From Oscillospiraceae bacterium (GTDB taxonomy: Bacteria; Bacillota; Clostridia; Oscillospirales; Oscillospiraceae), in the NCBI GenBank assembly GCA_902795045.1, contig CADBJU010000001.1, positions 1-64,000 of the forward strand: a DNA stretch of 64,000 nt, given 5' to 3'. The notes under the pieces were generated by a model. That model saw nothing but the letters and a program-made list of their open reading frames with translations, did not search any database and had not been told where the DNA came from. Positions 1-64,000 of this stretch are shown in pieces (position 1 is the first letter of the stretch; each line of letters begins with the position of its first letter). The translations under genes and the position numbers were made by a program.

Positions 1-1
1 G

Positions 2-1656
2 GTAAGCGCCGTAGTGGAAAGGATGGACATACGAAAGATCGAGCGCTCCTACTCTCAGGATGGGAGAAACGAATATCCGCCGAGGATTCTGCTGAAAGTC
101 ATGATCTACGCCTACATGCGACTGATGTTCAGTTCGCGTGAGATAGAGCGAGCATGTCGGGAAAACATATGTTTTATGTATCTGCTGGAAGAGAATCCAG
201 CACCGGATCACAATACAATTGCGAGGTTCCGTTCACAGCATCTGCTGGAATGTGAGAAAGAACTACTGGAGCAGTTTGTAGAAATGTTGGTGGAATGGGG
301 TTTTGTAAGTCTGGCAACAGTGTTCATTGACGGGACGAAGATTGAAGCCAATGCCAACAGATACAGCTTTGTGTGGAGAAAGAGCACAGAAAAGAAGACG
401 GCAAAACTGAAAGAGCAGATCAAAAAAGAACTGCCCATTCTGAAACAAAGCCTTGCATTAAAGTGGCATGTTCCGGAAACGCCTCAGATACACCATCTGA
501 AGAAGCTTCGCAAGAATTTGTATACGAAATCAAAAGCTGAAAAGCTTGACTGGGTAACAGGAAAAGGCCACAGAAAAAGTCCGCTGCAAAAAGCCATAGA
601 AACCGTAGATGCATGGCTGGCGAAGTGGAAGAGGTACACACAGGATCTGCACATCTGCGGAGATCGGAACAGCTATAGCAAAACAGACCATGATGCAACC
701 TTTATGCACATGAAGGAAGATCATATGCGCAACGGTCAGCTCAAGCCCGGCTACAATGTGAACGTGGCGACCTCGGAAGAGTTCATCATCGGCAATTACA
801 TCAGCGCTGACCGAAATGACGTACATACATTGATTCCATTCACAAAGTATTTAAGGCGGTACAACAAGATCAAGCAGATTTGCGCGGACCCGGCTATGAG
901 AGTGAAGAAAACTACTGCTACTTTGAGGAATTAAAGGATATTGCTCTGTTTGTAAAGCCTTCTAACCACGAACAAAGGAAGACAAAAAAGTACCGTACAG
1001 ACATCAGTCGCCGGGAAAATATGGAATACAATGCTGAGACAGACACATATACCTGTGCAAACGGAAAGGCGATCACGTTTGACGGCATTAAGAAAACCAC
1101 TTCTCAAAATGGTTTTAAGATGGAAACCTCAATATACAGTTGCAAAGACTGTGCGGGCTGTCCAATGAAGGGTAAGTGTATCCGTGCCTGTGGCAGCAAG
1201 AAACCGCTGGAAGAAAGAAACAAAGTTATCTATGTCTCCAAGCGCTTTGACAGACAGAGAGAAACGATGGAAGAACGCATCAGCACTTACGAAGGAAAGC
1301 TGATTCGAGTGAATCGCAGCATCCAGGCCGAGGGTGTTTTTGCCATGACCAAGGAAGACATGGGGTTTCGTAGATTTCTTCTGCGCAGCGCGGTCAAGGT
1401 TGAAGTGGAATGGACTTTGCTCAGCTTGGCATACGACGTCCTCAAACTTCATCATAAAAATTCAAAAAGACCGCTTGGGAACGGGCCTCGTGGTTCCCAC
1501 GAGTTTTCCGGCGGGGCTGTAGTATACCAGGTAACTGAATATGGAAAAGCCATCCGGGAGCGTCGCTTATTCGTGGCACTCTCTGGATGGTTTTGCACAT
1601 TTTCGGCGGCAATTGTGCTTCGTAAAGCCTTGTTTTCCACAATCTACGCCAATTGA
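2..1656 (+). pseudogene. IS1182-like transposase, 5' cut by window edge and frameshifted
   Basis: Two overlapping frames together encode one transposase. The first is open from the window edge to 934 and carries the N-terminal helical domain, followed by the start of the DDE domain (VFIDGTKIEANANRYSFVW). The second runs to 1656 and carries GYESEENYCYFEEL, a cysteine-rich segment (CKDCAGCPMKGKC) and the C-terminal VKVEVEWTLLSLAYDVLKLHH. Homology passes from one frame to the other near 890, where one base is missing in GACCCGGCTAT. The break has no classical slippery heptamer, so I read it as an inactivating deletion rather than programmed frameshifting. The left end lies outside the window, so inverted repeats cannot be paired. 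Family assignment rests on remembered IS1182-type motifs. Confidence 0.8.
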
Positions 1657-1709
1657 AAGAGGCGCTGCCTCTCAATAGCGTGTTTTGCTATTTTGAGACA
1701 ACGCCATGA

Positions 1710-2027
1710 TTACTCTTCAAGAAAAGCTTTCAGCGCCCGATTGATACGTTTCTGAACATCAACAGGCTGCTTTTCAAGCAATTCGGATAGCTCACTGTAT
1801 TGAACCGGAACACTTCTGTTGACGACATCCTGCAGCAGGTAGTCGGCAGACACGTCCAATGCGTTTGCAATGGCGATAAAGGTGTCCAGGTTAGGCAGCT
1901 TTACGCCGCGCTCCAGCACACTGATATGTGTCGCGGAGATATCTGCCTTTGCGGCAAGCTCTTCCTGTGTTAGATTTTTGGCTTTTCTGGCTTCATAGAC
2001 TCTTTTGGCTACGGCTGACAGATCCAT
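1710..2027 (-). CDS. XRE-family transcriptional regulator
   Basis: This 105-residue protein has a helix-turn-helix at roughly residues 10-65 (NLTQEELAAKADISATHISVLERG). It is followed by the usual LPNLDTFIAIANALDVSADYLL segment (split here as a known XRE pattern) and a short C-terminal tail. I chose the ATG at 2027 because GGGAG lies 8 bases upstream; a GTG at 2036 sits too close to that site. It is probably an autorepressor, because two identical-geometry palindromes (GAAC-N8-GTTC) lie directly upstream at 2044-2059 and 2104-2119. It is separated from the IS remnant on its 3' side by about 50 bases. The target genes are not known beyond that inference. Confidence 0.85.
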   Translation of the reverse strand: MDLSAVAKRVYEARKAKNLTQEELAAKADISATHISVLERGVKLPNLDTFIAIANALDVSADYLLQDVVNRSVPVQYSELSELLEKQPVDVQKRINRALKAFLEE

Positions 2028-2043
2028 CCGGAACACTCCCTTA

Positions 2044-2119
2044 GAACAAAAAATCGTTCAAATGAAGTATAACGGGATGGATTAAAATCATACAGAATCC
2101 AGAGAACTATAAAAGGTTC
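2044..2119. promoter_or_regulatory. Paired GAAC-N8-GTTC operators
   Basis: Two palindromes with the same arms and spacing occur at 2044-2059 and 2104-2119, and a further GAAC half-site lies near 2124. They flank the likely promoter of the XRE gene. The N8 spacing differs from the Firmicutes LexA box (GAAC-N4-GTTC), so autoregulation by the XRE protein is the better reading. Confidence 0.6.
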
Positions 2120-2204
2120 AATAGAACGAAAACGCAATGTGTCTTATAAATAATAGGCACGTAGGAGTTTTCAAGTCACCACATGCCCATTATTTGGTTA
2201 CCTA

Positions 2205-2480
2205 TTATTTTGCGACAGCATCCTTCAGAGCCTTGCCGGCCTTGAAAGCGGCGGTACGGGAAGCGGGGATCTCGATCTCCTCTTTCGTCTGCGGGTTGCG
2301 GCCGGTGCGGGCGGGCCGCTCCCTGACTTCAAAGGTTCCGAAGCCGGCAAGCTGCACTTTGTCACCGCCTGCAAGCGCGGTGCTGATGGTCTCAAAAATA
2401 GCATTCACTGCTGCATCGCTGTCCTTTTTGGTCAGTTCGGCTTTCTCAGCGATAGCAGCAATTAGTTCAGTCTTGTTCAT
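2205..2480 (-). CDS. hup: HU-family DNA-binding protein
   Basis: This 91-residue protein is a full-length HU homologue. It begins [20 protein letters not shown], contains the dimer core ([20 protein letters not shown]) and ends with the DNA-binding arm ([20 protein letters not shown]). HU bends DNA non-specifically and helps compact the nucleoid or assemble recombination complexes. The ATG at 2480 is preceded by GGAGGT at a good distance. A longer in-frame extension to 2555 is upstream of this site and overlaps the promoter, so I reject it. The copy may serve the mobile element rather than be the main chromosomal HU. Confidence 0.95.
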
Positions 2481-2526
2481 TTGTATAGACCTCCATAGTT
2501 TTCGCCGCCCAAAGGCGACGGCGAGC

Positions 2527-2555
2527 ATAATAGCACAGTAGCGCCCGTTTTGCAA
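2527..2555 (-). promoter_or_regulatory. Promoter of the HU gene
   Basis: On the minus strand TTGCAA (2555-2550) and TATTAT (2532-2527) are separated by 17 bases, a near-consensus housekeeping promoter placed about 50 bases before the HU start. Confidence 0.7.
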
Positions 2556-2590
2556 GAGCGGAATAATACATAAAACAGGATGTGCTCCCC

Positions 2591-2619
2591 TTGCTTGTCA
2601 TAATACAAGCGTGTATAAT
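2591..2619 (+). promoter_or_regulatory. Promoter of the 2652 gene
   Basis: TTGCTT (2591-2596), a 17-base spacer and a perfect TATAAT (2614-2619) lie just upstream of the plus-strand gene starting at 2652. It is divergent from the HU promoter. Confidence 0.75.
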
Positions 2620-2651
2620 GATAGACAGATCATGTGAAAAGAGATATAAGT

Positions 2652-3248
2652 ATGGGGAAAAAGAAGGTAAACCCACGTCGCATACCGCTGCCGAAGAATG
2701 CGGTCGATAAAGACGCTATCATAGAGGAAGCCATGAAGGACGATATGAGTCATGGATGGCTTCTTGTGGCAAGCGCACTTTCAGATCTTGGATATGATAA
2801 TATTTCTGAGTTAAGCGATGCCGTCAACAGATTCATTGAAACCGGTTCAGCGCTGGACGATGAGACGAAAAATATACAGGGGAAAGCAGCGTGGAGTTCG
2901 AAAGAACATCGCGACGCGGAGATAAGACGGGCAAGGAGCATTCTGGGAATACCGAATACACCCCTAAACGCGGATAAAGTCAAGTCTCCGGTCGAACTGG
3001 CAGCTTTCAAGAAAAAGGTGCAAAAGGTTGCACTGCAGGTTGCACTGTCGGTTATTTATCTTGGCTTGGAGGGAACAGGGCGCTTCAGCGAAGATGAGCT
3101 AAAGAAAATATTCTTCAGCGCGGATCTTACCATGGCTGAGATCGAGAGCGGTACAAACAGCTTTGAAAATATCGAAAAGGAACTGCTGAATAGGATGGTC
3201 AAATTTGAGCTTGCCAAGGTGAATACGACAGGGACAATTCCATCATGA
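2652..3248 (+). CDS. Hypothetical protein, about 198 residues
   Basis: I do not recognise this family. The protein is soluble and charged, with a basic start (MGKKKVNPRRIPLPKN), a central helical region and a conserved-looking GRFSEDELKKIFFSADLT segment near residue 145. There is no signal peptide or membrane segment. I prefer the ATG at 2652, although a GTG at 2634 would add six residues; neither has a strong ribosome binding site. The gene has its own consensus promoter and is followed after 18 bases by the DUF4298-like gene, so the two are probably co-transcribed and end at the terminator at 3581. Confidence 0.7.
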   Translation: MGKKKVNPRRIPLPKNAVDKDAIIEEAMKDDMSHGWLLVASALSDLGYDNISELSDAVNRFIETGSALDDETKNIQGKAAWSSKEHRDAEIRRARSILGIPNTPLNADKVKSPVELAAFKKKVQKVALQVALSVIYLGLEGTGRFSEDELKKIFFSADLTMAEIESGTNSFENIEKELLNRMVKFELAKVNTTGTIPS

Positions 3249-3266
3249 TACAGGAAAGTGAATGAT

Positions 3267-3518
3267 ATGATAAAACACAATAGCAAATCATATCGCTTGG
3301 ATCGGATAGAGCGAGTGGAGAAGTATGAGCGGCTGTTTGATGAAGCCGCGATCTCTCATGACCCGGAAAAACTTCGTCTCCTGGATGCCTACTACACGTC
3401 CGGAGAATGGCGGGAGGACTATGAAGCAGATGAACGGGGTGAGCTGCCGTCTGACCTGAAGCGCGGCGTACTTTCCCAGGATGCGCTGTATGATCTGCTG
3501 GAGAAAGCAGAGTTATGA
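3267..3518 (+). CDS. DUF4298-like small protein
   Basis: This 83-residue protein resembles the DUF4298 family. It has an N-terminal helix (RIERVEKYERLFDEAA) and the family signature LLDAYYTSGEWREDYEADE followed by GELPSDLKRGVLSQDALYDL. Function is unknown. The ATG at 3267 is chosen because AGGAAA (3252-3257) lies 9 bases upstream; the GTG at 3258 touches that site. It is the second gene after the promoter at 2591. Confidence 0.75.
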   Translation: MIKHNSKSYRLDRIERVEKYERLFDEAAISHDPEKLRLLDAYYTSGEWREDYEADERGELPSDLKRGVLSQDALYDLLEKAEL

Positions 3519-3580
3519 TTGAGTATAGGAATTGGCGCACCTGAGAAAGAAAATGATGCAGGAAGGATAAACACGTATAT

Positions 3581-3625
3581 AAAAGATGCTGTCTGATCAG
3601 AAGAAAACAGACAGCATCTTTTTTA
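3581..3625. terminator. Bidirectional terminator between convergent genes
   Basis: AAAAGATGCTGTCTG and CAGACAGCATCTTTTTT form a long stem with a short loop. It sits between the plus-strand DUF4298-like gene and the convergent minus-strand SRAP gene, and has a T-run on the plus strand and A/T flanks on both sides. Confidence 0.85.
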
Positions 3626-3633
3626 AGCGAAAT

Positions 3634-4272
3634 TCATGTCGGCACTTTACCCCGTTCGTCCTTCTCAAAGACCACATCCGTAACGGCCGAACCGAGCAGC
3701 ATGTGCGGATTCCGGTTTGGATCAATCCATTTACCTGCTTCTGACTCAGGAAGAATAAACGGCATCCGGTCATGGATGAAGGCAATGGATTCGGCTGGCT
3801 CACGGGTAAGGATAACAAAATGGGGGAAGTTATTCTCCAGCCGGTAAAGCCCGCACAGCCAGGTAAGCTCGCCGCCTTTGGGCATAATAGCATATTTATC
3901 TCCGGCCTTGGACTTGCCGGACGGTGTGAGCGTATGCTCCCACTCGTAATACCAGGAGGCGGGGATCAAGCAGCGGTGAGTTGCCCAGGCATCCCGGAAG
4001 CTGGCTTTCTCCGCCGCGGTCTCGACACGGGCATTGGCAATGGTGCGGCTTATGCCGGGAACGTGAAAACCCCAGACCATCGGGAAAACGCTCTTCTCTC
4101 CGGATTTGCTGGTGGCAATGACCGGCACCATGGAATCCGGGAACACCTCTCCCTCCGTGATGAGCGGCTTTGCCACTTTCTCAATACTGGCCCGGTACAG
4201 CCTCGAGCGCTGCGCCGCCTCTACGATCGGGCGCAGCTCGGGGGACATCTCCATATAATAGCGGCAGCACAT
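3634..4272 (-). CDS. SRAP-domain (YedK/HMCES-type) DNA-protein crosslink protein
   Basis: The protein has 212 residues and starts MCCRYY, so that Cys2 becomes the N-terminal catalytic cysteine after methionine removal. The other family landmarks are visible: NARVET near residue 80, WYYEW (the active-site Glu) near 105, and HDRMPFIL (the active-site His) near 165. SRAP proteins bind single-stranded DNA and crosslink covalently to abasic sites. I moved the start from an upstream in-frame methionine to 4272, where AGGAGG is well placed and Cys2 is exposed. It is the third gene of an operon with the YolD-like gene, which it overlaps by 92 bases, and the S24 regulator, which supports a DNA-damage role. 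Confidence 0.93.
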   Translation of the reverse strand: MCCRYYMEMSPELRPIVEAAQRSRLYRASIEKVAKPLITEGEVFPDSMVPVIATSKSGEKSVFPMVWGFHVPGISRTIANARVETAAEKASFRDAWATHRCLIPASWYYEWEHTLTPSGKSKAGDKYAIMPKGGELTWLCGLYRLENNFPHFVILTREPAESIAFIHDRMPFILPESEAGKWIDPNRNPHMLLGSAVTDVVFEKDERGKVPT

Positions 4273-4759
4273 ATCGGGAATCCTCCTGTATAATGATCTC
4301 GGCAAGCTCCGAAAACTCGATCGTCCTGTCCCCGATCAAAAGGGATTTTGTGAGGATGGGATCGACCTTCCATACCGTGCCGGTATAGCGCTCATAAGTT
4401 CCTCCATGGCCATAAGCTTCATGGTTTTCATCCGCGCAAGGGACAAAGAAGCTCACCGTCGCGATGACGCGGTTTTCTTTCGCCGCACGGAGGTTCTTTG
4501 TCATATCATGGAGCCATGAAAGCGCCGCTTCAAGTGCGTCCTGCTCCTCGTCGCTGAGCTCCCGTTTCTCCACATAGACCTGGACCTTATCGTCAATTGC
4601 TTCCTCAAAACCTTTCAACGCAGCGAAAGGGGAGAAAATCTTGGCCCGCTGGCTCAGCGGCATCCTGGGATGCTTCAGAGAAAAATCGTCAAAGAGGTCG
4701 TGCTTGGGTCGCCCACGGGAAAGAGCAGAGCGGTATCGTTCTTCCGTCATTGTATCCAT
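4181..4759 (-). CDS. YolD-like family protein
   Basis: This 192-residue protein has the YolD-like hallmarks: a basic start, MPLSQRAKIFSPFAALKGFE around residues 33-52, a helical middle with RELSDEEQDALEAAL, and a C-terminal strand region ILTKSLLIGDRTIEFSELAEI. YolD-like proteins usually sit beside Y-family polymerases or other SOS genes. The last 30 or so codons read through the 5' end of the SRAP gene in another frame, and the SRAP ribosome binding site lies inside this gene. The tail may therefore be non-functional extension after loss of the ancestral stop. Its start lies 5 bases after the S24 stop with no strong ribosome binding site, suggesting translational coupling. Confidence 0.7.
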   Translation of the reverse strand: MDTMTEERYRSALSRGRPKHDLFDDFSLKHPRMPLSQRAKIFSPFAALKGFEEAIDDKVQVYVEKRELSDEEQDALEAALSWLHDMTKNLRAAKENRVIATVSFFVPCADENHEAYGHGGTYERYTGTVWKVDPILTKSLLIGDRTIEFSELAEIIIQEDSRYVLPLLYGDVPRAAPDRRGGAALEAVPGQY

Positions 4760-4764
4760 TTGGC

Positions 4765-5628
4765 TTATACCCGCGCAAAGTTGCGCAGCGTCAGATAAGC
4801 CTCAATATCTTCCTTTGACGGGATATCCTTCTGCGAGACGATGCCGACCACGCGCCCGATCAGATACACGGACTGATCCTCGCCAAAGCGCAGCACATCA
4901 TACTTCTTGTTCAGCGAGTGCAGTCCGTCTTTCTCGTAGCGTTTGATATAGGTCTCGTTTCCGACGATAAATGCCCCGATTTCTCCATAGTGCAGGGCGC
5001 TGCCGCCAGAGAGCTTTTCCACCAGCACCATATCCCCGGTGTGATAGTCGGGCTCCATGCTGTCGCCGTTGACGTTGAACACATAGTCGGAGCACCTGAC
5101 CTCCGGGGAGGCATAGAGATAGTATGGCTCGGCATCCTGTTCAAACTCGGTCGGATCTGCTGCGCCGGCTGCAAGGGAGCGCGAAAAGAATAGAAGTTTT
5201 TTCATCTCCGGCTGCGCCGCGGTAGACTGGACAAACTGCAGGGTTTCAACTGCCTTGTCAATGGCGTACTGATGTCCGGGATTAAGTCTGCGATACCCGT
5301 CCACAAGCGTCTGCTCACGCAATGTGAGAGAATCCTCCGGTGCCGGCATCCCGTAGAGATCGTAAAGCGAGATATGCAGAGCCTCACAGATGGCTGGGAT
5401 CAGGTTCAGATCGGGCCGGGATCGGCCGCATTCCCAGTTGCTGACGGCGTTGAAGGTCACGCCGATCTGCGCGGCCAGGGCTTTCTGCTCCATCCCCAGC
5501 TTTTCCCGGAAAAACTTGATGCGGCTGCAAATCATGGCGGGCAGGGCTTTTTCCAACGTCTTTCCGCTGTTCAGATCGACTACGATGCTTCCCGGCACAG
5601 TCGGCGTCTCTATCTTGCGGCGTGCCAT
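4765..5628 (-). CDS. LexA-like XRE/S24 self-cleaving repressor
   Basis: This 287-residue protein joins an XRE helix-turn-helix (residues about 35-90, MEQKALAAQIGVTFNAVSNW) to a C-terminal S24 peptidase domain. The catalytic serine is in VNGDSMEPDYHTGDMVLVE and the lysine in NETYIKRY; an Ala-Gly in LAAGAAD is a plausible cleavage site. Such proteins repress damage genes until RecA-stimulated self-cleavage. The start at 5628 is preceded by AAAGGAGG; the ATG six bases upstream is too close to it. It heads an operon with YolD-like and SRAP genes, which are its likely targets. A 10-bp palindrome lies in the upstream region. Confidence 0.9.
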   Translation of the reverse strand: MARRKIETPTVPGSIVVDLNSGKTLEKALPAMICSRIKFFREKLGMEQKALAAQIGVTFNAVSNWECGRSRPDLNLIPAICEALHISLYDLYGMPAPEDSLTLREQTLVDGYRRLNPGHQYAIDKAVETLQFVQSTAAQPEMKKLLFFSRSLAAGAADPTEFEQDAEPYYLYASPEVRCSDYVFNVNGDSMEPDYHTGDMVLVEKLSGGSALHYGEIGAFIVGNETYIKRYEKDGLHSLNKKYDVLRFGEDQSVYLIGRVVGIVSQKDIPSKEDIEAYLTLRNFARV

Positions 5629-5669
5629 GTACATGACCTCCTTTGCTTGCAAACAGAAATAAAATACGA

Positions 5670-5679
5670 TTTACGTAAA
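5670..5679. promoter_or_regulatory. Candidate operator (TTTACGTAAA) upstream of the S24 operon
   Basis: A perfect 10-bp palindrome lies about 40 bases upstream of the S24 gene start, within an AT-rich region that should hold its promoter. Binding by the S24 protein is inferred from position only. Confidence 0.4.
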
Positions 5680-5770
5680 CCTTAACACACAATAATGCGA
5701 AAGTAAATAGTTTAAAATCACAAAATAATAGAGTGCGATTTGTTGATTATCTTTCACACAGACAAAAGAG

Positions 5771-5797
5771 AGCCGGTATCGAAAAACGATACCGGCT
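5771..5797 (-). terminator. Terminator-like hairpin in the 5629-5990 gap
   Basis: AGCCGGTATCG and CGATACCGGCT form a perfect 11-bp stem with a five-base loop, and on the minus strand CTCTTTTG follows. It would end transcripts of the lipoprotein gene before the S24 promoter. Apart from this and the operator at 5670 I see nothing in the 360-base gap. Confidence 0.65.
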
Positions 5798-5990
5798 CAT
5801 GGTTGTGTCAGTATTGTGCGCGCGGAGGCTGCTATCGAAGGAATCGGCTATGGCAGTCTCATCTCGGCCAGCAGCTCATAGATGAAATTTTCACTCTCCT
5901 CGTGATCATCAAATACGTCAGTGACGCAAACCACGAGACAAGAGGATAGCACAAATCCACCGTTTGGGCAAGTCCAGAAATTACCACATA

Positions 5991-6974
5991 TCAGGCGGGG
6001 ACAAGCACGGTAAGCTGCCCGGTCACATCGTTATACCAGTGAAGCTTGCCGTCCTGTATATACAGGCTGCCGGTTCCGCCATAGGATTCATCGCTCACAA
6101 TGGGATTGTAGCCATCGACGTACGACTCGATCCAGGCATGGGCGTCATCATAGGCCATGATCCCGTCTTTGTAGACATAGGCCGTCATCTGCCAGCGAGA
6201 TTTGGACCACGCGGAGTTGGACCAGCTGATGTCCACATTCGCGCTGCCCTGTGTCTTATAGGTTATGCTGACCTGGCAGCGGCCTGCAAGCTCTTCAGCC
6301 CAGCGGCCTATGAAGCTCTGATACTGCGCGCTCGTCACAGTGCTGCCGGGAACAGTCGGGGCAGTATAGCCGGGAGTGGACTTGACCGTGATGAGCGCCG
6401 AGGCGGTTTTTACGGAGCCCACGCTGTTGCTGAATTTGCAGTAGACCCTGCAGCCGTTGAGAGCCTGGGGAATACCGGACAGGGTAAGATCCTTTGAATT
6501 ACCCCCGATGATTCTCAGCGCCGGGAACTGGTTCTGCACGACCGAGTAATCCGCATCCAGCGAACCGTCGGGACTCACAAAATGCCATTCCGCCAGCTCG
6601 GCGTTTTCATATCGTGCAATAAACTGGCAGCTTCCGTTTACAGGCACGGTCTCATCGGTGGGATCCTTGGTGACCTTGGGAAGTCCGGTCTGGGCCGGGA
6701 TCTGAGCAGGGGTGACGACAGGCGTCGGTACAAATGTGGGAATGGGCGTCGGCAGAATCGTAGGAACCGGGGTAGGGATGATGGTCGGTACCGGCGTGGG
6801 CACGATGGTCGGCGCTGGAGCATAGGTCGGGACTGCGGTTGAGATGGGGACGCTGGTTGCCGCCGGAGGAGCGGTGGTCTTTACGACCTGGGGCGACTTC
6901 TTCTTCGCGCCGCAGCCGGACAGCAGGATGACAGAAAGGGTAAGACAGGTGATTGCAAGCAGGTTTTTCTTCAT
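5991..6974 (-). CDS. Secreted lipoprotein with proline-rich spacer and Ig-like segment
   Basis: The 327-residue protein starts with a lipoprotein signal peptide (MKKNLLAITCLTLSVILLSGC), with the lipid-accepting Cys in LLSGC. Next comes a Pro/Thr/Val spacer built of repeated PTPVPT units (residues about 45-110), then an Ig-like segment, where VPVNGSCQFIARYENAE and ALNGCRVYCKFSNSVG read like a bacterial immunoglobulin fold with two cysteines. A C-terminal beta-rich domain follows (about 220-327). It is anchored outside the membrane; its ligand is unknown. The start at 6974 follows TTCAGGAGGTAC, the same ribosome-binding motif seen before the S1 and adhesin genes of the conjugation block. I infer an ICE cell-surface protein. 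Confidence 0.85.
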   Translation of the reverse strand: MKKNLLAITCLTLSVILLSGCGAKKKSPQVVKTTAPPAATSVPISTAVPTYAPAPTIVPTPVPTIIPTPVPTILPTPIPTFVPTPVVTPAQIPAQTGLPKVTKDPTDETVPVNGSCQFIARYENAELAEWHFVSPDGSLDADYSVVQNQFPALRIIGGNSKDLTLSGIPQALNGCRVYCKFSNSVGSVKTASALITVKSTPGYTAPTVPGSTVTSAQYQSFIGRWAEELAGRCQVSITYKTQGSANVDISWSNSAWSKSRWQMTAYVYKDGIMAYDDAHAWIESYVDGYNPIVSDESYGGTGSLYIQDGKLHWYNDVTGQLTVLVPA

Positions 6975-7049
6975 TAAGTACCTCCTGAATGGTAGATTCA
7001 CCTGTATTACACTTATCCGAAGCCAATAACGCAACGTGATACGCAAGAA

Positions 7050-7379
7050 CTATGAGATCGGATAAATCATTATCTTTTCTTTTTCCACTGTCTCACGAAA
7101 ATGCTGCTGGCTGCGTCGATCTGTTGATCCTTCCAGAGAATCAACGGTAACAACATCGATAGATGCTTCAAGCGCAGTTTCCAGATCACTGTAGAGTCCA
7201 CCAAGCTTGAAAAGTGTGTCGATCGCGCTGCCGGAGGTATCTATCAGAAGATCAATGTCACTTTTTGATGTCGCTTCACCTCTGGCATATGATCCAAATA
7301 GATATACCGCCGAAAGACCATAACGCTTGGCAACGGGCATCACACGCTGTAAAATCTCATCAATTGTGTAGGGAAGCAT
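7050..7379 (-). CDS. MNT-type nucleotidyltransferase domain protein
   Basis: This 109-residue protein is a minimal nucleotidyltransferase. The motif LFGSYARGEATSKSDIDLLI carries the glycine-serine pair and the two catalytic aspartates, and the C-terminal IDVVTVDSL supplies the third acidic position. Such proteins are commonly the antitoxin half of HEPN/MNT pairs and act by adding nucleotides to the toxin. No HEPN gene is visible on either side: downstream is the lipoprotein and upstream an unrelated 193-residue protein. It is therefore an orphan here. GAGGCG precedes the ATG. Confidence 0.85.
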   Translation of the reverse strand: MLPYTIDEILQRVMPVAKRYGLSAVYLFGSYARGEATSKSDIDLLIDTSGSAIDTLFKLGGLYSDLETALEASIDVVTVDSLEGSTDRRSQQHFRETVEKEKIMIYPIS

Positions 7380-7429
7380 AGTATTATCGCCTCATTGTCA
7401 CTGAATTATGATTCATGTCTTGGAAACAA

Positions 7430-8011
7430 TCATATTGCACCTTTATATATTGGGGAGGATGTCCACCGCTGAACTGCTTTGAACGGAATATATCCTGTGC
7501 AGGCCACAACATGATCATGAACGACAGCCTGCTCGGAGGCATAGCGGGATTTTACCAGCGTTGACCGACAGCGCTCTCCGTCTGAGAATACGCAGTCAGA
7601 GCGGGGACAACGGGGATGATCGCAGTCATAAATCGTGCGGCCATCATATACAACGAATTTCCCGTCCTCGTAGTGAAAACACCATCTGCAGTCATCTTCA
7701 CCGACAAATTCTATGTCGCCTTTTACTGTGACAGGCGCCAAAAAGGCAAGTGTTTCTTCGACCAATTTCCCATGATAGTTTTCCGAAGCGCAAAAGGTCA
7801 AATCCATTGTGTTCTTTCGCTCTTCAGAATAAGAGACTGCCTCAAATGCTTCGTCATGATCCAGAATCAGCTCGAGAAAAGTATCAGCTTGAAGTTCTTT
7901 TGAACCGTCGCGGAAGTCCAGCGTTTTGCTGTTATATAGTTTCTGTAGTGTCGGCGTATCATAATCCGTGCGGATCGTGATCGTACCGTAACCGGATGCA
8001 TAGTATCCCAT
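7430..8011 (-). CDS. Hypothetical protein with a cysteine cluster
   Basis: The 193-residue protein is not recognised. Residues about 125-150 contain CDHPRCPRSDCVFSDGERC, five cysteines with metal-binding spacing, and an earlier DDCRWCFHYEDG adds two more. The rest is acidic and soluble, without signal or membrane segments. AAGGAG precedes the ATG at 8011. It is the last gene of the long minus-strand ICE operon that begins near 14957. A zinc-binding role is only suggested by the cysteines. Confidence 0.7.
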   Translation of the reverse strand: MGYYASGYGTITIRTDYDTPTLQKLYNSKTLDFRDGSKELQADTFLELILDHDEAFEAVSYSEERKNTMDLTFCASENYHGKLVEETLAFLAPVTVKGDIEFVGEDDCRWCFHYEDGKFVVYDGRTIYDCDHPRCPRSDCVFSDGERCRSTLVKSRYASEQAVVHDHVVACTGYIPFKAVQRWTSSPIYKGAI

Positions 8012-8077
8012 AGAAAGTCTCCTTATTTAAGATTTGGTGGACTCCGGAGTGGAGCCCACCATTTGTTTTATCGCCTT

Positions 8078-8800
8078 TCAGAACATGGCGACAGGGGATT
8101 GAATTGTTGGCTTGGATGGCGTCTGCAAAGATCGTGGCTGTGTCTGCCTTGCCGCCTGCTGTTGTGGCATCCGTTCAGTTCTTGAATGTGCTGATGCCGC
8201 AGGCGCAGCTTGTTCCCGGCTGCTGCTGTCCTGCCTCATATAAGCGGCGGTGAGCCATGCGGTGTAGTGGATCCTGGTCAGAAGGAGCAGCTTGCTCAGG
8301 TTATCCAGAGTCATGCTGACGGCCACATGCTGCTCGGGATTCTTCCCGAACTTCGGCACGATCAGACCGGTGGCGTTTTCCTCACCCGGGCCGCTGCTGG
8401 CGGCAAACAGTACACTTCCGACATTTCTGGCTGCGTAAAGCTGAGCTGTGCGGGACAGGCTTTTCCCGTCTTCACGGGGCTTCCCGAGCTTCGCCAGCTT
8501 CTTCGCGGATGTCCCGCCGAGCCATTCCTTGATAGGATCGCGGCTGCCGCTCCGATTCTGGGCAGCGATGGCCGCACGAAGCTCTCCACTGTCGAGCATA
8601 CGGCAGAGCTCCAGCCAGTCGGCGATGTCAATATAGATTTGGATGTTCGTGGTCATACGCTGACCCTCCGGTCTGCTCTTGTCATAGGTGCAGAAGGTCA
8701 GGTGAGCCTTGCCGTAGCTGAAGGTGTCCGAAAGACTCTCCACAAAACAGTTCTTCGCGTCGATCCGCGTGATCTGGTAACGATTTCGGTCGTCCGTCAT
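8078..8800 (-). CDS. Hypothetical ICE protein, 240 residues
   Basis: I do not recognise this family. The N-terminal 180 residues look folded, with NIQIYIDIADWLELCRML near residue 55 and VAVSMTLDNLSKLLLLTRIH near 165. The last 60 are low-complexity Gln/Ala/Ser/Pro, like the flexible tail of DNA-associated proteins. Its ATG overlaps the stop of the upstream YkgJ-like gene in ATGA form, so the two are translationally coupled. A role in ICE DNA handling is a guess from context. Confidence 0.65.
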   Translation of the reverse strand: MTDDRNRYQITRIDAKNCFVESLSDTFSYGKAHLTFCTYDKSRPEGQRMTTNIQIYIDIADWLELCRMLDSGELRAAIAAQNRSGSRDPIKEWLGGTSAKKLAKLGKPREDGKSLSRTAQLYAARNVGSVLFAASSGPGEENATGLIVPKFGKNPEQHVAVSMTLDNLSKLLLLTRIHYTAWLTAAYMRQDSSSREQAAPAASAHSRTERMPQQQAARQTQPRSLQTPSKPTIQSPVAMF

Positions 8801-9522
8801 TTGAGATCACCCAGCTCCTTCTCGGATTTCTGGATGATCTCCAGAAGAGCAGTCTTGTTTCGCTCAAACTGGGACATGAAATCCTCGCCGGTGTCATAAC
8901 ACAGATAGATCAGCTGGTAGATCGTCGTCCAGATCGTATCCAACAGCTTATCTGAGACCTTTCCTTCGATCTCCCGAATGAACAGACATACCTCCGAGAT
9001 GAAGGCGTGCCAGCTCAGGAAATACCTGTCCTCGATCGGGAGATTGAAGTCGGTGAGCCATTCGCGGACCGTATGCGTCTCAGACTTGTCTCCGCAGTTG
9101 AAAGGGGAGATGAAGTACTGGATCTCTCCGCCGGCGACTCCGTCATGATTGTAAGAGCCTTTCTCGAAGGACATGGCGCGGCCGAGCGGGTACAGGGCGC
9201 AGACTGCCGGCTTTGCGCTGTGGATCGAGCATTTGTGATCCTTCAGCAGCGGGCAGCGCTTGATGCTCCCTCTGGGCTTGAGGCGCACGATCGGGATACG
9301 GGAATCCTGACCGATGTAGCATTCGCAGTACGTTTCCACAAACTCCGTCGGAGCCATGTTCAGCACTTTCGAGGCGTTATACAGGTCGCGGGGTGTGAGA
9401 AGAATGTCCTCACGGTCGATGCAGCACTTGCCGCAGGCTGTGCAGTGGAACTGAAAGCTGGCGTCAAGGCCGAGCTTCCACGAGTCCAGGTTTTCCGCAA
9501 TGGTTTTCAGTCTGGGGTCCAT
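8797..9522 (-). CDS. YkgJ-family cysteine cluster protein
   Basis: The 241-residue protein has the CxxCxxCC signature near its N-terminus (FHCTACGKCCIDREDI) and a second cysteine set (KRCPLLKDHKCSIHSAKPAVC) followed by LYPLGR. These are the marks of the YkgJ / zinc- or iron-chelating cysteine cluster family. The biochemical function is unknown. A clear AGGAGGTATCTCT precedes the ATG at 9522. It lies directly after a second, divergent member of the same family and is coupled to the downstream 240-residue gene. Confidence 0.88.
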   Translation of the reverse strand: MDPRLKTIAENLDSWKLGLDASFQFHCTACGKCCIDREDILLTPRDLYNASKVLNMAPTEFVETYCECYIGQDSRIPIVRLKPRGSIKRCPLLKDHKCSIHSAKPAVCALYPLGRAMSFEKGSYNHDGVAGGEIQYFISPFNCGDKSETHTVREWLTDFNLPIEDRYFLSWHAFISEVCLFIREIEGKVSDKLLDTIWTTIYQLIYLCYDTGEDFMSQFERNKTALLEIIQKSEKELGDLK

Positions 9523-9536
9523 AGAGATACCTCCTG

Positions 9537-10211
9537 TTATTCCTGTATGAGCTTTTCAAGCTCGCAAATAAGATTTTTTATGTTGGCCATAAACTGGGGC
9601 ATGAAGGGCTTGTCGAGCGCAAAGTCCGAATACCGGTATTTGTGAAACAGCAGCAGGGCCGCTGTCTTTTTCTCATCGGGGACAGCCATGAGGAGAAGGT
9701 GGATCTTCGGGGCGTGCTCAAAATCAAAGTGATAGAAGGCACGCACATCCTCGGGCATGTTCCTGTAATACCAGTTTTTCACCTTATGCGTGGGACCGCT
9801 GAAATGGTGGGGCCTTTCCGTACAGAGGACGATCTGGAAAACGCCGTCCTTTTCCGGAGCGGCCTCAATGGGATAGAGCCTGCAGGCCGTGGGCTTCGCC
9901 TCTTGGACGGCACAGCGGTTCCCGTTGAGAAAGATGCAGGAGTCATCATCACCGACGGTTTTCAGAAAATAGCTGAAGTACCCGGAATCGGTAATCGGTA
10001 CAGGCTCCCCAAAACGCATGAGCACATCGTCCGTACATGTCGGCCCGATACCCTGCGACCGCAGATATTTTGTCAGGCGGTATGCGTCGAGACTGTCCAG
10101 CGGGACGCCTTCTTTGATATGCCTGCAGCAGGCGGCGCAGCCGGTGCAGTGAAACTGAAAGCGGTCATTCAAGGAGACCGGACGATCATGGGGAAGATTT
10201 GGAGTCGGCAT
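9537..10211 (-). CDS. Second YkgJ-family cysteine cluster protein
   Basis: This 224-residue protein carries FHCTGCAACCRHIKEGVPL near residue 20 and a second cluster (NGNRCAVQEAKPTACRLYPI) near 110, matching its neighbour in plan but not closely in sequence. I use the ATG at 10211, which follows TTCAGGAGGAAAG. A longer frame to 10277 would overlap the YodL gene and lacks a site. Two paralogues in tandem suggest either duplication within the element or a heteromeric metal protein. Confidence 0.87.
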   Translation of the reverse strand: MPTPNLPHDRPVSLNDRFQFHCTGCAACCRHIKEGVPLDSLDAYRLTKYLRSQGIGPTCTDDVLMRFGEPVPITDSGYFSYFLKTVGDDDSCIFLNGNRCAVQEAKPTACRLYPIEAAPEKDGVFQIVLCTERPHHFSGPTHKVKNWYYRNMPEDVRAFYHFDFEHAPKIHLLLMAVPDEKKTAALLLFHKYRYSDFALDKPFMPQFMANIKNLICELEKLIQE

Positions 10212-10276
10212 ATTCTTTCCTCCTGAATACAGTGAGAGACGCCGGGAGTTGGCGTCTCTCTTTTTTACCTGAGGCA

Positions 10277-10588
10277 TTACTTGAACACTGGTATCCGGAC
10301 AAATCCGACCGAGTCGCAGAAATACGCTGTGCGGCTGCCGTCATCATACTCGTATTCAACAACATCCGAGACAGACAGCGAGCGCGCGGTATAGTCTGCG
10401 GGACGATGGAGATTCAGGAGGGCGAAGATACTCTCCGGGTCCTCTTCATCCGTTTCCAGACTGTATACAAGCGCGTATTTCTCAGCCGGGAAATGGCCCT
10501 CATACTCACGCAAAACCGTCTCATAGGACATGAAACAGATGCGTTTATCATCGAGCCTTAAGTCGACCTGGTAGATATGTGCCTTCAT
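10277..10588 (-). CDS. YodL-domain protein
   Basis: The 103-residue protein matches the YodL pattern: an N-terminal strand (AHIYQVDLRLDDKRICFMSY), a middle VYSLETDEEDPESIFALLNL, and the typical C-terminal half YTARSLSVSDVVEYEYDDG followed by AYFCDSVGFVRIPVF. Proteins of this kind are frequent in Firmicutes mobile elements and of unknown function. Its start overlaps the stop of the PcfJ gene in ATGA form, so translation is coupled to it. Confidence 0.8.
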   Translation of the reverse strand: MKAHIYQVDLRLDDKRICFMSYETVLREYEGHFPAEKYALVYSLETDEEDPESIFALLNLHRPADYTARSLSVSDVVEYEYDDGSRTAYFCDSVGFVRIPVFK

Positions 10589-11955
10589 GCAACCTGCACC
10601 TCGGCATTCTTGAAAAATTTCTCATGCCAATTTTCAACAAAGCGCATCTGCTCCGGTGCAGGCTGACGATTAAAGCGCCCGCGCACCTGACCGAGTCTGC
10701 CGTCGGTGTTGACCTGGACGGTGACGAGGGAACGGTCGGGATCAGATAACCTCCGAAGAAAGAAAATGAAGGTATCCAGGGCGGCAACACGATCCGTATA
10801 GGAGCCGACGCAATGAGAGAGCTGCCGGCCTTCCTCGATCAGATCATCCGGCTTCCTGGGAGCAAGTATGCAGTAGGCTCCGTTGGAATACTCAAAGCTG
10901 CTGAGAAATTCCGAGGCCTTCTGAAACTGCTCCATGGATGCCTGCATCTTCAGCTTGCTGCAGCGATAGCTCAGCACCTGCTCATCGCTGGCCAGGTGCT
11001 CGGAATACTTGTCCCGTACCTCACCGTAGAGCAGATACTGCTGATTCATATAATCGCTCCACTGGGCCCAGAAGCCGGACGGGTTTTCCGCGTAACCCTG
11101 CCTGGTGCATTCGCAGAACATATAATCGACCATGGACTGAAGGTCAAACACAGTCTCCGCAACCTGCTTTTGCGCAATATAGCGCTTATATTTTTGCGTG
11201 GGATCAAAGCGCGCAAAGAGTTTTTTGAAGACAGAGCCCTCCGGAAACGCGAGGACGGGAGTTTCCAGGTACATCGTGAGAAACTGGCGGACACCCTCAA
11301 TGCCCCAGCGGGCGTGGATCTGCTCAAAGGAGGAGGGAGTCACATTCTCAACGTTGTTGTTAAAACTCCGATAGGCATAGAACAGGCTGTGAATCACACC
11401 GGAGGGGGACAGCACAAGATGCTTGGCCTCAGCTTTGCCGAGATGTTCCGCGACTATGCCAAAGGCAAACTTGACGGCGGAGAACTCTGCGTGCGGGATA
11501 TCCGGACGGTAACTGTTCTCAACTTCCTGGATATCGAACATATCGTTCTTCATATAGGGATGAAGACGGTCGTCGTTTATCGTCTGCAGAAACGTGTCCC
11601 GCCAGCAGGAATCCCTCTGAAGCGTTGTGATCCAGTTCGGCGTGTTCCCGTCGGCATCCCGGATGGCATAGCCGCCGTCGGGTATCCCGGAGACAAACTT
11701 CTGCAGAGAATCCTCATACAGATTCTGCACAGTCCCGCCGCCACTCTCGTCCTTGATATAGAACTGCCCCTTGGAGACGATAATCACCATCACCATGCTG
11801 GTTTTGGGCGTCTTTCTGCGGACAGCGAAGTCCGGCCCGGAGGCGAACACCGTCTCATAGGAGACTTTGGGTTTGGCTTTGGGAGCGGGCGCGGGCACCG
11901 CTGCGTTGATCTCTTCAACCTCGGTCTTGAGGATATAGTCTTTTATGTTTTCCAT
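10585..11955 (-). CDS. PcfJ-domain protein
   Basis: The 456-residue protein ends in a PcfJ-like domain: LIEEGRQLSHCVGSYTDRVA near residue 370, then TFIFFLRRL, LVTVQV and LGQVRGRFNRQP. PcfJ was first named from the enterococcal pCF10 transfer region; its biochemical role is not established. The N-terminal 330 residues are not recognisable to me. The ATG at 11955 with AAAGGA five bases upstream is preferred to an upstream GTG/ATG extension. It belongs to the long minus-strand operon and is followed by YodL and YkgJ genes, a combination often seen on Clostridia ICEs. Confidence 0.8.
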   Translation of the reverse strand: MENIKDYILKTEVEEINAAVPAPAPKAKPKVSYETVFASGPDFAVRRKTPKTSMVMVIIVSKGQFYIKDESGGGTVQNLYEDSLQKFVSGIPDGGYAIRDADGNTPNWITTLQRDSCWRDTFLQTINDDRLHPYMKNDMFDIQEVENSYRPDIPHAEFSAVKFAFGIVAEHLGKAEAKHLVLSPSGVIHSLFYAYRSFNNNVENVTPSSFEQIHARWGIEGVRQFLTMYLETPVLAFPEGSVFKKLFARFDPTQKYKRYIAQKQVAETVFDLQSMVDYMFCECTRQGYAENPSGFWAQWSDYMNQQYLLYGEVRDKYSEHLASDEQVLSYRCSKLKMQASMEQFQKASEFLSSFEYSNGAYCILAPRKPDDLIEEGRQLSHCVGSYTDRVAALDTFIFFLRRLSDPDRSLVTVQVNTDGRLGQVRGRFNRQPAPEQMRFVENWHEKFFKNAEVQVA

Positions 11956-11974
11956 ATGAATCCTTTCTGGAGAT

Positions 11975-12175
11975 TCAGACTCCGTCGCAATGATCAAACT
12001 CCGGCCCTATGAGATTCAGCCCGCGTTCACGGCAGGCGGTCCAGAGGGCGTTCTCATAGTCCTGATCTCCGCTGTCTTTATCGAAATCTACGATACAGAC
12101 GCGCGTATCTGCGGATGTGGCAAAAACGCCTTCGACGATGCCGTCATGGATGAATACGATTACTTCTTCAGCCAT
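11975..12175 (-). CDS. Small hypothetical protein, 66 residues
   Basis: A short reading frame begins MAEEVIVFIHDGIVEGVFAT with GGGAGGT placed 6 bases before the ATG at 12175. It overlaps the end of the upstream gene by 8 bases. The sequence alternates strands and acidic turns (CIVDFDKDSGDQDYENALW) and resembles small ICE-encoded proteins that I cannot name. Confidence 0.65.
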   Translation of the reverse strand: MAEEVIVFIHDGIVEGVFATSADTRVCIVDFDKDSGDQDYENALWTACRERGLNLIGPEFDHCDGV

Positions 12176-12968
12176 GGATGACCTCCCGGAAGATAAGATT
12201 TGCCTGCAGGGAACGCATGGTCTCGGTGAGATAGCTTGACTGACGCTCCCAATCATCCAGATAGACCTGCATCTCTTCGGCTGTACACAGATGGGCCGCG
12301 TCCGGCTCGAATAGTTCAAAGTCATCCTGCGTTACATAGTCATAGGGGAGGCAGAGTACCCCCTCCTGTACCAGAATGAAGTACAGACCGGTGTGCAGGT
12401 CGTCCGAGATGGGGTAGTGCCAATGCAGCTCGTTTTTGAAGAGATCCACATATCTCGCAGACAGAGAGGCGAGGGTTGAGTAGCAGTCGCCGCCCTCATG
12501 GAGCTTGTGAAGAAACTCATCCTTGCTGTAAAGCAGATTCCTTTGAACTGTCAATGAACCGATCTGGAAAACATCCGGTGAGGAATAGGGGAAGGTGAGC
12601 GCCTCGCGGGAGACACCGATGAGGTAGAGCGTGGTGTCACAGACAAGCTGCTGTTCCCAGCCGGTGTTGAGGACTTCCTTCAGCAGTTCATTGGACAGCA
12701 AAAGATCAATCCCGCAGGTGGAGTCCGCATCCGACGGGATTGCCTGGATCGCAACCTCGCGGGATGCCTTCACATGCGCCAGCAGCAGACTGAGATCTGC
12801 CAGACTGAACCGGTCGTTCGTGCATTTGAGTGTCCAGTAGTCGTAGTCGTCAACAGTCGCCTCACAGTGGATCTCGCGCTGAAGCAGCGCGGAAATCTTC
12901 CTGCTGAGCCATTCTGCGACGACGGGGAGCTCCAGCCGAAGCGTATGACAGAGCGTGGGGGTGGACAT
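12168..12968 (-). CDS. Hypothetical ICE protein, 266 residues
   Basis: Not recognised. The protein starts MSTPTLCHTLRLELPVV after AAAGGAATTAAG. It is soluble, rich in aromatic and acidic residues, and ends with a helical segment DDWERQSSYLTETMRSLQAN. A longer frame to 13283 runs back through the neighbouring gene and is rejected. It lies between the 165-residue gene (1 base apart) and the 66-residue gene (8-base overlap), so it is an internal operon member. Confidence 0.7.
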   Translation of the reverse strand: MSTPTLCHTLRLELPVVAEWLSRKISALLQREIHCEATVDDYDYWTLKCTNDRFSLADLSLLLAHVKASREVAIQAIPSDADSTCGIDLLLSNELLKEVLNTGWEQQLVCDTTLYLIGVSREALTFPYSSPDVFQIGSLTVQRNLLYSKDEFLHKLHEGGDCYSTLASLSARYVDLFKNELHWHYPISDDLHTGLYFILVQEGVLCLPYDYVTQDDFELFEPDAAHLCTAEEMQVYLDDWERQSSYLTETMRSLQANLIFREVIHG

Positions 12969-12969
12969 C

Positions 12970-13467
12970 TTAATTCCTTTCTGCCACATAGGGCTCATAG
13001 TATTTGGGGTCATCGAGGTGACTCTGGTAAGCACCGATATATAACCGGTGCCCTGCATTTTTCTCCGGATTGTATTCGGTGAGACAGATGATCGCCGGCG
13101 GCTTGCCGGAACTGCGCGCATAGATGCAGATACCCGGATACTCGTCCTCTTCAAAGCCGACTGCCCGCAGCTTCGTGCCGTCCGGCAGCATGACCTCAAA
13201 ATTCGGCTCATGCTCCTCCGAAAGGTCGGACACGGGCGGATCTGACAGAGTGAAGCGCTTCCGGCTCTGCTTCCCGGCTTCATAGAAGCGGGAGCGGGCC
13301 TTGTTCAGCTCATCCTGAATGGCGGTGAAGATCTGCACGATCTGCTCCGGCTCATAGGCGTAAATCGTAGTTACCGAGAGATTGCCCAGGAGGCGGACCA
13401 TTTTGATGATCTTGTTGACCCTCGCCTCGGCAAGTCTCTTGAAGCGTATGGAGCGTGTCTCTTTCAT
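12970..13467 (-). CDS. Conserved ICE hypothetical protein, 165 residues
   Basis: The N-terminus (RFKRLAEARVNKIIKMVRLL, then GNLSVTTIYAYEPEQIVQIF) is a pattern I recall from many Firmicutes mobile-element hypotheticals. It is a positively charged helical segment followed by a longer amphipathic helix. The C-terminal half is beta-rich. Function is unknown. The start overlaps the stop of the preceding gene as ATGA. Confidence 0.7.
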   Translation of the reverse strand: MKETRSIRFKRLAEARVNKIIKMVRLLGNLSVTTIYAYEPEQIVQIFTAIQDELNKARSRFYEAGKQSRKRFTLSDPPVSDLSEEHEPNFEVMLPDGTKLRAVGFEEDEYPGICIYARSSGKPPAIICLTEYNPEKNAGHRLYIGAYQSHLDDPKYYEPYVAERN

Positions 13468-13673
13468 GTGCGTCCTCCTATCTCTCTGACATGCAGAAGA
13501 TAGTGGGTATTCAGCGTCTCAAAATCTATCTCGGTCTGGGAGCTGTGCTGGATAGCCAGAACGCGGCTTGTCCTGCGCGTGCCGTCAGACTCGAAGATAT
13601 AGGCGGAGCGCCCGACAGAGAGCGGCACCAGGGGAAGACCGGTGATTTCAAGAGTTTTCTTTTCCGGGTTCAT
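13464..13673 (-). CDS. Small hypothetical protein, about 69 residues
   Basis: A compact frame (MNPEKKTLEITGLPLVPLSV) ending HYLLHVREIGGRT, rich in beta-strand residues. AAGGAG lies 12 bases before the ATG at 13673 and directly abuts another in-frame ATG at 13685, so the first usable start is probably 13673. It overlaps both neighbours in the operon. The function is unknown. Confidence 0.55.
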   Translation of the reverse strand: MNPEKKTLEITGLPLVPLSVGRSAYIFESDGTRRTSRVLAIQHSSQTEIDFETLNTHYLLHVREIGGRT

Positions 13674-14103
13674 GTGAGTATTCATCTCCTTGTAATTTGT
13701 CTGGGCGATATTGTCGATTGAACGCAGCGTAATCGACCCAGTCGGGGTTATCGAATATGCGGCCGGCGTGAAGCTCCAAAGCATAAAGCTCTTTATCACG
13801 CTTCGTGTGCAGCCAGGGCGCACCTTCAAGCCAGACGATCAGCGAGTTCAGCAGCTCGTCTTCGCCGGAGCGATGGATCAGATCCCGGATCAGAGTCTCC
13901 CAGACTGGGTACTCAAGATCACCGAGCCCGGTCATGACGCCGTTCCGATAGCCGCTGGATTTGCTGTGCTGGTCACCGAGCCTGCGAACTGAGACGCCGG
14001 TAAAATAGTGAACACGCAGATCTGAAAAGCTCAGATCAGACACAAGATACTCGACGCCGTTGATCAGTATGGCGTCGTTATTGACAGGAGCGAGGTCAGG
14101 CAA
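13648..14103 (-). CDS. Hypothetical ICE protein, about 151 residues
   Basis: The coding signal is clear in the C-terminal half (SLIVWLEGAPWLHTKRDKEL and IFDNPDWVDYAAFNRQ), but the start is uncertain. A TTG at 14103 overlaps the stop of the upstream gene and would give LPDLAPVNNDAILINGVEYL; no ATG with a ribosome binding site is available. The protein is not recognised. Confidence 0.6.
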   Translation of the reverse strand: MPDLAPVNNDAILINGVEYLVSDLSFSDLRVHYFTGVSVRRLGDQHSKSSGYRNGVMTGLGDLEYPVWETLIRDLIHRSGEDELLNSLIVWLEGAPWLHTKRDKELYALELHAGRIFDNPDWVDYAAFNRQYRPDKLQGDEYSHEPGKENS

Positions 14104-14629
14104 TGTGCAGCGCCTCGCTTTCCTCCGGGAACATGCGGCAGAACAGCTCCATATACCGGCGAAAGGCATATTCGTTGAGCGGCGCGCGCAGCGAGGCCTC
14201 CGACCAGCAGATCAGCTCCTCCTCGGGCAGAAGATACCGGTCGGCGATAAAGCGCGCACCGTCAAAATGCGGAGCTTTGGGCTTGAGGATCTTGTTCATT
14301 TCCGTCTTGCTGGAGGCGGACATGATCATCGCGCCCTTTTTCTCGGCAATGCCATTGAGCAGCTTTTCTGTGTAACCGCGTTCATCATAGTGATGAATCA
14401 GCCCCTGCAGCATCTTGAGCGCGTCAAAGCGGAGCGCGAAGAGCTTTTCCGAGATCCCTTCGGAGCAGATCAGCTCGGCAAAGTACGGAACAAGAGAAAC
14501 AGATGGACTGATGTCATACGGGAATGAAAGCGTGTCGTCTTCCGGGAGACTGGGAGATTGATCCGGGTTCAGTTCTTCCGGACTCAGCACGGAGATATCC
14601 GGGGTGACTTGCGTCTTTACAGCGGGCAT
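14096..14629 (-). CDS. Hypothetical ICE protein, about 177 residues
   Basis: Not recognised. The protein has an acidic, proline-rich N-terminus (SVLSPEELNPDQSPSLPEDD), a helical core with YFAELICSEGISEKLFALRF, and ends RMFPEESEALHIA. Starts at 14629 and 14641 are both possible; AAGGAT lies at the better distance from 14629. It is the second gene of the operon. Confidence 0.6.
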   Translation of the reverse strand: MPAVKTQVTPDISVLSPEELNPDQSPSLPEDDTLSFPYDISPSVSLVPYFAELICSEGISEKLFALRFDALKMLQGLIHHYDERGYTEKLLNGIAEKKGAMIMSASSKTEMNKILKPKAPHFDGARFIADRYLLPEEELICWSEASLRAPLNEYAFRRYMELFCRMFPEESEALHIA

Positions 14630-14723
14630 TGTTTTCACCATCCTTGATAAAAATGACGGCACCCGGAGAAACAATCTCTGGGTGCCTTATGGTCAAAAGA
14701 CCGAGTATTTACGATGTTCCGGT

Positions 14724-14957
14724 TCAGCGGAAGCTGTACATGGCAAAGCAGCCGGGGTGACCGGGATTGCCTTTAACCGCGGCTTCGGATGATCTTCTCA
14801 TGATCCTGCGTTCCTCCCGGGATGTTACAACGGGATAGGAATCAAAGCGATCCACATGGAAGGGATCATAAAAAGATCGGGCTGACTGGGCGGCCTGCTC
14901 ACTGGAGCATCCGTCGGAGATCAGCGTGTAATAGATGGAATCTGTAATTCTGGACAT
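14724..14957 (-). CDS. Small hypothetical protein heading the ICE operon
   Basis: The 77-residue product starts MSRITDSIYYTLISDGCSSE and ends in a basic, glycine-rich tail. AGGAGAATAAAGAAT precedes the ATG at 14957. It is the first gene of the minus-strand series that runs to 7430. I do not recognise it. Confidence 0.6.
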   Translation of the reverse strand: MSRITDSIYYTLISDGCSSEQAAQSARSFYDPFHVDRFDSYPVVTSREERRIMRRSSEAAVKGNPGHPGCFAMYSFR

Positions 14958-15024
14958 ATTCTTTATTCTCCTTTTTGATGATATTGATTCTGTGCGGAGA
15001 GAGATATATGTACGGAAAGCCTGA

Positions 15025-15053
15025 GGCTCCCCGGAAAAAAAGTTGGGGGAGCC
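15025..15053 (-). other. Perfect hairpin in the 14958-15375 gap
   Basis: GGCTCCCC and GGGGAGCC form an 8-bp stem with a T-rich 13-base loop on the minus strand, in the leader of the operon starting at 14957. It may be a leader structure or a remnant of the GGCTCCCCC palindromes seen at 31.7 and 35.4 kb. Apart from this and the terminator at 15201 the 417-base gap holds nothing I can name. Confidence 0.4.
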
Positions 15054-15200
15054 GCAAAGCTCCAATCTATATAAAAGCGCGTGAGAGCGGAAAACTCCGA
15101 ACGCCGGTGATCCAAAGATCACGAAACTGCGGCGGAAGGGGAGCGCCCCTTTCCATGAGCCGCATATCGCTGTGCCTCTTTGCTAAGGGGCAGAAGAAAC

Positions 15201-15237
15201 AAAAAGTGCCTGAAGAGATGATTCTTCAGACACTTTG
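15201..15237 (-). terminator. Terminator of the 15376 gene
   Basis: On the minus strand AAAGTGTCTGAAGA and TCTTCAGGCACTTTTTG pair over 13-14 bases with a single mismatch and a T-run, about 140 bases after the XRE gene stop. Confidence 0.8.
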
Positions 15238-15375
15238 AAAACGTGAGACTGTAATACCATGGCGGTATTCGGATACTAGCACGATAACTATAGCACGAAA
15301 AACGGCAGGATGCAAATTTCAGGTCAGAGCAGGGGTTAAAGCTCAATCTCCAGAAGCGGATGCAGCGGGATCTAT

Positions 15376-16068
15376 TTAAGCCCCTTCGAGCAAATCTACA
15401 ATTTCAGAAATTGCCACTCGGAGCTCACAGTAAATCGGAGATGTGGGACTCTTGATGAGAGCATCGGAGAATCTGCTCCAACTGGCCATGGCATCTGAAC
15501 AGTAGTCATGATCCTTAAGCCTATACTCGTCAAAGGACTCAAACAAATCCATGCCCAACAAGTAAAAATTGTACTCAAGATGATTCTCGTAAAGGCCTTT
15601 CTTCTTATGAAGACACTCCTCATCAAGATAGTCTCTGAGATTACAGGCAATAAAGCCAGAATCAATCTCGTCATCATCTTTGGAATTCAGCGACTGATGA
15701 TAAGTCAGGCCAATTACAGCCGGAAGCAACCAGCTAAGAAGAACATAGACTGGGTACGAGTATTTGTGCTTGATACCGACTCTTTCAAGTATAAATGCAG
15801 ATTCCTTCTTTGCCTTTTCAAAAGAGTCTAATTCCTGCAATTCGGTCATTTCCATACCCTTTTTCCTGCAACGGGAGTTCTGGAGAACCATCTCCTTCGT
15901 AAGGTCGATCCCCAGCGTCTCAAAGATGAGTATGACATTATCCTGAGAAGGGCGGCTTTCTCCGTTGAGCCATTTGGAAACAGCCTGCGGCGTAACATGG
16001 ATAAGTTCCGCAAACTCTTTCTGGCTGAGTTCTCTTTCTTTTAATGCTTTTTTCAAGATTTGGTCCAT
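15376..16068 (-). CDS. XRE-family regulator with a hydrophobic segment
   Basis: The 230-residue protein has an N-terminal helix-turn-helix (residues about 1-60, ELSQKEFAELIHVTPQAVSK). A helical C-terminal part contains one strongly hydrophobic stretch (YPVYVLLSWLLPAVIGLTY) that could be a membrane helix. The ATG at 16068 follows AGGAGGT. It has its own promoter (16183-16211) with a palindrome just downstream, which fits autoregulation. It is divergent from the 16314 operon, which it may also control. The C-terminal domain is not recognised. Confidence 0.8.
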   Translation of the reverse strand: MDQILKKALKERELSQKEFAELIHVTPQAVSKWLNGESRPSQDNVILIFETLGIDLTKEMVLQNSRCRKKGMEMTELQELDSFEKAKKESAFILERVGIKHKYSYPVYVLLSWLLPAVIGLTYHQSLNSKDDDEIDSGFIACNLRDYLDEECLHKKKGLYENHLEYNFYLLGMDLFESFDEYRLKDHDYCSDAMASWSRFSDALIKSPTSPIYCELRVAISEIVDLLEGA

Positions 16069-16154
16069 TGCAGTACCTCCTTTCAAGATCATTCTATCGC
16101 TAGAGCAGCAATCAAGCAAACAATTAGCGGTTGATTCTTTCGGTTGATATGGTC

Positions 16155-16171
16155 TTGAGCTCAATGCTCAA
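16155..16171. promoter_or_regulatory. Palindromic operator candidate TTGAGC-N5-GCTCAA
   Basis: A perfect 6-bp inverted repeat with a five-base centre lies just downstream of the start point expected for the XRE gene promoter, where a bound protein would block transcription. Confidence 0.5.
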
Positions 16172-16182
16172 TTCTTTGTAGT

Positions 16183-16211
16183 ATAATACCATTTAAACTA
16201 GCTGCTTTCAA
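16183..16211 (-). promoter_or_regulatory. Promoter of the XRE gene
   Basis: On the minus strand TTGAAA (16211-16206), 17 bases and TATTAT (16188-16183) form a near-consensus promoter. Confidence 0.7.
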
Positions 16212-16229
16212 TTAAGTAGGTCAAATACC

Positions 16230-16258
16230 TTGAACAGGAGCATCCCTAAGCGTATAAT
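16230..16258 (+). promoter_or_regulatory. Promoter of the 16314-20640 operon
   Basis: TTGAAC (16230-16235), a 17-base spacer and a perfect TATAAT (16253-16258) precede the plus-strand genes that start at 16314. Confidence 0.75.
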
Positions 16259-16313
16259 CGTAGTGCTATTGCAACTGATTGCTTACATTTGCATACACAA
16301 AGGACTGAGATAA

Positions 16314-17012
16314 ATGGCTTATGATTTCTATATCCGAAAGAAGCAGGATTTGATCGAAGCCGTACATGAATACGGGATCGTCCCGTATTTCCAAACATCC
16401 ATACCGGGCTTTTCACTACAAGAGCACTGCCATCCATCGGTTCTGTTTTCGGACAGCGGGGACGATACCTGGGAATGGAAAGGGCCGGTGATCCGGGAAA
16501 CCGGGTGTGCTTACGGGAAGTTCTTCGAGAAGAAGACCGCCTATGTCAGCCGGGAGCTCTTTCCTGATCTGGCGAACTACCGGCGCGACGGCTATGATTT
16601 TGATGCGCGCTATGACGACGGCCTGGCGAAATATCAGGACAAGCAGCTGTACGACCTGATCGACGCGAACGGGCCGATCTTGTCCAAGGAGCTGCGCAGG
16701 ACAGGCGGCTACGCCTACAGCGGCAGGTGGCAGAAGACGGAAGGAAAGAAGGGCTTTGACACTTCCATTACCCGTCTGCAGGAGCAGTGCTATGTGCTGA
16801 TCAGCGATTTTGTCTACACGATCGACAAAAAAGGGAACCGCCGCGGCTGGGGTGTGGCGGAGTATAATATCCCGGAAAAGCATTTCGGCGATGGTTTTAC
16901 CGAAAATGTCTATGTACATGATCCAAAAGAGTCTTATGAGAGACTGCTTGAGCACCTCGTTCATTTGTTCCCGCGTGTGCCGGTATCAGGTCTGAAGAAG
17001 TTTCTGAAATAG
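16314..17012 (+). CDS. AlkZ-related winged-helix protein
   Basis: The 232-residue protein resembles proteins annotated as AlkZ-related, small relatives of the AlkZ/YcaQ DNA glycosylase group. Visible features are the N-terminal YDFYIRKKQDLIEAVHEYG and the central GPILSKELRRTGGY winged-helix stretch. These are followed by GFDTSITRLQEQCYVLISDF, typical of the family, and GNRRGWGVAEYNIPE. Whether it has glycosylase activity is unknown. AAAGGACTGAGATAA precedes the ATG. It is the first gene after the promoter at 16230 and is followed after 20 bases by the AMMECR1 fusion. Confidence 0.65.
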   Translation: MAYDFYIRKKQDLIEAVHEYGIVPYFQTSIPGFSLQEHCHPSVLFSDSGDDTWEWKGPVIRETGCAYGKFFEKKTAYVSRELFPDLANYRRDGYDFDARYDDGLAKYQDKQLYDLIDANGPILSKELRRTGGYAYSGRWQKTEGKKGFDTSITRLQEQCYVLISDFVYTIDKKGNRRGWGVAEYNIPEKHFGDGFTENVYVHDPKESYERLLEHLVHLFPRVPVSGLKKFLK

Positions 17013-17032
17013 TTATCTAAGGAGGAGAGAGC

Positions 17033-18421
17033 ATGTCTGTCGTCGGTGCGATCATGGTCCCGCATCCTCCGATCATCCTTCCGGAGGTCGGAAGAGGGGA
17101 GGAAAAGAAAATAGCCGCTACCGCCGCGGCTTATGAACAGGCGGCAGCTCTTGTATCCGAGCTTCGGCCGGATACGATCGTCCTGGCCTCGCCGCATTCG
17201 ATCCTGTATTCGGATTACTTCCACATCTCTCCGGGGAAGGCCGCAAAGGGAGATATGGGTCAGTTCCGCGCGCCTGAGGTCAAAATCCACGTGGAGTATG
17301 ACACAGAGTTCGTGGCAGAGCTCACAAAGCTCTGCGATCAGACCGGTTTTCCCGCCGGGACGCTGGGGGAACGAAAGGCTGAGCTCGACCATGGGACAAT
17401 GATACCGCTATATTATGTCAACCATTGTTACCAGGACTATAAGCTCGTCAGGATCGGCCTGTCCGGATTGCCGCTTGCGGAGCATTACCGTCTTGGACAG
17501 ATGATTCAGGAAACTGCGGACAAGCTCGACAGACGGGTAGTCTTTATCGGCAGCGGCGATCTGTCCCACAAGCTGCGTGAAGAGGGACCCTACGGCTATG
17601 CGAAGGAGGGCCCGGACTACGACGAGCGCATTATGGATGTGATGGGCAGCGCTGCTTTTGATGAACTATTGAATTTTGACGAGAGCTTCTGTGAGAAGGC
17701 GGCCGAGTGCGGGCATCGGAGCTTCTGCATACTCGCGGGGGCATTGGACGGAAAGCGCCTAAGGACAGAACGTCTGAGCCATGAGGGCACCTTCGGCGTC
17801 GGCTACGGGATATGCACCTATCGCGTGCTGGGCGACGATCCGGACAGGCGGCTGCTCCAAAAATGGGAAGAGGAACAGAACAAAGTCCTCATGGAAAAGC
17901 GGGCAAACGAGGACGCTTTTGTGAGACTGGCAAGAGCGGTGATCAACGCCTGGATCAGAGAGCGTAAAAGACTCCCGCTGCCGGAAGACCTGCCGCCAGA
18001 GATGACTTGGCAGCGCGCCGGGGCATTCGTGTCCCTGCACAAGGACGGCAGACTGCGGGGCTGCATCGGAACGATACAGCCGGTGCGAAGCTGTGTTGCG
18101 GAGGAGATCGCCGATAACGCGATCAGCGCCGCGACCCGGGACCCGCGCTTCAGCCCTGTCAGGCCCGAGGAGCTGGACAGCCTGAAGATCAGCGTGGACG
18201 TCCTATCGGAACCGGAAAGCATCAGCTCCAAAGCCGAGCTGGATGTAAAGCGTTACGGCGTGATCGTCAGCAAAGGCGGGAGAAGGGGACTGCTGCTGCC
18301 GAATCTGGACGGCGTGGACAGTATTGACGAGCAGATTGCCATTGCCCTGCAAAAAGCCGGTATCTCCAGTCATGAGAAGGGGATCGAACTGCAGCGCTTT
18401 GAGGTGGTGCGCCATGTCTGA
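17033..18421 (+). CDS. amrA: AmmeMemoRadiSam fusion: extradiol-dioxygenase-like plus AMMECR1
   Basis: The 462-residue protein joins two domains. Residues about 1-275 are a LigB/class III extradiol dioxygenase-like (Memo-related) domain, with VPHPPIILPEVG, LASPHSILYSDYFHI and FIGSGDLSHKL carrying conserved histidines. Residues about 285-462 are an AMMECR1 domain with GAFVSLHKDGRLRGCIGTI and ATRDPRFSPVRPEELDSLKI. Its partner radical SAM enzyme overlaps its stop by 8 bases. The three-part AmmeMemoRadiSam set is conserved across bacteria and archaea; its substrate is not settled. AAGGAGGAG precedes the ATG. Confidence 0.9.
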   Translation: MSVVGAIMVPHPPIILPEVGRGEEKKIAATAAAYEQAAALVSELRPDTIVLASPHSILYSDYFHISPGKAAKGDMGQFRAPEVKIHVEYDTEFVAELTKLCDQTGFPAGTLGERKAELDHGTMIPLYYVNHCYQDYKLVRIGLSGLPLAEHYRLGQMIQETADKLDRRVVFIGSGDLSHKLREEGPYGYAKEGPDYDERIMDVMGSAAFDELLNFDESFCEKAAECGHRSFCILAGALDGKRLRTERLSHEGTFGVGYGICTYRVLGDDPDRRLLQKWEEEQNKVLMEKRANEDAFVRLARAVINAWIRERKRLPLPEDLPPEMTWQRAGAFVSLHKDGRLRGCIGTIQPVRSCVAEEIADNAISAATRDPRFSPVRPEELDSLKISVDVLSEPESISSKAELDVKRYGVIVSKGGRRGLLLPNLDGVDSIDEQIAIALQKAGISSHEKGIELQRFEVVRHV

Positions 18422-19271
18422 AAACACGGTCGTGTGCGGGATCTGCCCGCATCACTGCGCAATTCCCGAGGGCGGCAGGGGCAAATGCCGTGCGCGTGGG
18501 ACAAGGAACGGGAAGAACGTGCCGCTTTTGTACGGGATCATGAGCTCTGTCGCCCTCGATCCGATTGAGAAGAAGCCTCTGCGCCGCTTTTATCCCGGCA
18601 GTACCATTCTTTCGGTCGGCAGCTTCGGCTGCAACCTGAACTGCCCCTTCTGCCAGAACTGGGAAATCTCCATGACCGACGGCAGCACGTATTTGCGGGA
18701 CATAGACTCGCACTATCTCGCCCCGGACGTTCTGGCGGATATGGCGGATGGGCTGCGCGACAGAGGGAACATCGGCGTCGCCTTTACCTATAACGAGCCG
18801 ACAATCTGCTGGGAGTATATCCTGGATACAGCCCCATTGCTGCGGGAAAAGGGACTGAAAACCGTTCTGGTCACAAACGGCTGCGTGGAAGATCAAACGG
18901 CAAAGCAGCTCCTCCCGCATGTGGACGCCCTGAATATAGACCTCAAGAGCTTTGACGCGGAGATCTACCGAAAAACGCTTGGCGGCGACCTGGATACAGT
19001 GAAGCGTTTTATTGAGCGCGCAGCTGCACAATGCCATGTCGAGCTGACAACGCTGATCGTTCCCGGCATGAACGATTCGGAGGCGGAGATGCGGGCGCTG
19101 ACAAGCTGGGCGGCGTCGCTGCCGGGCGGGAAAGAGATCCCGCTGCATATCACACGCTTTTTCCCGCGTTACCGGATGACGGACAGAGCGGCGACGGAGC
19201 GAAAAAGTATTCTGCGGCTCACAGAAATCGCCGGGGAAAAGCTGAGCTATGTTTATCCCGGAAATATGTAG
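18414..19271 (+). CDS. amrS: AmmeMemoRadiSam system radical SAM enzyme
   Basis: The 285-residue protein has an N-terminal cysteine motif (VCGICPHHCAIPEGGRGKC) and the radical SAM cluster motif CNLNCPFCQNW. It also carries FTYNEPTICWEYI, a signature of the AmrS/PflA-like group, and VTNGCVEDQTAKQLL. It should bind a 4Fe-4S cluster and cleave S-adenosylmethionine. The ATG at 18414 lies within the last codons of the upstream gene; an extension to 18324 would overlap by 98 bases and is rejected. The pairing with the AMMECR1 fusion confirms the system. Confidence 0.92.
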   Translation: MSENTVVCGICPHHCAIPEGGRGKCRARGTRNGKNVPLLYGIMSSVALDPIEKKPLRRFYPGSTILSVGSFGCNLNCPFCQNWEISMTDGSTYLRDIDSHYLAPDVLADMADGLRDRGNIGVAFTYNEPTICWEYILDTAPLLREKGLKTVLVTNGCVEDQTAKQLLPHVDALNIDLKSFDAEIYRKTLGGDLDTVKRFIERAAAQCHVELTTLIVPGMNDSEAEMRALTSWAASLPGGKEIPLHITRFFPRYRMTDRAATERKSILRLTEIAGEKLSYVYPGNM

Positions 19272-19280
19272 GAGAGACAC

Positions 19281-20024
19281 ATGAGCCTGTACGCGATCGG
19301 AGATCTGCATCTCCATTTTCAGACGGATCTGAAAGCGAAAGCCCAGCTCAAAGACAGGGTATGGAAAAACCATGAACAGAAGGTGCAGAAGTACTGCGCG
19401 GAAATGATCCAGCCCGAGGACACCCTCGTTCTTGTCGGGGACCACAGCTGGGGCCGCAATCTCGATGAATGTGTGCAGGACCTGCAATTTATTGCAGAGC
19501 TGCCCGGGCGAAAAATCCTTCTGCGCGGCAATCATGATATGTTCTGGGACGCGAAAAAGACGCAGATGCTTAATGAGCGCTATGCCGGAAAGCTGCTGTT
19601 CCTGCAGGATAACTTCTATCCATACGAGGACTATGCGCTTGTCGGGACAAAGGGCTTCTGCTTTGAAGGCCCGTTTTACCTCAACCGCAGAGGACAGATC
19701 GTCGGATGGGATGAGGAGAAAGCGGAGCACGCGAAAAAGCTGGTGGACCGGGAGCTTGAAAGGCTGCGCATTTCCTTTGAGACGGCGAGAGCAGCCGGGT
19801 ACCGCAGATATATCCTGTTTCTGCATTATCCGCCGACGAGCATCCTGGAAGACGAGAGCCTGTTTACCGCCATGGCGGAGGAGTACGGGGCGGAACAGGT
19901 CATATATGCGCACAGCCACGGAGAGAGCCGTTTCCATGACAGTATCCTCGGAGAGAAAAACGGGATTCAATACAGCCTGGTTTCCGGAGATTATCTGAAA
20001 TGGAAACCGATGAGGATATTGTGA
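19281..20024 (+). CDS. Metallophosphoesterase
   Basis: The 247-residue protein shows the calcineurin-like metal motifs in order: GDLHLHF near residue 7, VGDHSWGRN near 52 (the usual GDxxD with His in place of one Asp), GNHD near 82, FLHYPP near 180 and YAHSHG near 212. It hydrolyses an unknown phosphoester. AGGAGAGACAC precedes the ATG. It lies 9 bases after the radical SAM gene and before the HD gene, so it belongs to the same transcript. Confidence 0.9.
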   Translation: MSLYAIGDLHLHFQTDLKAKAQLKDRVWKNHEQKVQKYCAEMIQPEDTLVLVGDHSWGRNLDECVQDLQFIAELPGRKILLRGNHDMFWDAKKTQMLNERYAGKLLFLQDNFYPYEDYALVGTKGFCFEGPFYLNRRGQIVGWDEEKAEHAKKLVDRELERLRISFETARAAGYRRYILFLHYPPTSILEDESLFTAMAEEYGAEQVIYAHSHGESRFHDSILGEKNGIQYSLVSGDYLKWKPMRIL

Positions 20025-20052
20025 TCATACATTGAGCGAACGAGGTAAGTAT

Positions 20053-20640
20053 ATGTCTTTGATTGATGCAGCGATCGACTATGTGTATTCGCTGTTTCGG
20101 GATAATGCCGGCGGGCATGACGCCGCTCATACCTTGCGTGTCTATCAAAACGCGATGCTGATTGCCCGGCAGGAGCCAGACTGCGACCTGGAAACAGTAG
20201 CGTTGAGCGCTCTGCTTCACGATGCAGACGACCATAAGTTGTTCCATACAGAGAATAATGCAAACGCGAGATCTTTTTTGACGCAGCATGATGTTGAGCC
20301 GGATAAGATTGAACGTATCTGCAGAGTAATTAACGCTGTTTCATTCAGCCAGAACAGAGGGAAACGCCCGGACAGCCTGGAAGGGATGATCGTTCAGGAC
20401 GCGGATCGTCTCGATGCCATCGGCGCGATCGGGATTGCCCGGACCTTTGCGTTCGGCGGTGAGCACGGCAGGCCTCTGGAAGCGACGATTCAGCATTTCC
20501 AGGATAAGCTGCTGCTGTTAAAAGATGAGATGAACACCGAGACAGCAAAGAAGATCGCCGAAAGCCGGCACCTCTTCATGGTGAACTTCTTACAGGAATT
20601 TGATGAGGAGACAAAAGCTGCCCACCCAGGGAGATCATAA
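20053..20640 (+). CDS. HD-domain phosphohydrolase (YedJ/YpgQ type)
   Basis: The 195-residue protein contains the HD signature: GHDAAHTLRV near residue 25, LLHDADDHK near 60 and VQDADRLDAIGAIGIAR near 122. This fits the small nucleotide-hydrolysing HD proteins. I chose the ATG at 20053 after GAGGTAAGTAT rather than the TTG at 20032. It is the last gene of the plus-strand operon. Its stop codon directly abuts the 96-bp repeat at 20641, which also provides a terminator hairpin. Confidence 0.9.
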   Translation: MSLIDAAIDYVYSLFRDNAGGHDAAHTLRVYQNAMLIARQEPDCDLETVALSALLHDADDHKLFHTENNANARSFLTQHDVEPDKIERICRVINAVSFSQNRGKRPDSLEGMIVQDADRLDAIGAIGIARTFAFGGEHGRPLEATIQHFQDKLLLLKDEMNTETAKKIAESRHLFMVNFLQEFDEETKAAHPGRS

Positions 20641-20736
20641 ACAAAAGCGCCCGCCGACTGCTTTTCTTACAAAGCGGCCGACGGGCGTAAACTATGCAAA
20701 GAAGCGGGCAACGGCATCTTTTAACGGGACAAACGG
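20641..20736. repeat. Signal-peptidase 3'-tail repeat, copy A, with terminator
   Basis: This segment aligns with 45916-46013 with 11 substitutions and a 2-base gap by eye. It contains the GC-rich terminator stem (GCGCCCGCCGACTGC...GCGGCCGACGGGCG). On the minus strand a fragment reads PFVPLKDAVARFFA-stop, the last residues of a signal peptidase like the one at 45969. No signal peptidase gene precedes it: the PEP-binding gene runs into it and takes its stop codon from it. It marks one edge of the nitrogen block. Confidence 0.85.
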
Positions 20737-23309
20737 ACCCTCCGTGCAATAAGAAAACGCTCACTGGAAAGGTCGTAATACTCCCACACATCACCAGACT
20801 GTAACTGATGCAGGTAGATGACATCCTCCATGCCATCGGGTGAATCGACAAGCTCTGCAAGGTCATTCCCGGATTTCAGCTCCTGCTCCCGGAAAATGCG
20901 GGTGCTTGCCCCTTCAAAGACTGCCGAGTACAGGATCTCCGCCTCCACAAGATCCTGAAAGATATGGCTGCCGTAGCTGAGCTCGGGCATATACCCGGCC
21001 CGGCGGTCTGCAAGCTCCAGGATCGTGTCAAACTCGCTGATGTCGGAAAACTCCGTCGGCACCCCAAGCTCCGGGGAACTCGTGCAGATCCTGCCGGGTG
21101 TGATGAGAAGCATGCGTTTATTCTGTCCACGCAGACGCCAGTTGATGGCTGATAGCAGCTGTTTGACGCGGTATTTGTCACGATAGGGCAGGTTATAGTA
21201 AGCGACCGGGTCCACATATACCAGCACATCCAGCGGAAAGCTGCGGGAAAAGCCCATGGAGGTGCCGACGGTCTCGATCAGGATATCCTCCTCCCGCAGA
21301 TCTGCCGGGATAGACACCTTGTCGCCGGTACGGGTCAGCTGCAGGGGGCGGCACTGCAGCAGGCTGATCACATACTCGCCCGTGGAGGCGCAGTTGATGG
21401 TGTACTCAATATCGACCGGATAGGCGTAGGTATCCTGCAGAAGACGCAGGATCTCACCCATATCCCGCATCAGACTCCTGTTGTTTACAAGGCCTTCACA
21501 GGAGACGTACAGCACATCTTCGCGGATTCCCTGTTCCCGCAGGATCGTCTCCGTCTCCCGGTCATGGGAATAGAGCAGAGCGCTCAGATAGGGCGGGAGT
21601 GCGGCGCGGATACTCTCGGCGTCCCAGTTTTCCACACCGTCGGAGCCGTCACTGACCACATCCACAAGACGCTGGGAGAACTGATGGCGATCCGCCGAGG
21701 AGGTCTGCCATACGACAGACGGCTTGTCCAGCGCGACCATACGCGGATAGGAGCCCGTACGGCGATCCACCGCGGCAGTTCCGAGGCCGCACACCAGGCG
21801 GAGCATGCCCTTCTCGGGATGATCCACCCCGAAGCGGTAGGGACTTGAGGAATAGCCGACGCCCGCTGCACACGGCATGAAAAAGCCCTCATAATGAGAG
21901 CCGGAAACCCGCTGGACAAGGATTCCCATCTGCTCATCCAAATGTTCGAGCCCGCGCCGCTTCCGGTAATCCAGCGCCGAGAGACTGACGGTGCTTGCGT
22001 AGACGGTGCGGATGGCGGATTCAAACGCGTGCAGGCGTTCTTCCGGTGAACCGTGATTGCTGCAGAAAACGGATTCGTATTTCCCGGCAAAGGCGTTACC
22101 GAAGCCGTCCTCGAGGATTGAGCTTGAGCGTACGATAATGGGCTCGTTGCCGTAATACTCCAGAAGCTGGCGAAACTGCATGCGAAGCGGCGGAGAAAAC
22201 GCACCGCCCAGCAGGGCCTCCGAGAAAGCCTGCGCCTTGGAGAAATACCCGTCCGCCGTCTTCTGACTGAGCTTGAGATCCCAAAGACCATTGTCCACAA
22301 TGAAGGAATAGAACACATCGGAGCCGATATAGAAGGAATCGTGCGGCTCGATGCGATCAAAGAGTTCCGCGTCCCGGTTTTGGACGATCTTCCTTGACAG
22401 CAGCATCCCGCAGGCTTTGCCGCCGATCAGCCCGGTGCCGATCATGCGGTCATGGATTTCGAAATAGTCCCCGGGCTGAAACTGCTCTACGATCATATCC
22501 CGCATGCGTTTATCGCGTGTGAGCATGATGTCGCACATCCGGTCGCACTCGCTGCGGATGTCCAGACCAGCATCATATTTTACACGGGCGGCGTGGAAGA
22601 AGCGCTCCCAGCTGTCCATGCTCTGGCTGTTTTTGAGCCCCTTCGCGTCGTTGAGACTGCGGTAAAAGCGGCTGAGCTCCACGCTCTCCGAAACGGAATA
22701 AAAGTTGATGTCTTTGAGATCGCAGCCGTAGGGCTGGGCCAGGTGCGCAAGCGGCCTTTCCCAGACCTTTTCCGCCCGGAAAAAGAGTTTGTCCCGCCCA
22801 CCCGGAAAAACGTCCAGCAAAAGCTGTGTGGTGCTCGCAATAATGTCGATCGCGTCAAAGGAGTGCCTGCCGCGCAGGATCGGAAAATACGCGACGGTGT
22901 CCAGAGAGAACAGGAAGGGACAGGTCAGGTGAAAGAAATTTCCCATCATGAGATCAGTGGCCCAGGCCTCCTCCAGCTCGGAAAGACAGTCAAAGACATA
23001 GAAGGCGTCACGCCCTTCCCGTTCGATCAGATTGTGAATATCAACGGTGAATGATTCAAAGAGATGGGAAAGGGGCACATGCACCTCCCGCACGCCGGGC
23101 AAGGCAGGCAGGATGGGATCGTGTCCGGCAAAACGAATGTAGAGGATGTTTCTGCCGTCCCGGACGGCCTGCTCGGCAAAGGCTCTCGCAAAAAAGCGGA
23201 ATTCATCCAGGTCGGAGACCTGCCACACCACGTTGTCACCCAGACGGATGGAATCAAGACACTGATCCAGCCCGGGAATGCCAGACAGAATCGGTTCAAA
23301 AGCAGCCAT
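20721..23309 (-). CDS. PEP/pyruvate-binding protein with degenerate KaiC-like N-terminus
   Basis: The 862-residue protein has a PPDK-N-like ATP/PEP-binding domain: GTGLIGGKACGM at 291-302, IVRSSSILED at 392-401 and VDIEYTINCASTGEYVISLL before CRPL. There is no phosphohistidine domain, so it is not a complete PEP synthase. The first 230 residues (LSGIPGLDQCLDSI, then ILYIRFAG) look like a KaiC/RadA fold without a usable Walker A motif. GGAGGG precedes the ATG. It starts 15 bases after gltD and is the last gene of the pyrG-gltB-gltD operon. Its last residues (RLSR) are encoded by the repeat at 20641, so the native C-terminus may have been altered. Confidence 0.8.
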   Translation of the reverse strand: MAAFEPILSGIPGLDQCLDSIRLGDNVVWQVSDLDEFRFFARAFAEQAVRDGRNILYIRFAGHDPILPALPGVREVHVPLSHLFESFTVDIHNLIEREGRDAFYVFDCLSELEEAWATDLMMGNFFHLTCPFLFSLDTVAYFPILRGRHSFDAIDIIASTTQLLLDVFPGGRDKLFFRAEKVWERPLAHLAQPYGCDLKDINFYSVSESVELSRFYRSLNDAKGLKNSQSMDSWERFFHAARVKYDAGLDIRSECDRMCDIMLTRDKRMRDMIVEQFQPGDYFEIHDRMIGTGLIGGKACGMLLSRKIVQNRDAELFDRIEPHDSFYIGSDVFYSFIVDNGLWDLKLSQKTADGYFSKAQAFSEALLGGAFSPPLRMQFRQLLEYYGNEPIIVRSSSILEDGFGNAFAGKYESVFCSNHGSPEERLHAFESAIRTVYASTVSLSALDYRKRRGLEHLDEQMGILVQRVSGSHYEGFFMPCAAGVGYSSSPYRFGVDHPEKGMLRLVCGLGTAAVDRRTGSYPRMVALDKPSVVWQTSSADRHQFSQRLVDVVSDGSDGVENWDAESIRAALPPYLSALLYSHDRETETILREQGIREDVLYVSCEGLVNNRSLMRDMGEILRLLQDTYAYPVDIEYTINCASTGEYVISLLQCRPLQLTRTGDKVSIPADLREEDILIETVGTSMGFSRSFPLDVLVYVDPVAYYNLPYRDKYRVKQLLSAINWRLRGQNKRMLLITPGRICTSSPELGVPTEFSDISEFDTILELADRRAGYMPELSYGSHIFQDLVEAEILYSAVFEGASTRIFREQELKSGNDLAELVDSPDGMEDVIYLHQLQSGDVWEYYDLSSERFLIARRVRLSR

Positions 23310-23323
23310 GCGTTACCCTCCGA

Positions 23324-24715
23324 TCATGTTAGATTTGTATAGCCCATGAGAAAGCGGTCGACCTCGGCGGCACAGGCGCGGCCCTCGGCTATGGCGTGGA
23401 CCACCAGAGACTGGCCGCGGTGCATATCACCGGCTGTGAAGATATGCGGGATGCTGGTCTGGAAGGAACCCGTCTCAGTCTTCACCGTGCGGTCAAGCTC
23501 CACACCGAAAGCGGCGCACACATCATCCCGGCACCCGGAAAAGCCTGTCGCTGCGATCAAAAGCCCACAGGGAAGCTTCTTCCCGTCCTTTGTGACAACG
23601 GACGTGAGATTGCCAGCTTCATCGGTTTCAAGCGTTGCCACGCTCTGCGAGAAGAGACGCGGGTCACTGCCGAAAACAGCCTCAGCCTCTTCCTGCGCGT
23701 AGTCCTGCGGGAGGCTGCCGTCCGGCGCGAGATAGTCCTCCATCGGTCGACGTACAAGCTGTACAAGGCTTTTGCAGCCCTGGCGTATGGAAGTTGCCGC
23801 ACAGTCGCTCGCGGTGTTGCCGGTGCCGATGATGATCACATTTTTCCCCTTGGCAGAGGGGACAGCGGGGGAGCGGGACAACTGTTGCCGCTCCACGGCG
23901 GCGGGCAGAAAATCCATGGCAAAGCACACGCCCCGGACACCCTCCGCGTCGATGCCGAGCGGGCGCGGCTTCTCCGCCCCGCAGCATAAAACCACCGCGT
24001 CGTATTCCATCGTCAGCCGCTGGGCTACCGCGGGATCGGCGGCGTCGAGCTCGGTCACAAAGCTCACGCCCTCGCGCGTCATGAGTTCAATCCGACGGCG
24101 GACGACGGATTTCGGCAGCTTCATGTTCGGGATGCCGTACATCAAAAGCCCGCCGGGCAGGGCGCGCTTTTCGATCACGGTGACGCTGTGCCCCCGGTGA
24201 TTGAGCTGGTCTGCCACCGCGAGTCCCGCCGGACCGGAGCCCACCACCGCCACATTCTTTCCCGAGCTGTGAGGCGAAAAGCGCGGTTCCATCAAATGAT
24301 GGGAAAAGGCGTATTCGATGATGCTCAGCTCATTGTCATGCACCGTGACGGAATCGCCGTACAGCCCGCAGGTGCAGGCCTGCTCGCAGAAAGCGGGGCA
24401 GACGCGCCCGGTAAATTCGGGGAAGTTATTTGTTTTCAAGAGTCTTGTCAGCGCGTGGGCGAAGTTTCCGTCCATGACACTGTCGTTCCACTCGGGGATC
24501 AGGTTGTGCAGCGGACAGCCGAGCTGCTTTCCCTCAAACTGTACCCCGGCCTGGCAGAAGGGGACGCCGCAGTTCATGCATCTTGCGCCCTGCTCGCGCC
24601 GCTGCTCCTCCGAACGGGGAAGATGAAACTCCTCCCAGTCCTTTACCCGCTCGAAAGGCGGACGCACAGGATTCGCCCTGCGTTCATATTCCAGAAATCC
24701 GGTCGGTTTTCCCAT
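23324..24715 (-). CDS. gltD: Glutamate synthase (NADPH) small subunit
   Basis: The 463-residue protein passes electrons from NADPH to the large subunit. It has the N-terminal 4Fe-4S cysteines (RCMNCGVPFCQAG and GCPLHNLIPEWND, then GRVCPAFCEQACTCGL), an FAD-binding GSGPAGLAVADQL, a PGGLLMYGIPNMKLPK segment and an NADPH-binding IIGTGNTASDC. The ATG at 24715 is chosen over 24724 because AGGAGGT stands 7 bases before it. It follows gltB by 13 bases. Confidence 0.96.
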   Translation of the reverse strand: MGKPTGFLEYERRANPVRPPFERVKDWEEFHLPRSEEQRREQGARCMNCGVPFCQAGVQFEGKQLGCPLHNLIPEWNDSVMDGNFAHALTRLLKTNNFPEFTGRVCPAFCEQACTCGLYGDSVTVHDNELSIIEYAFSHHLMEPRFSPHSSGKNVAVVGSGPAGLAVADQLNHRGHSVTVIEKRALPGGLLMYGIPNMKLPKSVVRRRIELMTREGVSFVTELDAADPAVAQRLTMEYDAVVLCCGAEKPRPLGIDAEGVRGVCFAMDFLPAAVERQQLSRSPAVPSAKGKNVIIIGTGNTASDCAATSIRQGCKSLVQLVRRPMEDYLAPDGSLPQDYAQEEAEAVFGSDPRLFSQSVATLETDEAGNLTSVVTKDGKKLPCGLLIAATGFSGCRDDVCAAFGVELDRTVKTETGSFQTSIPHIFTAGDMHRGQSLVVHAIAEGRACAAEVDRFLMGYTNLT

Positions 24716-24728
24716 AACATCCACCTCC

Positions 24729-30918
<6,190 letters not shown>

Positions 30919-30926
30919 ACACGGTG

Positions 30927-30955
30927 AGAATACACCGCGAAGGTCGCTTTGTCAA
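30927..30955 (-). promoter_or_regulatory. Promoter of the pyrG-gltB-gltD operon
   Basis: TTGACA (30955-30950), 17 bases and TATTCT (30932-30927) on the minus strand. The -35 box overlaps the stop codon of the ANTAR gene. The -10 box is framed by CGGTG and CACCG, an inverted repeat that could be an operator. Confidence 0.8.
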
Positions 30956-31536
30956 GAATATGTTTTGATGATGTTCTCCGCGGCCCGGCGCTTGGTGATG
31001 CGCTGATCCATGCTCTGCCTTTCAATATAGCGCTGGGCATCAGCCTCCGTCATGCTCAGGCATTCGATCAAAAGCCATTTGGCACGATTCACAAGGCGGA
31101 TCTCTTCGATCTTATCCTCCACGCTCTGCTGCTTTTGCTCCATACGCCGGAGTCTTTCCCGCTGGGCGCAGAGCATACGCAGGCTCTGGCTCACAAGCGC
31201 AGTGGCACTGGGCATAGAGAGCGTCACTACTCCATACTCCATCACGCGCGCGTTGACGCTGTCATAGAGCTCGGCCTTGACAAAGAGCATCGCGCCTGCT
31301 GTGCTGTCAACACAGACATCAATGGCAAGCTGCGTACCGAAGTCGTCTTTGAGCGGTGTGTTGATAAGCACCAGGTCAAAGCTTGACCCCAGCAGCAGAC
31401 GCCTTGCCTCTCCCACGCTCCTTGCGCTTTGTACCGGATAATACTCCGTTCCGGGAAGGAGGGCGCGCAGCGAATTATCCAGTTTTTCGGACGCGGAGAC
31501 GATCAAAACGGAATAGGTCCGTTCCTGAAAGATCAC
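30952..31536 (-). CDS. ANTAR-domain antitermination regulator with degenerate receiver
   Basis: The 194-residue protein has a receiver-like fold at 1-115 and a helical ANTAR domain at about 130-190 (EEIRLVNRAKWLLIECLSMT, then AQRYIERQSMDQRITKRRAA). ANTAR domains bind paired RNA hairpins with A..G.. hexaloops and prevent terminator formation. The receiver lacks the normal acidic pair (VLIVSASEK) and the phospho-acceptor aspartate (LVLINTPLKDD has Asn), so phosphorylation is unlikely. I use the GTG at 31536 after AAAGGAGGT. It lies between glnA and pyrG, and the glnN and pyrG leaders are its likely RNA targets. Confidence 0.85.
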   Translation of the reverse strand: MIFQERTYSVLIVSASEKLDNSLRALLPGTEYYPVQSARSVGEARRLLLGSSFDLVLINTPLKDDFGTQLAIDVCVDSTAGAMLFVKAELYDSVNARVMEYGVVTLSMPSATALVSQSLRMLCAQRERLRRMEQKQQSVEDKIEEIRLVNRAKWLLIECLSMTEADAQRYIERQSMDQRITKRRAAENIIKTYS

Positions 31537-31556
31537 ACGCGCACCTCCTTTCAATA

Positions 31557-31739
31557 CCCTCTCCGCCCCAGCGGCCCAGGCCGGCTTCTCTTGCCCCTTT
31601 GGGGCAATTCACCTTCTGTGCGCACTGGGGCACCTCCCCCAAAGGGGGAGGCAAGTGCCTTTGTTCAAATCATGGGCTTGGCTCCCCCTCTGGGGGAGCT
31701 GGCACGGCGCGTTTCACGCAAGCGCCGTGACTGAGAGGG
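31557..31739. repeat. CCCTCTC...GAGAGGG palindromic element, copy 1 (183 bp)
   Basis: The element begins CCCTCTCCGCCCCAG and ends CGTGACTGAGAGGG, with internal palindromes such as CTCCCCCAAAGGGGGAG and GGCTCCCCCTCTGGGGGAGC. Its reverse complement matches copy 2 at 35396-35510. It fills the space between glnA and the ANTAR gene and abuts the glnA stop codon. It resembles the non-coding MITE-like repeats common in Oscillospiraceae intergenic regions. Confidence 0.85.
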
Positions 31740-32951
31740 TCACCGCTCGCAGTATGCGGCGATGATCGCCTCGGGGACATGGCGCCGGACAAAGTCACTG
31801 TGAAGGGCCAGGGCATTCGCTTCCTTGAGCGAGGTCGGCAGACGCTCAAAGCCGCGCAGGATTTCCTCCGGCGCCGTAAAGAGGTTGAGATCAGCGCTGG
31901 GCGGCAGGGGAAGTCCCGCCTCGATGCCGTCAAGCCCCGCGTGGATCAAAAGGGCAAAGGCCAGGTAGGGGTTCACCCCGGGATCGGCAGAGCGCAGCTC
32001 GGCTCGTTTCCCGAGACCCGGCGCCGCGGGGATGCGGATGAGCTGGGAGCGGTTTTCGCTTGACCAGGTGATATAGCCAGGCGCTTTCCGACTGCCGAGG
32101 CGCAGATACGAGTTTTCCGTCGGGTTGAGAAAGGCGGTGATCTCCCTGATGTGTGACATGATGCCAGCGATCACCTGTCCGAGCAGATCGCGTCCGTCTT
32201 GCCTTTCAACAGAGATGTTGATGTGCATCCCATTTCCCGCCTGATCCGGAAGCGGCTTGGGAGAGAAATCAGCAGCTAAGCCGTTTCGCGCGACGATCGC
32301 CTCCACCACGGCGCGGAAGGTCAGGGCGTTGTCGGCAGCGGCCAGCGGGGCGGAGTAACGAAAGTCGATCTCGTTCTGACCCGGTCCCTCCTCATGGTGG
32401 GAGCACTCCGGCTGGATCCCCATCTGACTGAGGGTGAGGCAGATCTCGCGCCGTACATTCTCCCCTTTATCCATGGGGGCGATGTCCATATAGCCCGCCC
32501 GGTCAAAGGGGATCTTTGTGGGTTCCCCGTCCTCGTCGGTTTTGAAGAGATAAAACTCCATCTCCGTGCCGAAGGCAAAGGAGATCCCGCGCTTTGCCGC
32601 GCGCTCCACGGCTTTTCTGAGCAGGGCGCGGGAATCCGTTTCGAGAGTCGTCCCGTCCGGGTGGGCAACGCCGCAGAACATTCGCACCACCTTGCCGTTT
32701 TCACCCCGCCAGGGCAGGGAGGCAAGCGTGCCGGGATCGGGATGCAGGAAGAGATCGGAGCGCACCTCGCCCCCAAAACCGGCAATGGCGGAGGCGTCTA
32801 TGGCGATGCCGTGTCGAAAGGCGCGATCCAGCTCTGTCGGCAGAATGGCGATGTTTTTCTGTTTCCCGAAGACATCACAAAAGGCCAGACGGATGAAGCG
32901 CACATCCTCCTGTTCCACATACTGGCGTACTTCCTGTTCGGTAAAGTCCAT
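31740..32951 (-). CDS. glnA: Glutamine synthetase, type I, short C-terminus
   Basis: The protein makes glutamine from glutamate, ammonia and ATP. Type I motifs are present: RLAFCDVFGKQKNIAI at the N-terminus, FGTEMEFYLF, HHEEGPGQNEIDF, AGNGMHIN and SENRSQLIRIPAAPG, then ELRSADPGVNPYLAFA. At 403 residues it is about 40 shorter than usual. It stops after VPEAIIAAYCER and lacks the conserved VHPWE-type tail of type I enzymes, with the repeat element starting directly at its stop codon. The start at 32951 follows AAAGGAG. The promoter lies at 33116-33144. It may be active, truncated or regulatory. Confidence 0.9.
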   Translation of the reverse strand: MDFTEQEVRQYVEQEDVRFIRLAFCDVFGKQKNIAILPTELDRAFRHGIAIDASAIAGFGGEVRSDLFLHPDPGTLASLPWRGENGKVVRMFCGVAHPDGTTLETDSRALLRKAVERAAKRGISFAFGTEMEFYLFKTDEDGEPTKIPFDRAGYMDIAPMDKGENVRREICLTLSQMGIQPECSHHEEGPGQNEIDFRYSAPLAAADNALTFRAVVEAIVARNGLAADFSPKPLPDQAGNGMHINISVERQDGRDLLGQVIAGIMSHIREITAFLNPTENSYLRLGSRKAPGYITWSSENRSQLIRIPAAPGLGKRAELRSADPGVNPYLAFALLIHAGLDGIEAGLPLPPSADLNLFTAPEEILRGFERLPTSLKEANALALHSDFVRRHVPEAIIAAYCER

Positions 32952-32993
32952 CCTGTTTGGCTCCTTTCCGATTTGCATCTATTCGTTACTGTA

Positions 32994-33077
32994 TGTCATC
33001 CTGAGCGCCAGCGAAGGATCTTTTGGCATCATGAAACAGAGAAAAGATTCTTCGTCGCTATGCTCCTCGGAATGACA
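32994..33077. repeat. GTCATcCTGAGCG palindromic repeat in the glnA leader
   Basis: TGTCATCCTGAGCGCCAGCG then AAGGATCTTTT pairs with AAAAGATTCTTCG then CTCGGAATGACA across about 84 bases with some mismatches. This is a widely dispersed bacterial intergenic repeat pattern. It lies between the glnA promoter and its start, so it is transcribed as a long hairpin in the leader. Confidence 0.75.
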
Positions 33078-33115
33078 AAGTGAATAAGGCTTTCCGATTC
33101 GTTCAACATGACGAA

Positions 33116-33144
33116 AGATAACATTGCGCAGAATACTTTGTCAA
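33116..33144 (-). promoter_or_regulatory. Promoter of glnA
   Basis: TTGACA (33144-33139), 17 bases and TTATCT (33121-33116) on the minus strand. It is divergent from the glnN promoter 30 bases away. Confidence 0.7.
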
Positions 33145-33173
33145 TGCAAATCGGTGAAAAATTTTGAAGGACC

Positions 33174-33202
33174 TTGACAAAAGCACCGATCAGGTCTATA
33201 CT
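33174..33202 (+). promoter_or_regulatory. Promoter of glnN
   Basis: TTGACA (33174-33179), 17 bases and TATACT (33197-33202). It directly precedes the attenuator leader of the type III glutamine synthetase gene. Confidence 0.85.
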
Positions 33203-33213
33203 CGCGAGCGTCT

Positions 33214-33271
33214 TGAGACAACGACGTCTCAGAGGGCTAAGTGCCCCCTGTACGTCGTTGTCTCTTTTTTT
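33214..33271 (+). promoter_or_regulatory. glnN leader: hexaloop hairpin overlapping an intrinsic terminator
   Basis: TGAGAC-AACGAC-GTCTCA (33214-33231) is a six-pair hairpin with an A..G.. hexaloop. Its 5' arm and loop also form the left side of a strong terminator: GAGACAACGACG (33215-33226) pairs with CGTCGTTGTCTC (33253-33264), followed by seven T. Forming one structure prevents the other. A second inner stem (GGGC-TAAGT-GCCC) lies between the terminator arms. The arrangement mirrors the pyrG leader and points to ANTAR antitermination. Confidence 0.7.
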
Positions 33272-33299
33272 GTTTTCAAATTTTGAAAGGGTGAAGCAT

Positions 33300-35393
33300 A
33301 TGAAATCCGTACCGGAAACATTCGGCAGTCTTGTATTTGACGACCGCACCATGAAAGCCCGCCTCTCAGGCGAGGTCTACCACGCCATGAAGCAGACCAT
33401 GAAGAAGGGCCAGCCCCTTGATCCCAAGGTGGCAAACGCCGTCGCGACCAGCATGCGCGACTGGGCCGTGGAGCACGGCGCCACACACTTTACCCACTGG
33501 TTCCAGCCCCTCACCGGTGTCACGGCGGAGAAGCACGACGGCTTCATCTCCCCGGCTCCCGACGGCGGCGTCATCATGGAGTTTTCCGGCAAGGAGCTCA
33601 TCCGCGGCGAACCGGACGCAAGCTCCTTCCCCTCCGGCGGCCTGCGCGCCACCTTTGAGGCGAGGGGCTACACCGCCTGGGATCCCACCTCCTATGCCTT
33701 CATCAAGGGCAAGGTGCTCTGCATCCCGACAGCCTTCTGCTCCTACGGCGGCGAAGCCCTGGATAAAAAGACGCCGCTGCTCAGGTCCATGGAGGCGCTC
33801 AACCGTGAGGCGCTGCGTATCCTGCGCCTCTTTGGCAACAGCGATGTCACTCACGTCACTTGTTCTGTCGGTCCGGAACAGGAGTATTTCCTCGTAGACC
33901 GCGAGCTTTATAAAAAGCGCCGTGACCTCATCTATACCGGGCGGACGCTCTTCGGCGCAAAGCCGCCCAAGGGGCAGGAGCTGGACGACCATTACTTCGG
34001 CGTCATCAAGCCGCGGGTGCAGGCGTATATGGAGGAGCTGAACGAGGAGCTCTGGAAGCTTGGCATCCTCGCCAAGACCGAGCACAACGAGGTCGCCCCC
34101 TGCCAGCATGAGCTTGCGCCCATCTATTCCACCACCAACATCGCAACCGACCACAACCAGCTCACCATGGAGGTCATGCAGAAGGTGGCCGAGAAGCACG
34201 GCCTGATGTGCCTGCTGCACGAAAAGCCCTTTGCAGGTGTCAACGGCTCCGGCAAGCACAACAACTGGTCCATCGCCACCGACACGGGTGTGAACCTTCT
34301 CTCTCCCGGCGAATCCCCATACGAAAACGCGCAGTTCCTGCTGTTTCTGATCGCGGTCATCGAAGCCGTGGATGAGTACGCCGATCTCTTGCGGGCAAGC
34401 GTCGCCACGGCCGGCAACGACCACCGCCTGGGCGCCAACGAAGCGCCGCCGGCTGTGGTATCCATCTTCCTGGGCGATGAGCTGACGGCGGTGCTGGACG
34501 CCCTGGAGAAGGAGCAGCCCTACGCCGGAACTACAAGGCCCGAAATGATGCTGGGCGTGCTGACCCTGCCGCGTTTCCTGCGCGATACCACCGACCGCAA
34601 CCGTACCTCGCCCTTTGCCTTCACGGGCAACAAGTTTGAATTTCGTATGGTGGGCTCCTCCAACTCCATCGCCTGCGCCAACATCATGCTGAACTCCGCC
34701 GTGGCGGACACGCTGCGGAAGTTTGCTGATGAACTGGAAAAAAGCACGGACTTTGACACAACACTCCATGCCCTGCTGATCGAGAGCCTGAAGGCCCACA
34801 AGCGCATCCTCTTCAACGGCAACGGCTATGACGATGCCTGGATCGAGGAGGCGACACAGGTGCGCGGCCTGCACAATCTGCGCACCACGCCGGACGCCAT
34901 GAAAGCTCTGCTCGAGCCGAAGAACATGGAGATGCTGCTGCGGCAAAAGGTCTATTCTGAAACGGAGCTGCGCTCCCGCTATGAGATCATGCTGGAAAAC
35001 TACTGCAAGACCATCGTCATCGAGGCCAACACCATGGCGGAGATGACGCGCAAGGAGATCCTGCCCGCCGTGACGAAGTACTGCGCCGCCGTGGCAGAGG
35101 GTGCGGGCAAGAAGCGCGCGCTTGTGCCGACGCTGCCCTGCACCTATGAGACGGGCCTTGTGGAAAAGCTCTCGGTACTGTCAGATCAGATCGAAAAGAG
35201 TGTGGAGGCACTGGAGGGTACGCTCGTGAAGCTCTCCACGGTTTCGGAGATCACTGCGCTTTCCGAGACGATCCGGGATAAGCTGCTGCCGAAGATGGCG
35301 GAGCTTCGCGCTGTGGCGGACGAGGCGGAGGTCATGACGGCGAAGGAATACTGGCCTTTCCCGACTTACGGCGAAATTCTTTTCGCCATGTAA
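33300..35393 (+). CDS. glnN: Glutamine synthetase, type III
   Basis: The 697-residue enzyme has the normal type III length. It begins [20 protein letters not shown] and contains [32 protein letters not shown] and DPTSYAF. Further on come [33 protein letters not shown] and KHNNWSIAT, all typical of the GSIII family of gut anaerobes. The ATG at 33300 follows AAAGGGTGAAG and lies 29 bases after the leader terminator. A longer frame to 33174 would pass through the promoter and is rejected. It is divergent from glnA. Confidence 0.97.
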
Positions 35394-35395
35394 AG

Positions 35396-35510
35396 CCCTC
35401 TCAGTCACGTCGGTATACCGCCGTGACAGCTCCCCCAGTGGGGGAGCCAAGAAGCTTGCCTCTCCCACTGGGATAGGTGCCCCAGCGTCGCAACACTGGG
35501 GCGGAGAGGG
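35396..35510. repeat. CCCTCTC...GAGAGGG palindromic element, copy 2 (115 bp)
   Basis: The element begins CCCTCTCAGTCACG, contains CAGCTCCCCCAGTGGGGGAG and ends ACTGGGGCGGAGAGGG. It is inverted relative to copy 1 and shorter by an internal segment. It occupies the gap between glnN and glmS, starting two bases after the glnN stop. It replaces any promoter or glmS ribozyme that might have been expected there. Confidence 0.85.
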
Positions 35511-35543
35511 CCTGCACGAATTTAAGGAAGAAGGAGCAACATT

Positions 35544-37367
35544 ATGTGTGGGATCGTTGGATTTACCGGAACACGCCAAGCTGCGCCGGTGCTGCTTGGA
35601 GGACTGGAAAGACTCGAATACCGGGGCTATGACTCGGCCGGGATCGCGGTACTCCATGACGCGGCGATTCAGGTGGAGAAGGTCAGCGGACGCATTGCCA
35701 AACTGCGCGAGAAAACGGAAGATGGTGCTTTGACACCGGGGTTCGCCGGTATCGGCCACACCCGCTGGGCGACCCACGGCGCGCCGACGGATCAGAACGC
35801 TCATCCGCATTTGTCGAATGACGGACGCTTTGCCGTAGTACACAACGGCATCATCGAAAACTATCTGGAGCTTCGCAAAGAACTCATCCGGGCTGGTTAT
35901 GTCTTTCAGAGCGAGACGGACACGGAGACCATCGTCCACCTCTTGGAGCTTTACTATGACGGGGACATCAAGGCTGCCGTCATGAAGACCGCCGCGCGGC
36001 TGGAGGGCTCCTACGCCCTCGGCATTGTCTGCACCGACACACCGGACGCCCTCTACGTCGTGCGAGAGGCAAGTCCCCTGATTCTCGGCGTCGGTGTGGG
36101 GGAGAACTATTTTGCCTCGGATGTGACGGCACTGGTATCGCATACGAAAAACGTGATCTACCTGGAGGACGGTGAGTTTGCAAGGCTCACACCGGACAGC
36201 ATCACGGTCTGTGACTGCGCCGGGCGCGAGGTGAAAAAGCCCATCAGCCGCGTGACATGGAGCGTGGAAGCCGCGGAGAAGGGCGGCTATGAGCACTTCA
36301 TGCTCAAGGAGATCATGGAGCAGCCCGCCGCTGTCAAGGCCGCCTTGGCCCCGAGAATCCACGAGGGCCGCGTGCAGCTTGACGGCTTCGAGCTGAGCGC
36401 GGAAGAGCTAAAGGGTATCAACAAAATCATCATCACCGCCTGCGGCTCGGCCTATTACGCGGGCTGTTCGGGCCGCTACGCCATCGAACGGCTCTGCCGC
36501 GTCCCGGTGCAGGTGGAGCTTGCAAGCGAGCTGCGCTATTCCGATCCCATGGTGGATGAGCACACGCTGGTGCTGGTGATCTCCCAGTCCGGCGAGACGG
36601 CGGACACCATCGCCGCGCTTAAGGAATGCAAGGCGCGCGGGGCGAAGGTGATCGGCATTGTAAACGTGGTTGGCAGCACGATCGCAAAGCTTGCAAATTT
36701 CACGCTCTACACCTTTGCGGGACCGGAGATCGCCGTCGCCACCACCAAGGGCTATACCACACAGCTCACGGTCCTGTATCTCTTCGCCCTGTACATGGCC
36801 GAAAAGCTCGGGCGCATTGATGCGGAAAGCTACACCGCGCTGGTGAAGGAACTGCAGCACCTGCCGCGAAAAATTCAGCAGACCATCGACATGAACTGGC
36901 AGATCCCGAAGCTTGCAAGCCGTTACGCAAGCCACTCGCTCTTCTTCATCGGGCGCAACACGGACTACGCCGTGGCGCTGGAGGGCGCGCTCAAGATGAA
37001 GGAGATCTCCTACCTCCATGCCGAATCCTACGCGGCCGGAGAGCTCAAGCACGGCACCATCGCCCTCATCGAGGAAAACCAGCCGGTTATCGCCGTCTGC
37101 TGCAACGAAGCGCTCCTGGATAAGACACTCTCCAACATCGTGGAGGTCAAGGCCCGCGGGGCAAAGGTGCTGGCGCTGTCATGCAAGGGCAATAAAAAAA
37201 TCGTCTCCCAGGCGGACGACGTGATCTTCATCCCGCGTGTGGAGACGGTGTTCTCGGCAGCTCTCGCGGTCGTGCCGCTGCAGTTGCTTGCCTATTATAC
37301 GGCAAAAGAAAAAGGCTGCGATATTGACAAGCCGAAGAACCTGGCAAAATCCGTGACAGTGGAGTGA
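35544..37367 (+). CDS. glmS: Glutamine-fructose-6-phosphate aminotransferase (isomerizing)
   Basis: The 607-residue enzyme makes glucosamine-6-phosphate for cell-wall synthesis. The class II amidotransferase domain starts [17 protein letters not shown] with Cys2 as nucleophile and has [10 protein letters not shown]. Two SIS domains follow ([39 protein letters not shown]), and the C-terminus ends [12 protein letters not shown] as in the family. AAGGAGCAACATT precedes the ATG. No glmS ribozyme core is visible upstream. It is 5 bases from guaA. Confidence 0.96.
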
Positions 37368-37372
37368 GGACC

Positions 37373-38908
37373 ATGCAGGAAAAGATCCTTGTTTTGGATT
37401 TCGGCGGTCAGTATAACCTCCTGATCGCCCGGCGGATTCGGCAGCAGCATGTCTATGCCGAAGTGAAGTCTTATAACGGCATCACTTTGGAACAGATACA
37501 GAGGGAAGGCTATAAGGGCATCGTCTTTACCGGCGGGCCGAACAGCGTCTATGATCCGGCCTCGCCGCACTTCGACCCCGGAATCCTCAGACTCGGTATC
37601 CCGATCCTCGGCATCTGCTATGGTCATCAGCTTCTGGCATGGATGGCGGGCGGCGAGATTCAGGCCGCCGAGAACGCCAGTGAGTACGGCCGGGTAGCAC
37701 TCAGCGCTGTCGGCGGCATCCTGTTTGATAAGGTCCCGCCGGAAAGCGTCTGCTGGATGAGTCACACGGATTATGTGAGCGCTGTCCCGGTCGGCTTCCG
37801 TATTACCGCTTCCACGGAAAACTGCCCCTGTGCCGCCATGGCGGATGACGAGCGAAGGCTCTATGGTGTGCAGTTTCACCCGGAGGTAACGCACACCGTC
37901 TTTGGCAGCCAAATCCTCCACAATTTCCTGTTCGAGGTCTGCGCCTGCCGGGGAGACTGGACAATGGAGGATTTTGTCTCCGCATCCATAGAGAGATACC
38001 GTCAGGAATTGTCCGGCAAGAATGCTCTGTGCGCCCTGTCCGGCGGGGTGGACTCCGCCGTGGCGGCGGTACTGCTGCATCGGGCCATCGGGAATCGCCT
38101 GACCTGCGTTTTCGTGGATCACGGCCTGCTGCGCAAAGGAGAGCGCGAGCAGGTGGTCAGGGTGTTCCGCCGCCAGTTTCAGATGAATCTGATCGTTGTT
38201 GACGCACGGGAACGCTTTCTCGCAAGGCTCAAGGGCGTCACGGAGCCGGAGCGAAAGCGAAAGATTATCGGCGAGGAGTTTATCCGCGTCTTCGAGGAAG
38301 AAGCTGCGATACTCGGAAAACAGGACGTGCTGGTGCAGGGCACCATTTACCCGGACGTGGTGGAATCCGGCGCGGGCAGCGCGGCTGTGATCAAGAGCCA
38401 CCACAATGTGGGGGGCCTGCCGGAGAAGATCGGCTTTGAGCATATTGTTGAGCCCCTGCGGGAGCTTTTTAAGGATGAGGTCCGCGCTGTGGGACTGGAG
38501 CTTGGTATCCCGGAAGAGCTGGTCATGCGCCAGCCGTTTCCGGGACCGGGCCTCGCCATCCGCGTGATGGGCGAGATCACGGAGGAAAAGCTTACGGTGC
38601 TCCGAGAGGGGGACGCCATTTTCCGGGAGGAGATTATGAGGGCCGGACTTGCGGATGCGCCGAGCCAGTATTTCGCCGTGCTGACGGATAACCGCAGCGT
38701 CGGTGTCATGGGTGACGCCCGCACCTACGGCTGGGTCATTGCCCTGCGTGCGGTGTCCACTGACGACTTCATGACTGCCGACTGGTCGCGCCTGCCGTGG
38801 GAGCTCTTGGAAAGGGCTTCGTCCCGCATCACAAACGAGGTCCGTTCTGTCAGCCGTGTGGTCTACGACATCACGTCGAAGCCGCCCGCTACGGTAGAAT
38901 GGGAATAA
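37373..38908 (+). CDS. guaA: GMP synthase (glutamine-hydrolysing)
   Basis: The 511-residue enzyme aminates XMP to GMP. It has a class I amidotransferase domain ([16 protein letters not shown], nucleophile in [23 protein letters not shown]). This is followed by an ATP-pyrophosphatase domain ([19 protein letters not shown]) and a C-terminal dimerisation domain ending [13 protein letters not shown] use the ATG at 37373 rather than the GTG at 37364. It starts 5 bases after glmS and is presumably co-transcribed with it. Confidence 0.96.
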
Positions 38909-38915
38909 AAAAAGA

Positions 38916-38949
38916 CAGCCGCCACCCTGGAAAAGTCACGGCTGCCTTT
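38916..38949 (+). terminator. Hairpin between guaA and amtB
   Basis: CAGCCG and CGGCTG pair around a 17-base loop, followed by CCTTTATAG. The T-run is weak, so it may only partly stop transcription. A second inverted repeat, GGAGGGC...GCCCTCC, follows at about 38959-38988. Confidence 0.5.
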
Positions 38950-39031
38950 ATAGAGGTAATGGAGGGCAAAAGCACTCATCACCGCCCTCCACTTTAACAA
39001 AGAAATACAGAGAAGTCAAGGAGGGCTTTCT

Positions 39032-40756
39032 ATGTCTGTTGAGTTTTGGTATCTGATTGGCGCGGCACTGGTTTTCTGGATGCAGGCCGGCTTTGCAATG
39101 GTCGAGACAGGATTTACCCGTGCGAAGAATGCGGGAAACATTATCATGAAAAACCTGATGGATTTCTGCATCGGCACCGTGGTGTTTTCCCTGTTGGGAT
39201 ATACGCTGATGATGGGGGAGGACACTTTCTTCGGCCTCATCGGCAAACCGAATCTCCAGCTGTTCACACACTATAAGGAGTTCATCGCCTCTCCGGAAGA
39301 GGGCTTCACCGGCGCAAGCACTTTCGTGTTTAACCTTGTGTTCTGCGCCACGACCGCGACGATCGTCTCCGGCGCAATGGCGGAGCGCACGAAGTTTTCC
39401 GCGTACTGTATCTATTCCGGCATTATCAGCCTTGTGGTATACCCCATCGAGGCGCACTGGATCTGGGGCGGCGGCTGGCTCAGCAAGCTCGGCTTTCACG
39501 ATTACGCGGGCTCCTGCGCGATCCATATGGTGGGCGGCATCGCAGCCTTGATCGGCGCCATCCTGCTGGGCGCGAGAATCGGAAAATATGTGAAGGGCCC
39601 GGACGGCAAGGTCGTCAAGATCAACGCCATTCCCGGCCACTCGATCCCGCTCGGAGCCCTGGGCGTGTTTATCCTCTGGCTCGGCTGGTACGGGTTCAAC
39701 GGTGCGGCGGCGACTTCTCCCTCGGAGCTCTCGTCCATCTTCCTCACGACGACCATCGCCCCGGCTGTCGCTACCTGCACCACCATGATCTACACCTGGA
39801 AGAAGAACGGGAAACCGGATGTGTCCATGTGCCTCAACGCCTCTCTCGCGGGCCTTGTTGCCATTACGGCGGGCTGTGACGCGATGGACGCTCTGGGCGC
39901 AATCATCGTGGGCATTGTTTCGGGCATCCTGGTCGTTGTGGTTGTGGAAACTCTGGATCTGAAGCTGCATGTCGATGATCCTGTCGGCGCTGTGGGTGTC
40001 CATATGGCAAACGGCATGTGGGGTACGCTTGCAGTCGGCCTGCTCGCAAATCCCGATGCTCCTGCCGGATTGAAGGGACTTTTCTATACCGGCTCTTTTA
40101 CACAGCTCGGCATCCAGACGCTGGGACTTGTGACAGTCGCTGTTTATACGACGGTATTGCTGTTTATTACCTTCAGACTCATTGAAAAGACAAACGGCCT
40201 TCGTGCCGATCCCGCGGATGAACTGATCGGCCTGGACGTGAGTGAACATGGTTTGCCCAGCGCTTATGCGGACTTCGTGCCCGCTGTGAACAAATACGCG
40301 GAGTATGGCGTGACCGGCACGGACAGCGTCGTAACCGGGACTGTTCCTCCGGCAGAGGCCATTCCGGTCAGGCGTGAGACCGCTTTGCGCCCGGACAGCC
40401 ACAAGTTTACCAAGGTTGAAATCGTCTTCAAGGAAGAAAAGCTCTATGCCCTCAAGGATGCCATGAGCAGGCTCGGCATCACCGGCATGACAGTTTCGCA
40501 CGTCATGGGCTACGGCATCCAGAAGGGGCAGGTAGAATATTATCGCGGCGTCGCGGTGGAGACCGACCTGCGGCCCAAAGTGCAGGTGGATATTGTGGTC
40601 AGCGCCATCCCGGTGCGTGATGTGATCGAAACCGCCAAGAAGGTGCTGTACACCGGCCATATCGGTGACGGCAAGATCTTTGTCTACGATGTGGAGAACG
40701 TCGTGAAGGTGCGCACCGGTGAAGAAGGATATGACGCCCTGCAGGATGTGGAATAA
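39032..40756 (+). CDS. amtB: Ammonium transporter fused to a P-II signalling domain
   Basis: The 574-residue protein has an AmtB domain at about 1-410: FWMQAGFAMVETGFTRAKN, VSGAMAERTKFSAYCIYSG, GWLSKLGFHDYAGSCAIHMV and LGWYGFNGAAA, with about 11 hydrophobic segments. After a linker, residues about 457-574 form a complete P-II (GlnK) domain with HVMGYGIQKGQVEYYRG, whose T-loop tyrosine is retained, and the C-terminal signature HIGDGKIFVYDVENVVKVRT. Normally GlnK is a separate protein that plugs AmtB. Here sensor and channel are covalently joined at the membrane. AAGGAGGGC precedes the ATG. Confidence 0.96.
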   Translation: MSVEFWYLIGAALVFWMQAGFAMVETGFTRAKNAGNIIMKNLMDFCIGTVVFSLLGYTLMMGEDTFFGLIGKPNLQLFTHYKEFIASPEEGFTGASTFVFNLVFCATTATIVSGAMAERTKFSAYCIYSGIISLVVYPIEAHWIWGGGWLSKLGFHDYAGSCAIHMVGGIAALIGAILLGARIGKYVKGPDGKVVKINAIPGHSIPLGALGVFILWLGWYGFNGAAATSPSELSSIFLTTTIAPAVATCTTMIYTWKKNGKPDVSMCLNASLAGLVAITAGCDAMDALGAIIVGIVSGILVVVVVETLDLKLHVDDPVGAVGVHMANGMWGTLAVGLLANPDAPAGLKGLFYTGSFTQLGIQTLGLVTVAVYTTVLLFITFRLIEKTNGLRADPADELIGLDVSEHGLPSAYADFVPAVNKYAEYGVTGTDSVVTGTVPPAEAIPVRRETALRPDSHKFTKVEIVFKEEKLYALKDAMSRLGITGMTVSHVMGYGIQKGQVEYYRGVAVETDLRPKVQVDIVVSAIPVRDVIETAKKVLYTGHIGDGKIFVYDVENVVKVRTGEEGYDALQDVE

Positions 40757-40800
40757 GGATTTCCTGCGCGCGTATCAATACAACAGATAGGAGAATCATC

Positions 40801-42384
40801 ATGTGTTCGATTATGGGCTTCACGTCCGGTACATTGACGCCGGAGCAATTCATGCCGTTTTTTGAGCGCACGGTCTCCCGCGGCCCGGATATGAGCCGCG
40901 TGGAGCAGGCCGGGAGAGGGTATCTCTGTTTCCATCGCCTCGCCATCATGGGCCTGCATGAGGAAGGAATGCAGCCCTTTCATCTCAAGGGAGATATGTG
41001 CGTCTGCAACGGTGAGCTGTACCTCTTCCGGCCGCTGAAAAAAGAGCTGGAGGATGAGGGCTATGTCTTTCAGAGCGATTCCGACTGCGAGATCATCCTG
41101 CCGCTTTACCACAGGTACGGGGTTGAGATGTTCAAAAAGTTGGACGCGGAGTTTGCCATGATCCTCTATGATGCCGAAACGGACAGCTTCATCGCCGCCC
41201 GCGACCCGATCGGTATTCGCCCGCTGTTTTATGGAGAGCTCTCCGACGGCAGCATGGTCTTTGCAAGTGAGGCCAAGAACCTGGTGGGGCTCTGCGCCGA
41301 GATCAAACCCTTCCCTCCGGGACACTACTGGAAGGATGGAGAATTTGTCCGCTATGCCGACCTCACCACGGTCGATTCCTATATCGACGGGGATCTGGAC
41401 GAGATCTGCGCCGGGATCCGCGAAAAGCTGATCCTCGGCGTGGACAAGCGCCTGGACGCGGACGCGCCCCTGGGCTTTCTGCTCTCGGGCGGGCTGGACT
41501 CCAGCCTCGTCTGCGCCATCTCCGCCAAGATTCTGGGAAAGCATGTGCGCACCTTTGCCATCGGCATGGATGTGGACGCCATCGACCTCAAGTACGCCCG
41601 CACGGCGGCGGACTTCATCGGGGCCGAACACACGGAGGTGTACATGACCCGGCAGCAGGTGCTGGATTCTCTGGAGGAGGTCATCGCCGCTCTCGGCACC
41701 TGGGACATCACCACGATCCGCGCCAGCATGGGCATGTACATCTGCTGCAAGGCAATCCACGAACAGACGGATGTGCGCGTCCTGCTGACCGGGGAGATCA
41801 GCGACGAACTCTTCGGCTACAAGTACACAGACTATGCGCCGAGCCCGGAAGAATTCCAGCGGGAGGCGAAGAAACGCATTGATGAAATCTACATGTACGA
41901 TGTGCTGCGCGCCGACCGCTGCATCTCGGTAAACTCTCTGGAAGCCCGCGTCCCCTTCGGCGACCTGGAGTTTGTAAAATACGTCATGTCCATCGACCCT
42001 AAACTCAAGATGAACCGCTACGACATGGGAAAATACCTGCTGCGCCACGCGTTCGAAAAGGATCATCTGCTGCCCGACGAGATCCTGTGGCGCCAGAAGG
42101 CGGCCTTCTCCGACGCGGTGGGCCACTCGATGGTCGACGATCTGAAGGCCTACGCCGAGAGTCTGTACACCGACGAGGAATTTGAACGGAAACGGATGGC
42201 CTATGACTATGGCCGTCCCTTCACCAAGGAGAGTCTCCTGTACCGTGAAATCTTCGAGAAATACTACCCCGGTCAGGCGGAAATGATCGCGGACTTCTGG
42301 ATGCCGAACAAGAGCTGGCCGGGCTGCGACGTGAACGATCCCTCCGCCCGTGTCCTTGCAAACTACGGCGCAAGCGGAACCTGA
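40801..42384 (+). CDS. asnB: Asparagine synthase (glutamine-hydrolysing)
   Basis: The 527-residue enzyme makes asparagine from aspartate, ATP and glutamine. Cys2 (MCSIMGF) is the class II amidotransferase nucleophile. The N-terminal domain has SRGPDMSRV and CNGELYLF. The synthase domain has LSGGLDSSLVCAISAKILG and LTGEISDELFGYKY, then EARVPFGDLEFVKY. It follows amtB by 44 bases and precedes nadE by 22, so these genes probably form one transcript. Confidence 0.95.
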   Translation: MCSIMGFTSGTLTPEQFMPFFERTVSRGPDMSRVEQAGRGYLCFHRLAIMGLHEEGMQPFHLKGDMCVCNGELYLFRPLKKELEDEGYVFQSDSDCEIILPLYHRYGVEMFKKLDAEFAMILYDAETDSFIAARDPIGIRPLFYGELSDGSMVFASEAKNLVGLCAEIKPFPPGHYWKDGEFVRYADLTTVDSYIDGDLDEICAGIREKLILGVDKRLDADAPLGFLLSGGLDSSLVCAISAKILGKHVRTFAIGMDVDAIDLKYARTAADFIGAEHTEVYMTRQQVLDSLEEVIAALGTWDITTIRASMGMYICCKAIHEQTDVRVLLTGEISDELFGYKYTDYAPSPEEFQREAKKRIDEIYMYDVLRADRCISVNSLEARVPFGDLEFVKYVMSIDPKLKMNRYDMGKYLLRHAFEKDHLLPDEILWRQKAAFSDAVGHSMVDDLKAYAESLYTDEEFERKRMAYDYGRPFTKESLLYREIFEKYYPGQAEMIADFWMPNKSWPGCDVNDPSARVLANYGASGT

Positions 42385-42406
42385 GCGGGAATGGAGATGC
42401 TGAAAC

Positions 42407-43141
42407 ATGAGACGTGATTGGAAAGCCGAGTACGAAAAACGTGTAACCTGGATTCGTGCGCTCCTTGCACGCAGCGGTGCAAAAGGAATTGTCTACGGAA
42501 ATTCCGGCGGCAAGGACAGTGCTTTGACAGGTATTCTCTGCAAAGGGGCCTGTCAGGATACTGTGGGATTGATCATGCCCTGCGCCTCAAAACGCAACTT
42601 CGGCCAGGACACAGAGGATGGTCTTGCCGTCGCAAAGCAGTATGGCATCGAAACGCGCACAATAGATCTGACTTCCGTTCGGGAACAGGAGGTAAAAGCT
42701 CTGGAAACGGCAACTTCTCTGACAGAACTTGCCCTTGCAAATATTGCGCCCAGGCTTCGCATGACGACACTTTATGCAGTGGCGGCATCAGAAAATCGTA
42801 TTGTCGCCGGCACAGGCAATCGCAGCGAAGCATACATGGGTTATTTCACAAAATGGGGAGACGGCGCATATGACTTTAATCCGATCGGGGATCTGACAGT
42901 CACAGAGATTTTTGCGTTTCTTACCTATCTGGGAGCTCCGCAGCAAATCATCGACAAGGCTCCGTCAGCCGGACTGTTTGACGGTCAGACCGATGAAGCG
43001 GAAATGGGCATCAGTTACCGGGTGATCGACCAGTATCTGCTGAATGGTCAGGCGGATAAAAGTGAGCTTGCAACCATGCGCCGCTTCCACGAGCGGAGCG
43101 AACATAAACGCCAGCCGATCCCGATTTATAAGGGAGAATAA
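42407..43141 (+). CDS. nadE: NAD synthase, ammonia-dependent
   Basis: The 244-residue protein converts nicotinic acid adenine dinucleotide to NAD with ATP and ammonia. It has the P-loop YGNSGGKDSALTG, NIAPRLRMTTLYAVA and VAGTGNRSEAYMGYFTKWGD. There is no glutaminase domain, so it depends on free ammonia, unlike its amidotransferase neighbours. Its place beside amtB and asnB fits a unit devoted to ammonium use. The stop lies one base before the purB start. Confidence 0.94.
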   Translation: MRRDWKAEYEKRVTWIRALLARSGAKGIVYGNSGGKDSALTGILCKGACQDTVGLIMPCASKRNFGQDTEDGLAVAKQYGIETRTIDLTSVREQEVKALETATSLTELALANIAPRLRMTTLYAVAASENRIVAGTGNRSEAYMGYFTKWGDGAYDFNPIGDLTVTEIFAFLTYLGAPQQIIDKAPSAGLFDGQTDEAEMGISYRVIDQYLLNGQADKSELATMRRFHERSEHKRQPIPIYKGE

Positions 43142-43142
43142 C

Positions 43143-44576
43143 ATGCACGACAGTTATCAAAACCCGCTTTGTACCCGCTATGCCGGGAAAGACATGCAGC
43201 GGATCTTCTCCGATCAGCAAAAGTTTTCCACATGGAGAAAGCTCTGGCTCGCTCTGGCAGAGAGTGAGCAGACCCTTGGCCTGCCCATCACGGACGCGCA
43301 GCTTGACGAGATGCGCCTTCATCTGGACGACATCGACTATGACCTCGCGGCCAGGAAAGAAAAGGAGCTCCGCCATGACGTGATGGCGCATGTGCACACC
43401 TTTGCCGCTGTCTGCCCGAAGGCCGCGCCGATCATCCATCTGGGCGCCACCTCCTGCTATGTGGGAGACAATACGGACGTTCTCAATCAGCGCGACGCGC
43501 TGCTGCTCATTCGCCGCAAGCTTCTGTCCGTCATGCGGACGCTTGCAGATTTCGCAGGAAAATACAGGGATCTCCCGACCCTTGCCTTTACCCACTTTCA
43601 GGCAGCCCAGCCCACGACTGTGGGAAAACGCGCCTGCCTCTGGCTTCAGGATCTGGAGATGGATCTCAAACAGCTGGGTTTTGCTTTATCCCAGCTGCGG
43701 CTTCTGGGCTGCAAGGGCACGACCGGAACGGCGGCGAGTTTCCTGAGACTCTTTGACGGGGACGAAGAAAAGGTGCTGGAGCTTGAGCGCATAATCGCGG
43801 AGAAGATGGGCTTTACCGCCTGCCAGCAGATAAGCGGGCAGACCTATTCTCGAAAGCAGGATTTCGCTGTGCTGCAGGTCCTCAGCGGCATTGCCCAGAG
43901 CGCCTGCAAATTTGCCGGAGACATCCGGCTGCTGAGCCATCTCAGGGAGCTGGAAGAACCCTTTGAAAGCGGACAGATCGGCTCGTCTGCCATGGCCTAT
44001 AAGCGAAACCCCATGCGCAGTGAACGCATTGCGGCGCTTTCCCGATATGTGATGTGCGACCTTCAAAACGCGGCATTTACGGCGTCTTCCCAGTGGCTGG
44101 AACGCACGCTGGATGATTCCGCCAACCGCCGCATCGCCATCCCGGAGGCGTTTCTGGCCTGCGACGGGATTTTGAATTTGTACGAAAATATCGTCTCCGG
44201 CCTGCGCCTGTTCCCGGCGATGATGCAAAAGCATCTCCGGGAGGAGCTGCCCTTTCTTGCCACCGAGAATATCCTGATGGTCTGCGTGAAGGAGAAAAAC
44301 GGAGACCGACAGCTCCTGCATGAACGCCTTCGCATCCATTCGATCGCCGCGGCAGAGCAGGTCAAGGTGTATGGCAGGGACAATGATCTGCTGCAGCGGA
44401 TCGCGGAGGATCCGGCGTTTGGCCTGACAGCGGAAAAACTGGAAGCACTTGCGGAGCCGTCGGCCTTTACCGGTATGGCTGGATCGCAGTGCGCGCGTTA
44501 TCTCCATGACGTAATCAAACCGATACTGGAACAAAATCGGGCAAACATTCAGAAAGCAGACAAGATCAATGTGTGA
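43143..44576 (+). CDS. purB: Adenylosuccinate lyase
   Basis: The 477-residue enzyme acts twice in purine synthesis, releasing fumarate from SAICAR and from adenylosuccinate. Conserved motifs are RHDVMAHVHTF, HLGATSCYVGDNTD and the fumarase-superfamily signature GSSAMAYKRNPMRSE; LDDSANRRIAIPEAFL follows. The ATG at 43143 has GGGAG upstream and abuts nadE. The frame extending to 43044 overlaps nadE and is rejected. It is coupled with purA downstream. Confidence 0.96.
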   Translation: MHDSYQNPLCTRYAGKDMQRIFSDQQKFSTWRKLWLALAESEQTLGLPITDAQLDEMRLHLDDIDYDLAARKEKELRHDVMAHVHTFAAVCPKAAPIIHLGATSCYVGDNTDVLNQRDALLLIRRKLLSVMRTLADFAGKYRDLPTLAFTHFQAAQPTTVGKRACLWLQDLEMDLKQLGFALSQLRLLGCKGTTGTAASFLRLFDGDEEKVLELERIIAEKMGFTACQQISGQTYSRKQDFAVLQVLSGIAQSACKFAGDIRLLSHLRELEEPFESGQIGSSAMAYKRNPMRSERIAALSRYVMCDLQNAAFTASSQWLERTLDDSANRRIAIPEAFLACDGILNLYENIVSGLRLFPAMMQKHLREELPFLATENILMVCVKEKNGDRQLLHERLRIHSIAAAEQVKVYGRDNDLLQRIAEDPAFGLTAEKLEALAEPSAFTGMAGSQCARYLHDVIKPILEQNRANIQKADKINV

Positions 44577-44588
44577 GAGGAGAAAAAC

Positions 44589-45863
44589 ATGCTGACATCT
44601 GTAGTAGGAACAAACTGGGGCGATGAGGGAAAGGGCCGTATGGTCGACATGCTCAGCGAGGTGTATGATGTCGTTGTGCGCTATCAGGGCGGCAACAACG
44701 CCGGGCACACGGTTGTGAATGAATACGGAAAGACGGTGCTGAATCTGCTGCCCTCCGGCATCATGCGGAAGAATACCGCAAATATCCTCGGCCCCGGCAT
44801 GGTCGTTGACCTTGAACACCTCTCCAAGGAGACCGACGCGCTTCGGAGGCGCGGTGTTCCGATCGGCCCGGAGAATCTGATCCTCAGCTCCCGTGCGACG
44901 ATCTGCCTGCCTTATCATCGGCTGCTGGACATATTGGAAGAGGAACGCCTCGGCAGCAAAAGCTTTGGCTCCACCCGGCGGGGGATTTCGCCGGTGTATG
45001 CGGACAAGTATATGAAAAAGACCCTCCGCATGGGCGACCTGCTCTATCCAAATACACTTAGGAAAAAGGTTGAGGATCTTCTGGAATGGAAGAACCTCAC
45101 CATCGAGAACGGCTATGGGCATGACCCAATCAAAAGCAATGAGATCATGGAGTGGCTCATTGCCTACGGAAAGCCTTTTGTGTCATATGTCCAGGATACC
45201 GGGCTCTATCTGCAAAACGCAATAGACAGAGGAAAATCTGTCCTGTTTGAAGCGCAGCTCGGCGCTTTGCGGGATATAGACTTCGGCATCTATCCCTTTA
45301 CCTCCGCATCCTCAACGCTCGCAGCCTATGCCCCCATCGGCGCGGGAGTGCCCTTTGCGCGTCTGGATCAGGTGATCGGGATCATGAAAGCGTATTCCAG
45401 CTGTGTCGGCGCAGGCCCCTTTCCCTGTGAGCTTTTCGGGGAAGAGGGGAGTGCATTGCGGGAAGCCGGGGCAGAATACGGCGCCGCCACCGGCAGACCG
45501 CGCAGAGTCGGCGGCTTCGACGTTGTCGCATCTCGCTACGGAACCAGGATGCAGGGATGCACCGCTCTTGCACTGACGAAGCTGGACGTGCTGTCCTATA
45601 TGGAAAAAATCCCGGTCTGCGTTGCCTACGATGTGAGAGGCGAGCGCGTTGAGGACTTTCCCACGGTGATCGATGACCTGAATGCAGCGAAACCGATTTA
45701 CGAATATCTGCCCGGTTTTCACTGTGATATCAGAACCTGCCGCCATCTTGAAGATCTGCCTCAGGCAGCACGGAACTATATTGCCTTCGTAGAATCCGCC
45801 GTGGGCTGCCCGATCCGCTATGTCTCCGTCGGTGCAGAAAGGGACGCAATTATTGTCACATGA
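44589..45863 (+). CDS. purA: Adenylosuccinate synthase
   Basis: The 424-residue enzyme joins IMP and aspartate with GTP. It has TNWGDEGKGRMVDML at the N-terminus, then QGGNNAGHTVVNEYGKTVLN, the GSTRRGISPVYADKY segment and a C-terminal substrate loop (AATGRPRRVGGFD). AGGAGAAAAAC precedes the ATG. It ends the plus-strand nitrogen and purine run. The gap after it (45864-45968) holds only the terminator and repeat copy B. Confidence 0.96.
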   Translation: MLTSVVGTNWGDEGKGRMVDMLSEVYDVVVRYQGGNNAGHTVVNEYGKTVLNLLPSGIMRKNTANILGPGMVVDLEHLSKETDALRRRGVPIGPENLILSSRATICLPYHRLLDILEEERLGSKSFGSTRRGISPVYADKYMKKTLRMGDLLYPNTLRKKVEDLLEWKNLTIENGYGHDPIKSNEIMEWLIAYGKPFVSYVQDTGLYLQNAIDRGKSVLFEAQLGALRDIDFGIYPFTSASSTLAAYAPIGAGVPFARLDQVIGIMKAYSSCVGAGPFPCELFGEEGSALREAGAEYGAATGRPRRVGGFDVVASRYGTRMQGCTALALTKLDVLSYMEKIPVCVAYDVRGERVEDFPTVIDDLNAAKPIYEYLPGFHCDIRTCRHLEDLPQAARNYIAFVESAVGCPIRYVSVGAERDAIIVT

Positions 45864-45915
45864 TGTCAGAGATTATTTTTGAGTAAGTATAGATAACGAA
45901 TATAAGTTAAAAAGC

Positions 45916-46013
45916 ACAAAAACGCCCGCCGACTGCTTATCTTTTTCAAAGCAGCCGACGGGCGTAAACTATGCAAAGACGCGGGCAACGACGTCCTTAA
46001 GCGGGACAAATGG
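45916..46013. repeat. Signal-peptidase 3'-tail repeat, copy B, with terminator
   Basis: This 98-bp segment matches 20641-20736 in the same orientation. Its first half is a terminator stem (ACGCCCGCCGACTGCTT and AAGCAGCCGACGGGCGT) with T-runs on the minus strand (GCGTTTTTGTGCTTTTT). Its second half is the 3' end of the signal peptidase gene (PFVPLKDVVARVFA-stop). Several differences from copy A fall in codon third positions, suggesting divergence of functional genes rather than a recent copy. Confidence 0.85.
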
Positions 46014-46352
46014 GTCAGACCAGTAGCGGGAGTCCAGAGAATTATCCACATTGTCTCCCAGTACAAAGAAGCTGTCTTCCGGGACGGTACAGCTTTTCTC
46101 ATTTATAATGACGGTGTCGCCGCCGCAGGCGGCTATGCGCTTGACCAGAAGCTTGCCGTCATGCTCAAACACAATAATGTCCCCTGTCTTCAGCTTATTG
46201 AAATGACAATAGCCGAAGATAATGCTGCCGCGCTTGAGTGTGGGCTCCATGGATGAGCTGGGGACATAGCCCCAGAAAAACACATACTTGAAGGCGGTGA
46301 CACAGATCGCCAGTGTCAGAAGGGGAACCAGAAGCCGAGCCGCGTATTTCAA
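45969..46352 (-). CDS. lepB: Signal peptidase I (short, S26)
   Basis: The 127-residue protein has one N-terminal membrane helix (LLVPLLTLAICVTAFKYVFF). The catalytic serine is in VPSSSMEPTLKRG and the lysine in KLLVKRIAACGGD, and LGDNVDNSLDSR completes the S26 signature. It cleaves signal peptides on the outer face of the membrane. The small size is typical of element-borne copies that serve pilus proteins. Its ATG overlaps the sigma factor stop as ATGA. Confidence 0.93.
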   Translation of the reverse strand: MKYAARLLVPLLTLAICVTAFKYVFFWGYVPSSSMEPTLKRGSIIFGYCHFNKLKTGDIIVFEHDGKLLVKRIAACGGDTVIINEKSCTVPEDSFFVLGDNVDNSLDSRYWSDPFVPLKDVVARVFA

Positions 46353-46900
46353 ACGAGGCCTCCTTCAGCATAGGCCGCGTATTCCGGGAGTTTCCGGATA
46401 TACGCGCGCGTCCGAGAGGCGAGCGTGCGCACGGCATTGGCCGGCAGCTGCAGCTGAACCCCGATCTCTTTACTGGTGTATCCGTGAGCTTTGAGGATCA
46501 GCACCTGCATGCCTTTCCGGATCCCGGCCGGCGCATCCCTGGATAAACGCCGCTGCAGCTCTTCAAGTTCAAGGCGTGAATTAGAGGATGCAAATTCACT
46601 TGCTGTGGGATGTGTATCAGATAAATCCTCCGTCGGCGCCTCGTGCATCACATAACGATTGCCGAGCACCAGGGCATCGCAGATTTCATTCCAGATCAGA
46701 CGGTAGGCGAAGGTGGAGAAGCAGCCGGTCTTTTTATCTTCGGCAACAGCCTTGCAAAGACCGACGCAGCCGATCTGAAACAGATCCTCATGTGTGTAGA
46801 CTCCAAGCGCGGAGCTCCCGCGCAGTTTGTCCTTGAGGACCTTGCCGATCAGACCCATGTTTGCTTCAACCTGCAGTCTCTGCTCTTCGGATAGTGTCAT
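46349..46900 (-). CDS. Sigma-70 family sigma factor
   Basis: The 183-residue protein has region 2 (HEDLFQIGCVGLCKAVAED, then FSTFAYRLIWNEICDAL) and a C-terminal region 4 helix-turn-helix (HGYTSKEIGVQLQLPANAVR). It lacks regions 1 and 3, as in small alternative sigma factors. Placement between a zinc-ribbon protein and the signal peptidase suggests that it drives pilus or transfer genes of the element. It overlaps the upstream gene by 35 bases. Confidence 0.87.
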   Translation of the reverse strand: MTLSEEQRLQVEANMGLIGKVLKDKLRGSSALGVYTHEDLFQIGCVGLCKAVAEDKKTGCFSTFAYRLIWNEICDALVLGNRYVMHEAPTEDLSDTHPTASEFASSNSRLELEELQRRLSRDAPAGIRKGMQVLILKAHGYTSKEIGVQLQLPANAVRTLASRTRAYIRKLPEYAAYAEGGLV

Positions 46901-47348
46901 GTTGTTTTCCTCCTCTCCAGTAAGAGATGTGCTGGCTCTTCAACAGCCTTTTGGCCTCGTCAATGATGAGCCTGCAGTTGTATTCACCCATGAACCCTAT
47001 ATGGGCCATGCTCTCAGGCATCCCGGTCAGAACCGAGAGCCAGTTATATGCCTCGCCCTTGGACATGAGCCCGGACTCATACAGGCGATTGAAAAACCTG
47101 TGCGCCTGATTGCGCAGCCGCCGGAGCGAAGGATCGGCCAGTGTGCCGATCGGCTTCTTTGTTACCTTATTGGCCCGCACATAGGCATTACAGGCAGGGT
47201 AGCGGGAGCAGACAAAAAGCATCGCACGCTTCGCGTTTTCCTTATAGATCCCGTCTGCAGTGCGGTAGATCACAGAGCTGCCGCAGTAGGGACAGTGCAT
47301 GCGTCTGCGCCTGGCAGTCTTTTTTTGCTTCACTTTTTTGTTTTTCAC
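46866..47348 (-). CDS. Zinc-ribbon protein (DUF3268-like)
   Basis: The 160-residue protein has a basic N-terminus (KNKKVKQKKTARRRR). A four-cysteine ribbon (HCPYCGSSVIYR and FVCSRYPACNAYV) recalls the DUF3268 zinc-finger family. A helical C-terminal part follows (NRLYESGLMSKGEAYNWL). GTG at 47348 follows GGAGGG. It lies downstream of the candidate structured RNA and upstream of the sigma factor, whose start it overlaps. Nucleic-acid binding is plausible but unproven. Confidence 0.75.
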   Translation of the reverse strand: MKNKKVKQKKTARRRRMHCPYCGSSVIYRTADGIYKENAKRAMLFVCSRYPACNAYVRANKVTKKPIGTLADPSLRRLRNQAHRFFNRLYESGLMSKGEAYNWLSVLTGMPESMAHIGFMGEYNCRLIIDEAKRLLKSQHISYWRGGKQHDTIRRAETAG

Positions 47349-47391
47349 TTTTCCCTCCGTTAAAGAAAAAGCCGCAGAGGCGCAAAAGCAA

Positions 47392-47590
47392 ACAGAGCCA
47401 TCAGACCGGGACGAAACCCGGTTGATGACTCTGTAAGCGTTATTGTGCCCTTACGGCTTTGAACAAGAGACCCACGACATTGTAGACGTCATTCTTCATG
47501 CGTCCGTAACGATTTCTCCTTCCACTTGAAGGAGTCTGACTCCGGGAGCTCTTCCGAAGTATCGAGAGCCTGGACGCAGGTCTCTTTTCA
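47392..47590 (-). ncRNA. Candidate structured RNA with own promoter and terminator
   Basis: The minus strand predicts an RNA of about 200 nt. P1 is AAGAGACC (47586-47579) with GGTCTCTT (47472-47465). P2 is TGCGTCC (47578-47572) with GGACGCA (47505-47499). Inside P2 are two hairpins: GCTCT-CGA-TACT-TCG-GA-AGAGC (47569-47548) and CTCCTT-N7-AAGGAG (47534-47516). A terminator hairpin with a long interrupted stem (47434-47392) and T-rich tail closes the unit. P1 begins right at the predicted transcript start. It matches no RNA family that I can recall. It could be a free RNA or an attenuating leader for the zinc-ribbon, sigma and signal peptidase genes. Confidence 0.6.
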
Positions 47591-47595
47591 TCCTC

Positions 47596-47624
47596 ATAAT
47601 ACTATTAAAAGTGTTGAAAGTCAA
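47596..47624 (-). promoter_or_regulatory. Promoter of the candidate RNA
   Basis: TTGACT (47624-47619), 17 bases and TATTAT (47601-47596) on the minus strand. Transcription would start at about 47590, four bases before helix P1. Confidence 0.75.
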
Positions 47625-47697
47625 TGAAATTTGTGAAGATCAGTAACAAATCGGCGGTTTCAACAAGAAGAAATATCCATCTCAGTCTGAGGAAGCC

Positions 47698-48399
47698 TTA
47701 TTCGTCATAATCATCAAAATCATCGTCGTCCGAGCTCTTGGGCGACGCAAGCTTCAGGCAGATCAGCACCGCGATGCAAACGAGCAAACCGGCAATGAGG
47801 ATGAGCAGGTAGTCCATTGGGACGGCAGGAAAAGCATCCTCTTCCTCATAATAAACGATCTCCTCGACAGGCTGCTCGTAGCTTGTAGGCTCCGGAACGT
47901 ACTCTTCCGGAACTGGCTGAACCGGCAGGGGAGTGCTCTGAACTGTTTGAACCGGATTATCAGGATATATCTGAGTGCCTGGGGTGGTCGGTACTCCGGA
48001 TTCGACATGCGTGACCGGCGCAACCTGGGCAGCCGGCTGGTAATCAGGCAAATTGGATGTGCTCATCGGCGGAGAAGTGATCTCCGGTTGAGGGATATAG
48101 CCCTGTGTCGTCATGCCGGTAGCGACACTGGACAGAATATAATGGCTGCTCCCGCCGATCTCCAGACGCAGGACACCGTCTTCTCCGACTTGGATCAGGC
48201 CGGGATAGATCCCAGTATCCGTGCGGAACTGAAACTCCGTTCCTGCAAAGGCAGGCCCCAGCTGAACCTCCAGATACGACGGACTTACAACCTGAATCTC
48301 ACTGCCGTCGGTATCGGCATAAGCAGGCGGAGAGTGGAGAAAGTGAAAAACAAACAGAAGCGCAAGGGGCAGAAAAAGGCTTTGGAATTTTCTTTTCAA
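47698..48399 (-). CDS. Surface protein with signal peptide and C-terminal membrane anchor
   Basis: The 233-residue protein starts at a TTG (48399) five bases after AGGAGG. It has a signal peptide (LFLPLALLFVFHFLHSPPAYA), a folded domain of about 90 residues, a long Pro/Thr/Glu-rich spacer, a transmembrane helix (YLLILIAGLLVCIAVLICL) and an acidic cytosolic tail (SSDDDDFDDYDE). I infer a type I membrane protein displayed by the conjugative element, perhaps part of the mating surface. The family is not recognised. Confidence 0.75.
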   Translation of the reverse strand: MKRKFQSLFLPLALLFVFHFLHSPPAYADTDGSEIQVVSPSYLEVQLGPAFAGTEFQFRTDTGIYPGLIQVGEDGVLRLEIGGSSHYILSSVATGMTTQGYIPQPEITSPPMSTSNLPDYQPAAQVAPVTHVESGVPTTPGTQIYPDNPVQTVQSTPLPVQPVPEEYVPEPTSYEQPVEEIVYYEEEDAFPAVPMDYLLILIAGLLVCIAVLICLKLASPKSSDDDDFDDYDE

Positions 48400-48435
48400 G
48401 TTATCCTCCTGCAAAGAAGATTAGCAAAATATATA

Positions 48436-48468
48436 TTGAAATATACTCATAATAATGCTAATATGAGT
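48436..48468 (+). promoter_or_regulatory. Promoter and operator of the toxin-antitoxin pair
   Basis: TTGAAA (48436-48441), 17 bases and TAATAT (48459-48464) precede the antitoxin. The inverted repeat ACTCAT (48445-48450) / ATGAGT (48463-48468) overlaps the promoter and is a natural site for autorepression by the antitoxin complex. Confidence 0.7.
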
Positions 48469-48488
48469 GTAGGAAAGGGGTGTTGAGT

Positions 48489-48758
48489 ATGCCGAGTATT
48501 CGACCAATCTCGGATTTGCGGAATAACGCCAATGAAATCTCGGATTTTTGCCGCCAGACCAGAGAGCCCGTCTTCATAACCCGTAACGGTACAGGAGACA
48601 TGGTCGTCATGAATCTGGAGGAGTACGAGCGCCAGATGGCTACCATCGATCTCTACGGCAAGCTCGCCATCGCCGAGCAGCAGATTGCCGACGGAGCGGA
48701 AGGTGAAGATTTCGCTGCCGTTGCCAAAGAGATGCGGGGACGTGTTCATGGCGTATAA
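48489..48758 (+). CDS. Phd/YefM-family antitoxin
   Basis: The 89-residue protein shows the Phd/YefM pattern: RPISDLRNNANEISDFCRQT, EPVFITRNGTGDMVVMNLEE and YERQMATIDLYGKLAIAEQQ, with a DNA-binding N-terminus and a toxin-wrapping acidic C-terminus. The ATG at 48489 follows AGGAAAGGGG. The toxin start overlaps its end by 11 bases. It is transcribed against the surrounding minus-strand operon. Confidence 0.9.
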   Translation: MPSIRPISDLRNNANEISDFCRQTREPVFITRNGTGDMVVMNLEEYERQMATIDLYGKLAIAEQQIADGAEGEDFAAVAKEMRGRVHGV

Positions 48759-49047
48759 GGTGAAGATTTATCCGGCCGCCAGGCAGGATCTGTCAGACAT
48801 CGTGGATTATCTGAATACCCTGTCCCAGGAAGCGGCGCTGAAGTATTATGACCGCCTCACGGAGGAGATCCTGAGCCTTCGGGAGATGCCGGAGCGCTGT
48901 CCGCGTCCGCGGGATCTTGCCCTTGCGGCAAAGGGGTACAGATACCTCATCGTAGGCAACTATCTGGTTTTCTATGTGGTGTCCGGAGATACGGTACAGA
49001 TCAGAAGGATCCTGTATGGCCGCAGGGATTATAAGCTGCTATTGTAA
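48748..49047 (+). CDS. RelE/ParE-family toxin
   Basis: The 99-residue protein has the RelE/ParE fold sequence: YKVKIYPAARQDLSDIVDYL, SLREMPERCPRPRD and GYRYLIVGNYLVFYVV, with YGRRDYKLLL at the end. It likely inhibits translation or gyrase; which cannot be told by eye. The start at 48748 lies inside the antitoxin gene, giving coupled translation. It is convergent with the sortase gene, overlapping it by 9 bases. Confidence 0.9.
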   Translation: MAYKVKIYPAARQDLSDIVDYLNTLSQEAALKYYDRLTEEILSLREMPERCPRPRDLALAAKGYRYLIVGNYLVFYVVSGDTVQIRRILYGRRDYKLLL

Positions 49048-49788
49048 AGATTCGGCGCCCGTGTTTGCGGGCGCTGCTTCTTTTACCCTCTCACAGAAGA
49101 CAAGATAACGGTACAATCCGCCGGAGGCATAGGGATGACAGGTGAGCAGCGTTACCAGATCCCGGTCCTTCTGGATCAGGATGGCGTTTACATCGTTGGG
49201 GTTGATGATCTTTATATCCACAACCTTGTAAGTCAGGGTCTCCCAAAGATTCGTTATGTAAACCTCATCCCCATATTGAAGCAGCTCTATATCCAGAAAG
49301 TACTTATACCCGTTCCAGCTCCTGTGCCCGGCGATCACGCTGTTGCAGCTTTCGCCGCCGATCGGGATGCTGGTCTGCGCGAGGACACTTGCGCCGTTTG
49401 ACATGTTTTCGTAGCTGGCACCGAGGTACAGGGGCATCTCCAGATCCATCCTGGGGATGCGGATCACGCCGAAGACCTGATCGGGGAGACCGTATGCCGT
49501 GAGATCAAAGTAGGAATCCTGGTATGCCTCCCGGCTGTTGAGGCCGGACTGCTTCGTAGTATCGAGCCATTTGTTGTAATCCCGCATATCCAGATAGAGA
49601 TTCTCGTAGGGGATGGGTACATGATCGTTCGGATTCGTGCGCTGTGGTTCCTGCTCCTTTTTAACGCTCTTTGCCTGTTCGTAAAAGGCCTGTGTGTCCT
49701 CCTTCATCTGGCGTGTTTTCTGGGCGCTGTAGATCAGGGGTGTCAGAGCATAGTAGGCGCTCAAAGCTGCAAGGATCATAAGCAGCAC
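49039..49788 (-). CDS. Class C-like sortase (second)
   Basis: The 249-residue protein starts with a membrane helix (LLMILAALSAYYALTPLIY). It has the sortase active site: AGHRSWNGYKYFLDI (His), VTLLTCHPYASGGLYRYLVF (TLxTC Cys) and the following Arg. It lacks the C-terminal membrane helix seen in its neighbour. The annotated GTG at 49788 is the first usual start; an in-frame ATT at 49812 overlapping the upstream stop is possible. With the next gene and the LPXTG proteins it forms a pilus assembly set. Confidence 0.87.
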   Translation of the reverse strand: MLLMILAALSAYYALTPLIYSAQKTRQMKEDTQAFYEQAKSVKKEQEPQRTNPNDHVPIPYENLYLDMRDYNKWLDTTKQSGLNSREAYQDSYFDLTAYGLPDQVFGVIRIPRMDLEMPLYLGASYENMSNGASVLAQTSIPIGGESCNSVIAGHRSWNGYKYFLDIELLQYGDEVYITNLWETLTYKVVDIKIINPNDVNAILIQKDRDLVTLLTCHPYASGGLYRYLVFCERVKEAAPANTGAESLQ

Positions 49789-49801
49789 CAGAAGGAATGC
49801 T

Positions 49802-50716
49802 TTAATATACTTCGTGGCGGCCTCTCTTCCTGCCGAACGGACGGCGGTACGCTCTGCCGAGGCGGAAAAGGATCAGGCCGCGCAGGGTCAGAACAACGAT
49901 CACCAGAGTGACGATAACAAGCAGCGCGAGGAATACACCGCGGAGATAGGCATTGAGCCAGGTCGAGCCCGCGGGCGTATCCGGAATCTGCGAAGCGGTC
50001 ATTTCCACAAGCTCGTCGGGAGCCGCGTATTCCACGCGCTCACCCCGTACAAGGAGGCGGTGGGTGTTGACGCCCAGCGGCGTGCAGGTGATGAGTGTGC
50101 AGTAATCATGCTGCCCTTCGATCAGAAGACGGGAAGTATCCTCAGGCAGCACGGTGAAAAGCTCCTTTACCCGGTAAGCCAGCGTATCGTTCAGAACATG
50201 GATAAAGAACATGTCTCCGACCTCGAGCTTATCCAAATCCGAGAAGAGCTTGTCCTTTGCAAGACCGGAATGTCCGGTGAGGATGCAGTGGGTGGCCTCG
50301 CCGCCGACCGGGAGAGCTGAGCCCAGCAGATGTCCGACACCACGGTTCAGGGAATCATCCCCAGCCCCATGATAGATCGGGAGATTGACAGAGATCTTCG
50401 GGATCTCCACATAGGCCATGATCCCGTCCTGATGGACATTCAGCAGCTGCTCATAGCTTGCGGAGGCATACTCCACCGCCTCCTTGGAAAAGCTCATCCC
50501 GGTTACGCTGCGCAGGGAGGCGTTATACGCCCTCGCTGCCTGCATGGCGTTTTCCAGAGCCGTGTTGTCCATCTGGCTTATTGCTTCGGTATACTCGGTT
50601 TCGATCAGACTCCGGTTTCTTTCGGTATAGGCGTTTGCTAAAAGGGGATAGAGCGTGATGCCGACGGCCAGCAGGACAGCCACGGCTAGGAGTGCGAATT
50701 GGACGGTTCTTTTCAT
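49802..50716 (-). CDS. Class C sortase
   Basis: The 304-residue enzyme has N- and C-terminal membrane helices (FALLAVAVLLAVGITLYPLL; VFLALLVIVTLVIVVLTLRG). It carries the class C active-site set: LTGHSGLAKDKLFSDL (His), CTLITCTPLGVNTHRLLVRG (Cys and Arg). Class C sortases polymerise pilins through YPKN-type lysines and LPXTG signals, both present in the adjacent gene. TTCAGGAGGATCGC precedes the ATG. Confidence 0.94.
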   Translation of the reverse strand: MKRTVQFALLAVAVLLAVGITLYPLLANAYTERNRSLIETEYTEAISQMDNTALENAMQAARAYNASLRSVTGMSFSKEAVEYASASYEQLLNVHQDGIMAYVEIPKISVNLPIYHGAGDDSLNRGVGHLLGSALPVGGEATHCILTGHSGLAKDKLFSDLDKLEVGDMFFIHVLNDTLAYRVKELFTVLPEDTSRLLIEGQHDYCTLITCTPLGVNTHRLLVRGERVEYAAPDELVEMTASQIPDTPAGSTWLNAYLRGVFLALLVIVTLVIVVLTLRGLILFRLGRAYRRPFGRKRGRHEVY

Positions 50717-50733
50717 GCGATCCTCCTGAAGAA

Positions 50734-50761
50734 AGCGGAGAGGCCCGAAAGCCTCTCCGCT
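50734..50761 (-). terminator. Terminator between backbone pilin and sortase
   Basis: AGCGGAGAGGC and GCCTCTCCGCT form a perfect 11-bp stem with TTTCTTC on the minus strand. It lies directly after the pilin gene and would lower sortase expression relative to pilin. Confidence 0.8.
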
Positions 50762-50771
50762 ACAAGATTAT

Positions 50772-52844
50772 TTAATTGTCTTTGGCAGTCTTCTTCCTGC
50801 TCAGAAGCACGATGCCGAACACGGCCAGAGCCAGGCCGGAAAGTCCGATGATGGGGAACCAATAGGAACCGTGACCGCCGGTCTGGGGCAGATCAAAGCC
50901 CTTCGTGTTCACGCAGACGAAGGGAACAAATGCATTGCCGGACTCACCGTCGGGCTTCATGTTCACCTGATTGCCGTCAACGGTTGCCGCCGCGGTGAGC
51001 GGCTTATGTTCCAGATGCTTCTGGGGCATGTTTTTATATAGGCCGGGATTGACAGAGGCATAGCGGGGATCGTTCTGGATGAGGCCGAGCGCGTCGGTAG
51101 AATAGATATCGCAGACGGCCGCGGCTTCGGTATCTGCAATGACCATCTTAACGCTGTTCTTGAGCAGGGAATAGCCGTTGCTGGTCGTGACCTCGGTGAT
51201 CGAGTAGGTGTCATCCTCCAGCCCCTTGATAATCAGCTTGCCGGAGGCGTCCGGGACAAAGCGGGTGGCGGAGGTCGCCTCGGCAGCATGGCCGACTGCA
51301 TACCAGACCTTTTCCGTGGTGTTGAAGGCGGCGGTCACAAAGCAGTTGTCCGTATCGTTGTGGATGACAAAGGCAACCTTGGAGAAATCTCCCTGGCCGT
51401 CGGAGAAGCGTTTGACCGCGTCGATGCCGTAGACATAGAGATGGCAGTCGTCCACAAGGGTGTCATAGTAGCTGGTGTTGCTGCGTTTCCACTGGAGCGC
51501 GACGGCATTGCTGTTGCCGGCGTCACCGTAGCTCACGGTATTGTCCGAATTGAGCTTTGCCTGGTAGGTGATGCGCATTGTGCAGTCGGAGTAACCGGAA
51601 TTGACCATGTCATTGCCGGTGTAGACCGCATTGCTGCTGTTTATATCCGCAAGGCCGGCTGCCGTCATGGAGATCGTCATCACGTTCTTCCCGTCGGCTC
51701 CGGTATTGTATGCGACCGTGAATTTCCCGCTGTTTTCGTCCCAGGAGCAGATATGGTCGGTGCAATTGGCGTCCTTGAAGAACTCGATCAGAACGTCGTT
51801 CTTCATATAGCTGATGCCCTTGGACAGGGTATCCACAAAGGTGTACTCGCTCAGGTAGCTTGCCTGCGAGGTGATGCTCGGGAGGGTGGAGATGATCTGG
51901 TAGTCGATCAGGTCGCCGCCGGAAGCGGTCGCGGTATGGGCGTAGCCGTCGGTAATATCCGAGGTGCTGCCGTGGTTCTTTCCGGTGTCGATTCTGGCTT
52001 CGCGCAGGGTTTTCTCCAGACTGGGGATGCCGGTCAGGTTTTTGGGATACAGCGTCACATCGTACAGCCAGGCATCGCCGCCATTTTCAGCGTTCGAGCC
52101 GTTGACGGCCGTCATGGGCAGGGAGACCAGGAAGGGATCGGTCGTGTCGATCACAGATTCAGGAACGCGGGTCTCAACGAGCAGGTACAGGCCGAGGGGC
52201 AGACTATCTGCTGCGGTATGGCCGTAAGCATCGGTTTCCGCCATGGCGGTGCCGCCGCAGGTGTGGATATACTGTTCCAGAGCGTTCTTGACAGCGGTGG
52301 AATTGTCCGCGAGAGCAGTCTGAAGACCGGAGATCAGCTTGTCCGACTGATAGTAATACATAGACTGGCCGCCGGTAGTCTCATCCGCGGGCTTGTACCG
52401 ATCCTCCGTCGTAAGACCGAGAATGGCAAGGAAGACGTTGCTTTTCTCCGAAGGTTCGATCCCATAGAGCAGCTCCGTATTGGTTGTGCCTTCCTCAGAC
52501 TTGGTGTAGGTGTGGATATCCGCAACCTTCAGGTAAGTGAACTCAACGCCCGGCACGGCGTAACCGTAGGCAGTACCGTTTGCATTGAGAGAGGATACCC
52601 GGCTGGGATTGCCGAGGATGGCTTCAACACCGTCCTTATCCTTGACACCGGTGCTGACATAGGAGGAATCCCAGATGCCGTCCTTCTCAGCCGAGGTGAG
52701 GTCATACTTGAAGAGGCTCAGACTGCCGGTTTTGGTGGTGTCGATCGTGGCCTCGGGAACCGGTGCTGCCGAGGCAGTGATGGGAATGGAGCAGAGAATG
52801 GCGAGGGACATGATGAGTGCGAGGGCTTTTTTAAGAGTTTTCAT
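50772..52844 (-). CDS. LPXTG-anchored backbone pilin (SpaH/EbpB-like)
   Basis: The 690-residue protein has a signal peptide (ALALIMSLAILCSIPITASA) and a pilin motif with the polymerising lysine (VTLYPKN) near residue 265. Fimbrial isopeptide-forming domains follow, and then a cell-wall sorting signal (DLPQTGGHG, a hydrophobic helix and SRKKTAKDN). It is the presumed shaft subunit, joined by the class C sortases. AAGGAGAAACGCCT precedes the ATG. It is separated from the sortase gene by a terminator and from the upstream adhesin by another. Confidence 0.94.
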   Translation of the reverse strand: MKTLKKALALIMSLAILCSIPITASAAPVPEATIDTTKTGSLSLFKYDLTSAEKDGIWDSSYVSTGVKDKDGVEAILGNPSRVSSLNANGTAYGYAVPGVEFTYLKVADIHTYTKSEEGTTNTELLYGIEPSEKSNVFLAILGLTTEDRYKPADETTGGQSMYYYQSDKLISGLQTALADNSTAVKNALEQYIHTCGGTAMAETDAYGHTAADSLPLGLYLLVETRVPESVIDTTDPFLVSLPMTAVNGSNAENGGDAWLYDVTLYPKNLTGIPSLEKTLREARIDTGKNHGSTSDITDGYAHTATASGGDLIDYQIISTLPSITSQASYLSEYTFVDTLSKGISYMKNDVLIEFFKDANCTDHICSWDENSGKFTVAYNTGADGKNVMTISMTAAGLADINSSNAVYTGNDMVNSGYSDCTMRITYQAKLNSDNTVSYGDAGNSNAVALQWKRSNTSYYDTLVDDCHLYVYGIDAVKRFSDGQGDFSKVAFVIHNDTDNCFVTAAFNTTEKVWYAVGHAAEATSATRFVPDASGKLIIKGLEDDTYSITEVTTSNGYSLLKNSVKMVIADTEAAAVCDIYSTDALGLIQNDPRYASVNPGLYKNMPQKHLEHKPLTAAATVDGNQVNMKPDGESGNAFVPFVCVNTKGFDLPQTGGHGSYWFPIIGLSGLALAVFGIVLLSRKKTAKDN

Positions 52845-52875
52845 AGGCGTTTCTCCTTAAAAATAAACAAGTATT

Positions 52876-52903
52876 GAAAAAGGGCTGCTCAAAAGAACAG
52901 CCC
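52876..52903 (-). terminator. Terminator overlapping the adhesin stop codon
   Basis: GGGCTG and CAGCCC pair on the minus strand and are followed by TTTTTC. The stop codon of the CnaB-repeat adhesin (52889-52891) lies in the loop. Confidence 0.75.
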
Positions 52904-55900
52904 GATGGGGAAGAGCCTGAAGCCGTGACCTCCGGTTTCAGGCAGACGGTAGATGGGATTGTCTGTTGCGGTTATATACAGGGAATACGTATAGACAGTG
53001 CCGTCAACAGTCTCGGAATCCGCGATATTCGCATCGGAAACGGCGACGGGAAGCGTGCCGACATACAGAGGCTCTGCCATCAGGGAATAACCCTGCGGCG
53101 CCCGCGTCTCGGTTACACGGTAGATGGTGCTGCCGTCAGCGCGGAGCCCGGTGAAGACAGCCTTACCGTCGGTACCGGAAACGAGCTGGCCGTTTGTCAG
53201 ACCGAAGCTGGTGCAGCCGCCGAGGGTGACGGCATCACCGGATGCGCGGCTTGTGACCGGCGTCCAGGTTTTCCCGTTATCCTGAGAATACTCCAGCAGG
53301 AACAGGGCATTGCTCAGGGGCTGACCCTGGTGATCCTGCTTCAGTACCTGCAGGGTGCCTTCGCGGCGGCGGTTTTCGTGCGTCTTTACAACGGCAGACT
53401 CGGTTTCCGTGACCGCAAGGGGATATTTGCCTTCATCCAGGACAAAGCCTTTGGGGGCGGCAAACTCCTGATAGTAATAGCCGCTGCCATAAGGAATGCC
53501 CTCAAAGAGGAGCTCACCGGCGTCGTTCGTATAGCCTTCACTGAGCTGCGTGCCGTCCTGACTGAAGAGCCTGTAACCGGCTCCGGAGAGAGGCGTATTC
53601 TCACCGGCTGCCTTCTTGATGATCTTCAGACTGCCGATGACAGGATCATTGGTCACAGATACTTCGACTGTCTGGCCGTTCTGCGTGATGCTTACAGGAA
53701 TACTTTCGGCCTTGAGCGCATACCCAGAAACGGTCTGAGTCTCTTTGAGAGAGTAGGAACCGAGAGGCAGGTTATCCAGAAGCAGTGTGCCGTCAGACCC
53801 AGTCGTGCCACTTGCAGCGACGGCCCCGGACTGATCCAGAAGCTCAAACTGCACGCCGGGCAGCGCATACCCGGTATCCGACGCGGTCTTGCGGATGAGA
53901 ACGTTTCCGCGCGCTCTGGCATTGGTGAGATTCTTCGTCACGGTCTGATCGGCCTGCGTAAGCTCAACGGCAACAGGGGTGCTGTCGAGCACATAGCCGT
54001 CAACGGTCGCCGTTTCGATCAGCTGATAGCTCCCAAGAGGCACATCGTTAAAGGAAAGATTGCCGTTGGAGTCGGTATCGCCCTCTTTGACGGTGCTGCC
54101 GTTTGTATCGACAAGCTTGAAATGCACGCTGGCCAGAGCTGCACCGCTGGCGGCGTCGGTCTTTGTGACAGCGATGCTGCCGACAGCGGGAGCGTTTACA
54201 AAGGTCTTGCTCACAGTCTGGCCGCCGGTCGTTATTTCAACAGTGACCGGGGTGGAATCCAGAACATAGCCACTCGGCGCTGCGGACTCGGCCAGATAAT
54301 ATGTCCCGATGGGGATCCCGCTGAAAATCAGCGTACCGTCAGATCCGGTATCTCCCTCTTTGACAAGATTCCCGGATGCGTCTGTGAGCTTGAAGTGGGC
54401 GCCTGCCAGAGCGGCTCCGGTCACGGAGTCGGTCTTGAGGATGGAGACGCTGCCGGTACTGTGGGAGTTGGTGATCGTTTTGGTTATGAGATCACCGTTC
54501 TGGGTCAGATCGATCTGTATCGGCGTATCGTCGAGCTCATAACCTGCGGGAGCAGAGGTCTCCTTGAGGAAATATGTCCCAAGCGGAAGGGAGGCAAAGA
54601 GCACCTTGCCGTCCTTGTCGGTGTCGCCCTCGTTTACTTTGATACCTGCCGCATCTGTGAGGATGAAATGGACGCCGGGGAGGGGGACACCGTGCTCATC
54701 GGTCTTGATGACACGGATATGCGCATAGGCGGTGTGGTTCGTGAAAGTGATCTCTTCGACAGCGCCCGCGTACCCGACCCTGGCCGACATGAGGGAGTGG
54801 AAGGGAATGTAACCGGGAAGCTCCGAGGTCTCGGCATAGAAATAGTTGCCGACAGGGAGATTTTCAAAGAGAACGACGCCGTTTTCATCCGTTGTGCCGG
54901 TGCGAAGCTCGTTCTTGTTTTCATCGTAGAGCGTGAAAACGACCCCGCTGAGGACCTCTCCCTTGTCATTCTGCTTGGTGATCTTGATGGAACCGCGTGC
55001 AGGTTTGTTCAGAGCTGTTCTGGTAACCACCTGCCCATTTGCAGAAAAGAGGATCTGCTCGGCGCTGCCGGTGGGGACATAGCCGTCAGGGGCTTTTGTC
55101 TCCTGATAGTTGTAGTATCCGAGCGGGAGGCCGGGGAAAACAACCATGCCTGTCTCATCTGTCGTGCCTTTGGCGACCTCGTGGAAGGACATGTCATAGA
55201 CTATGAACTCTGCGCCTTTCAGCGGCGCGTTTGTCTCAGAGTCGACCTTGAGGATCTTCAAAGTGCCGGCGGATTTGTAGTTGACAACCGTCTTGGAGAC
55301 GACCTGACCGTTTTCCGCGATCTGGACAGGATACTTCGTATCGTCGGCGGCATAACCCGGGATAGTAAAGCCCTCGGCATAGTAATAGGTGCCGAGCGGC
55401 AAATCGTCAAAGACCAGGATACCGTCATCGTCCGTATACCCAAACGTGAGCCTCTCCTGGTTGCTGTCATAAAGATTGAAGCCCACGCCCTTGAGCGGCG
55501 TGCCGTTTTCATCGGTCTTCAAAAGACGCAGACTGCCGCGGCCGCCATGGTTCACCACGGTCTTGGTCACAGTCTGCCCGCCGGTCGTGATGGACACCGG
55601 GATCAGCGTTGTATCCAGGATGAAGCCGGGAAGGGTCTCGGTCTCCTGAATATAGTAGTCGCCCAGTGAGAGCACGGGGAAGAACATCTCGCCGTTATCA
55701 TCGGTGATACCGTTGCCGCAGACGCCTTGGGAGCTGTCCAGCAGATTAAAGCTGACGCCCTTGAGGGGGTTGCCGTTTTCATCGGTCTTGACAATCTTGA
55801 GGCTGCCCTGGCCCATGTTGTTGGTCATGGTCTTCTGCACCGTCTGTCCGGCGGAGGAGATGGACACGGGGTAGAGGGTCGAATCCTGCACATAACCGGG

Positions 55901-57016
55901 AAGAGCGGAGGTTTCGGCGTAATAATAGTTGCCGAGTTCGAGACCGCTGAAAATTACGACACCGGAGCCGTTGGTCGTTTTCGTGGTGATTGCCCGCTTG
56001 CTGCTGTCATACAGCGTGAAGCCGACACCGGACAAGGGATTGCCGTTGGTGTCGGTCTTGGTGATCTGGAGAGAGCCTTCCTGAGGCTGGACGGTTGCTC
56101 CGGGGGTGTTCACCTTGAGAAAACCACGTATAAAGGTCTTCTCCATGTCGTCGAGGACATAGGTCACGATCCTCTGCTGGTTTGCAGAAGACGGGGCCCA
56201 GAAAAACAGCCTCGCAGCGGGTGTTTCATCGAAGCCGTATGCGCACAGTGTATAGCTGCTGTTCGGGTAGCTGATCGGGATCTGAATGGTCAGGTTTTCG
56301 CTCTGCACCCCGGTGTGGCCGGTGATGATCTTGCCGTCCGGCATGTCATCCATCAGACTGTACTCACCGGAGATATTCTTGGTCAGGTAAGTAGTACCGG
56401 TAAAGTACTGGCCGTCCTGGACAAGGTTAATTTCCGAGGGACTGAAGGTAAGGCTGCCGTCGCTCATGGCGATGGACTGAGAGCGCGCAAGCTCGAGCAG
56501 CCAGAGAGACCAGTCAAAGAGATCCTCACAGCCGGACTTCCCGCGTATCCACTGACCGTTTACCGTCAGATTCAAATACTGCGGAACCCCGTCCGCGTGG
56601 CATTCGGCCAGCCAGAATCTGATGGCGTTGGCGGTGGCGTATCTTGCAGGCTGGTCGCCGAAACCGCCGTCATTGGCAGGATAGCCGTGGGTCAGAATTG
56701 CACGAAGACCCGCGAGTACATAATCGTCGTAGACCAGCTCGCCGTCTATACTGGTGTAGGCGGCGTTATACGGATTGTCCTTGCTGGTCTGGAGACAGTA
56801 CGCTACCTCGCCGGTACTCGTGATCCAGTGTGCGGGAGTCTGCAGATCTACCCAGGTCCCGGAAGTGTTGTAGGTCTGAAAGTACGAATACATCGTGGTG
56901 GTCGAGATGACCGCGTTATCTGCATATACAGCCGGAGCAAGCAGGGAACAGAATAAAAGGACAGCGCAGAAGAGAGAGAACACTCTTCTGCGCAAAGGTG
57001 TTTTCATATGTTGCAA
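52889..57016 (-). CDS. Giant CnaB-repeat surface protein with LPETG
   Basis: The protein (about 1375 residues) has a signal peptide (FSLFCAVLLFCSLLAPAVYA). An N-terminal domain resembles thioester domains (VAYCLQTSKD, then ATANAIRFWLAE), but the usual Gln before AI is not there. Next come 11 CnaB/SpaA-like repeats of about 88 residues, each starting GSLKIVKTDENG-like and holding an E in the LGxYYxxET turn. It ends NPIYRLPETGGHGFRLF followed by only six residues, so the sorting signal lacks its membrane helix and charged tail. I prefer the TTG at 57016 after AGGAGGTACAC; an ATG at 57112 with AAAGGAG would add 32 residues ahead of the signal peptide. It is probably the pilus tip or an adhesin. 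Confidence 0.85.
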   Translation of the reverse strand: MQHMKTPLRRRVFSLFCAVLLFCSLLAPAVYADNAVISTTTMYSYFQTYNTSGTWVDLQTPAHWITSTGEVAYCLQTSKDNPYNAAYTSIDGELVYDDYVLAGLRAILTHGYPANDGGFGDQPARYATANAIRFWLAECHADGVPQYLNLTVNGQWIRGKSGCEDLFDWSLWLLELARSQSIAMSDGSLTFSPSEINLVQDGQYFTGTTYLTKNISGEYSLMDDMPDGKIITGHTGVQSENLTIQIPISYPNSSYTLCAYGFDETPAARLFFWAPSSANQQRIVTYVLDDMEKTFIRGFLKVNTPGATVQPQEGSLQITKTDTNGNPLSGVGFTLYDSSKRAITTKTTNGSGVVIFSGLELGNYYYAETSALPGYVQDSTLYPVSISSAGQTVQKTMTNNMGQGSLKIVKTDENGNPLKGVSFNLLDSSQGVCGNGITDDNGEMFFPVLSLGDYYIQETETLPGFILDTTLIPVSITTGGQTVTKTVVNHGGRGSLRLLKTDENGTPLKGVGFNLYDSNQERLTFGYTDDDGILVFDDLPLGTYYYAEGFTIPGYAADDTKYPVQIAENGQVVSKTVVNYKSAGTLKILKVDSETNAPLKGAEFIVYDMSFHEVAKGTTDETGMVVFPGLPLGYYNYQETKAPDGYVPTGSAEQILFSANGQVVTRTALNKPARGSIKITKQNDKGEVLSGVVFTLYDENKNELRTGTTDENGVVLFENLPVGNYFYAETSELPGYIPFHSLMSARVGYAGAVEEITFTNHTAYAHIRVIKTDEHGVPLPGVHFILTDAAGIKVNEGDTDKDGKVLFASLPLGTYFLKETSAPAGYELDDTPIQIDLTQNGDLITKTITNSHSTGSVSILKTDSVTGAALAGAHFKLTDASGNLVKEGDTGSDGTLIFSGIPIGTYYLAESAAPSGYVLDSTPVTVEITTGGQTVSKTFVNAPAVGSIAVTKTDAASGAALASVHFKLVDTNGSTVKEGDTDSNGNLSFNDVPLGSYQLIETATVDGYVLDSTPVAVELTQADQTVTKNLTNARARGNVLIRKTASDTGYALPGVQFELLDQSGAVAASGTTGSDGTLLLDNLPLGSYSLKETQTVSGYALKAESIPVSITQNGQTVEVSVTNDPVIGSLKIIKKAAGENTPLSGAGYRLFSQDGTQLSEGYTNDAGELLFEGIPYGSGYYYQEFAAPKGFVLDEGKYPLAVTETESAVVKTHENRRREGTLQVLKQDHQGQPLSNALFLLEYSQDNGKTWTPVTSRASGDAVTLGGCTSFGLTNGQLVSGTDGKAVFTGLRADGSTIYRVTETRAPQGYSLMAEPLYVGTLPVAVSDANIADSETVDGTVYTYSLYITATDNPIYRLPETGGHGFRLFPIGLFF

Positions 57017-57125
57017 GTGTACCTCCTGAATACATTTCTGAATGAGCATGTTATTATCCTCAAGTATTACAGGAGGTGCGCGGGGGAGACGAGGAGGGGA
57101 GCGGCCATTCATGGTTTTGTCTCCT

Positions 57126-57626
57126 TTAAAGTTCATAGCGGGGAAGGGACGACTGAAGGTAGGCCCTGCTGAATTCGAGCAGACTCCTGGTGAGCGCTGT
57201 GCGATCAATGGGCATTTCTGCACGAAGTGCCGCAATATCTGTGGTTCTCACTGTCCGGTACTCGCTTACGATCACACCGCTGCCGATCACAAGCTGCATG
57301 TTGGCCACAACGGCGAAGCTGCCGTCGGTGAGCATCCAGAGCTCAAGCAGCCGGACAGCGCCGTGATCCCTGTCGGAATACGGGGCAAGCCGTGAATACA
57401 GCAGTGTCGCCCGGACAGGGAACAGTTCCGTACTGCGGTAGTCCCGTCCAATATCGTGTGCACTGTTGATGCGGTAGACAAAGACCGTTTCTGCGCGATG
57501 CCGTATTGCCTGCATCAGAGCGGTAAAGTCCATCTGCTCCATCAGGGAGAGATGCTCCAGATCAAAGGATGTGGCATTTTCCAGAAGCTCGCGGATGTTC
57601 TGTTCAAATTGCTGGGCCTTGTTCAT
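57126..57626 (-). CDS. Hypothetical ICE protein, 166 residues
   Basis: Not recognised. The protein begins MNKAQQFEQNIRELLENATS and has a middle RHRAETVFVYRINSAHDIGR, with a mixed alpha/beta composition and no signal peptide. It lies between the YbjN-like gene and the adhesin in the transfer operon. A good AAAGGAG follows its stop and may serve an alternative start of the adhesin. Confidence 0.65.
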   Translation of the reverse strand: MNKAQQFEQNIRELLENATSFDLEHLSLMEQMDFTALMQAIRHRAETVFVYRINSAHDIGRDYRSTELFPVRATLLYSRLAPYSDRDHGAVRLLELWMLTDGSFAVVANMQLVIGSGVIVSEYRTVRTTDIAALRAEMPIDRTALTRSLLEFSRAYLQSSLPRYEL

Positions 57627-57647
57627 GATTTAACCTCCAGTTTTTCC

Positions 57648-58073
57648 TTATTTCTTGCTCAGAAGGGCGCAATAGCCTTTCTGCGCGTCGGCCATGCATC
57701 GATCCATAAAACGCTGAAGCTGTACGGAGGAAAGATCCTCAAACAGCCAGTGTGTTGCGCGAAAACAATAGCAGCCAACGTCCAGATTGAGGGAGTGGCT
57801 GCCGAGAATGCTGCTTATATTCGCCCGGTTGAGGGACCGGTATGTGTTCACCGTCGCCTTTGACGTAAAGGGTCTGCAGAATGAGAAGACCATGAGCGGG
57901 TGCAGATGAGAAAAGCCTACGATCAGGTAGAAGCCGCCATAGTATCCGCTCAGCGTGCCGTCTTCCTCTGCTCCCAGACCCAGTTGGGCTTGAATGAGCG
58001 AGCGGGCATTATCCACATGTATGTGGTGATGAAGGATTTCGTCATCGGTCAGATTGAAAATAGTATCTTTCAT
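57648..58073 (-). CDS. Hypothetical protein, YbjN-like
   Basis: The 141-residue protein has FSFCRPFTSKATVNTYRSLN, SSILGSHSLNLDVGCYCFRA and FMDRCMADAQKGY. This order recalls YbjN / bacterial sensory-transduction-like proteins related to secretion chaperones, but the match is from memory and weak. It starts 3 bases after the S1-domain gene ends. A chaperone role in transfer is only a suggestion. Confidence 0.6.
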   Translation of the reverse strand: MKDTIFNLTDDEILHHHIHVDNARSLIQAQLGLGAEEDGTLSGYYGGFYLIVGFSHLHPLMVFSFCRPFTSKATVNTYRSLNRANISSILGSHSLNLDVGCYCFRATHWLFEDLSSVQLQRFMDRCMADAQKGYCALLSKK

Positions 58074-58076
58074 GGC

Positions 58077-59213
58077 TTATTGAGGAAGGGCGATATGCGT
58101 GATGACGCCCCATATCCGGTTGGTGTCCTGACTGATGCCGAGAATCTTGACGGTAGCGCGTGCGCCTCTCGGGGGACGGCCGCGCCTTGGGTAGTTGCAG
58201 AGACAGTCGATCCCGCCGTCGAGTGCTACAAAGACACCGGTGGTGTTGACCATGCTCACGGTGCCGACATAGCGGTTCCCGACAGAATACTTGCGCACAG
58301 CCTTCTCGTAGGGGTTTTCGCCCGCCTGCTTGACGGAGGCCTCCACCGTGATCTCGCTCGGACGCTGCCCCTGAATACGAAGAATACGTACAAGGACACG
58401 CTGCCCGGGCTGGAAGGCGGTCGTGGCATCCATCATCCTCTGGTAGCTAAGCTCGGCGAGCGGGACAAAGGTCTCCACACCGAAGATATCCACAAAGATT
58501 CCGGGGCGGATCACCGAGACAACACGGGCTTCGGCGCATGCGCCTGCGCGGACCCGGCGGTTTCCGTCGCGGTTTCTGGCATAATACAGGCTGCGCTTTG
58601 CCATCATTGCCTCAAGCCTGTTGCCCACAGCGACGTGGTATTTGGGATCAACGGCTTTCACGATATAATCCACTTCCGCACCGAGCCTGCGGGTGAGCAT
58701 CTGATGCATTACATCCGAAGCGTAGCGGCCGCGGGAATCTTCGGGCGGACTGACGGCCATCTCAGCCGGGATGGCGACCTTATAGTCTCCGTGATAGATG
58801 ACTGCCCGGGAGACCTCTTCGGTACCCGGCCCGCCTTCAACGCCCTGAATGATGCCGGAGAGGATACGTTTGCCTCTCTGGGATTCCAGCAGGTCCAGCA
58901 GATAACTGCGGTCTTTGTCGGCGTCAGTCTGGACGGTTCGTGTGAGGCCAATCGGGATGACATCGGGATTTCGCCGGGTGACTGTGACCCGGTGACTTGC
59001 ACGGACAGGTGTGTCAGACCGAGTCTGCTTCTGAGCAGTGACATCGGCTTCAGAGTCAGTCCGAGGCGTGTCGGATTCAGGACTGAACTCAGTCTGGGAC
59101 ACATCTGGGGTTTCAGACTCAGTCTGGGACCAGTCCGGCGGAGTACCGGATGTGGCAGACAGATCAGACTCAGTTTGAGATGCGGGGAATTGCTGGGGTT
59201 CGTTTTCGTGCAT
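58077..59213 (-). CDS. S1-domain RNA-binding protein
   Basis: The 378-residue protein has a Ser/Thr/Asp-rich disordered N-terminus (about 1-85, many SQTES-type repeats). A folded middle follows, then two S1-like OB domains: VVSVIRPGIFVDIFGVETFV with PLAELSYQRM near 235, and GTVSMVNTTGVFVALDGGID near 325. S1 domains bind single-stranded nucleic acid. Similar proteins appear beside VirD4 in Clostridia ICEs; the role there is not known to me. ATTCAGGAGGTACTTGA precedes the ATG. Confidence 0.85.
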   Translation of the reverse strand: MHENEPQQFPASQTESDLSATSGTPPDWSQTESETPDVSQTEFSPESDTPRTDSEADVTAQKQTRSDTPVRASHRVTVTRRNPDVIPIGLTRTVQTDADKDRSYLLDLLESQRGKRILSGIIQGVEGGPGTEEVSRAVIYHGDYKVAIPAEMAVSPPEDSRGRYASDVMHQMLTRRLGAEVDYIVKAVDPKYHVAVGNRLEAMMAKRSLYYARNRDGNRRVRAGACAEARVVSVIRPGIFVDIFGVETFVPLAELSYQRMMDATTAFQPGQRVLVRILRIQGQRPSEITVEASVKQAGENPYEKAVRKYSVGNRYVGTVSMVNTTGVFVALDGGIDCLCNYPRRGRPPRGARATVKILGISQDTNRIWGVITHIALPQ

Positions 59214-59231
59214 TCAAGTACCTCCTGAATA

Positions 59232-61133
59232 TTAAAAATTTTGGGGTGGCTTAGAAGAGCTGTACAGTTTCTCTCGTTTCTTTTTCGCTTTCTTCTCACC
59301 GTCAGAGCCGGATCGTTCCGATAGGGCGGCATCAGAGATTGGCATGGACGGCTGCTGAGGAAGTTCGGCTCTGCTGGGCGCATGGATCACAGGTGTGTAG
59401 TCCAGAATCGAGCAATGCTGCAGTTCCTTGGACATACGGTGCCCGGTGTAGTCCAGCTTTTTCAGCCTGAGCATATTGCAGCCGCGGATCACACAAAGCA
59501 GATCCGTGTTCGGCAGGCGCAGCACCTCATCCGGGGTAAGCAGGCGTCTTCGTCCCTGGCCTTCTGTTTGACGATACTGGGGAATCATCTGGGCAACGGC
59601 CATTGTCTGCCTTACGGTCATGGTGGACTTGATCAGAACGCTCATATCTCCGCTGCGGGCAGAAAAATACTCGGCTGTCACACCGTCGGTGCAGCCGAGC
59701 ATGAGCTGAATATCGCAGTTGCCGATGATTTCGGCCCAGAGATTGTTGGCATAGCGGTTCTGAAGCTGTCCGAGACTCTGAATGGCCAGCATGACCCGGA
59801 TATCTCGGGAACGAATCACGCTCAGTGTGCGCGCAAAGTCCGAGCCGTCGGCAGCGCCGCCGATGCGCCCGATGTTATTAAACTCATCCAGGATGAGATT
59901 GACAGGTACGTCGCAGGCGCCTGAAGGACGGCTGTCAGCGTATCTGGTCAGTTTAATGAAGAGGAAAGAGAAAAACAGGGAAGACAGAAACGCCATGCTG
60001 GAGTCCTGATCGCTTAATACGATATAGTAGGCGCATTTGTGCTTCGCGGGTGCGGTCAGGTCAATGTCAGACTGACTTGTGATCCGCTGTACAGCCTCAT
60101 TCTGCAGGACCTGCAGACGCGTGCCGAGACCAATAATGATCCCGGATTTCACTGTCTCGCTGGCCTGTGCAAAAAGTGAGTATGGGGGACGGGCAGGATG
60201 ACTCAGCGGCAGTCTGTCAAAGATCGCCGTGAGCTGCTGTTCGGTATTCTGGGTCAGCAGCCTGTAAGCTGCGCTCAGGTGCTTTTCTTCCGGATCGCGG
60301 GTTGGATCCTGATCCACATACAGAATCAGGGCCTTGAGAAGGTTTCCCTCACCGCCGTCCCAGAAATGATCGCCTTTTCCGGAGCTTGTATTGCCGATAA
60401 TGACATTGGTGAGGATCTGGGCCATAAGCGTATCGCCGTTGAGATCCGCCATACAGTTCCAGGAATCACCGTGTTCGGGGTTTACCAGATTGAAAACCTT
60501 CACGTCATACCCGTTTTTGCGAAACAGCTCCGAGGTATCCGCGTAAAGCTCGCCCTTGCTGTCCGTGATGATCACAGATTCGCCGCGCTTGATGTCCTGA
60601 AACAGGGCGTTACGAATGATGGCGCGGGACTTCATTGTGCCGGATGCACCGAAAATGGCGATGTGCCGGTTGAGTCTGGTGTCCTTTGGCATACAGACTG
60701 CTTTCCCGTGGTACTCACCGAGAATGGTGCCTTCTGCCTTGTCAATCGGATTGATCTCGAGAATATCCCGCATCTCAGACTCGGTCATCCAGGATGCGGT
60801 CCCGTAGATGCCGGACTTACTGGTGTCGAAACCGCGCGGGTCTTCGCTCCCGCTGCCAAATCGGTCATGAAAGCGGATATAGAGGACGATTGCAGTGAGG
60901 ATTCCCAGTATGAGCAGGACACTTTTCAGCCCGTGAATCGAGAGCAGGGCAGGGAAGCATACGCCTGGATCAAGGCTCGGTGCCTGGATTGGATCGGGAC
61001 TGTTCATACCGCCAAGCTCCAGCCAGAGCGCATAGTTTGCAAGCAGCTGCGCCAGCAGGCCGGACAGATAAGCAAGAGCAGCAAGGCCGGGGATAGAAGC
61101 CGTAAGGACGATTATAAGTTTCTTCTTATCCAT
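59232..61133 (-). CDS. VirD4/TraG-type conjugative coupling protein
   Basis: The 633-residue ATPase has two N-terminal membrane helices, a Walker A motif (FGASGTMKSRAI, residues 161-172) and a Walker B motif (LILDEFNNIGRI, near 405). The VirD4/TraG signature segments are TDSKGELYADTSELFRKNGY, HFWDGGEGNLLKALILYV and SRDIRVMLAIQSLGQLQNRY. It should bring the relaxase-DNA complex to the type IV secretion channel. No relaxase is in this window. A basic tail (KKAKKKREKLYSSSK) ends the protein. Its start overlaps the upstream gene stop by 8 bases. Confidence 0.95.
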   Translation of the reverse strand: MDKKKLIIVLTASIPGLAALAYLSGLLAQLLANYALWLELGGMNSPDPIQAPSLDPGVCFPALLSIHGLKSVLLILGILTAIVLYIRFHDRFGSGSEDPRGFDTSKSGIYGTASWMTESEMRDILEINPIDKAEGTILGEYHGKAVCMPKDTRLNRHIAIFGASGTMKSRAIIRNALFQDIKRGESVIITDSKGELYADTSELFRKNGYDVKVFNLVNPEHGDSWNCMADLNGDTLMAQILTNVIIGNTSSGKGDHFWDGGEGNLLKALILYVDQDPTRDPEEKHLSAAYRLLTQNTEQQLTAIFDRLPLSHPARPPYSLFAQASETVKSGIIIGLGTRLQVLQNEAVQRITSQSDIDLTAPAKHKCAYYIVLSDQDSSMAFLSSLFFSFLFIKLTRYADSRPSGACDVPVNLILDEFNNIGRIGGAADGSDFARTLSVIRSRDIRVMLAIQSLGQLQNRYANNLWAEIIGNCDIQLMLGCTDGVTAEYFSARSGDMSVLIKSTMTVRQTMAVAQMIPQYRQTEGQGRRRLLTPDEVLRLPNTDLLCVIRGCNMLRLKKLDYTGHRMSKELQHCSILDYTPVIHAPSRAELPQQPSMPISDAALSERSGSDGEKKAKKKREKLYSSSKPPQNF

Positions 61134-62271
61134 CCAGCAGACTCCTTGCTTTTACCTCAAGCCCCTGTTCGATCTGGTCGATGGGTATATCATAGTATTC
61201 AACAGAAGCCGGAAGGCAGCTTTGCAGAAAGCTGATCTGCTCGGGATACGCAATGACTTTGCAATGCAGCTTCGTATTCCGTATGGCATCATGAAAGCGA
61301 ATCAGTCTGGCGATGTCCCCGTCAAGAAAGGAAAATAGATAGGTGTTATCCTCGAGGGCGTCATACTCAAATGTGCCCTTGTTATCTGAACGGGTATCCT
61401 CATCAAAGAGCAAATCCAGGATCTGCTCTCTCCAGTCCGGGAGCCGCATGATTGCAAGCTGTCTTACGCCGAAATCCTGCAACGGAACAAAGCAGACATG
61501 AGGATAAATGCTGTCGAACCTCTGCGGTTTCCCTTTCCAGGTGTCTTTACAGCGTATCGTGTCAAGCGCAACCGAGTAATCCTGCCCAAGAAGAACGGCG
61601 GTGTCTAACTGAGAGCATCCGGAATTGTTCCGGGCAATCTGAATCAAATCCTGCCTTGCCTTGAATTCGCCCTCACCATTCCAGCGCATGACGGTATTTC
61701 GGGTATTATAGACGGCCATACAGCTTGCGGGTGTAAACAGGGCGCCTGTATAGCGGGCATATTTGGTTTTGTTCACTGATTCAGGCTCGATTTGCTTGAC
61801 ATCCCTTGCCAGAAGCGCCATCGGGCGATCTATGATCAGCGCCCGACGCTGCATCTGAAGAGCCGGAAGCATCCAGGGCCTGCACTCAATGCCTGCCCGG
61901 AGGAGCATTACAGCCGTCTCGGCCACCCGATAAGAGCGCTCATGATGCGTTTTGCTGCTTGACATGCCTGAGCGGGTGAATCTGGATTCGTAGTATTCCC
62001 GTGTCCCGATCCAGTCGAGCAGGGGAAGGGCGAATCTTGACAGGCGAATGGTCGTACAGGGTGACTTGCCTGAGAGGTTGATCACCTTCACGCACAGCTT
62101 TTCACCGGTCGCAGAGTTCCGGATCACCTGAGGCTGTGTCAGCTTCTGAACCAGCCTGCCGAGCTCCTGCCTGTCTCCGAGAAGTTGCAGCGAAGTCGTC
62201 GGATACTCGCCCACAAGAGAGAGGGCGGTCACGAGACGGAAGAGATGACTGCCGGGAGAAAAGTACATCAT
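61126..62271 (-). CDS. Hypothetical ICE protein, 381 residues
   Basis: The protein is not recognised with confidence. The first 110 residues look like a winged-helix DNA-binding part (FRLVTALSLVGEYPTTSLQL, then ELGRLVQKLTQPQVI). The remainder is alpha/beta, with IRLPDWREQILDLLFDEDT-like stretches. Location directly before virD4 recalls replication-relaxation or mobilisation accessory proteins. GAGGATACGCA precedes the ATG. Confidence 0.65.
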   Translation of the reverse strand: MMYFSPGSHLFRLVTALSLVGEYPTTSLQLLGDRQELGRLVQKLTQPQVIRNSATGEKLCVKVINLSGKSPCTTIRLSRFALPLLDWIGTREYYESRFTRSGMSSSKTHHERSYRVAETAVMLLRAGIECRPWMLPALQMQRRALIIDRPMALLARDVKQIEPESVNKTKYARYTGALFTPASCMAVYNTRNTVMRWNGEGEFKARQDLIQIARNNSGCSQLDTAVLLGQDYSVALDTIRCKDTWKGKPQRFDSIYPHVCFVPLQDFGVRQLAIMRLPDWREQILDLLFDEDTRSDNKGTFEYDALEDNTYLFSFLDGDIARLIRFHDAIRNTKLHCKVIAYPEQISFLQSCLPASVEYYDIPIDQIEQGLEVKARSLLDG

Positions 62272-62416
62272 TGCGTATCCTCTTGTATAAAGAAAAATCG
62301 GTCAATGGTTTCTCCTCTTGACCGAAAAAGTGAAGTGCCAGAGCGGCCCAATAGCCTAATTTACAGACAAAAACCACCGCTAAAAACAGGTACAGAAAAT
62401 GAAGAAAATTCGGCAT
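62102..62416 (-). CDS. Possible small membrane protein overlapping the next gene
   Basis: An ATG at 62416 with AGGTG upstream opens a frame whose first 50 residues form a credible membrane segment (FLHFLYLFLAVVFVCKLGYW, then AALALHFF). The frame then runs 170 bases into the 381-residue gene, where its composition is unlike a real protein. Either the true product is short and a stop has been lost, or the frame is spurious. Confidence 0.35.
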   Translation of the reverse strand: MPNFLHFLYLFLAVVFVCKLGYWAALALHFFGQEEKPLTDFSLYKRIRNDVLFSRQSSLPSRDRPLSCGRVSDDFAATSRRQAGARQAGSEADTASGDPELCDR

Positions 62417-62434
62417 GGTTTTTTGCACCTGTTT

Positions 62435-63106
62435 TCAGACGGCCTGTCCCGCGTTTTTCGTAATTTTTTCCTCCTGTTTGAGCCAGAGAGGGAAGTCCCG
62501 CCGGGGCACGACGAAGACCTCTGTGAAGTCCTCATCGGCGGCTGCGCTGCAGTAGTAGTGAGAGCATACCGCCGGGCCGTCATCGGTCAAAACAAAGAGG
62601 GCAATGGCGTCGGCCACTGTATTGACCTCAATGTTATCGTGATCCCGCTTCCGGCGCTCAGGCCGTTTCCGGTCATATACATGGCGGAAGATGAGTACGG
62701 CATCCGCATAGTGAAGCGGTTCATGGTCGGAAAAATATCTCTGCAGAGCCGGGTAGAGGTAGGCGCGGATATAACTGCGCGACTCCATTTCCTTCTTCGG
62801 AAGCAAGGTTGGAAGATTTACATAAAACCAATTTTCCTTTGATATGGAAATCTTAACGGGAACAGCGCTGCATACTACATCCTCAACATCCTGATAGGCG
62901 CTGGGCTTGCCGGTGTAGACAGGGAGCTTGCGGGTCAACAGTGTGGTCTGCTCCGCATACCTTGCCAGACGAAGAGATACAGAATAGGCCTCTTCCAGAT
63001 AGCCTTGATCGAGGAGCTGCCGGATCAGGCGCGTTTCGGCATTCAGACGGTTGATTTTCTGCTCAATCGAGGACAGCACATCAGTAAAGGAGTTGGTTGG
63101 CAGCAT
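62435..63106 (-). CDS. ICE protein with RusA-like acidic motif
   Basis: The 223-residue protein has a coiled-coil N-terminus (SIEQKINRLNAETRLIRQLL) and a C-terminal domain. In that domain KRDHDNIEVNTVADAIALFV followed by LTDDGP recalls the RDxDN...DD arrangement of RusA Holliday-junction resolvases. Nuclease function is an inference from this pattern. The ATG at 63106 follows GAGGAGATACTCCAGG; a longer frame to 63235 overlaps the neighbour and is rejected. Confidence 0.65.
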   Translation of the reverse strand: MLPTNSFTDVLSSIEQKINRLNAETRLIRQLLDQGYLEEAYSVSLRLARYAEQTTLLTRKLPVYTGKPSAYQDVEDVVCSAVPVKISISKENWFYVNLPTLLPKKEMESRSYIRAYLYPALQRYFSDHEPLHYADAVLIFRHVYDRKRPERRKRDHDNIEVNTVADAIALFVLTDDGPAVCSHYYCSAAADEDFTEVFVVPRRDFPLWLKQEEKITKNAGQAV

Positions 63107-63683
63107 CCTGGAGTATCTCCTCTGAATGAAAAAGTACGTTCGGCTCATCTGCCCCCTGAAATTCGACTGTTGCGAAGAGACAGGGGGCCTTCGGAAGCCG
63201 CAATTCAGCAGCCATGGATATGTGGGGAAGGACAATGACGTATTTCAGATCCTCCTGCGGCTGAAGCAGTCGAAGAAGATTCTTCTCGCCTTCGTACAGT
63301 ACGACGATCTCATATCCCATGTTCTCTTTCAGAAAGAAGAGCTGCGACGGGTAAACAGCCGGATAATGGGCCATAGGCTCCACAAAGTCTATGAATTGCA
63401 GCAGCACCCAGACCGCAAGGACAATGCGCTGATCAGGCTTTGCCAGCGGGTCAAGGGCACAGTAATAACCGTCTCCGATGTCCGCGATCCGCATGTCCCG
63501 TTTAAGGTTATCCAGAATCTTCTCCGCAGTTCTTGGCGGCTTGCGCAGCATCCGGAGAAGCTGTGTTTTAGGCAGGGCGCCATATTGAGAGAGCCATTTG
63601 ATCACATGGGATTCATCTTCAAGCAGCAGATGATCACCCCCTTCTAAATAAAATAATGACTTTGGCCTCTGGACATGGTGCAT
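63081..63683 (-). CDS. ICE hypothetical protein (DUF5697-like)
   Basis: The 200-residue frame has a winged-helix-like start (HVIKWLSQYGALPKTQLLRM, then ILDNLKRDMRIADIGDGYYC) and an alpha/beta C-terminal half (YPSQLFFLKENMGYEIVVLY). It resembles DUF5697 proteins of Firmicutes ICEs as I remember them. The start is uncertain: ATG 63683 has no ribosome binding site, and AGAAGGGGGTG lies further downstream. Overlap with the next gene is 26 bases. Confidence 0.65.
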   Translation of the reverse strand: MHHVQRPKSLFYLEGGDHLLLEDESHVIKWLSQYGALPKTQLLRMLRKPPRTAEKILDNLKRDMRIADIGDGYYCALDPLAKPDQRIVLAVWVLLQFIDFVEPMAHYPAVYPSQLFFLKENMGYEIVVLYEGEKNLLRLLQPQEDLKYVIVLPHISMAAELRLPKAPCLFATVEFQGADEPNVLFHSEEILQDAANQLLY

Positions 63684-63720
63684 CCGCGCTATGTCCAGTA
63701 GATGAGATGCGAATAAACAA

Positions 63721-63837
63721 CGAACATTGAATGTACGTTGTATGTACGATAATTAAGTGCTCAGAAATAACGGACAATGAATGTACATTTAATGTCCGTT
63801 AGAAGAGGATCAGAGAATAACGTACATTAAATGTCCG
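63721..63837. repeat. Iterated 28-bp palindromic sites (CGNAC...GTNCG)
   Basis: Site 1 (63721-63748) and site 2 (63771-63798) match at 22 of 28 positions and are 50 bases apart. A third partial copy (63821-63837) contains CGTACATTAAATGTCCG. Site 2 is nearly palindromic around TGTACA. They lie in the intergenic space upstream of the DUF5697-like gene and after the partial gene at 63864, and look like regulator, partition or relaxosome binding sites. Confidence 0.6.
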
Positions 63838-63863
63838 ATACCAATGATCCAGCACTCTGATAA

Positions 63864-64000
63864 TTAAAGAGAGTTGTTTTCACTCTGACGGTCACGGAGT
63901 ATCGCTTCCAGCTCAGCCCGGTCTGTCGTGATCATCTCCTGCTCCTCCTTGGAGGCCTTGATGACCACGGGGACCTTGTTATTGTTGGAGCAGATCAGTG
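63864..64000 (-). CDS. C-terminal end of a gene running past the window
   Basis: On the minus strand the frame reads ICSNNNKVPVVIKASKEEQE, continues MITTDRAELEAILRDRQS and stops at 63864. The remainder lies beyond 64000. Only about 45 residues are visible, with a helical, charged C-terminus. The family cannot be named. Confidence 0.55.
   Translation of the reverse strand, partial: LICSNNNKVPVVIKASKEEQEMITTDRAELEAILRDRQSENNSL

What the first reader, a model, noticed from the sequence alone, without database searches (positions are those of the whole stretch)
20641..46013. A 25-kb nitrogen block flanked by two direct copies of a signal peptidase gene tail
Seen: 20641-20736 and 45916-46013 align in the same orientation with 11 substitutions and a 2-base gap. 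Both hold the terminator and the last codons of a signal peptidase gene, but only the right copy belongs to a whole gene. The left copy sits directly after the HD gene and supplies the stop codon of the PEP-binding gene. Inference: the block between them entered the ICE by recombination at a conserved signal peptidase tail, possibly from a related element, since the copies differ at silent positions.
Basis: partly seen in the sequence, partly recalled or inferred. Interest (0 to 1): 0.78.

Follow-up and report, generated by a model that had tools for sequence, protein, structure and literature searches.

The report
Stacked cargo joints in a conjugative element
A 25-kb block of nitrogen and purine genes sits in the cargo slot of a bacterial conjugative element, and the short repeats at its ends look like leftover tails of the element's signal peptidase gene that mark where gene blocks were stacked and later swapped between relatives.

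Summary
The repeat is real and as described: 96 versus 98 bp, 11 substitutions, a 2-base gap. It holds a terminator plus the last 14 codons of the signal peptidase gene (lepB). It is not a one-off. A relative with the same conjugative element (91-96% identical DNA) shows that the lepB terminator is one edge of a cargo slot: 30.6 kb here, 4.1 kb there. Of 102 genus genomes, 17 match the lepB end (five only weakly). I tabulated 25 sites in 12 genomes: 5 full-length lepB sequences, one cut by a contig end, 19 tail or terminator copies keeping about 0 to 44 codons. A near-empty/filled pair shows a 3.6-kb module added next to lepB, the older lepB surviving as a 20-codon tail before the older cargo. 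The tail-plus-terminator then behaves as an exchangeable joint: the nitrogen block's left end has three different neighbours, its right end four. The window's left joint recurs in three other species, so it is older than the block's present place. The block carries the assembly's only full purA, glmS and pyrG. Mechanism (inferred): homologous pairing in lepB with an illegitimate far join, as proposed for effector-immunity arrays.

The parts
15278..45917 (.). cargo slot of the conjugative element (30.6 kb here, 4.1 kb in G412/RGIG7103)
   Evidence: element homology to G412 contig C40 stops at 15277 and resumes at 45918
15376..20640 (.). HD-side cargo: HTH regulator, AlkZ-related, LigB+AMMECR1, radical SAM, metallophosphoesterase, HD gene
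   Evidence: Pfam/NCBIfam
20641..20736 (-). scar: terminator plus last 14 codons of a former lepB; contains the stop codon of the PPDK_N gene in another frame
20648..20687 (-). terminator hairpin of the left copy
   Evidence: -29.2 kcal/mol, z -4.11
20721..23309 (-). 862-aa protein with PPDK_N domain; its last codons and stop lie in the scar
23324..24724 (-). gltD, glutamate synthase small subunit
   Evidence: TIGR01317 482 bits, cut-off 448
24729..29246 (-). gltB, glutamate synthase large subunit
   Evidence: NF008730
29236..30882 (-). pyrG, CTP synthase; only match found in the assembly
   Evidence: TIGR00337
30952..31554 (-). ANTAR-domain protein, likely antiterminator-type regulator
   Evidence: PF03861
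31740..32978 (-). glutamine synthetase, GlnA-like
   Evidence: TIGR00653 321 bits, below its cut-off of 429
33174..35393 (+). type III glutamine synthetase
   Evidence: PF12437, PF18318, PF00120
35544..37367 (+). glmS; only full-length match found in the assembly
   Evidence: TIGR01135
37364..38908 (+). guaA, GMP synthase
   Evidence: NF000848
39032..40756 (+). ammonium transporter fused to a P-II-like domain
   Evidence: TIGR00836, plus NF008111 at 461-569 below its cut-off
40801..42384 (+). asnB
   Evidence: NF006949
42407..43141 (+). nadE
   Evidence: TIGR00552
43044..44576 (+). purB (listed start overlaps nadE; true start probably later)
   Evidence: TIGR00928
44589..45863 (+). purA; only match found in the assembly
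   Evidence: NF002223
45916..46013 (-). right repeat copy: terminator plus 3' end of the whole lepB (hairpin 45922-45965)
45969..46352 (-). lepB, element signal peptidase I, 127 aa
   Evidence: TIGR02227, PF10502
46349..63683 (-). element backbone: sigma factor, DUF3268, two sortases, pilins, S1 protein, VirD4-like coupling protein, DUF6100, DUF5697
5889..15277 (-). other arm of the element backbone, with PcfJ-like gene
   Evidence: PF14284; homology to G412, with a gap at 7049-8002

Best explanation
The 3' end of lepB in this conjugative element family is a cargo-loading edge. New cargo arrives on DNA that carries its own lepB and terminator; it pairs by homology with the resident element, and its far end is joined without homology somewhere inside the resident lepB. 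The new module then sits next to a whole lepB, and the old lepB survives as a short tail plus terminator in front of the older cargo. Repetition gives a stack whose youngest module lies nearest lepB. The tail-plus-terminator pieces are about 50-180 bp of shared sequence in the same orientation, so later homologous exchange can use them as joints and swap modules between elements and chromosomes. The 25-kb nitrogen block is one such module; its left scar is inherited, its right end was connected to this element's lepB. Shown: the slot, the scars, the variable breakpoints, one near-empty/filled pair, the change of neighbours at the joints. Inferred: the recombination route, the order of events in the window, and that the terminator is kept because it ends transcripts of the joined genes.
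For: Slot: G412 carries the same element at 91-96% identity with 4.1 kb of other cargo between lepB and the 14724-15122 gene. Near-empty/filled pair: G470 10440-19112 matches G478 1-8675 at 94.5%, and G470 18996-20467 matches G478 12304-13751 at 90.8%; the overlap of 117 bp is duplicated in G478 around a 3.6-kb module. The G478 scar matches G470's lepB end (109 identities, 5 mismatches, 1 gap) better than G478's own lepB (99, 13, 4) and better than the three other full-length alleles compared, so the scar looks like the older resident allele. Scars keep about 0, 0.7, 1, 4, 7, 9, 10, 12, 14, 20, 21 or 44 lepB codons. Joint reuse: after dropping 3 of 25 sites, 22 sites give 18 distinct neighbour pairs (counted by hand); the PPDK_N|tail end meets three different partners, the purA end four, one further module four, the sugar-gene module three. 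Window colinearity stops at 20641-20642 in G467 and G475, and at 45973, 45992 and 45998 in G479, G174 and G432. G434 has the block without PPDK_N and nadE and without lepB tails. The three large ORFs of the 3.6-kb module encode an FMN oxidoreductase, a TetR regulator and an FAD protein, no recombinase. The same one-ended homology model was proposed for T6SS arrays (PMC5361080, passages).
Against: One-ended recombination and the tandem-plus-deletion rival predict the same final sequence. On the terminator side the joins lie, by eye, within about 15 nt of the hairpin in all 9 neighbour classes, more regular than random joining predicts. Rearrangement is not confined to the joints: the block also breaks inside without lepB pieces (homology to the window stops at 30957 in G475, 30958-33096 is missing in G479, nadE-purB-purA are missing in G432). 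Three sites (G470C8a, G470C8b, G479b) keep about one lepB codon or none, so their tie to lepB rests on the terminator. One neighbour class rests on 144-174 bp at 80-83% identity for some members. HD beside a whole lepB was not found. Scars also occur on contigs without the element genes sought (G479, 140 kb read). One-ended recombination during conjugation was reported as rare in E. coli (PMC3240628, abstract). The 12 tabulated genomes are drafts of 40-270 contigs.
Confidence: 0.68

Rival explanations
1. Two related elements sat in tandem, and a deletion running from the end of one cargo into the lepB of the next left lepB, cargo, tail, terminator, older cargo. The scars are deletion products, not one-ended insertions.
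For: Same end product; variable breakpoints in lepB fit deletions. G478 carries two copies of the lepB end region on different contigs and G035 two lepB gene regions of this element type, so multiple copies per genome occur. A tandem-duplication model was offered for CDI/Rhs arrays (PMC3150448, passages).
Against: No tandem pair was seen in the stretches read; in G478 none of the backbone genes sought lies in the 3.6-kb module.
Confidence: 0.2
2. The lepB 3' end is the attachment site of a site-specific integrative element that restores the gene end on insertion.
For: Same orientation, gene 3' end, a near-constant border just after the hairpin.
Against: Scar length varies from about 0 to 44 codons; no integrase among the proteins scanned in the slot or in the 3.6-kb module. 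Short ORFs were not scanned.
Confidence: 0.06
3. Assembly chimera: short-read assembly joined different genomes at the shared sequence.
For: Draft assembly of 56 contigs; related lepB ends are nearly identical between species (97.5% over 436 bp to L136).
Against: The window's two copies share at most 26 identical bases; the left joint recurs in three other genomes and a PPDK_N|tail fusion in two more; the left slot border at 15277 is not at a lepB repeat. The right joint is seen in this assembly only, so it is the weaker one.
Confidence: 0.06

Closest known systems
T6SS effector-immunity arrays of Vibrio cholerae built by sequential displacement (PMC5361080, passages seen)
   Same: New module enters beside a conserved upstream region; a 3' part of the old gene is shifted back; one-ended homologous plus illegitimate joining proposed there; arrays grow by successive insertions.
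   Different: Here the anchor is a signal peptidase gene of a conjugative element, the modules are metabolic, and the remnant includes a terminator that links modules.
Orphan CdiA-CT and Rhs-CT module arrays (PMC3150448, passages seen)
   Same: Repeated fragments of one gene's 3' part behind the full gene, with varying upstream length; homology blocks that end exactly at the shared sequence.
   Different: No toxin or immunity genes among the module proteins identified here; only the last codons of the gene are kept, not a functional domain.
Integrative and conjugative elements with transfer genes of the CD1115/CD1110 kind (NCBIfam names)
   Same: VirD4-like protein above the CD1115 cut-off, VirB4-like ATPase, cargo slot.
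   Different: No integrase or relaxase was identified here; VirB4 is below the CD1110 cut-off; cargo includes housekeeping genes.
Integron cassette arrays (recalled; comparison also made in a passage of PMC5361080)
   Same: Newest unit next to a fixed gene; hairpin between units.
   Different: No integrase found; unit borders inside lepB vary.

Membership tests
Conjugative element of CD1115/CD1110 kind | VirD4-like coupling protein of the CD1115 family | tested here: met
   NF045973 381 bits, cut-off 250
Conjugative element of CD1115/CD1110 kind | VirB4-like ATPase of the CD1110 family | tested here: not met
   NF045971 281 bits, cut-off 325; general VirB4/TraG relatedness clear
Conjugative element of CD1115/CD1110 kind | integrase, relaxase and element ends | tested here: inconclusive
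   none found among the proteins scanned; not all ORFs were scanned; the element ends were not mapped
Displacement arrays (T6SS, CDI, Rhs) | 3' remnants of the conserved gene behind the full gene | tested here: met
   19 tail or terminator copies, 5 full-length lepB sequences and one cut by a contig end, in 25 sites
Displacement arrays (T6SS, CDI, Rhs) | near-empty and filled states in relatives | tested here: met
   one pair, G470 versus G478
Displacement arrays (T6SS, CDI, Rhs) | toxin and immunity gene modules | tested here: not met
   the module proteins scanned are nitrogen/purine, FMN/FAD oxidoreductase, hydrolase and sugar proteins
Integron | integrase with attI and attC sites of constant border | tested here: not met
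   variable lepB breakpoints; no integrase among scanned proteins
Site-specific genomic island at a gene 3' end | constant core repeat and own integrase | tested here: not met
   about 0 to 44 codons; no integrase in the module proteins scanned
Composite transposon | insertion sequences at both ends of the block | tested here: not met
   no transposase among the 20 proteins of 15376-45863 scanned; the transposase pieces seen in the window are at 2-1656

The most novel reading that the evidence does not exclude
The hairpin after lepB is not only a terminator but a recombination site: something encoded by the element cuts just after it, so cargo is always attached within about 15 nt of the hairpin while the other end falls anywhere in lepB. 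The element would then have a renewable cassette-loading site without an integron integrase, and would have drawn the cell's only purA, glmS and pyrG into itself, so that losing the element would be lethal.
Probability: 0.12. Interest if true: 0.85.

Novelty: new variant of a known kind. Interest (0 to 1): 0.6.

Why it matters
Cargo loading in conjugative elements is usually credited to integrases, transposons or insertion sequences (recalled). Here the record of loading can be read in the sequence as a series of scars of one gene, in an uncultured genus with members from ruminant gut, with one near-empty/filled pair that fixes the direction of growth. It gives a testable route by which large metabolic blocks, including genes that appear to be the only copies of core functions, enter and leave mobile elements without a recombinase of their own.

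Tried and rejected
Dispersed repeat: rejected for the whole 96 bp; only two copies in the assembly plus one weaker match. Family-wide spread: 4 of 400 family genomes matched; two are the own genome and G174, and the other two match only 59 and 38 bases inside the lepB coding part. HD beside a whole lepB: not found among the sites examined. The tail search in 102 genus genomes matched 17 at E <= 0.01 with 38 rows: 26 rows make up the 25 sites tabulated (one lepB gave two rows); 12 rows were dropped before counting (G489 C58, G468 C94, G467 C13, G412 C21, G479 C25, G467 C48, own C2, G442, G447, G422, G438, G461), being short, terminator-only, lepB-coding-only or without the terminator; five of the 17 genomes (G438, G442, G447, G461, G422) have only such rows. 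For partner counts I also dropped G478C65a (contig end), G174C31 and G468 (flank matches that begin far from the hairpin). Looking for a second purA or pyrG in the genome: none; for glmS only a 32% match over 146 residues; guaA has a 53% match to its C-terminal part on C16 and a very weak one on C28. Paper searches on lepB, cargo slots, displacement and nitrogen genes in conjugative elements (listings only) showed no listed title or abstract opening describing lepB scars; this is not proof of absence.

Full report
What is there. The right copy is the 3' end and terminator of a whole 127-codon signal peptidase gene on the minus strand. The left copy is the last 14 codons of such a gene plus the terminator, between the HD gene (ends 20640) and a gene for an 862-aa protein whose only Pfam domain is PPDK_N. 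The stop of that gene lies in the lepB tail in another frame. Of seven related proteins outside the genus whose ends I printed, five stop within about 15 residues of the place where the window protein leaves the alignment, so little of it was lost; the other two end differently. Between the copies lie gltD, gltB, pyrG, an ANTAR protein, two kinds of glutamine synthetase, glmS, guaA, an ammonium transporter fused to a P-II-like domain, asnB, nadE, purB and purA.

The element. To the right of lepB come a sigma factor, DUF3268, sortases, pilins and an S1 protein, then a VirD4-like coupling protein and a VirB4-like ATPase; a PcfJ-like gene lies on the left. Homology runs up to 15277 and resumes at 45918, with 4.1 kb of other genes in between in G412. 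So the window's nitrogen block and the HD-side genes fill one slot, and the lepB terminator is its right edge. In more distant elements that I looked at (G035 twice, L142, L146; lepB about 50% identical) other genes also stand behind lepB.

The scars. A search of 102 genomes of the genus with the lepB end matched 17, five of them only weakly. I tabulated 25 sites in 12 genomes: 5 full-length lepB sequences with terminator, one cut by a contig end (at least 50 codons), and 19 partial tails or bare terminators with about 0 to 44 codons. Three of the 19 keep about one codon or none. The full-length copy in G478 carries a deletion that shifts its frame. In a draw of 400 family genomes only the own genome and G174 gave the tail with its terminator.

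Near-empty and filled. In G470 (contig length of RUG10684) a whole lepB and terminator stand directly before a cargo with an FGGY-type sugar kinase, a class II aldolase and a family 3 glycosidase. The duplicated stretch is 117 bp. The tail matches G470's lepB allele better than G478's own (109 identities, 5 mismatches, 1 gap against 99, 13, 4) and better than the full-length alleles of the window, G174 and G412. So the older lepB became the tail, and the newer lepB came with the newer module. This is one pair. G470 has in addition a 44-codon tail at the other end of its cargo.

The joints are reused. With 3 unclear sites dropped, 22 sites fall into 18 different neighbour pairs (hand count). 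The end of the PPDK_N gene fused to 14 lepB codons is shared by six genomes (window, G174, G432, G479, G467, G475), but beyond the terminator stands HD in four of them and other DNA in G467 and in G475. The purA end with its spacer and terminator meets a whole lepB in the window, and three other partners with about 7, 9 and 1 lepB codons in G174, G432 and G479; in G432 the nadE-purB-purA part is missing and the asnB end stands there, so its match is the 52-bp spacer. A further module meets four partners, for some members on 144-174 bp at 80-83% identity, and the sugar-gene module three. Colinearity with the window ends at 20641-20642 in G467 and G475 and inside the lepB tail on the right. Against a special role of the joints: the block also breaks elsewhere without lepB pieces, at 30957 in G475 and over 30958-33096 in G479. 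G434 has the block on a 66-kb contig without PPDK_N, nadE or tails, which may be the state before capture. In G479 the block with both joints lies on a contig with none of the element genes sought in the 140 kb read.

Reading of the window. The HD-tail-block unit is older than its place in this element. The right joint links the block to this element's lepB; by eye, its terminator loop equals that of the full-length lepB of G174, while the spacer beyond resembles that of the block in G479 and G174. That the block came last and from a related element is inferred.

Mechanism. One end homologous (lepB and upstream genes), the other end joined illegitimately inside the resident lepB, is the simplest account. 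The same model was proposed for V. cholerae effector-immunity arrays, where the 3' end of an old effector is shifted back (PMC5361080, passages); such joining has been measured during conjugation in E. coli at a low rate (PMC3240628, abstract). A tandem element followed by deletion would give the same end product and stays open. The near-constant border after the hairpin (9 neighbour classes, by eye within about 15 nt) is the one fact that random joining explains poorly; selection to keep the terminator, which then serves the joined genes from both sides, is my preferred reading, but an enzyme acting at the hairpin is not excluded.

Only copies. In this assembly (completeness 92.25%) purA and pyrG have no other match and glmS no other full-length match; guaA has a second, 53% match to its C-terminal part. 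In G174 too the block's purA is the only match. If the assemblies are complete in this respect, the element could not be lost without harm.

Limits. Nearly all relatives named near the window's element are metagenome assemblies; reads were not available. The right joint rests on one assembly. Names such as rhamnose-type, FrdA and HipA in my notes are recalled; the HipA-like ORF had no Pfam match.

Noticed in passing
own genome C2:76796-76864 (L003 1501-1569): A third, weaker match: similar terminator and possibly a few decayed lepB codons between two unrelated genes; may be an old scar outside the element.
   Followed up: partly
39032-40756: Ammonium transporter fused in one reading frame to a P-II-like domain.
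   Followed up: no
20721-23309: PPDK_N protein without other PEP-synthase domains in Pfam; matches in 20 of 150 family genomes, in G103 and G107 next to nitrogen genes.
   Followed up: partly
L139 1076-1465: The full-length lepB beside the newest module in RUG13498 has an internal deletion that shifts the frame.
   Followed up: no
G479 C14:63240-63425; G432 C27:2-331: Pieces of asnB at joints: a duplicated asnB end in G479, and loss of nadE-purB-purA in G432.
   Followed up: partly
window 30957 (G475 and G479): Homology to the block stops at the same window base in two genomes, without any lepB piece: another recurrent breakpoint, inside the block.
   Followed up: no
C1:74096-74584 and G174 C33:27587-28075: Related nitroreductase genes lie in another part of the window's element and beyond the right scar in G174 (76% DNA identity).
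   Followed up: no
L063 and L064 (G035): Two copies of the same element type in one genome with different genes after lepB.
   Followed up: partly
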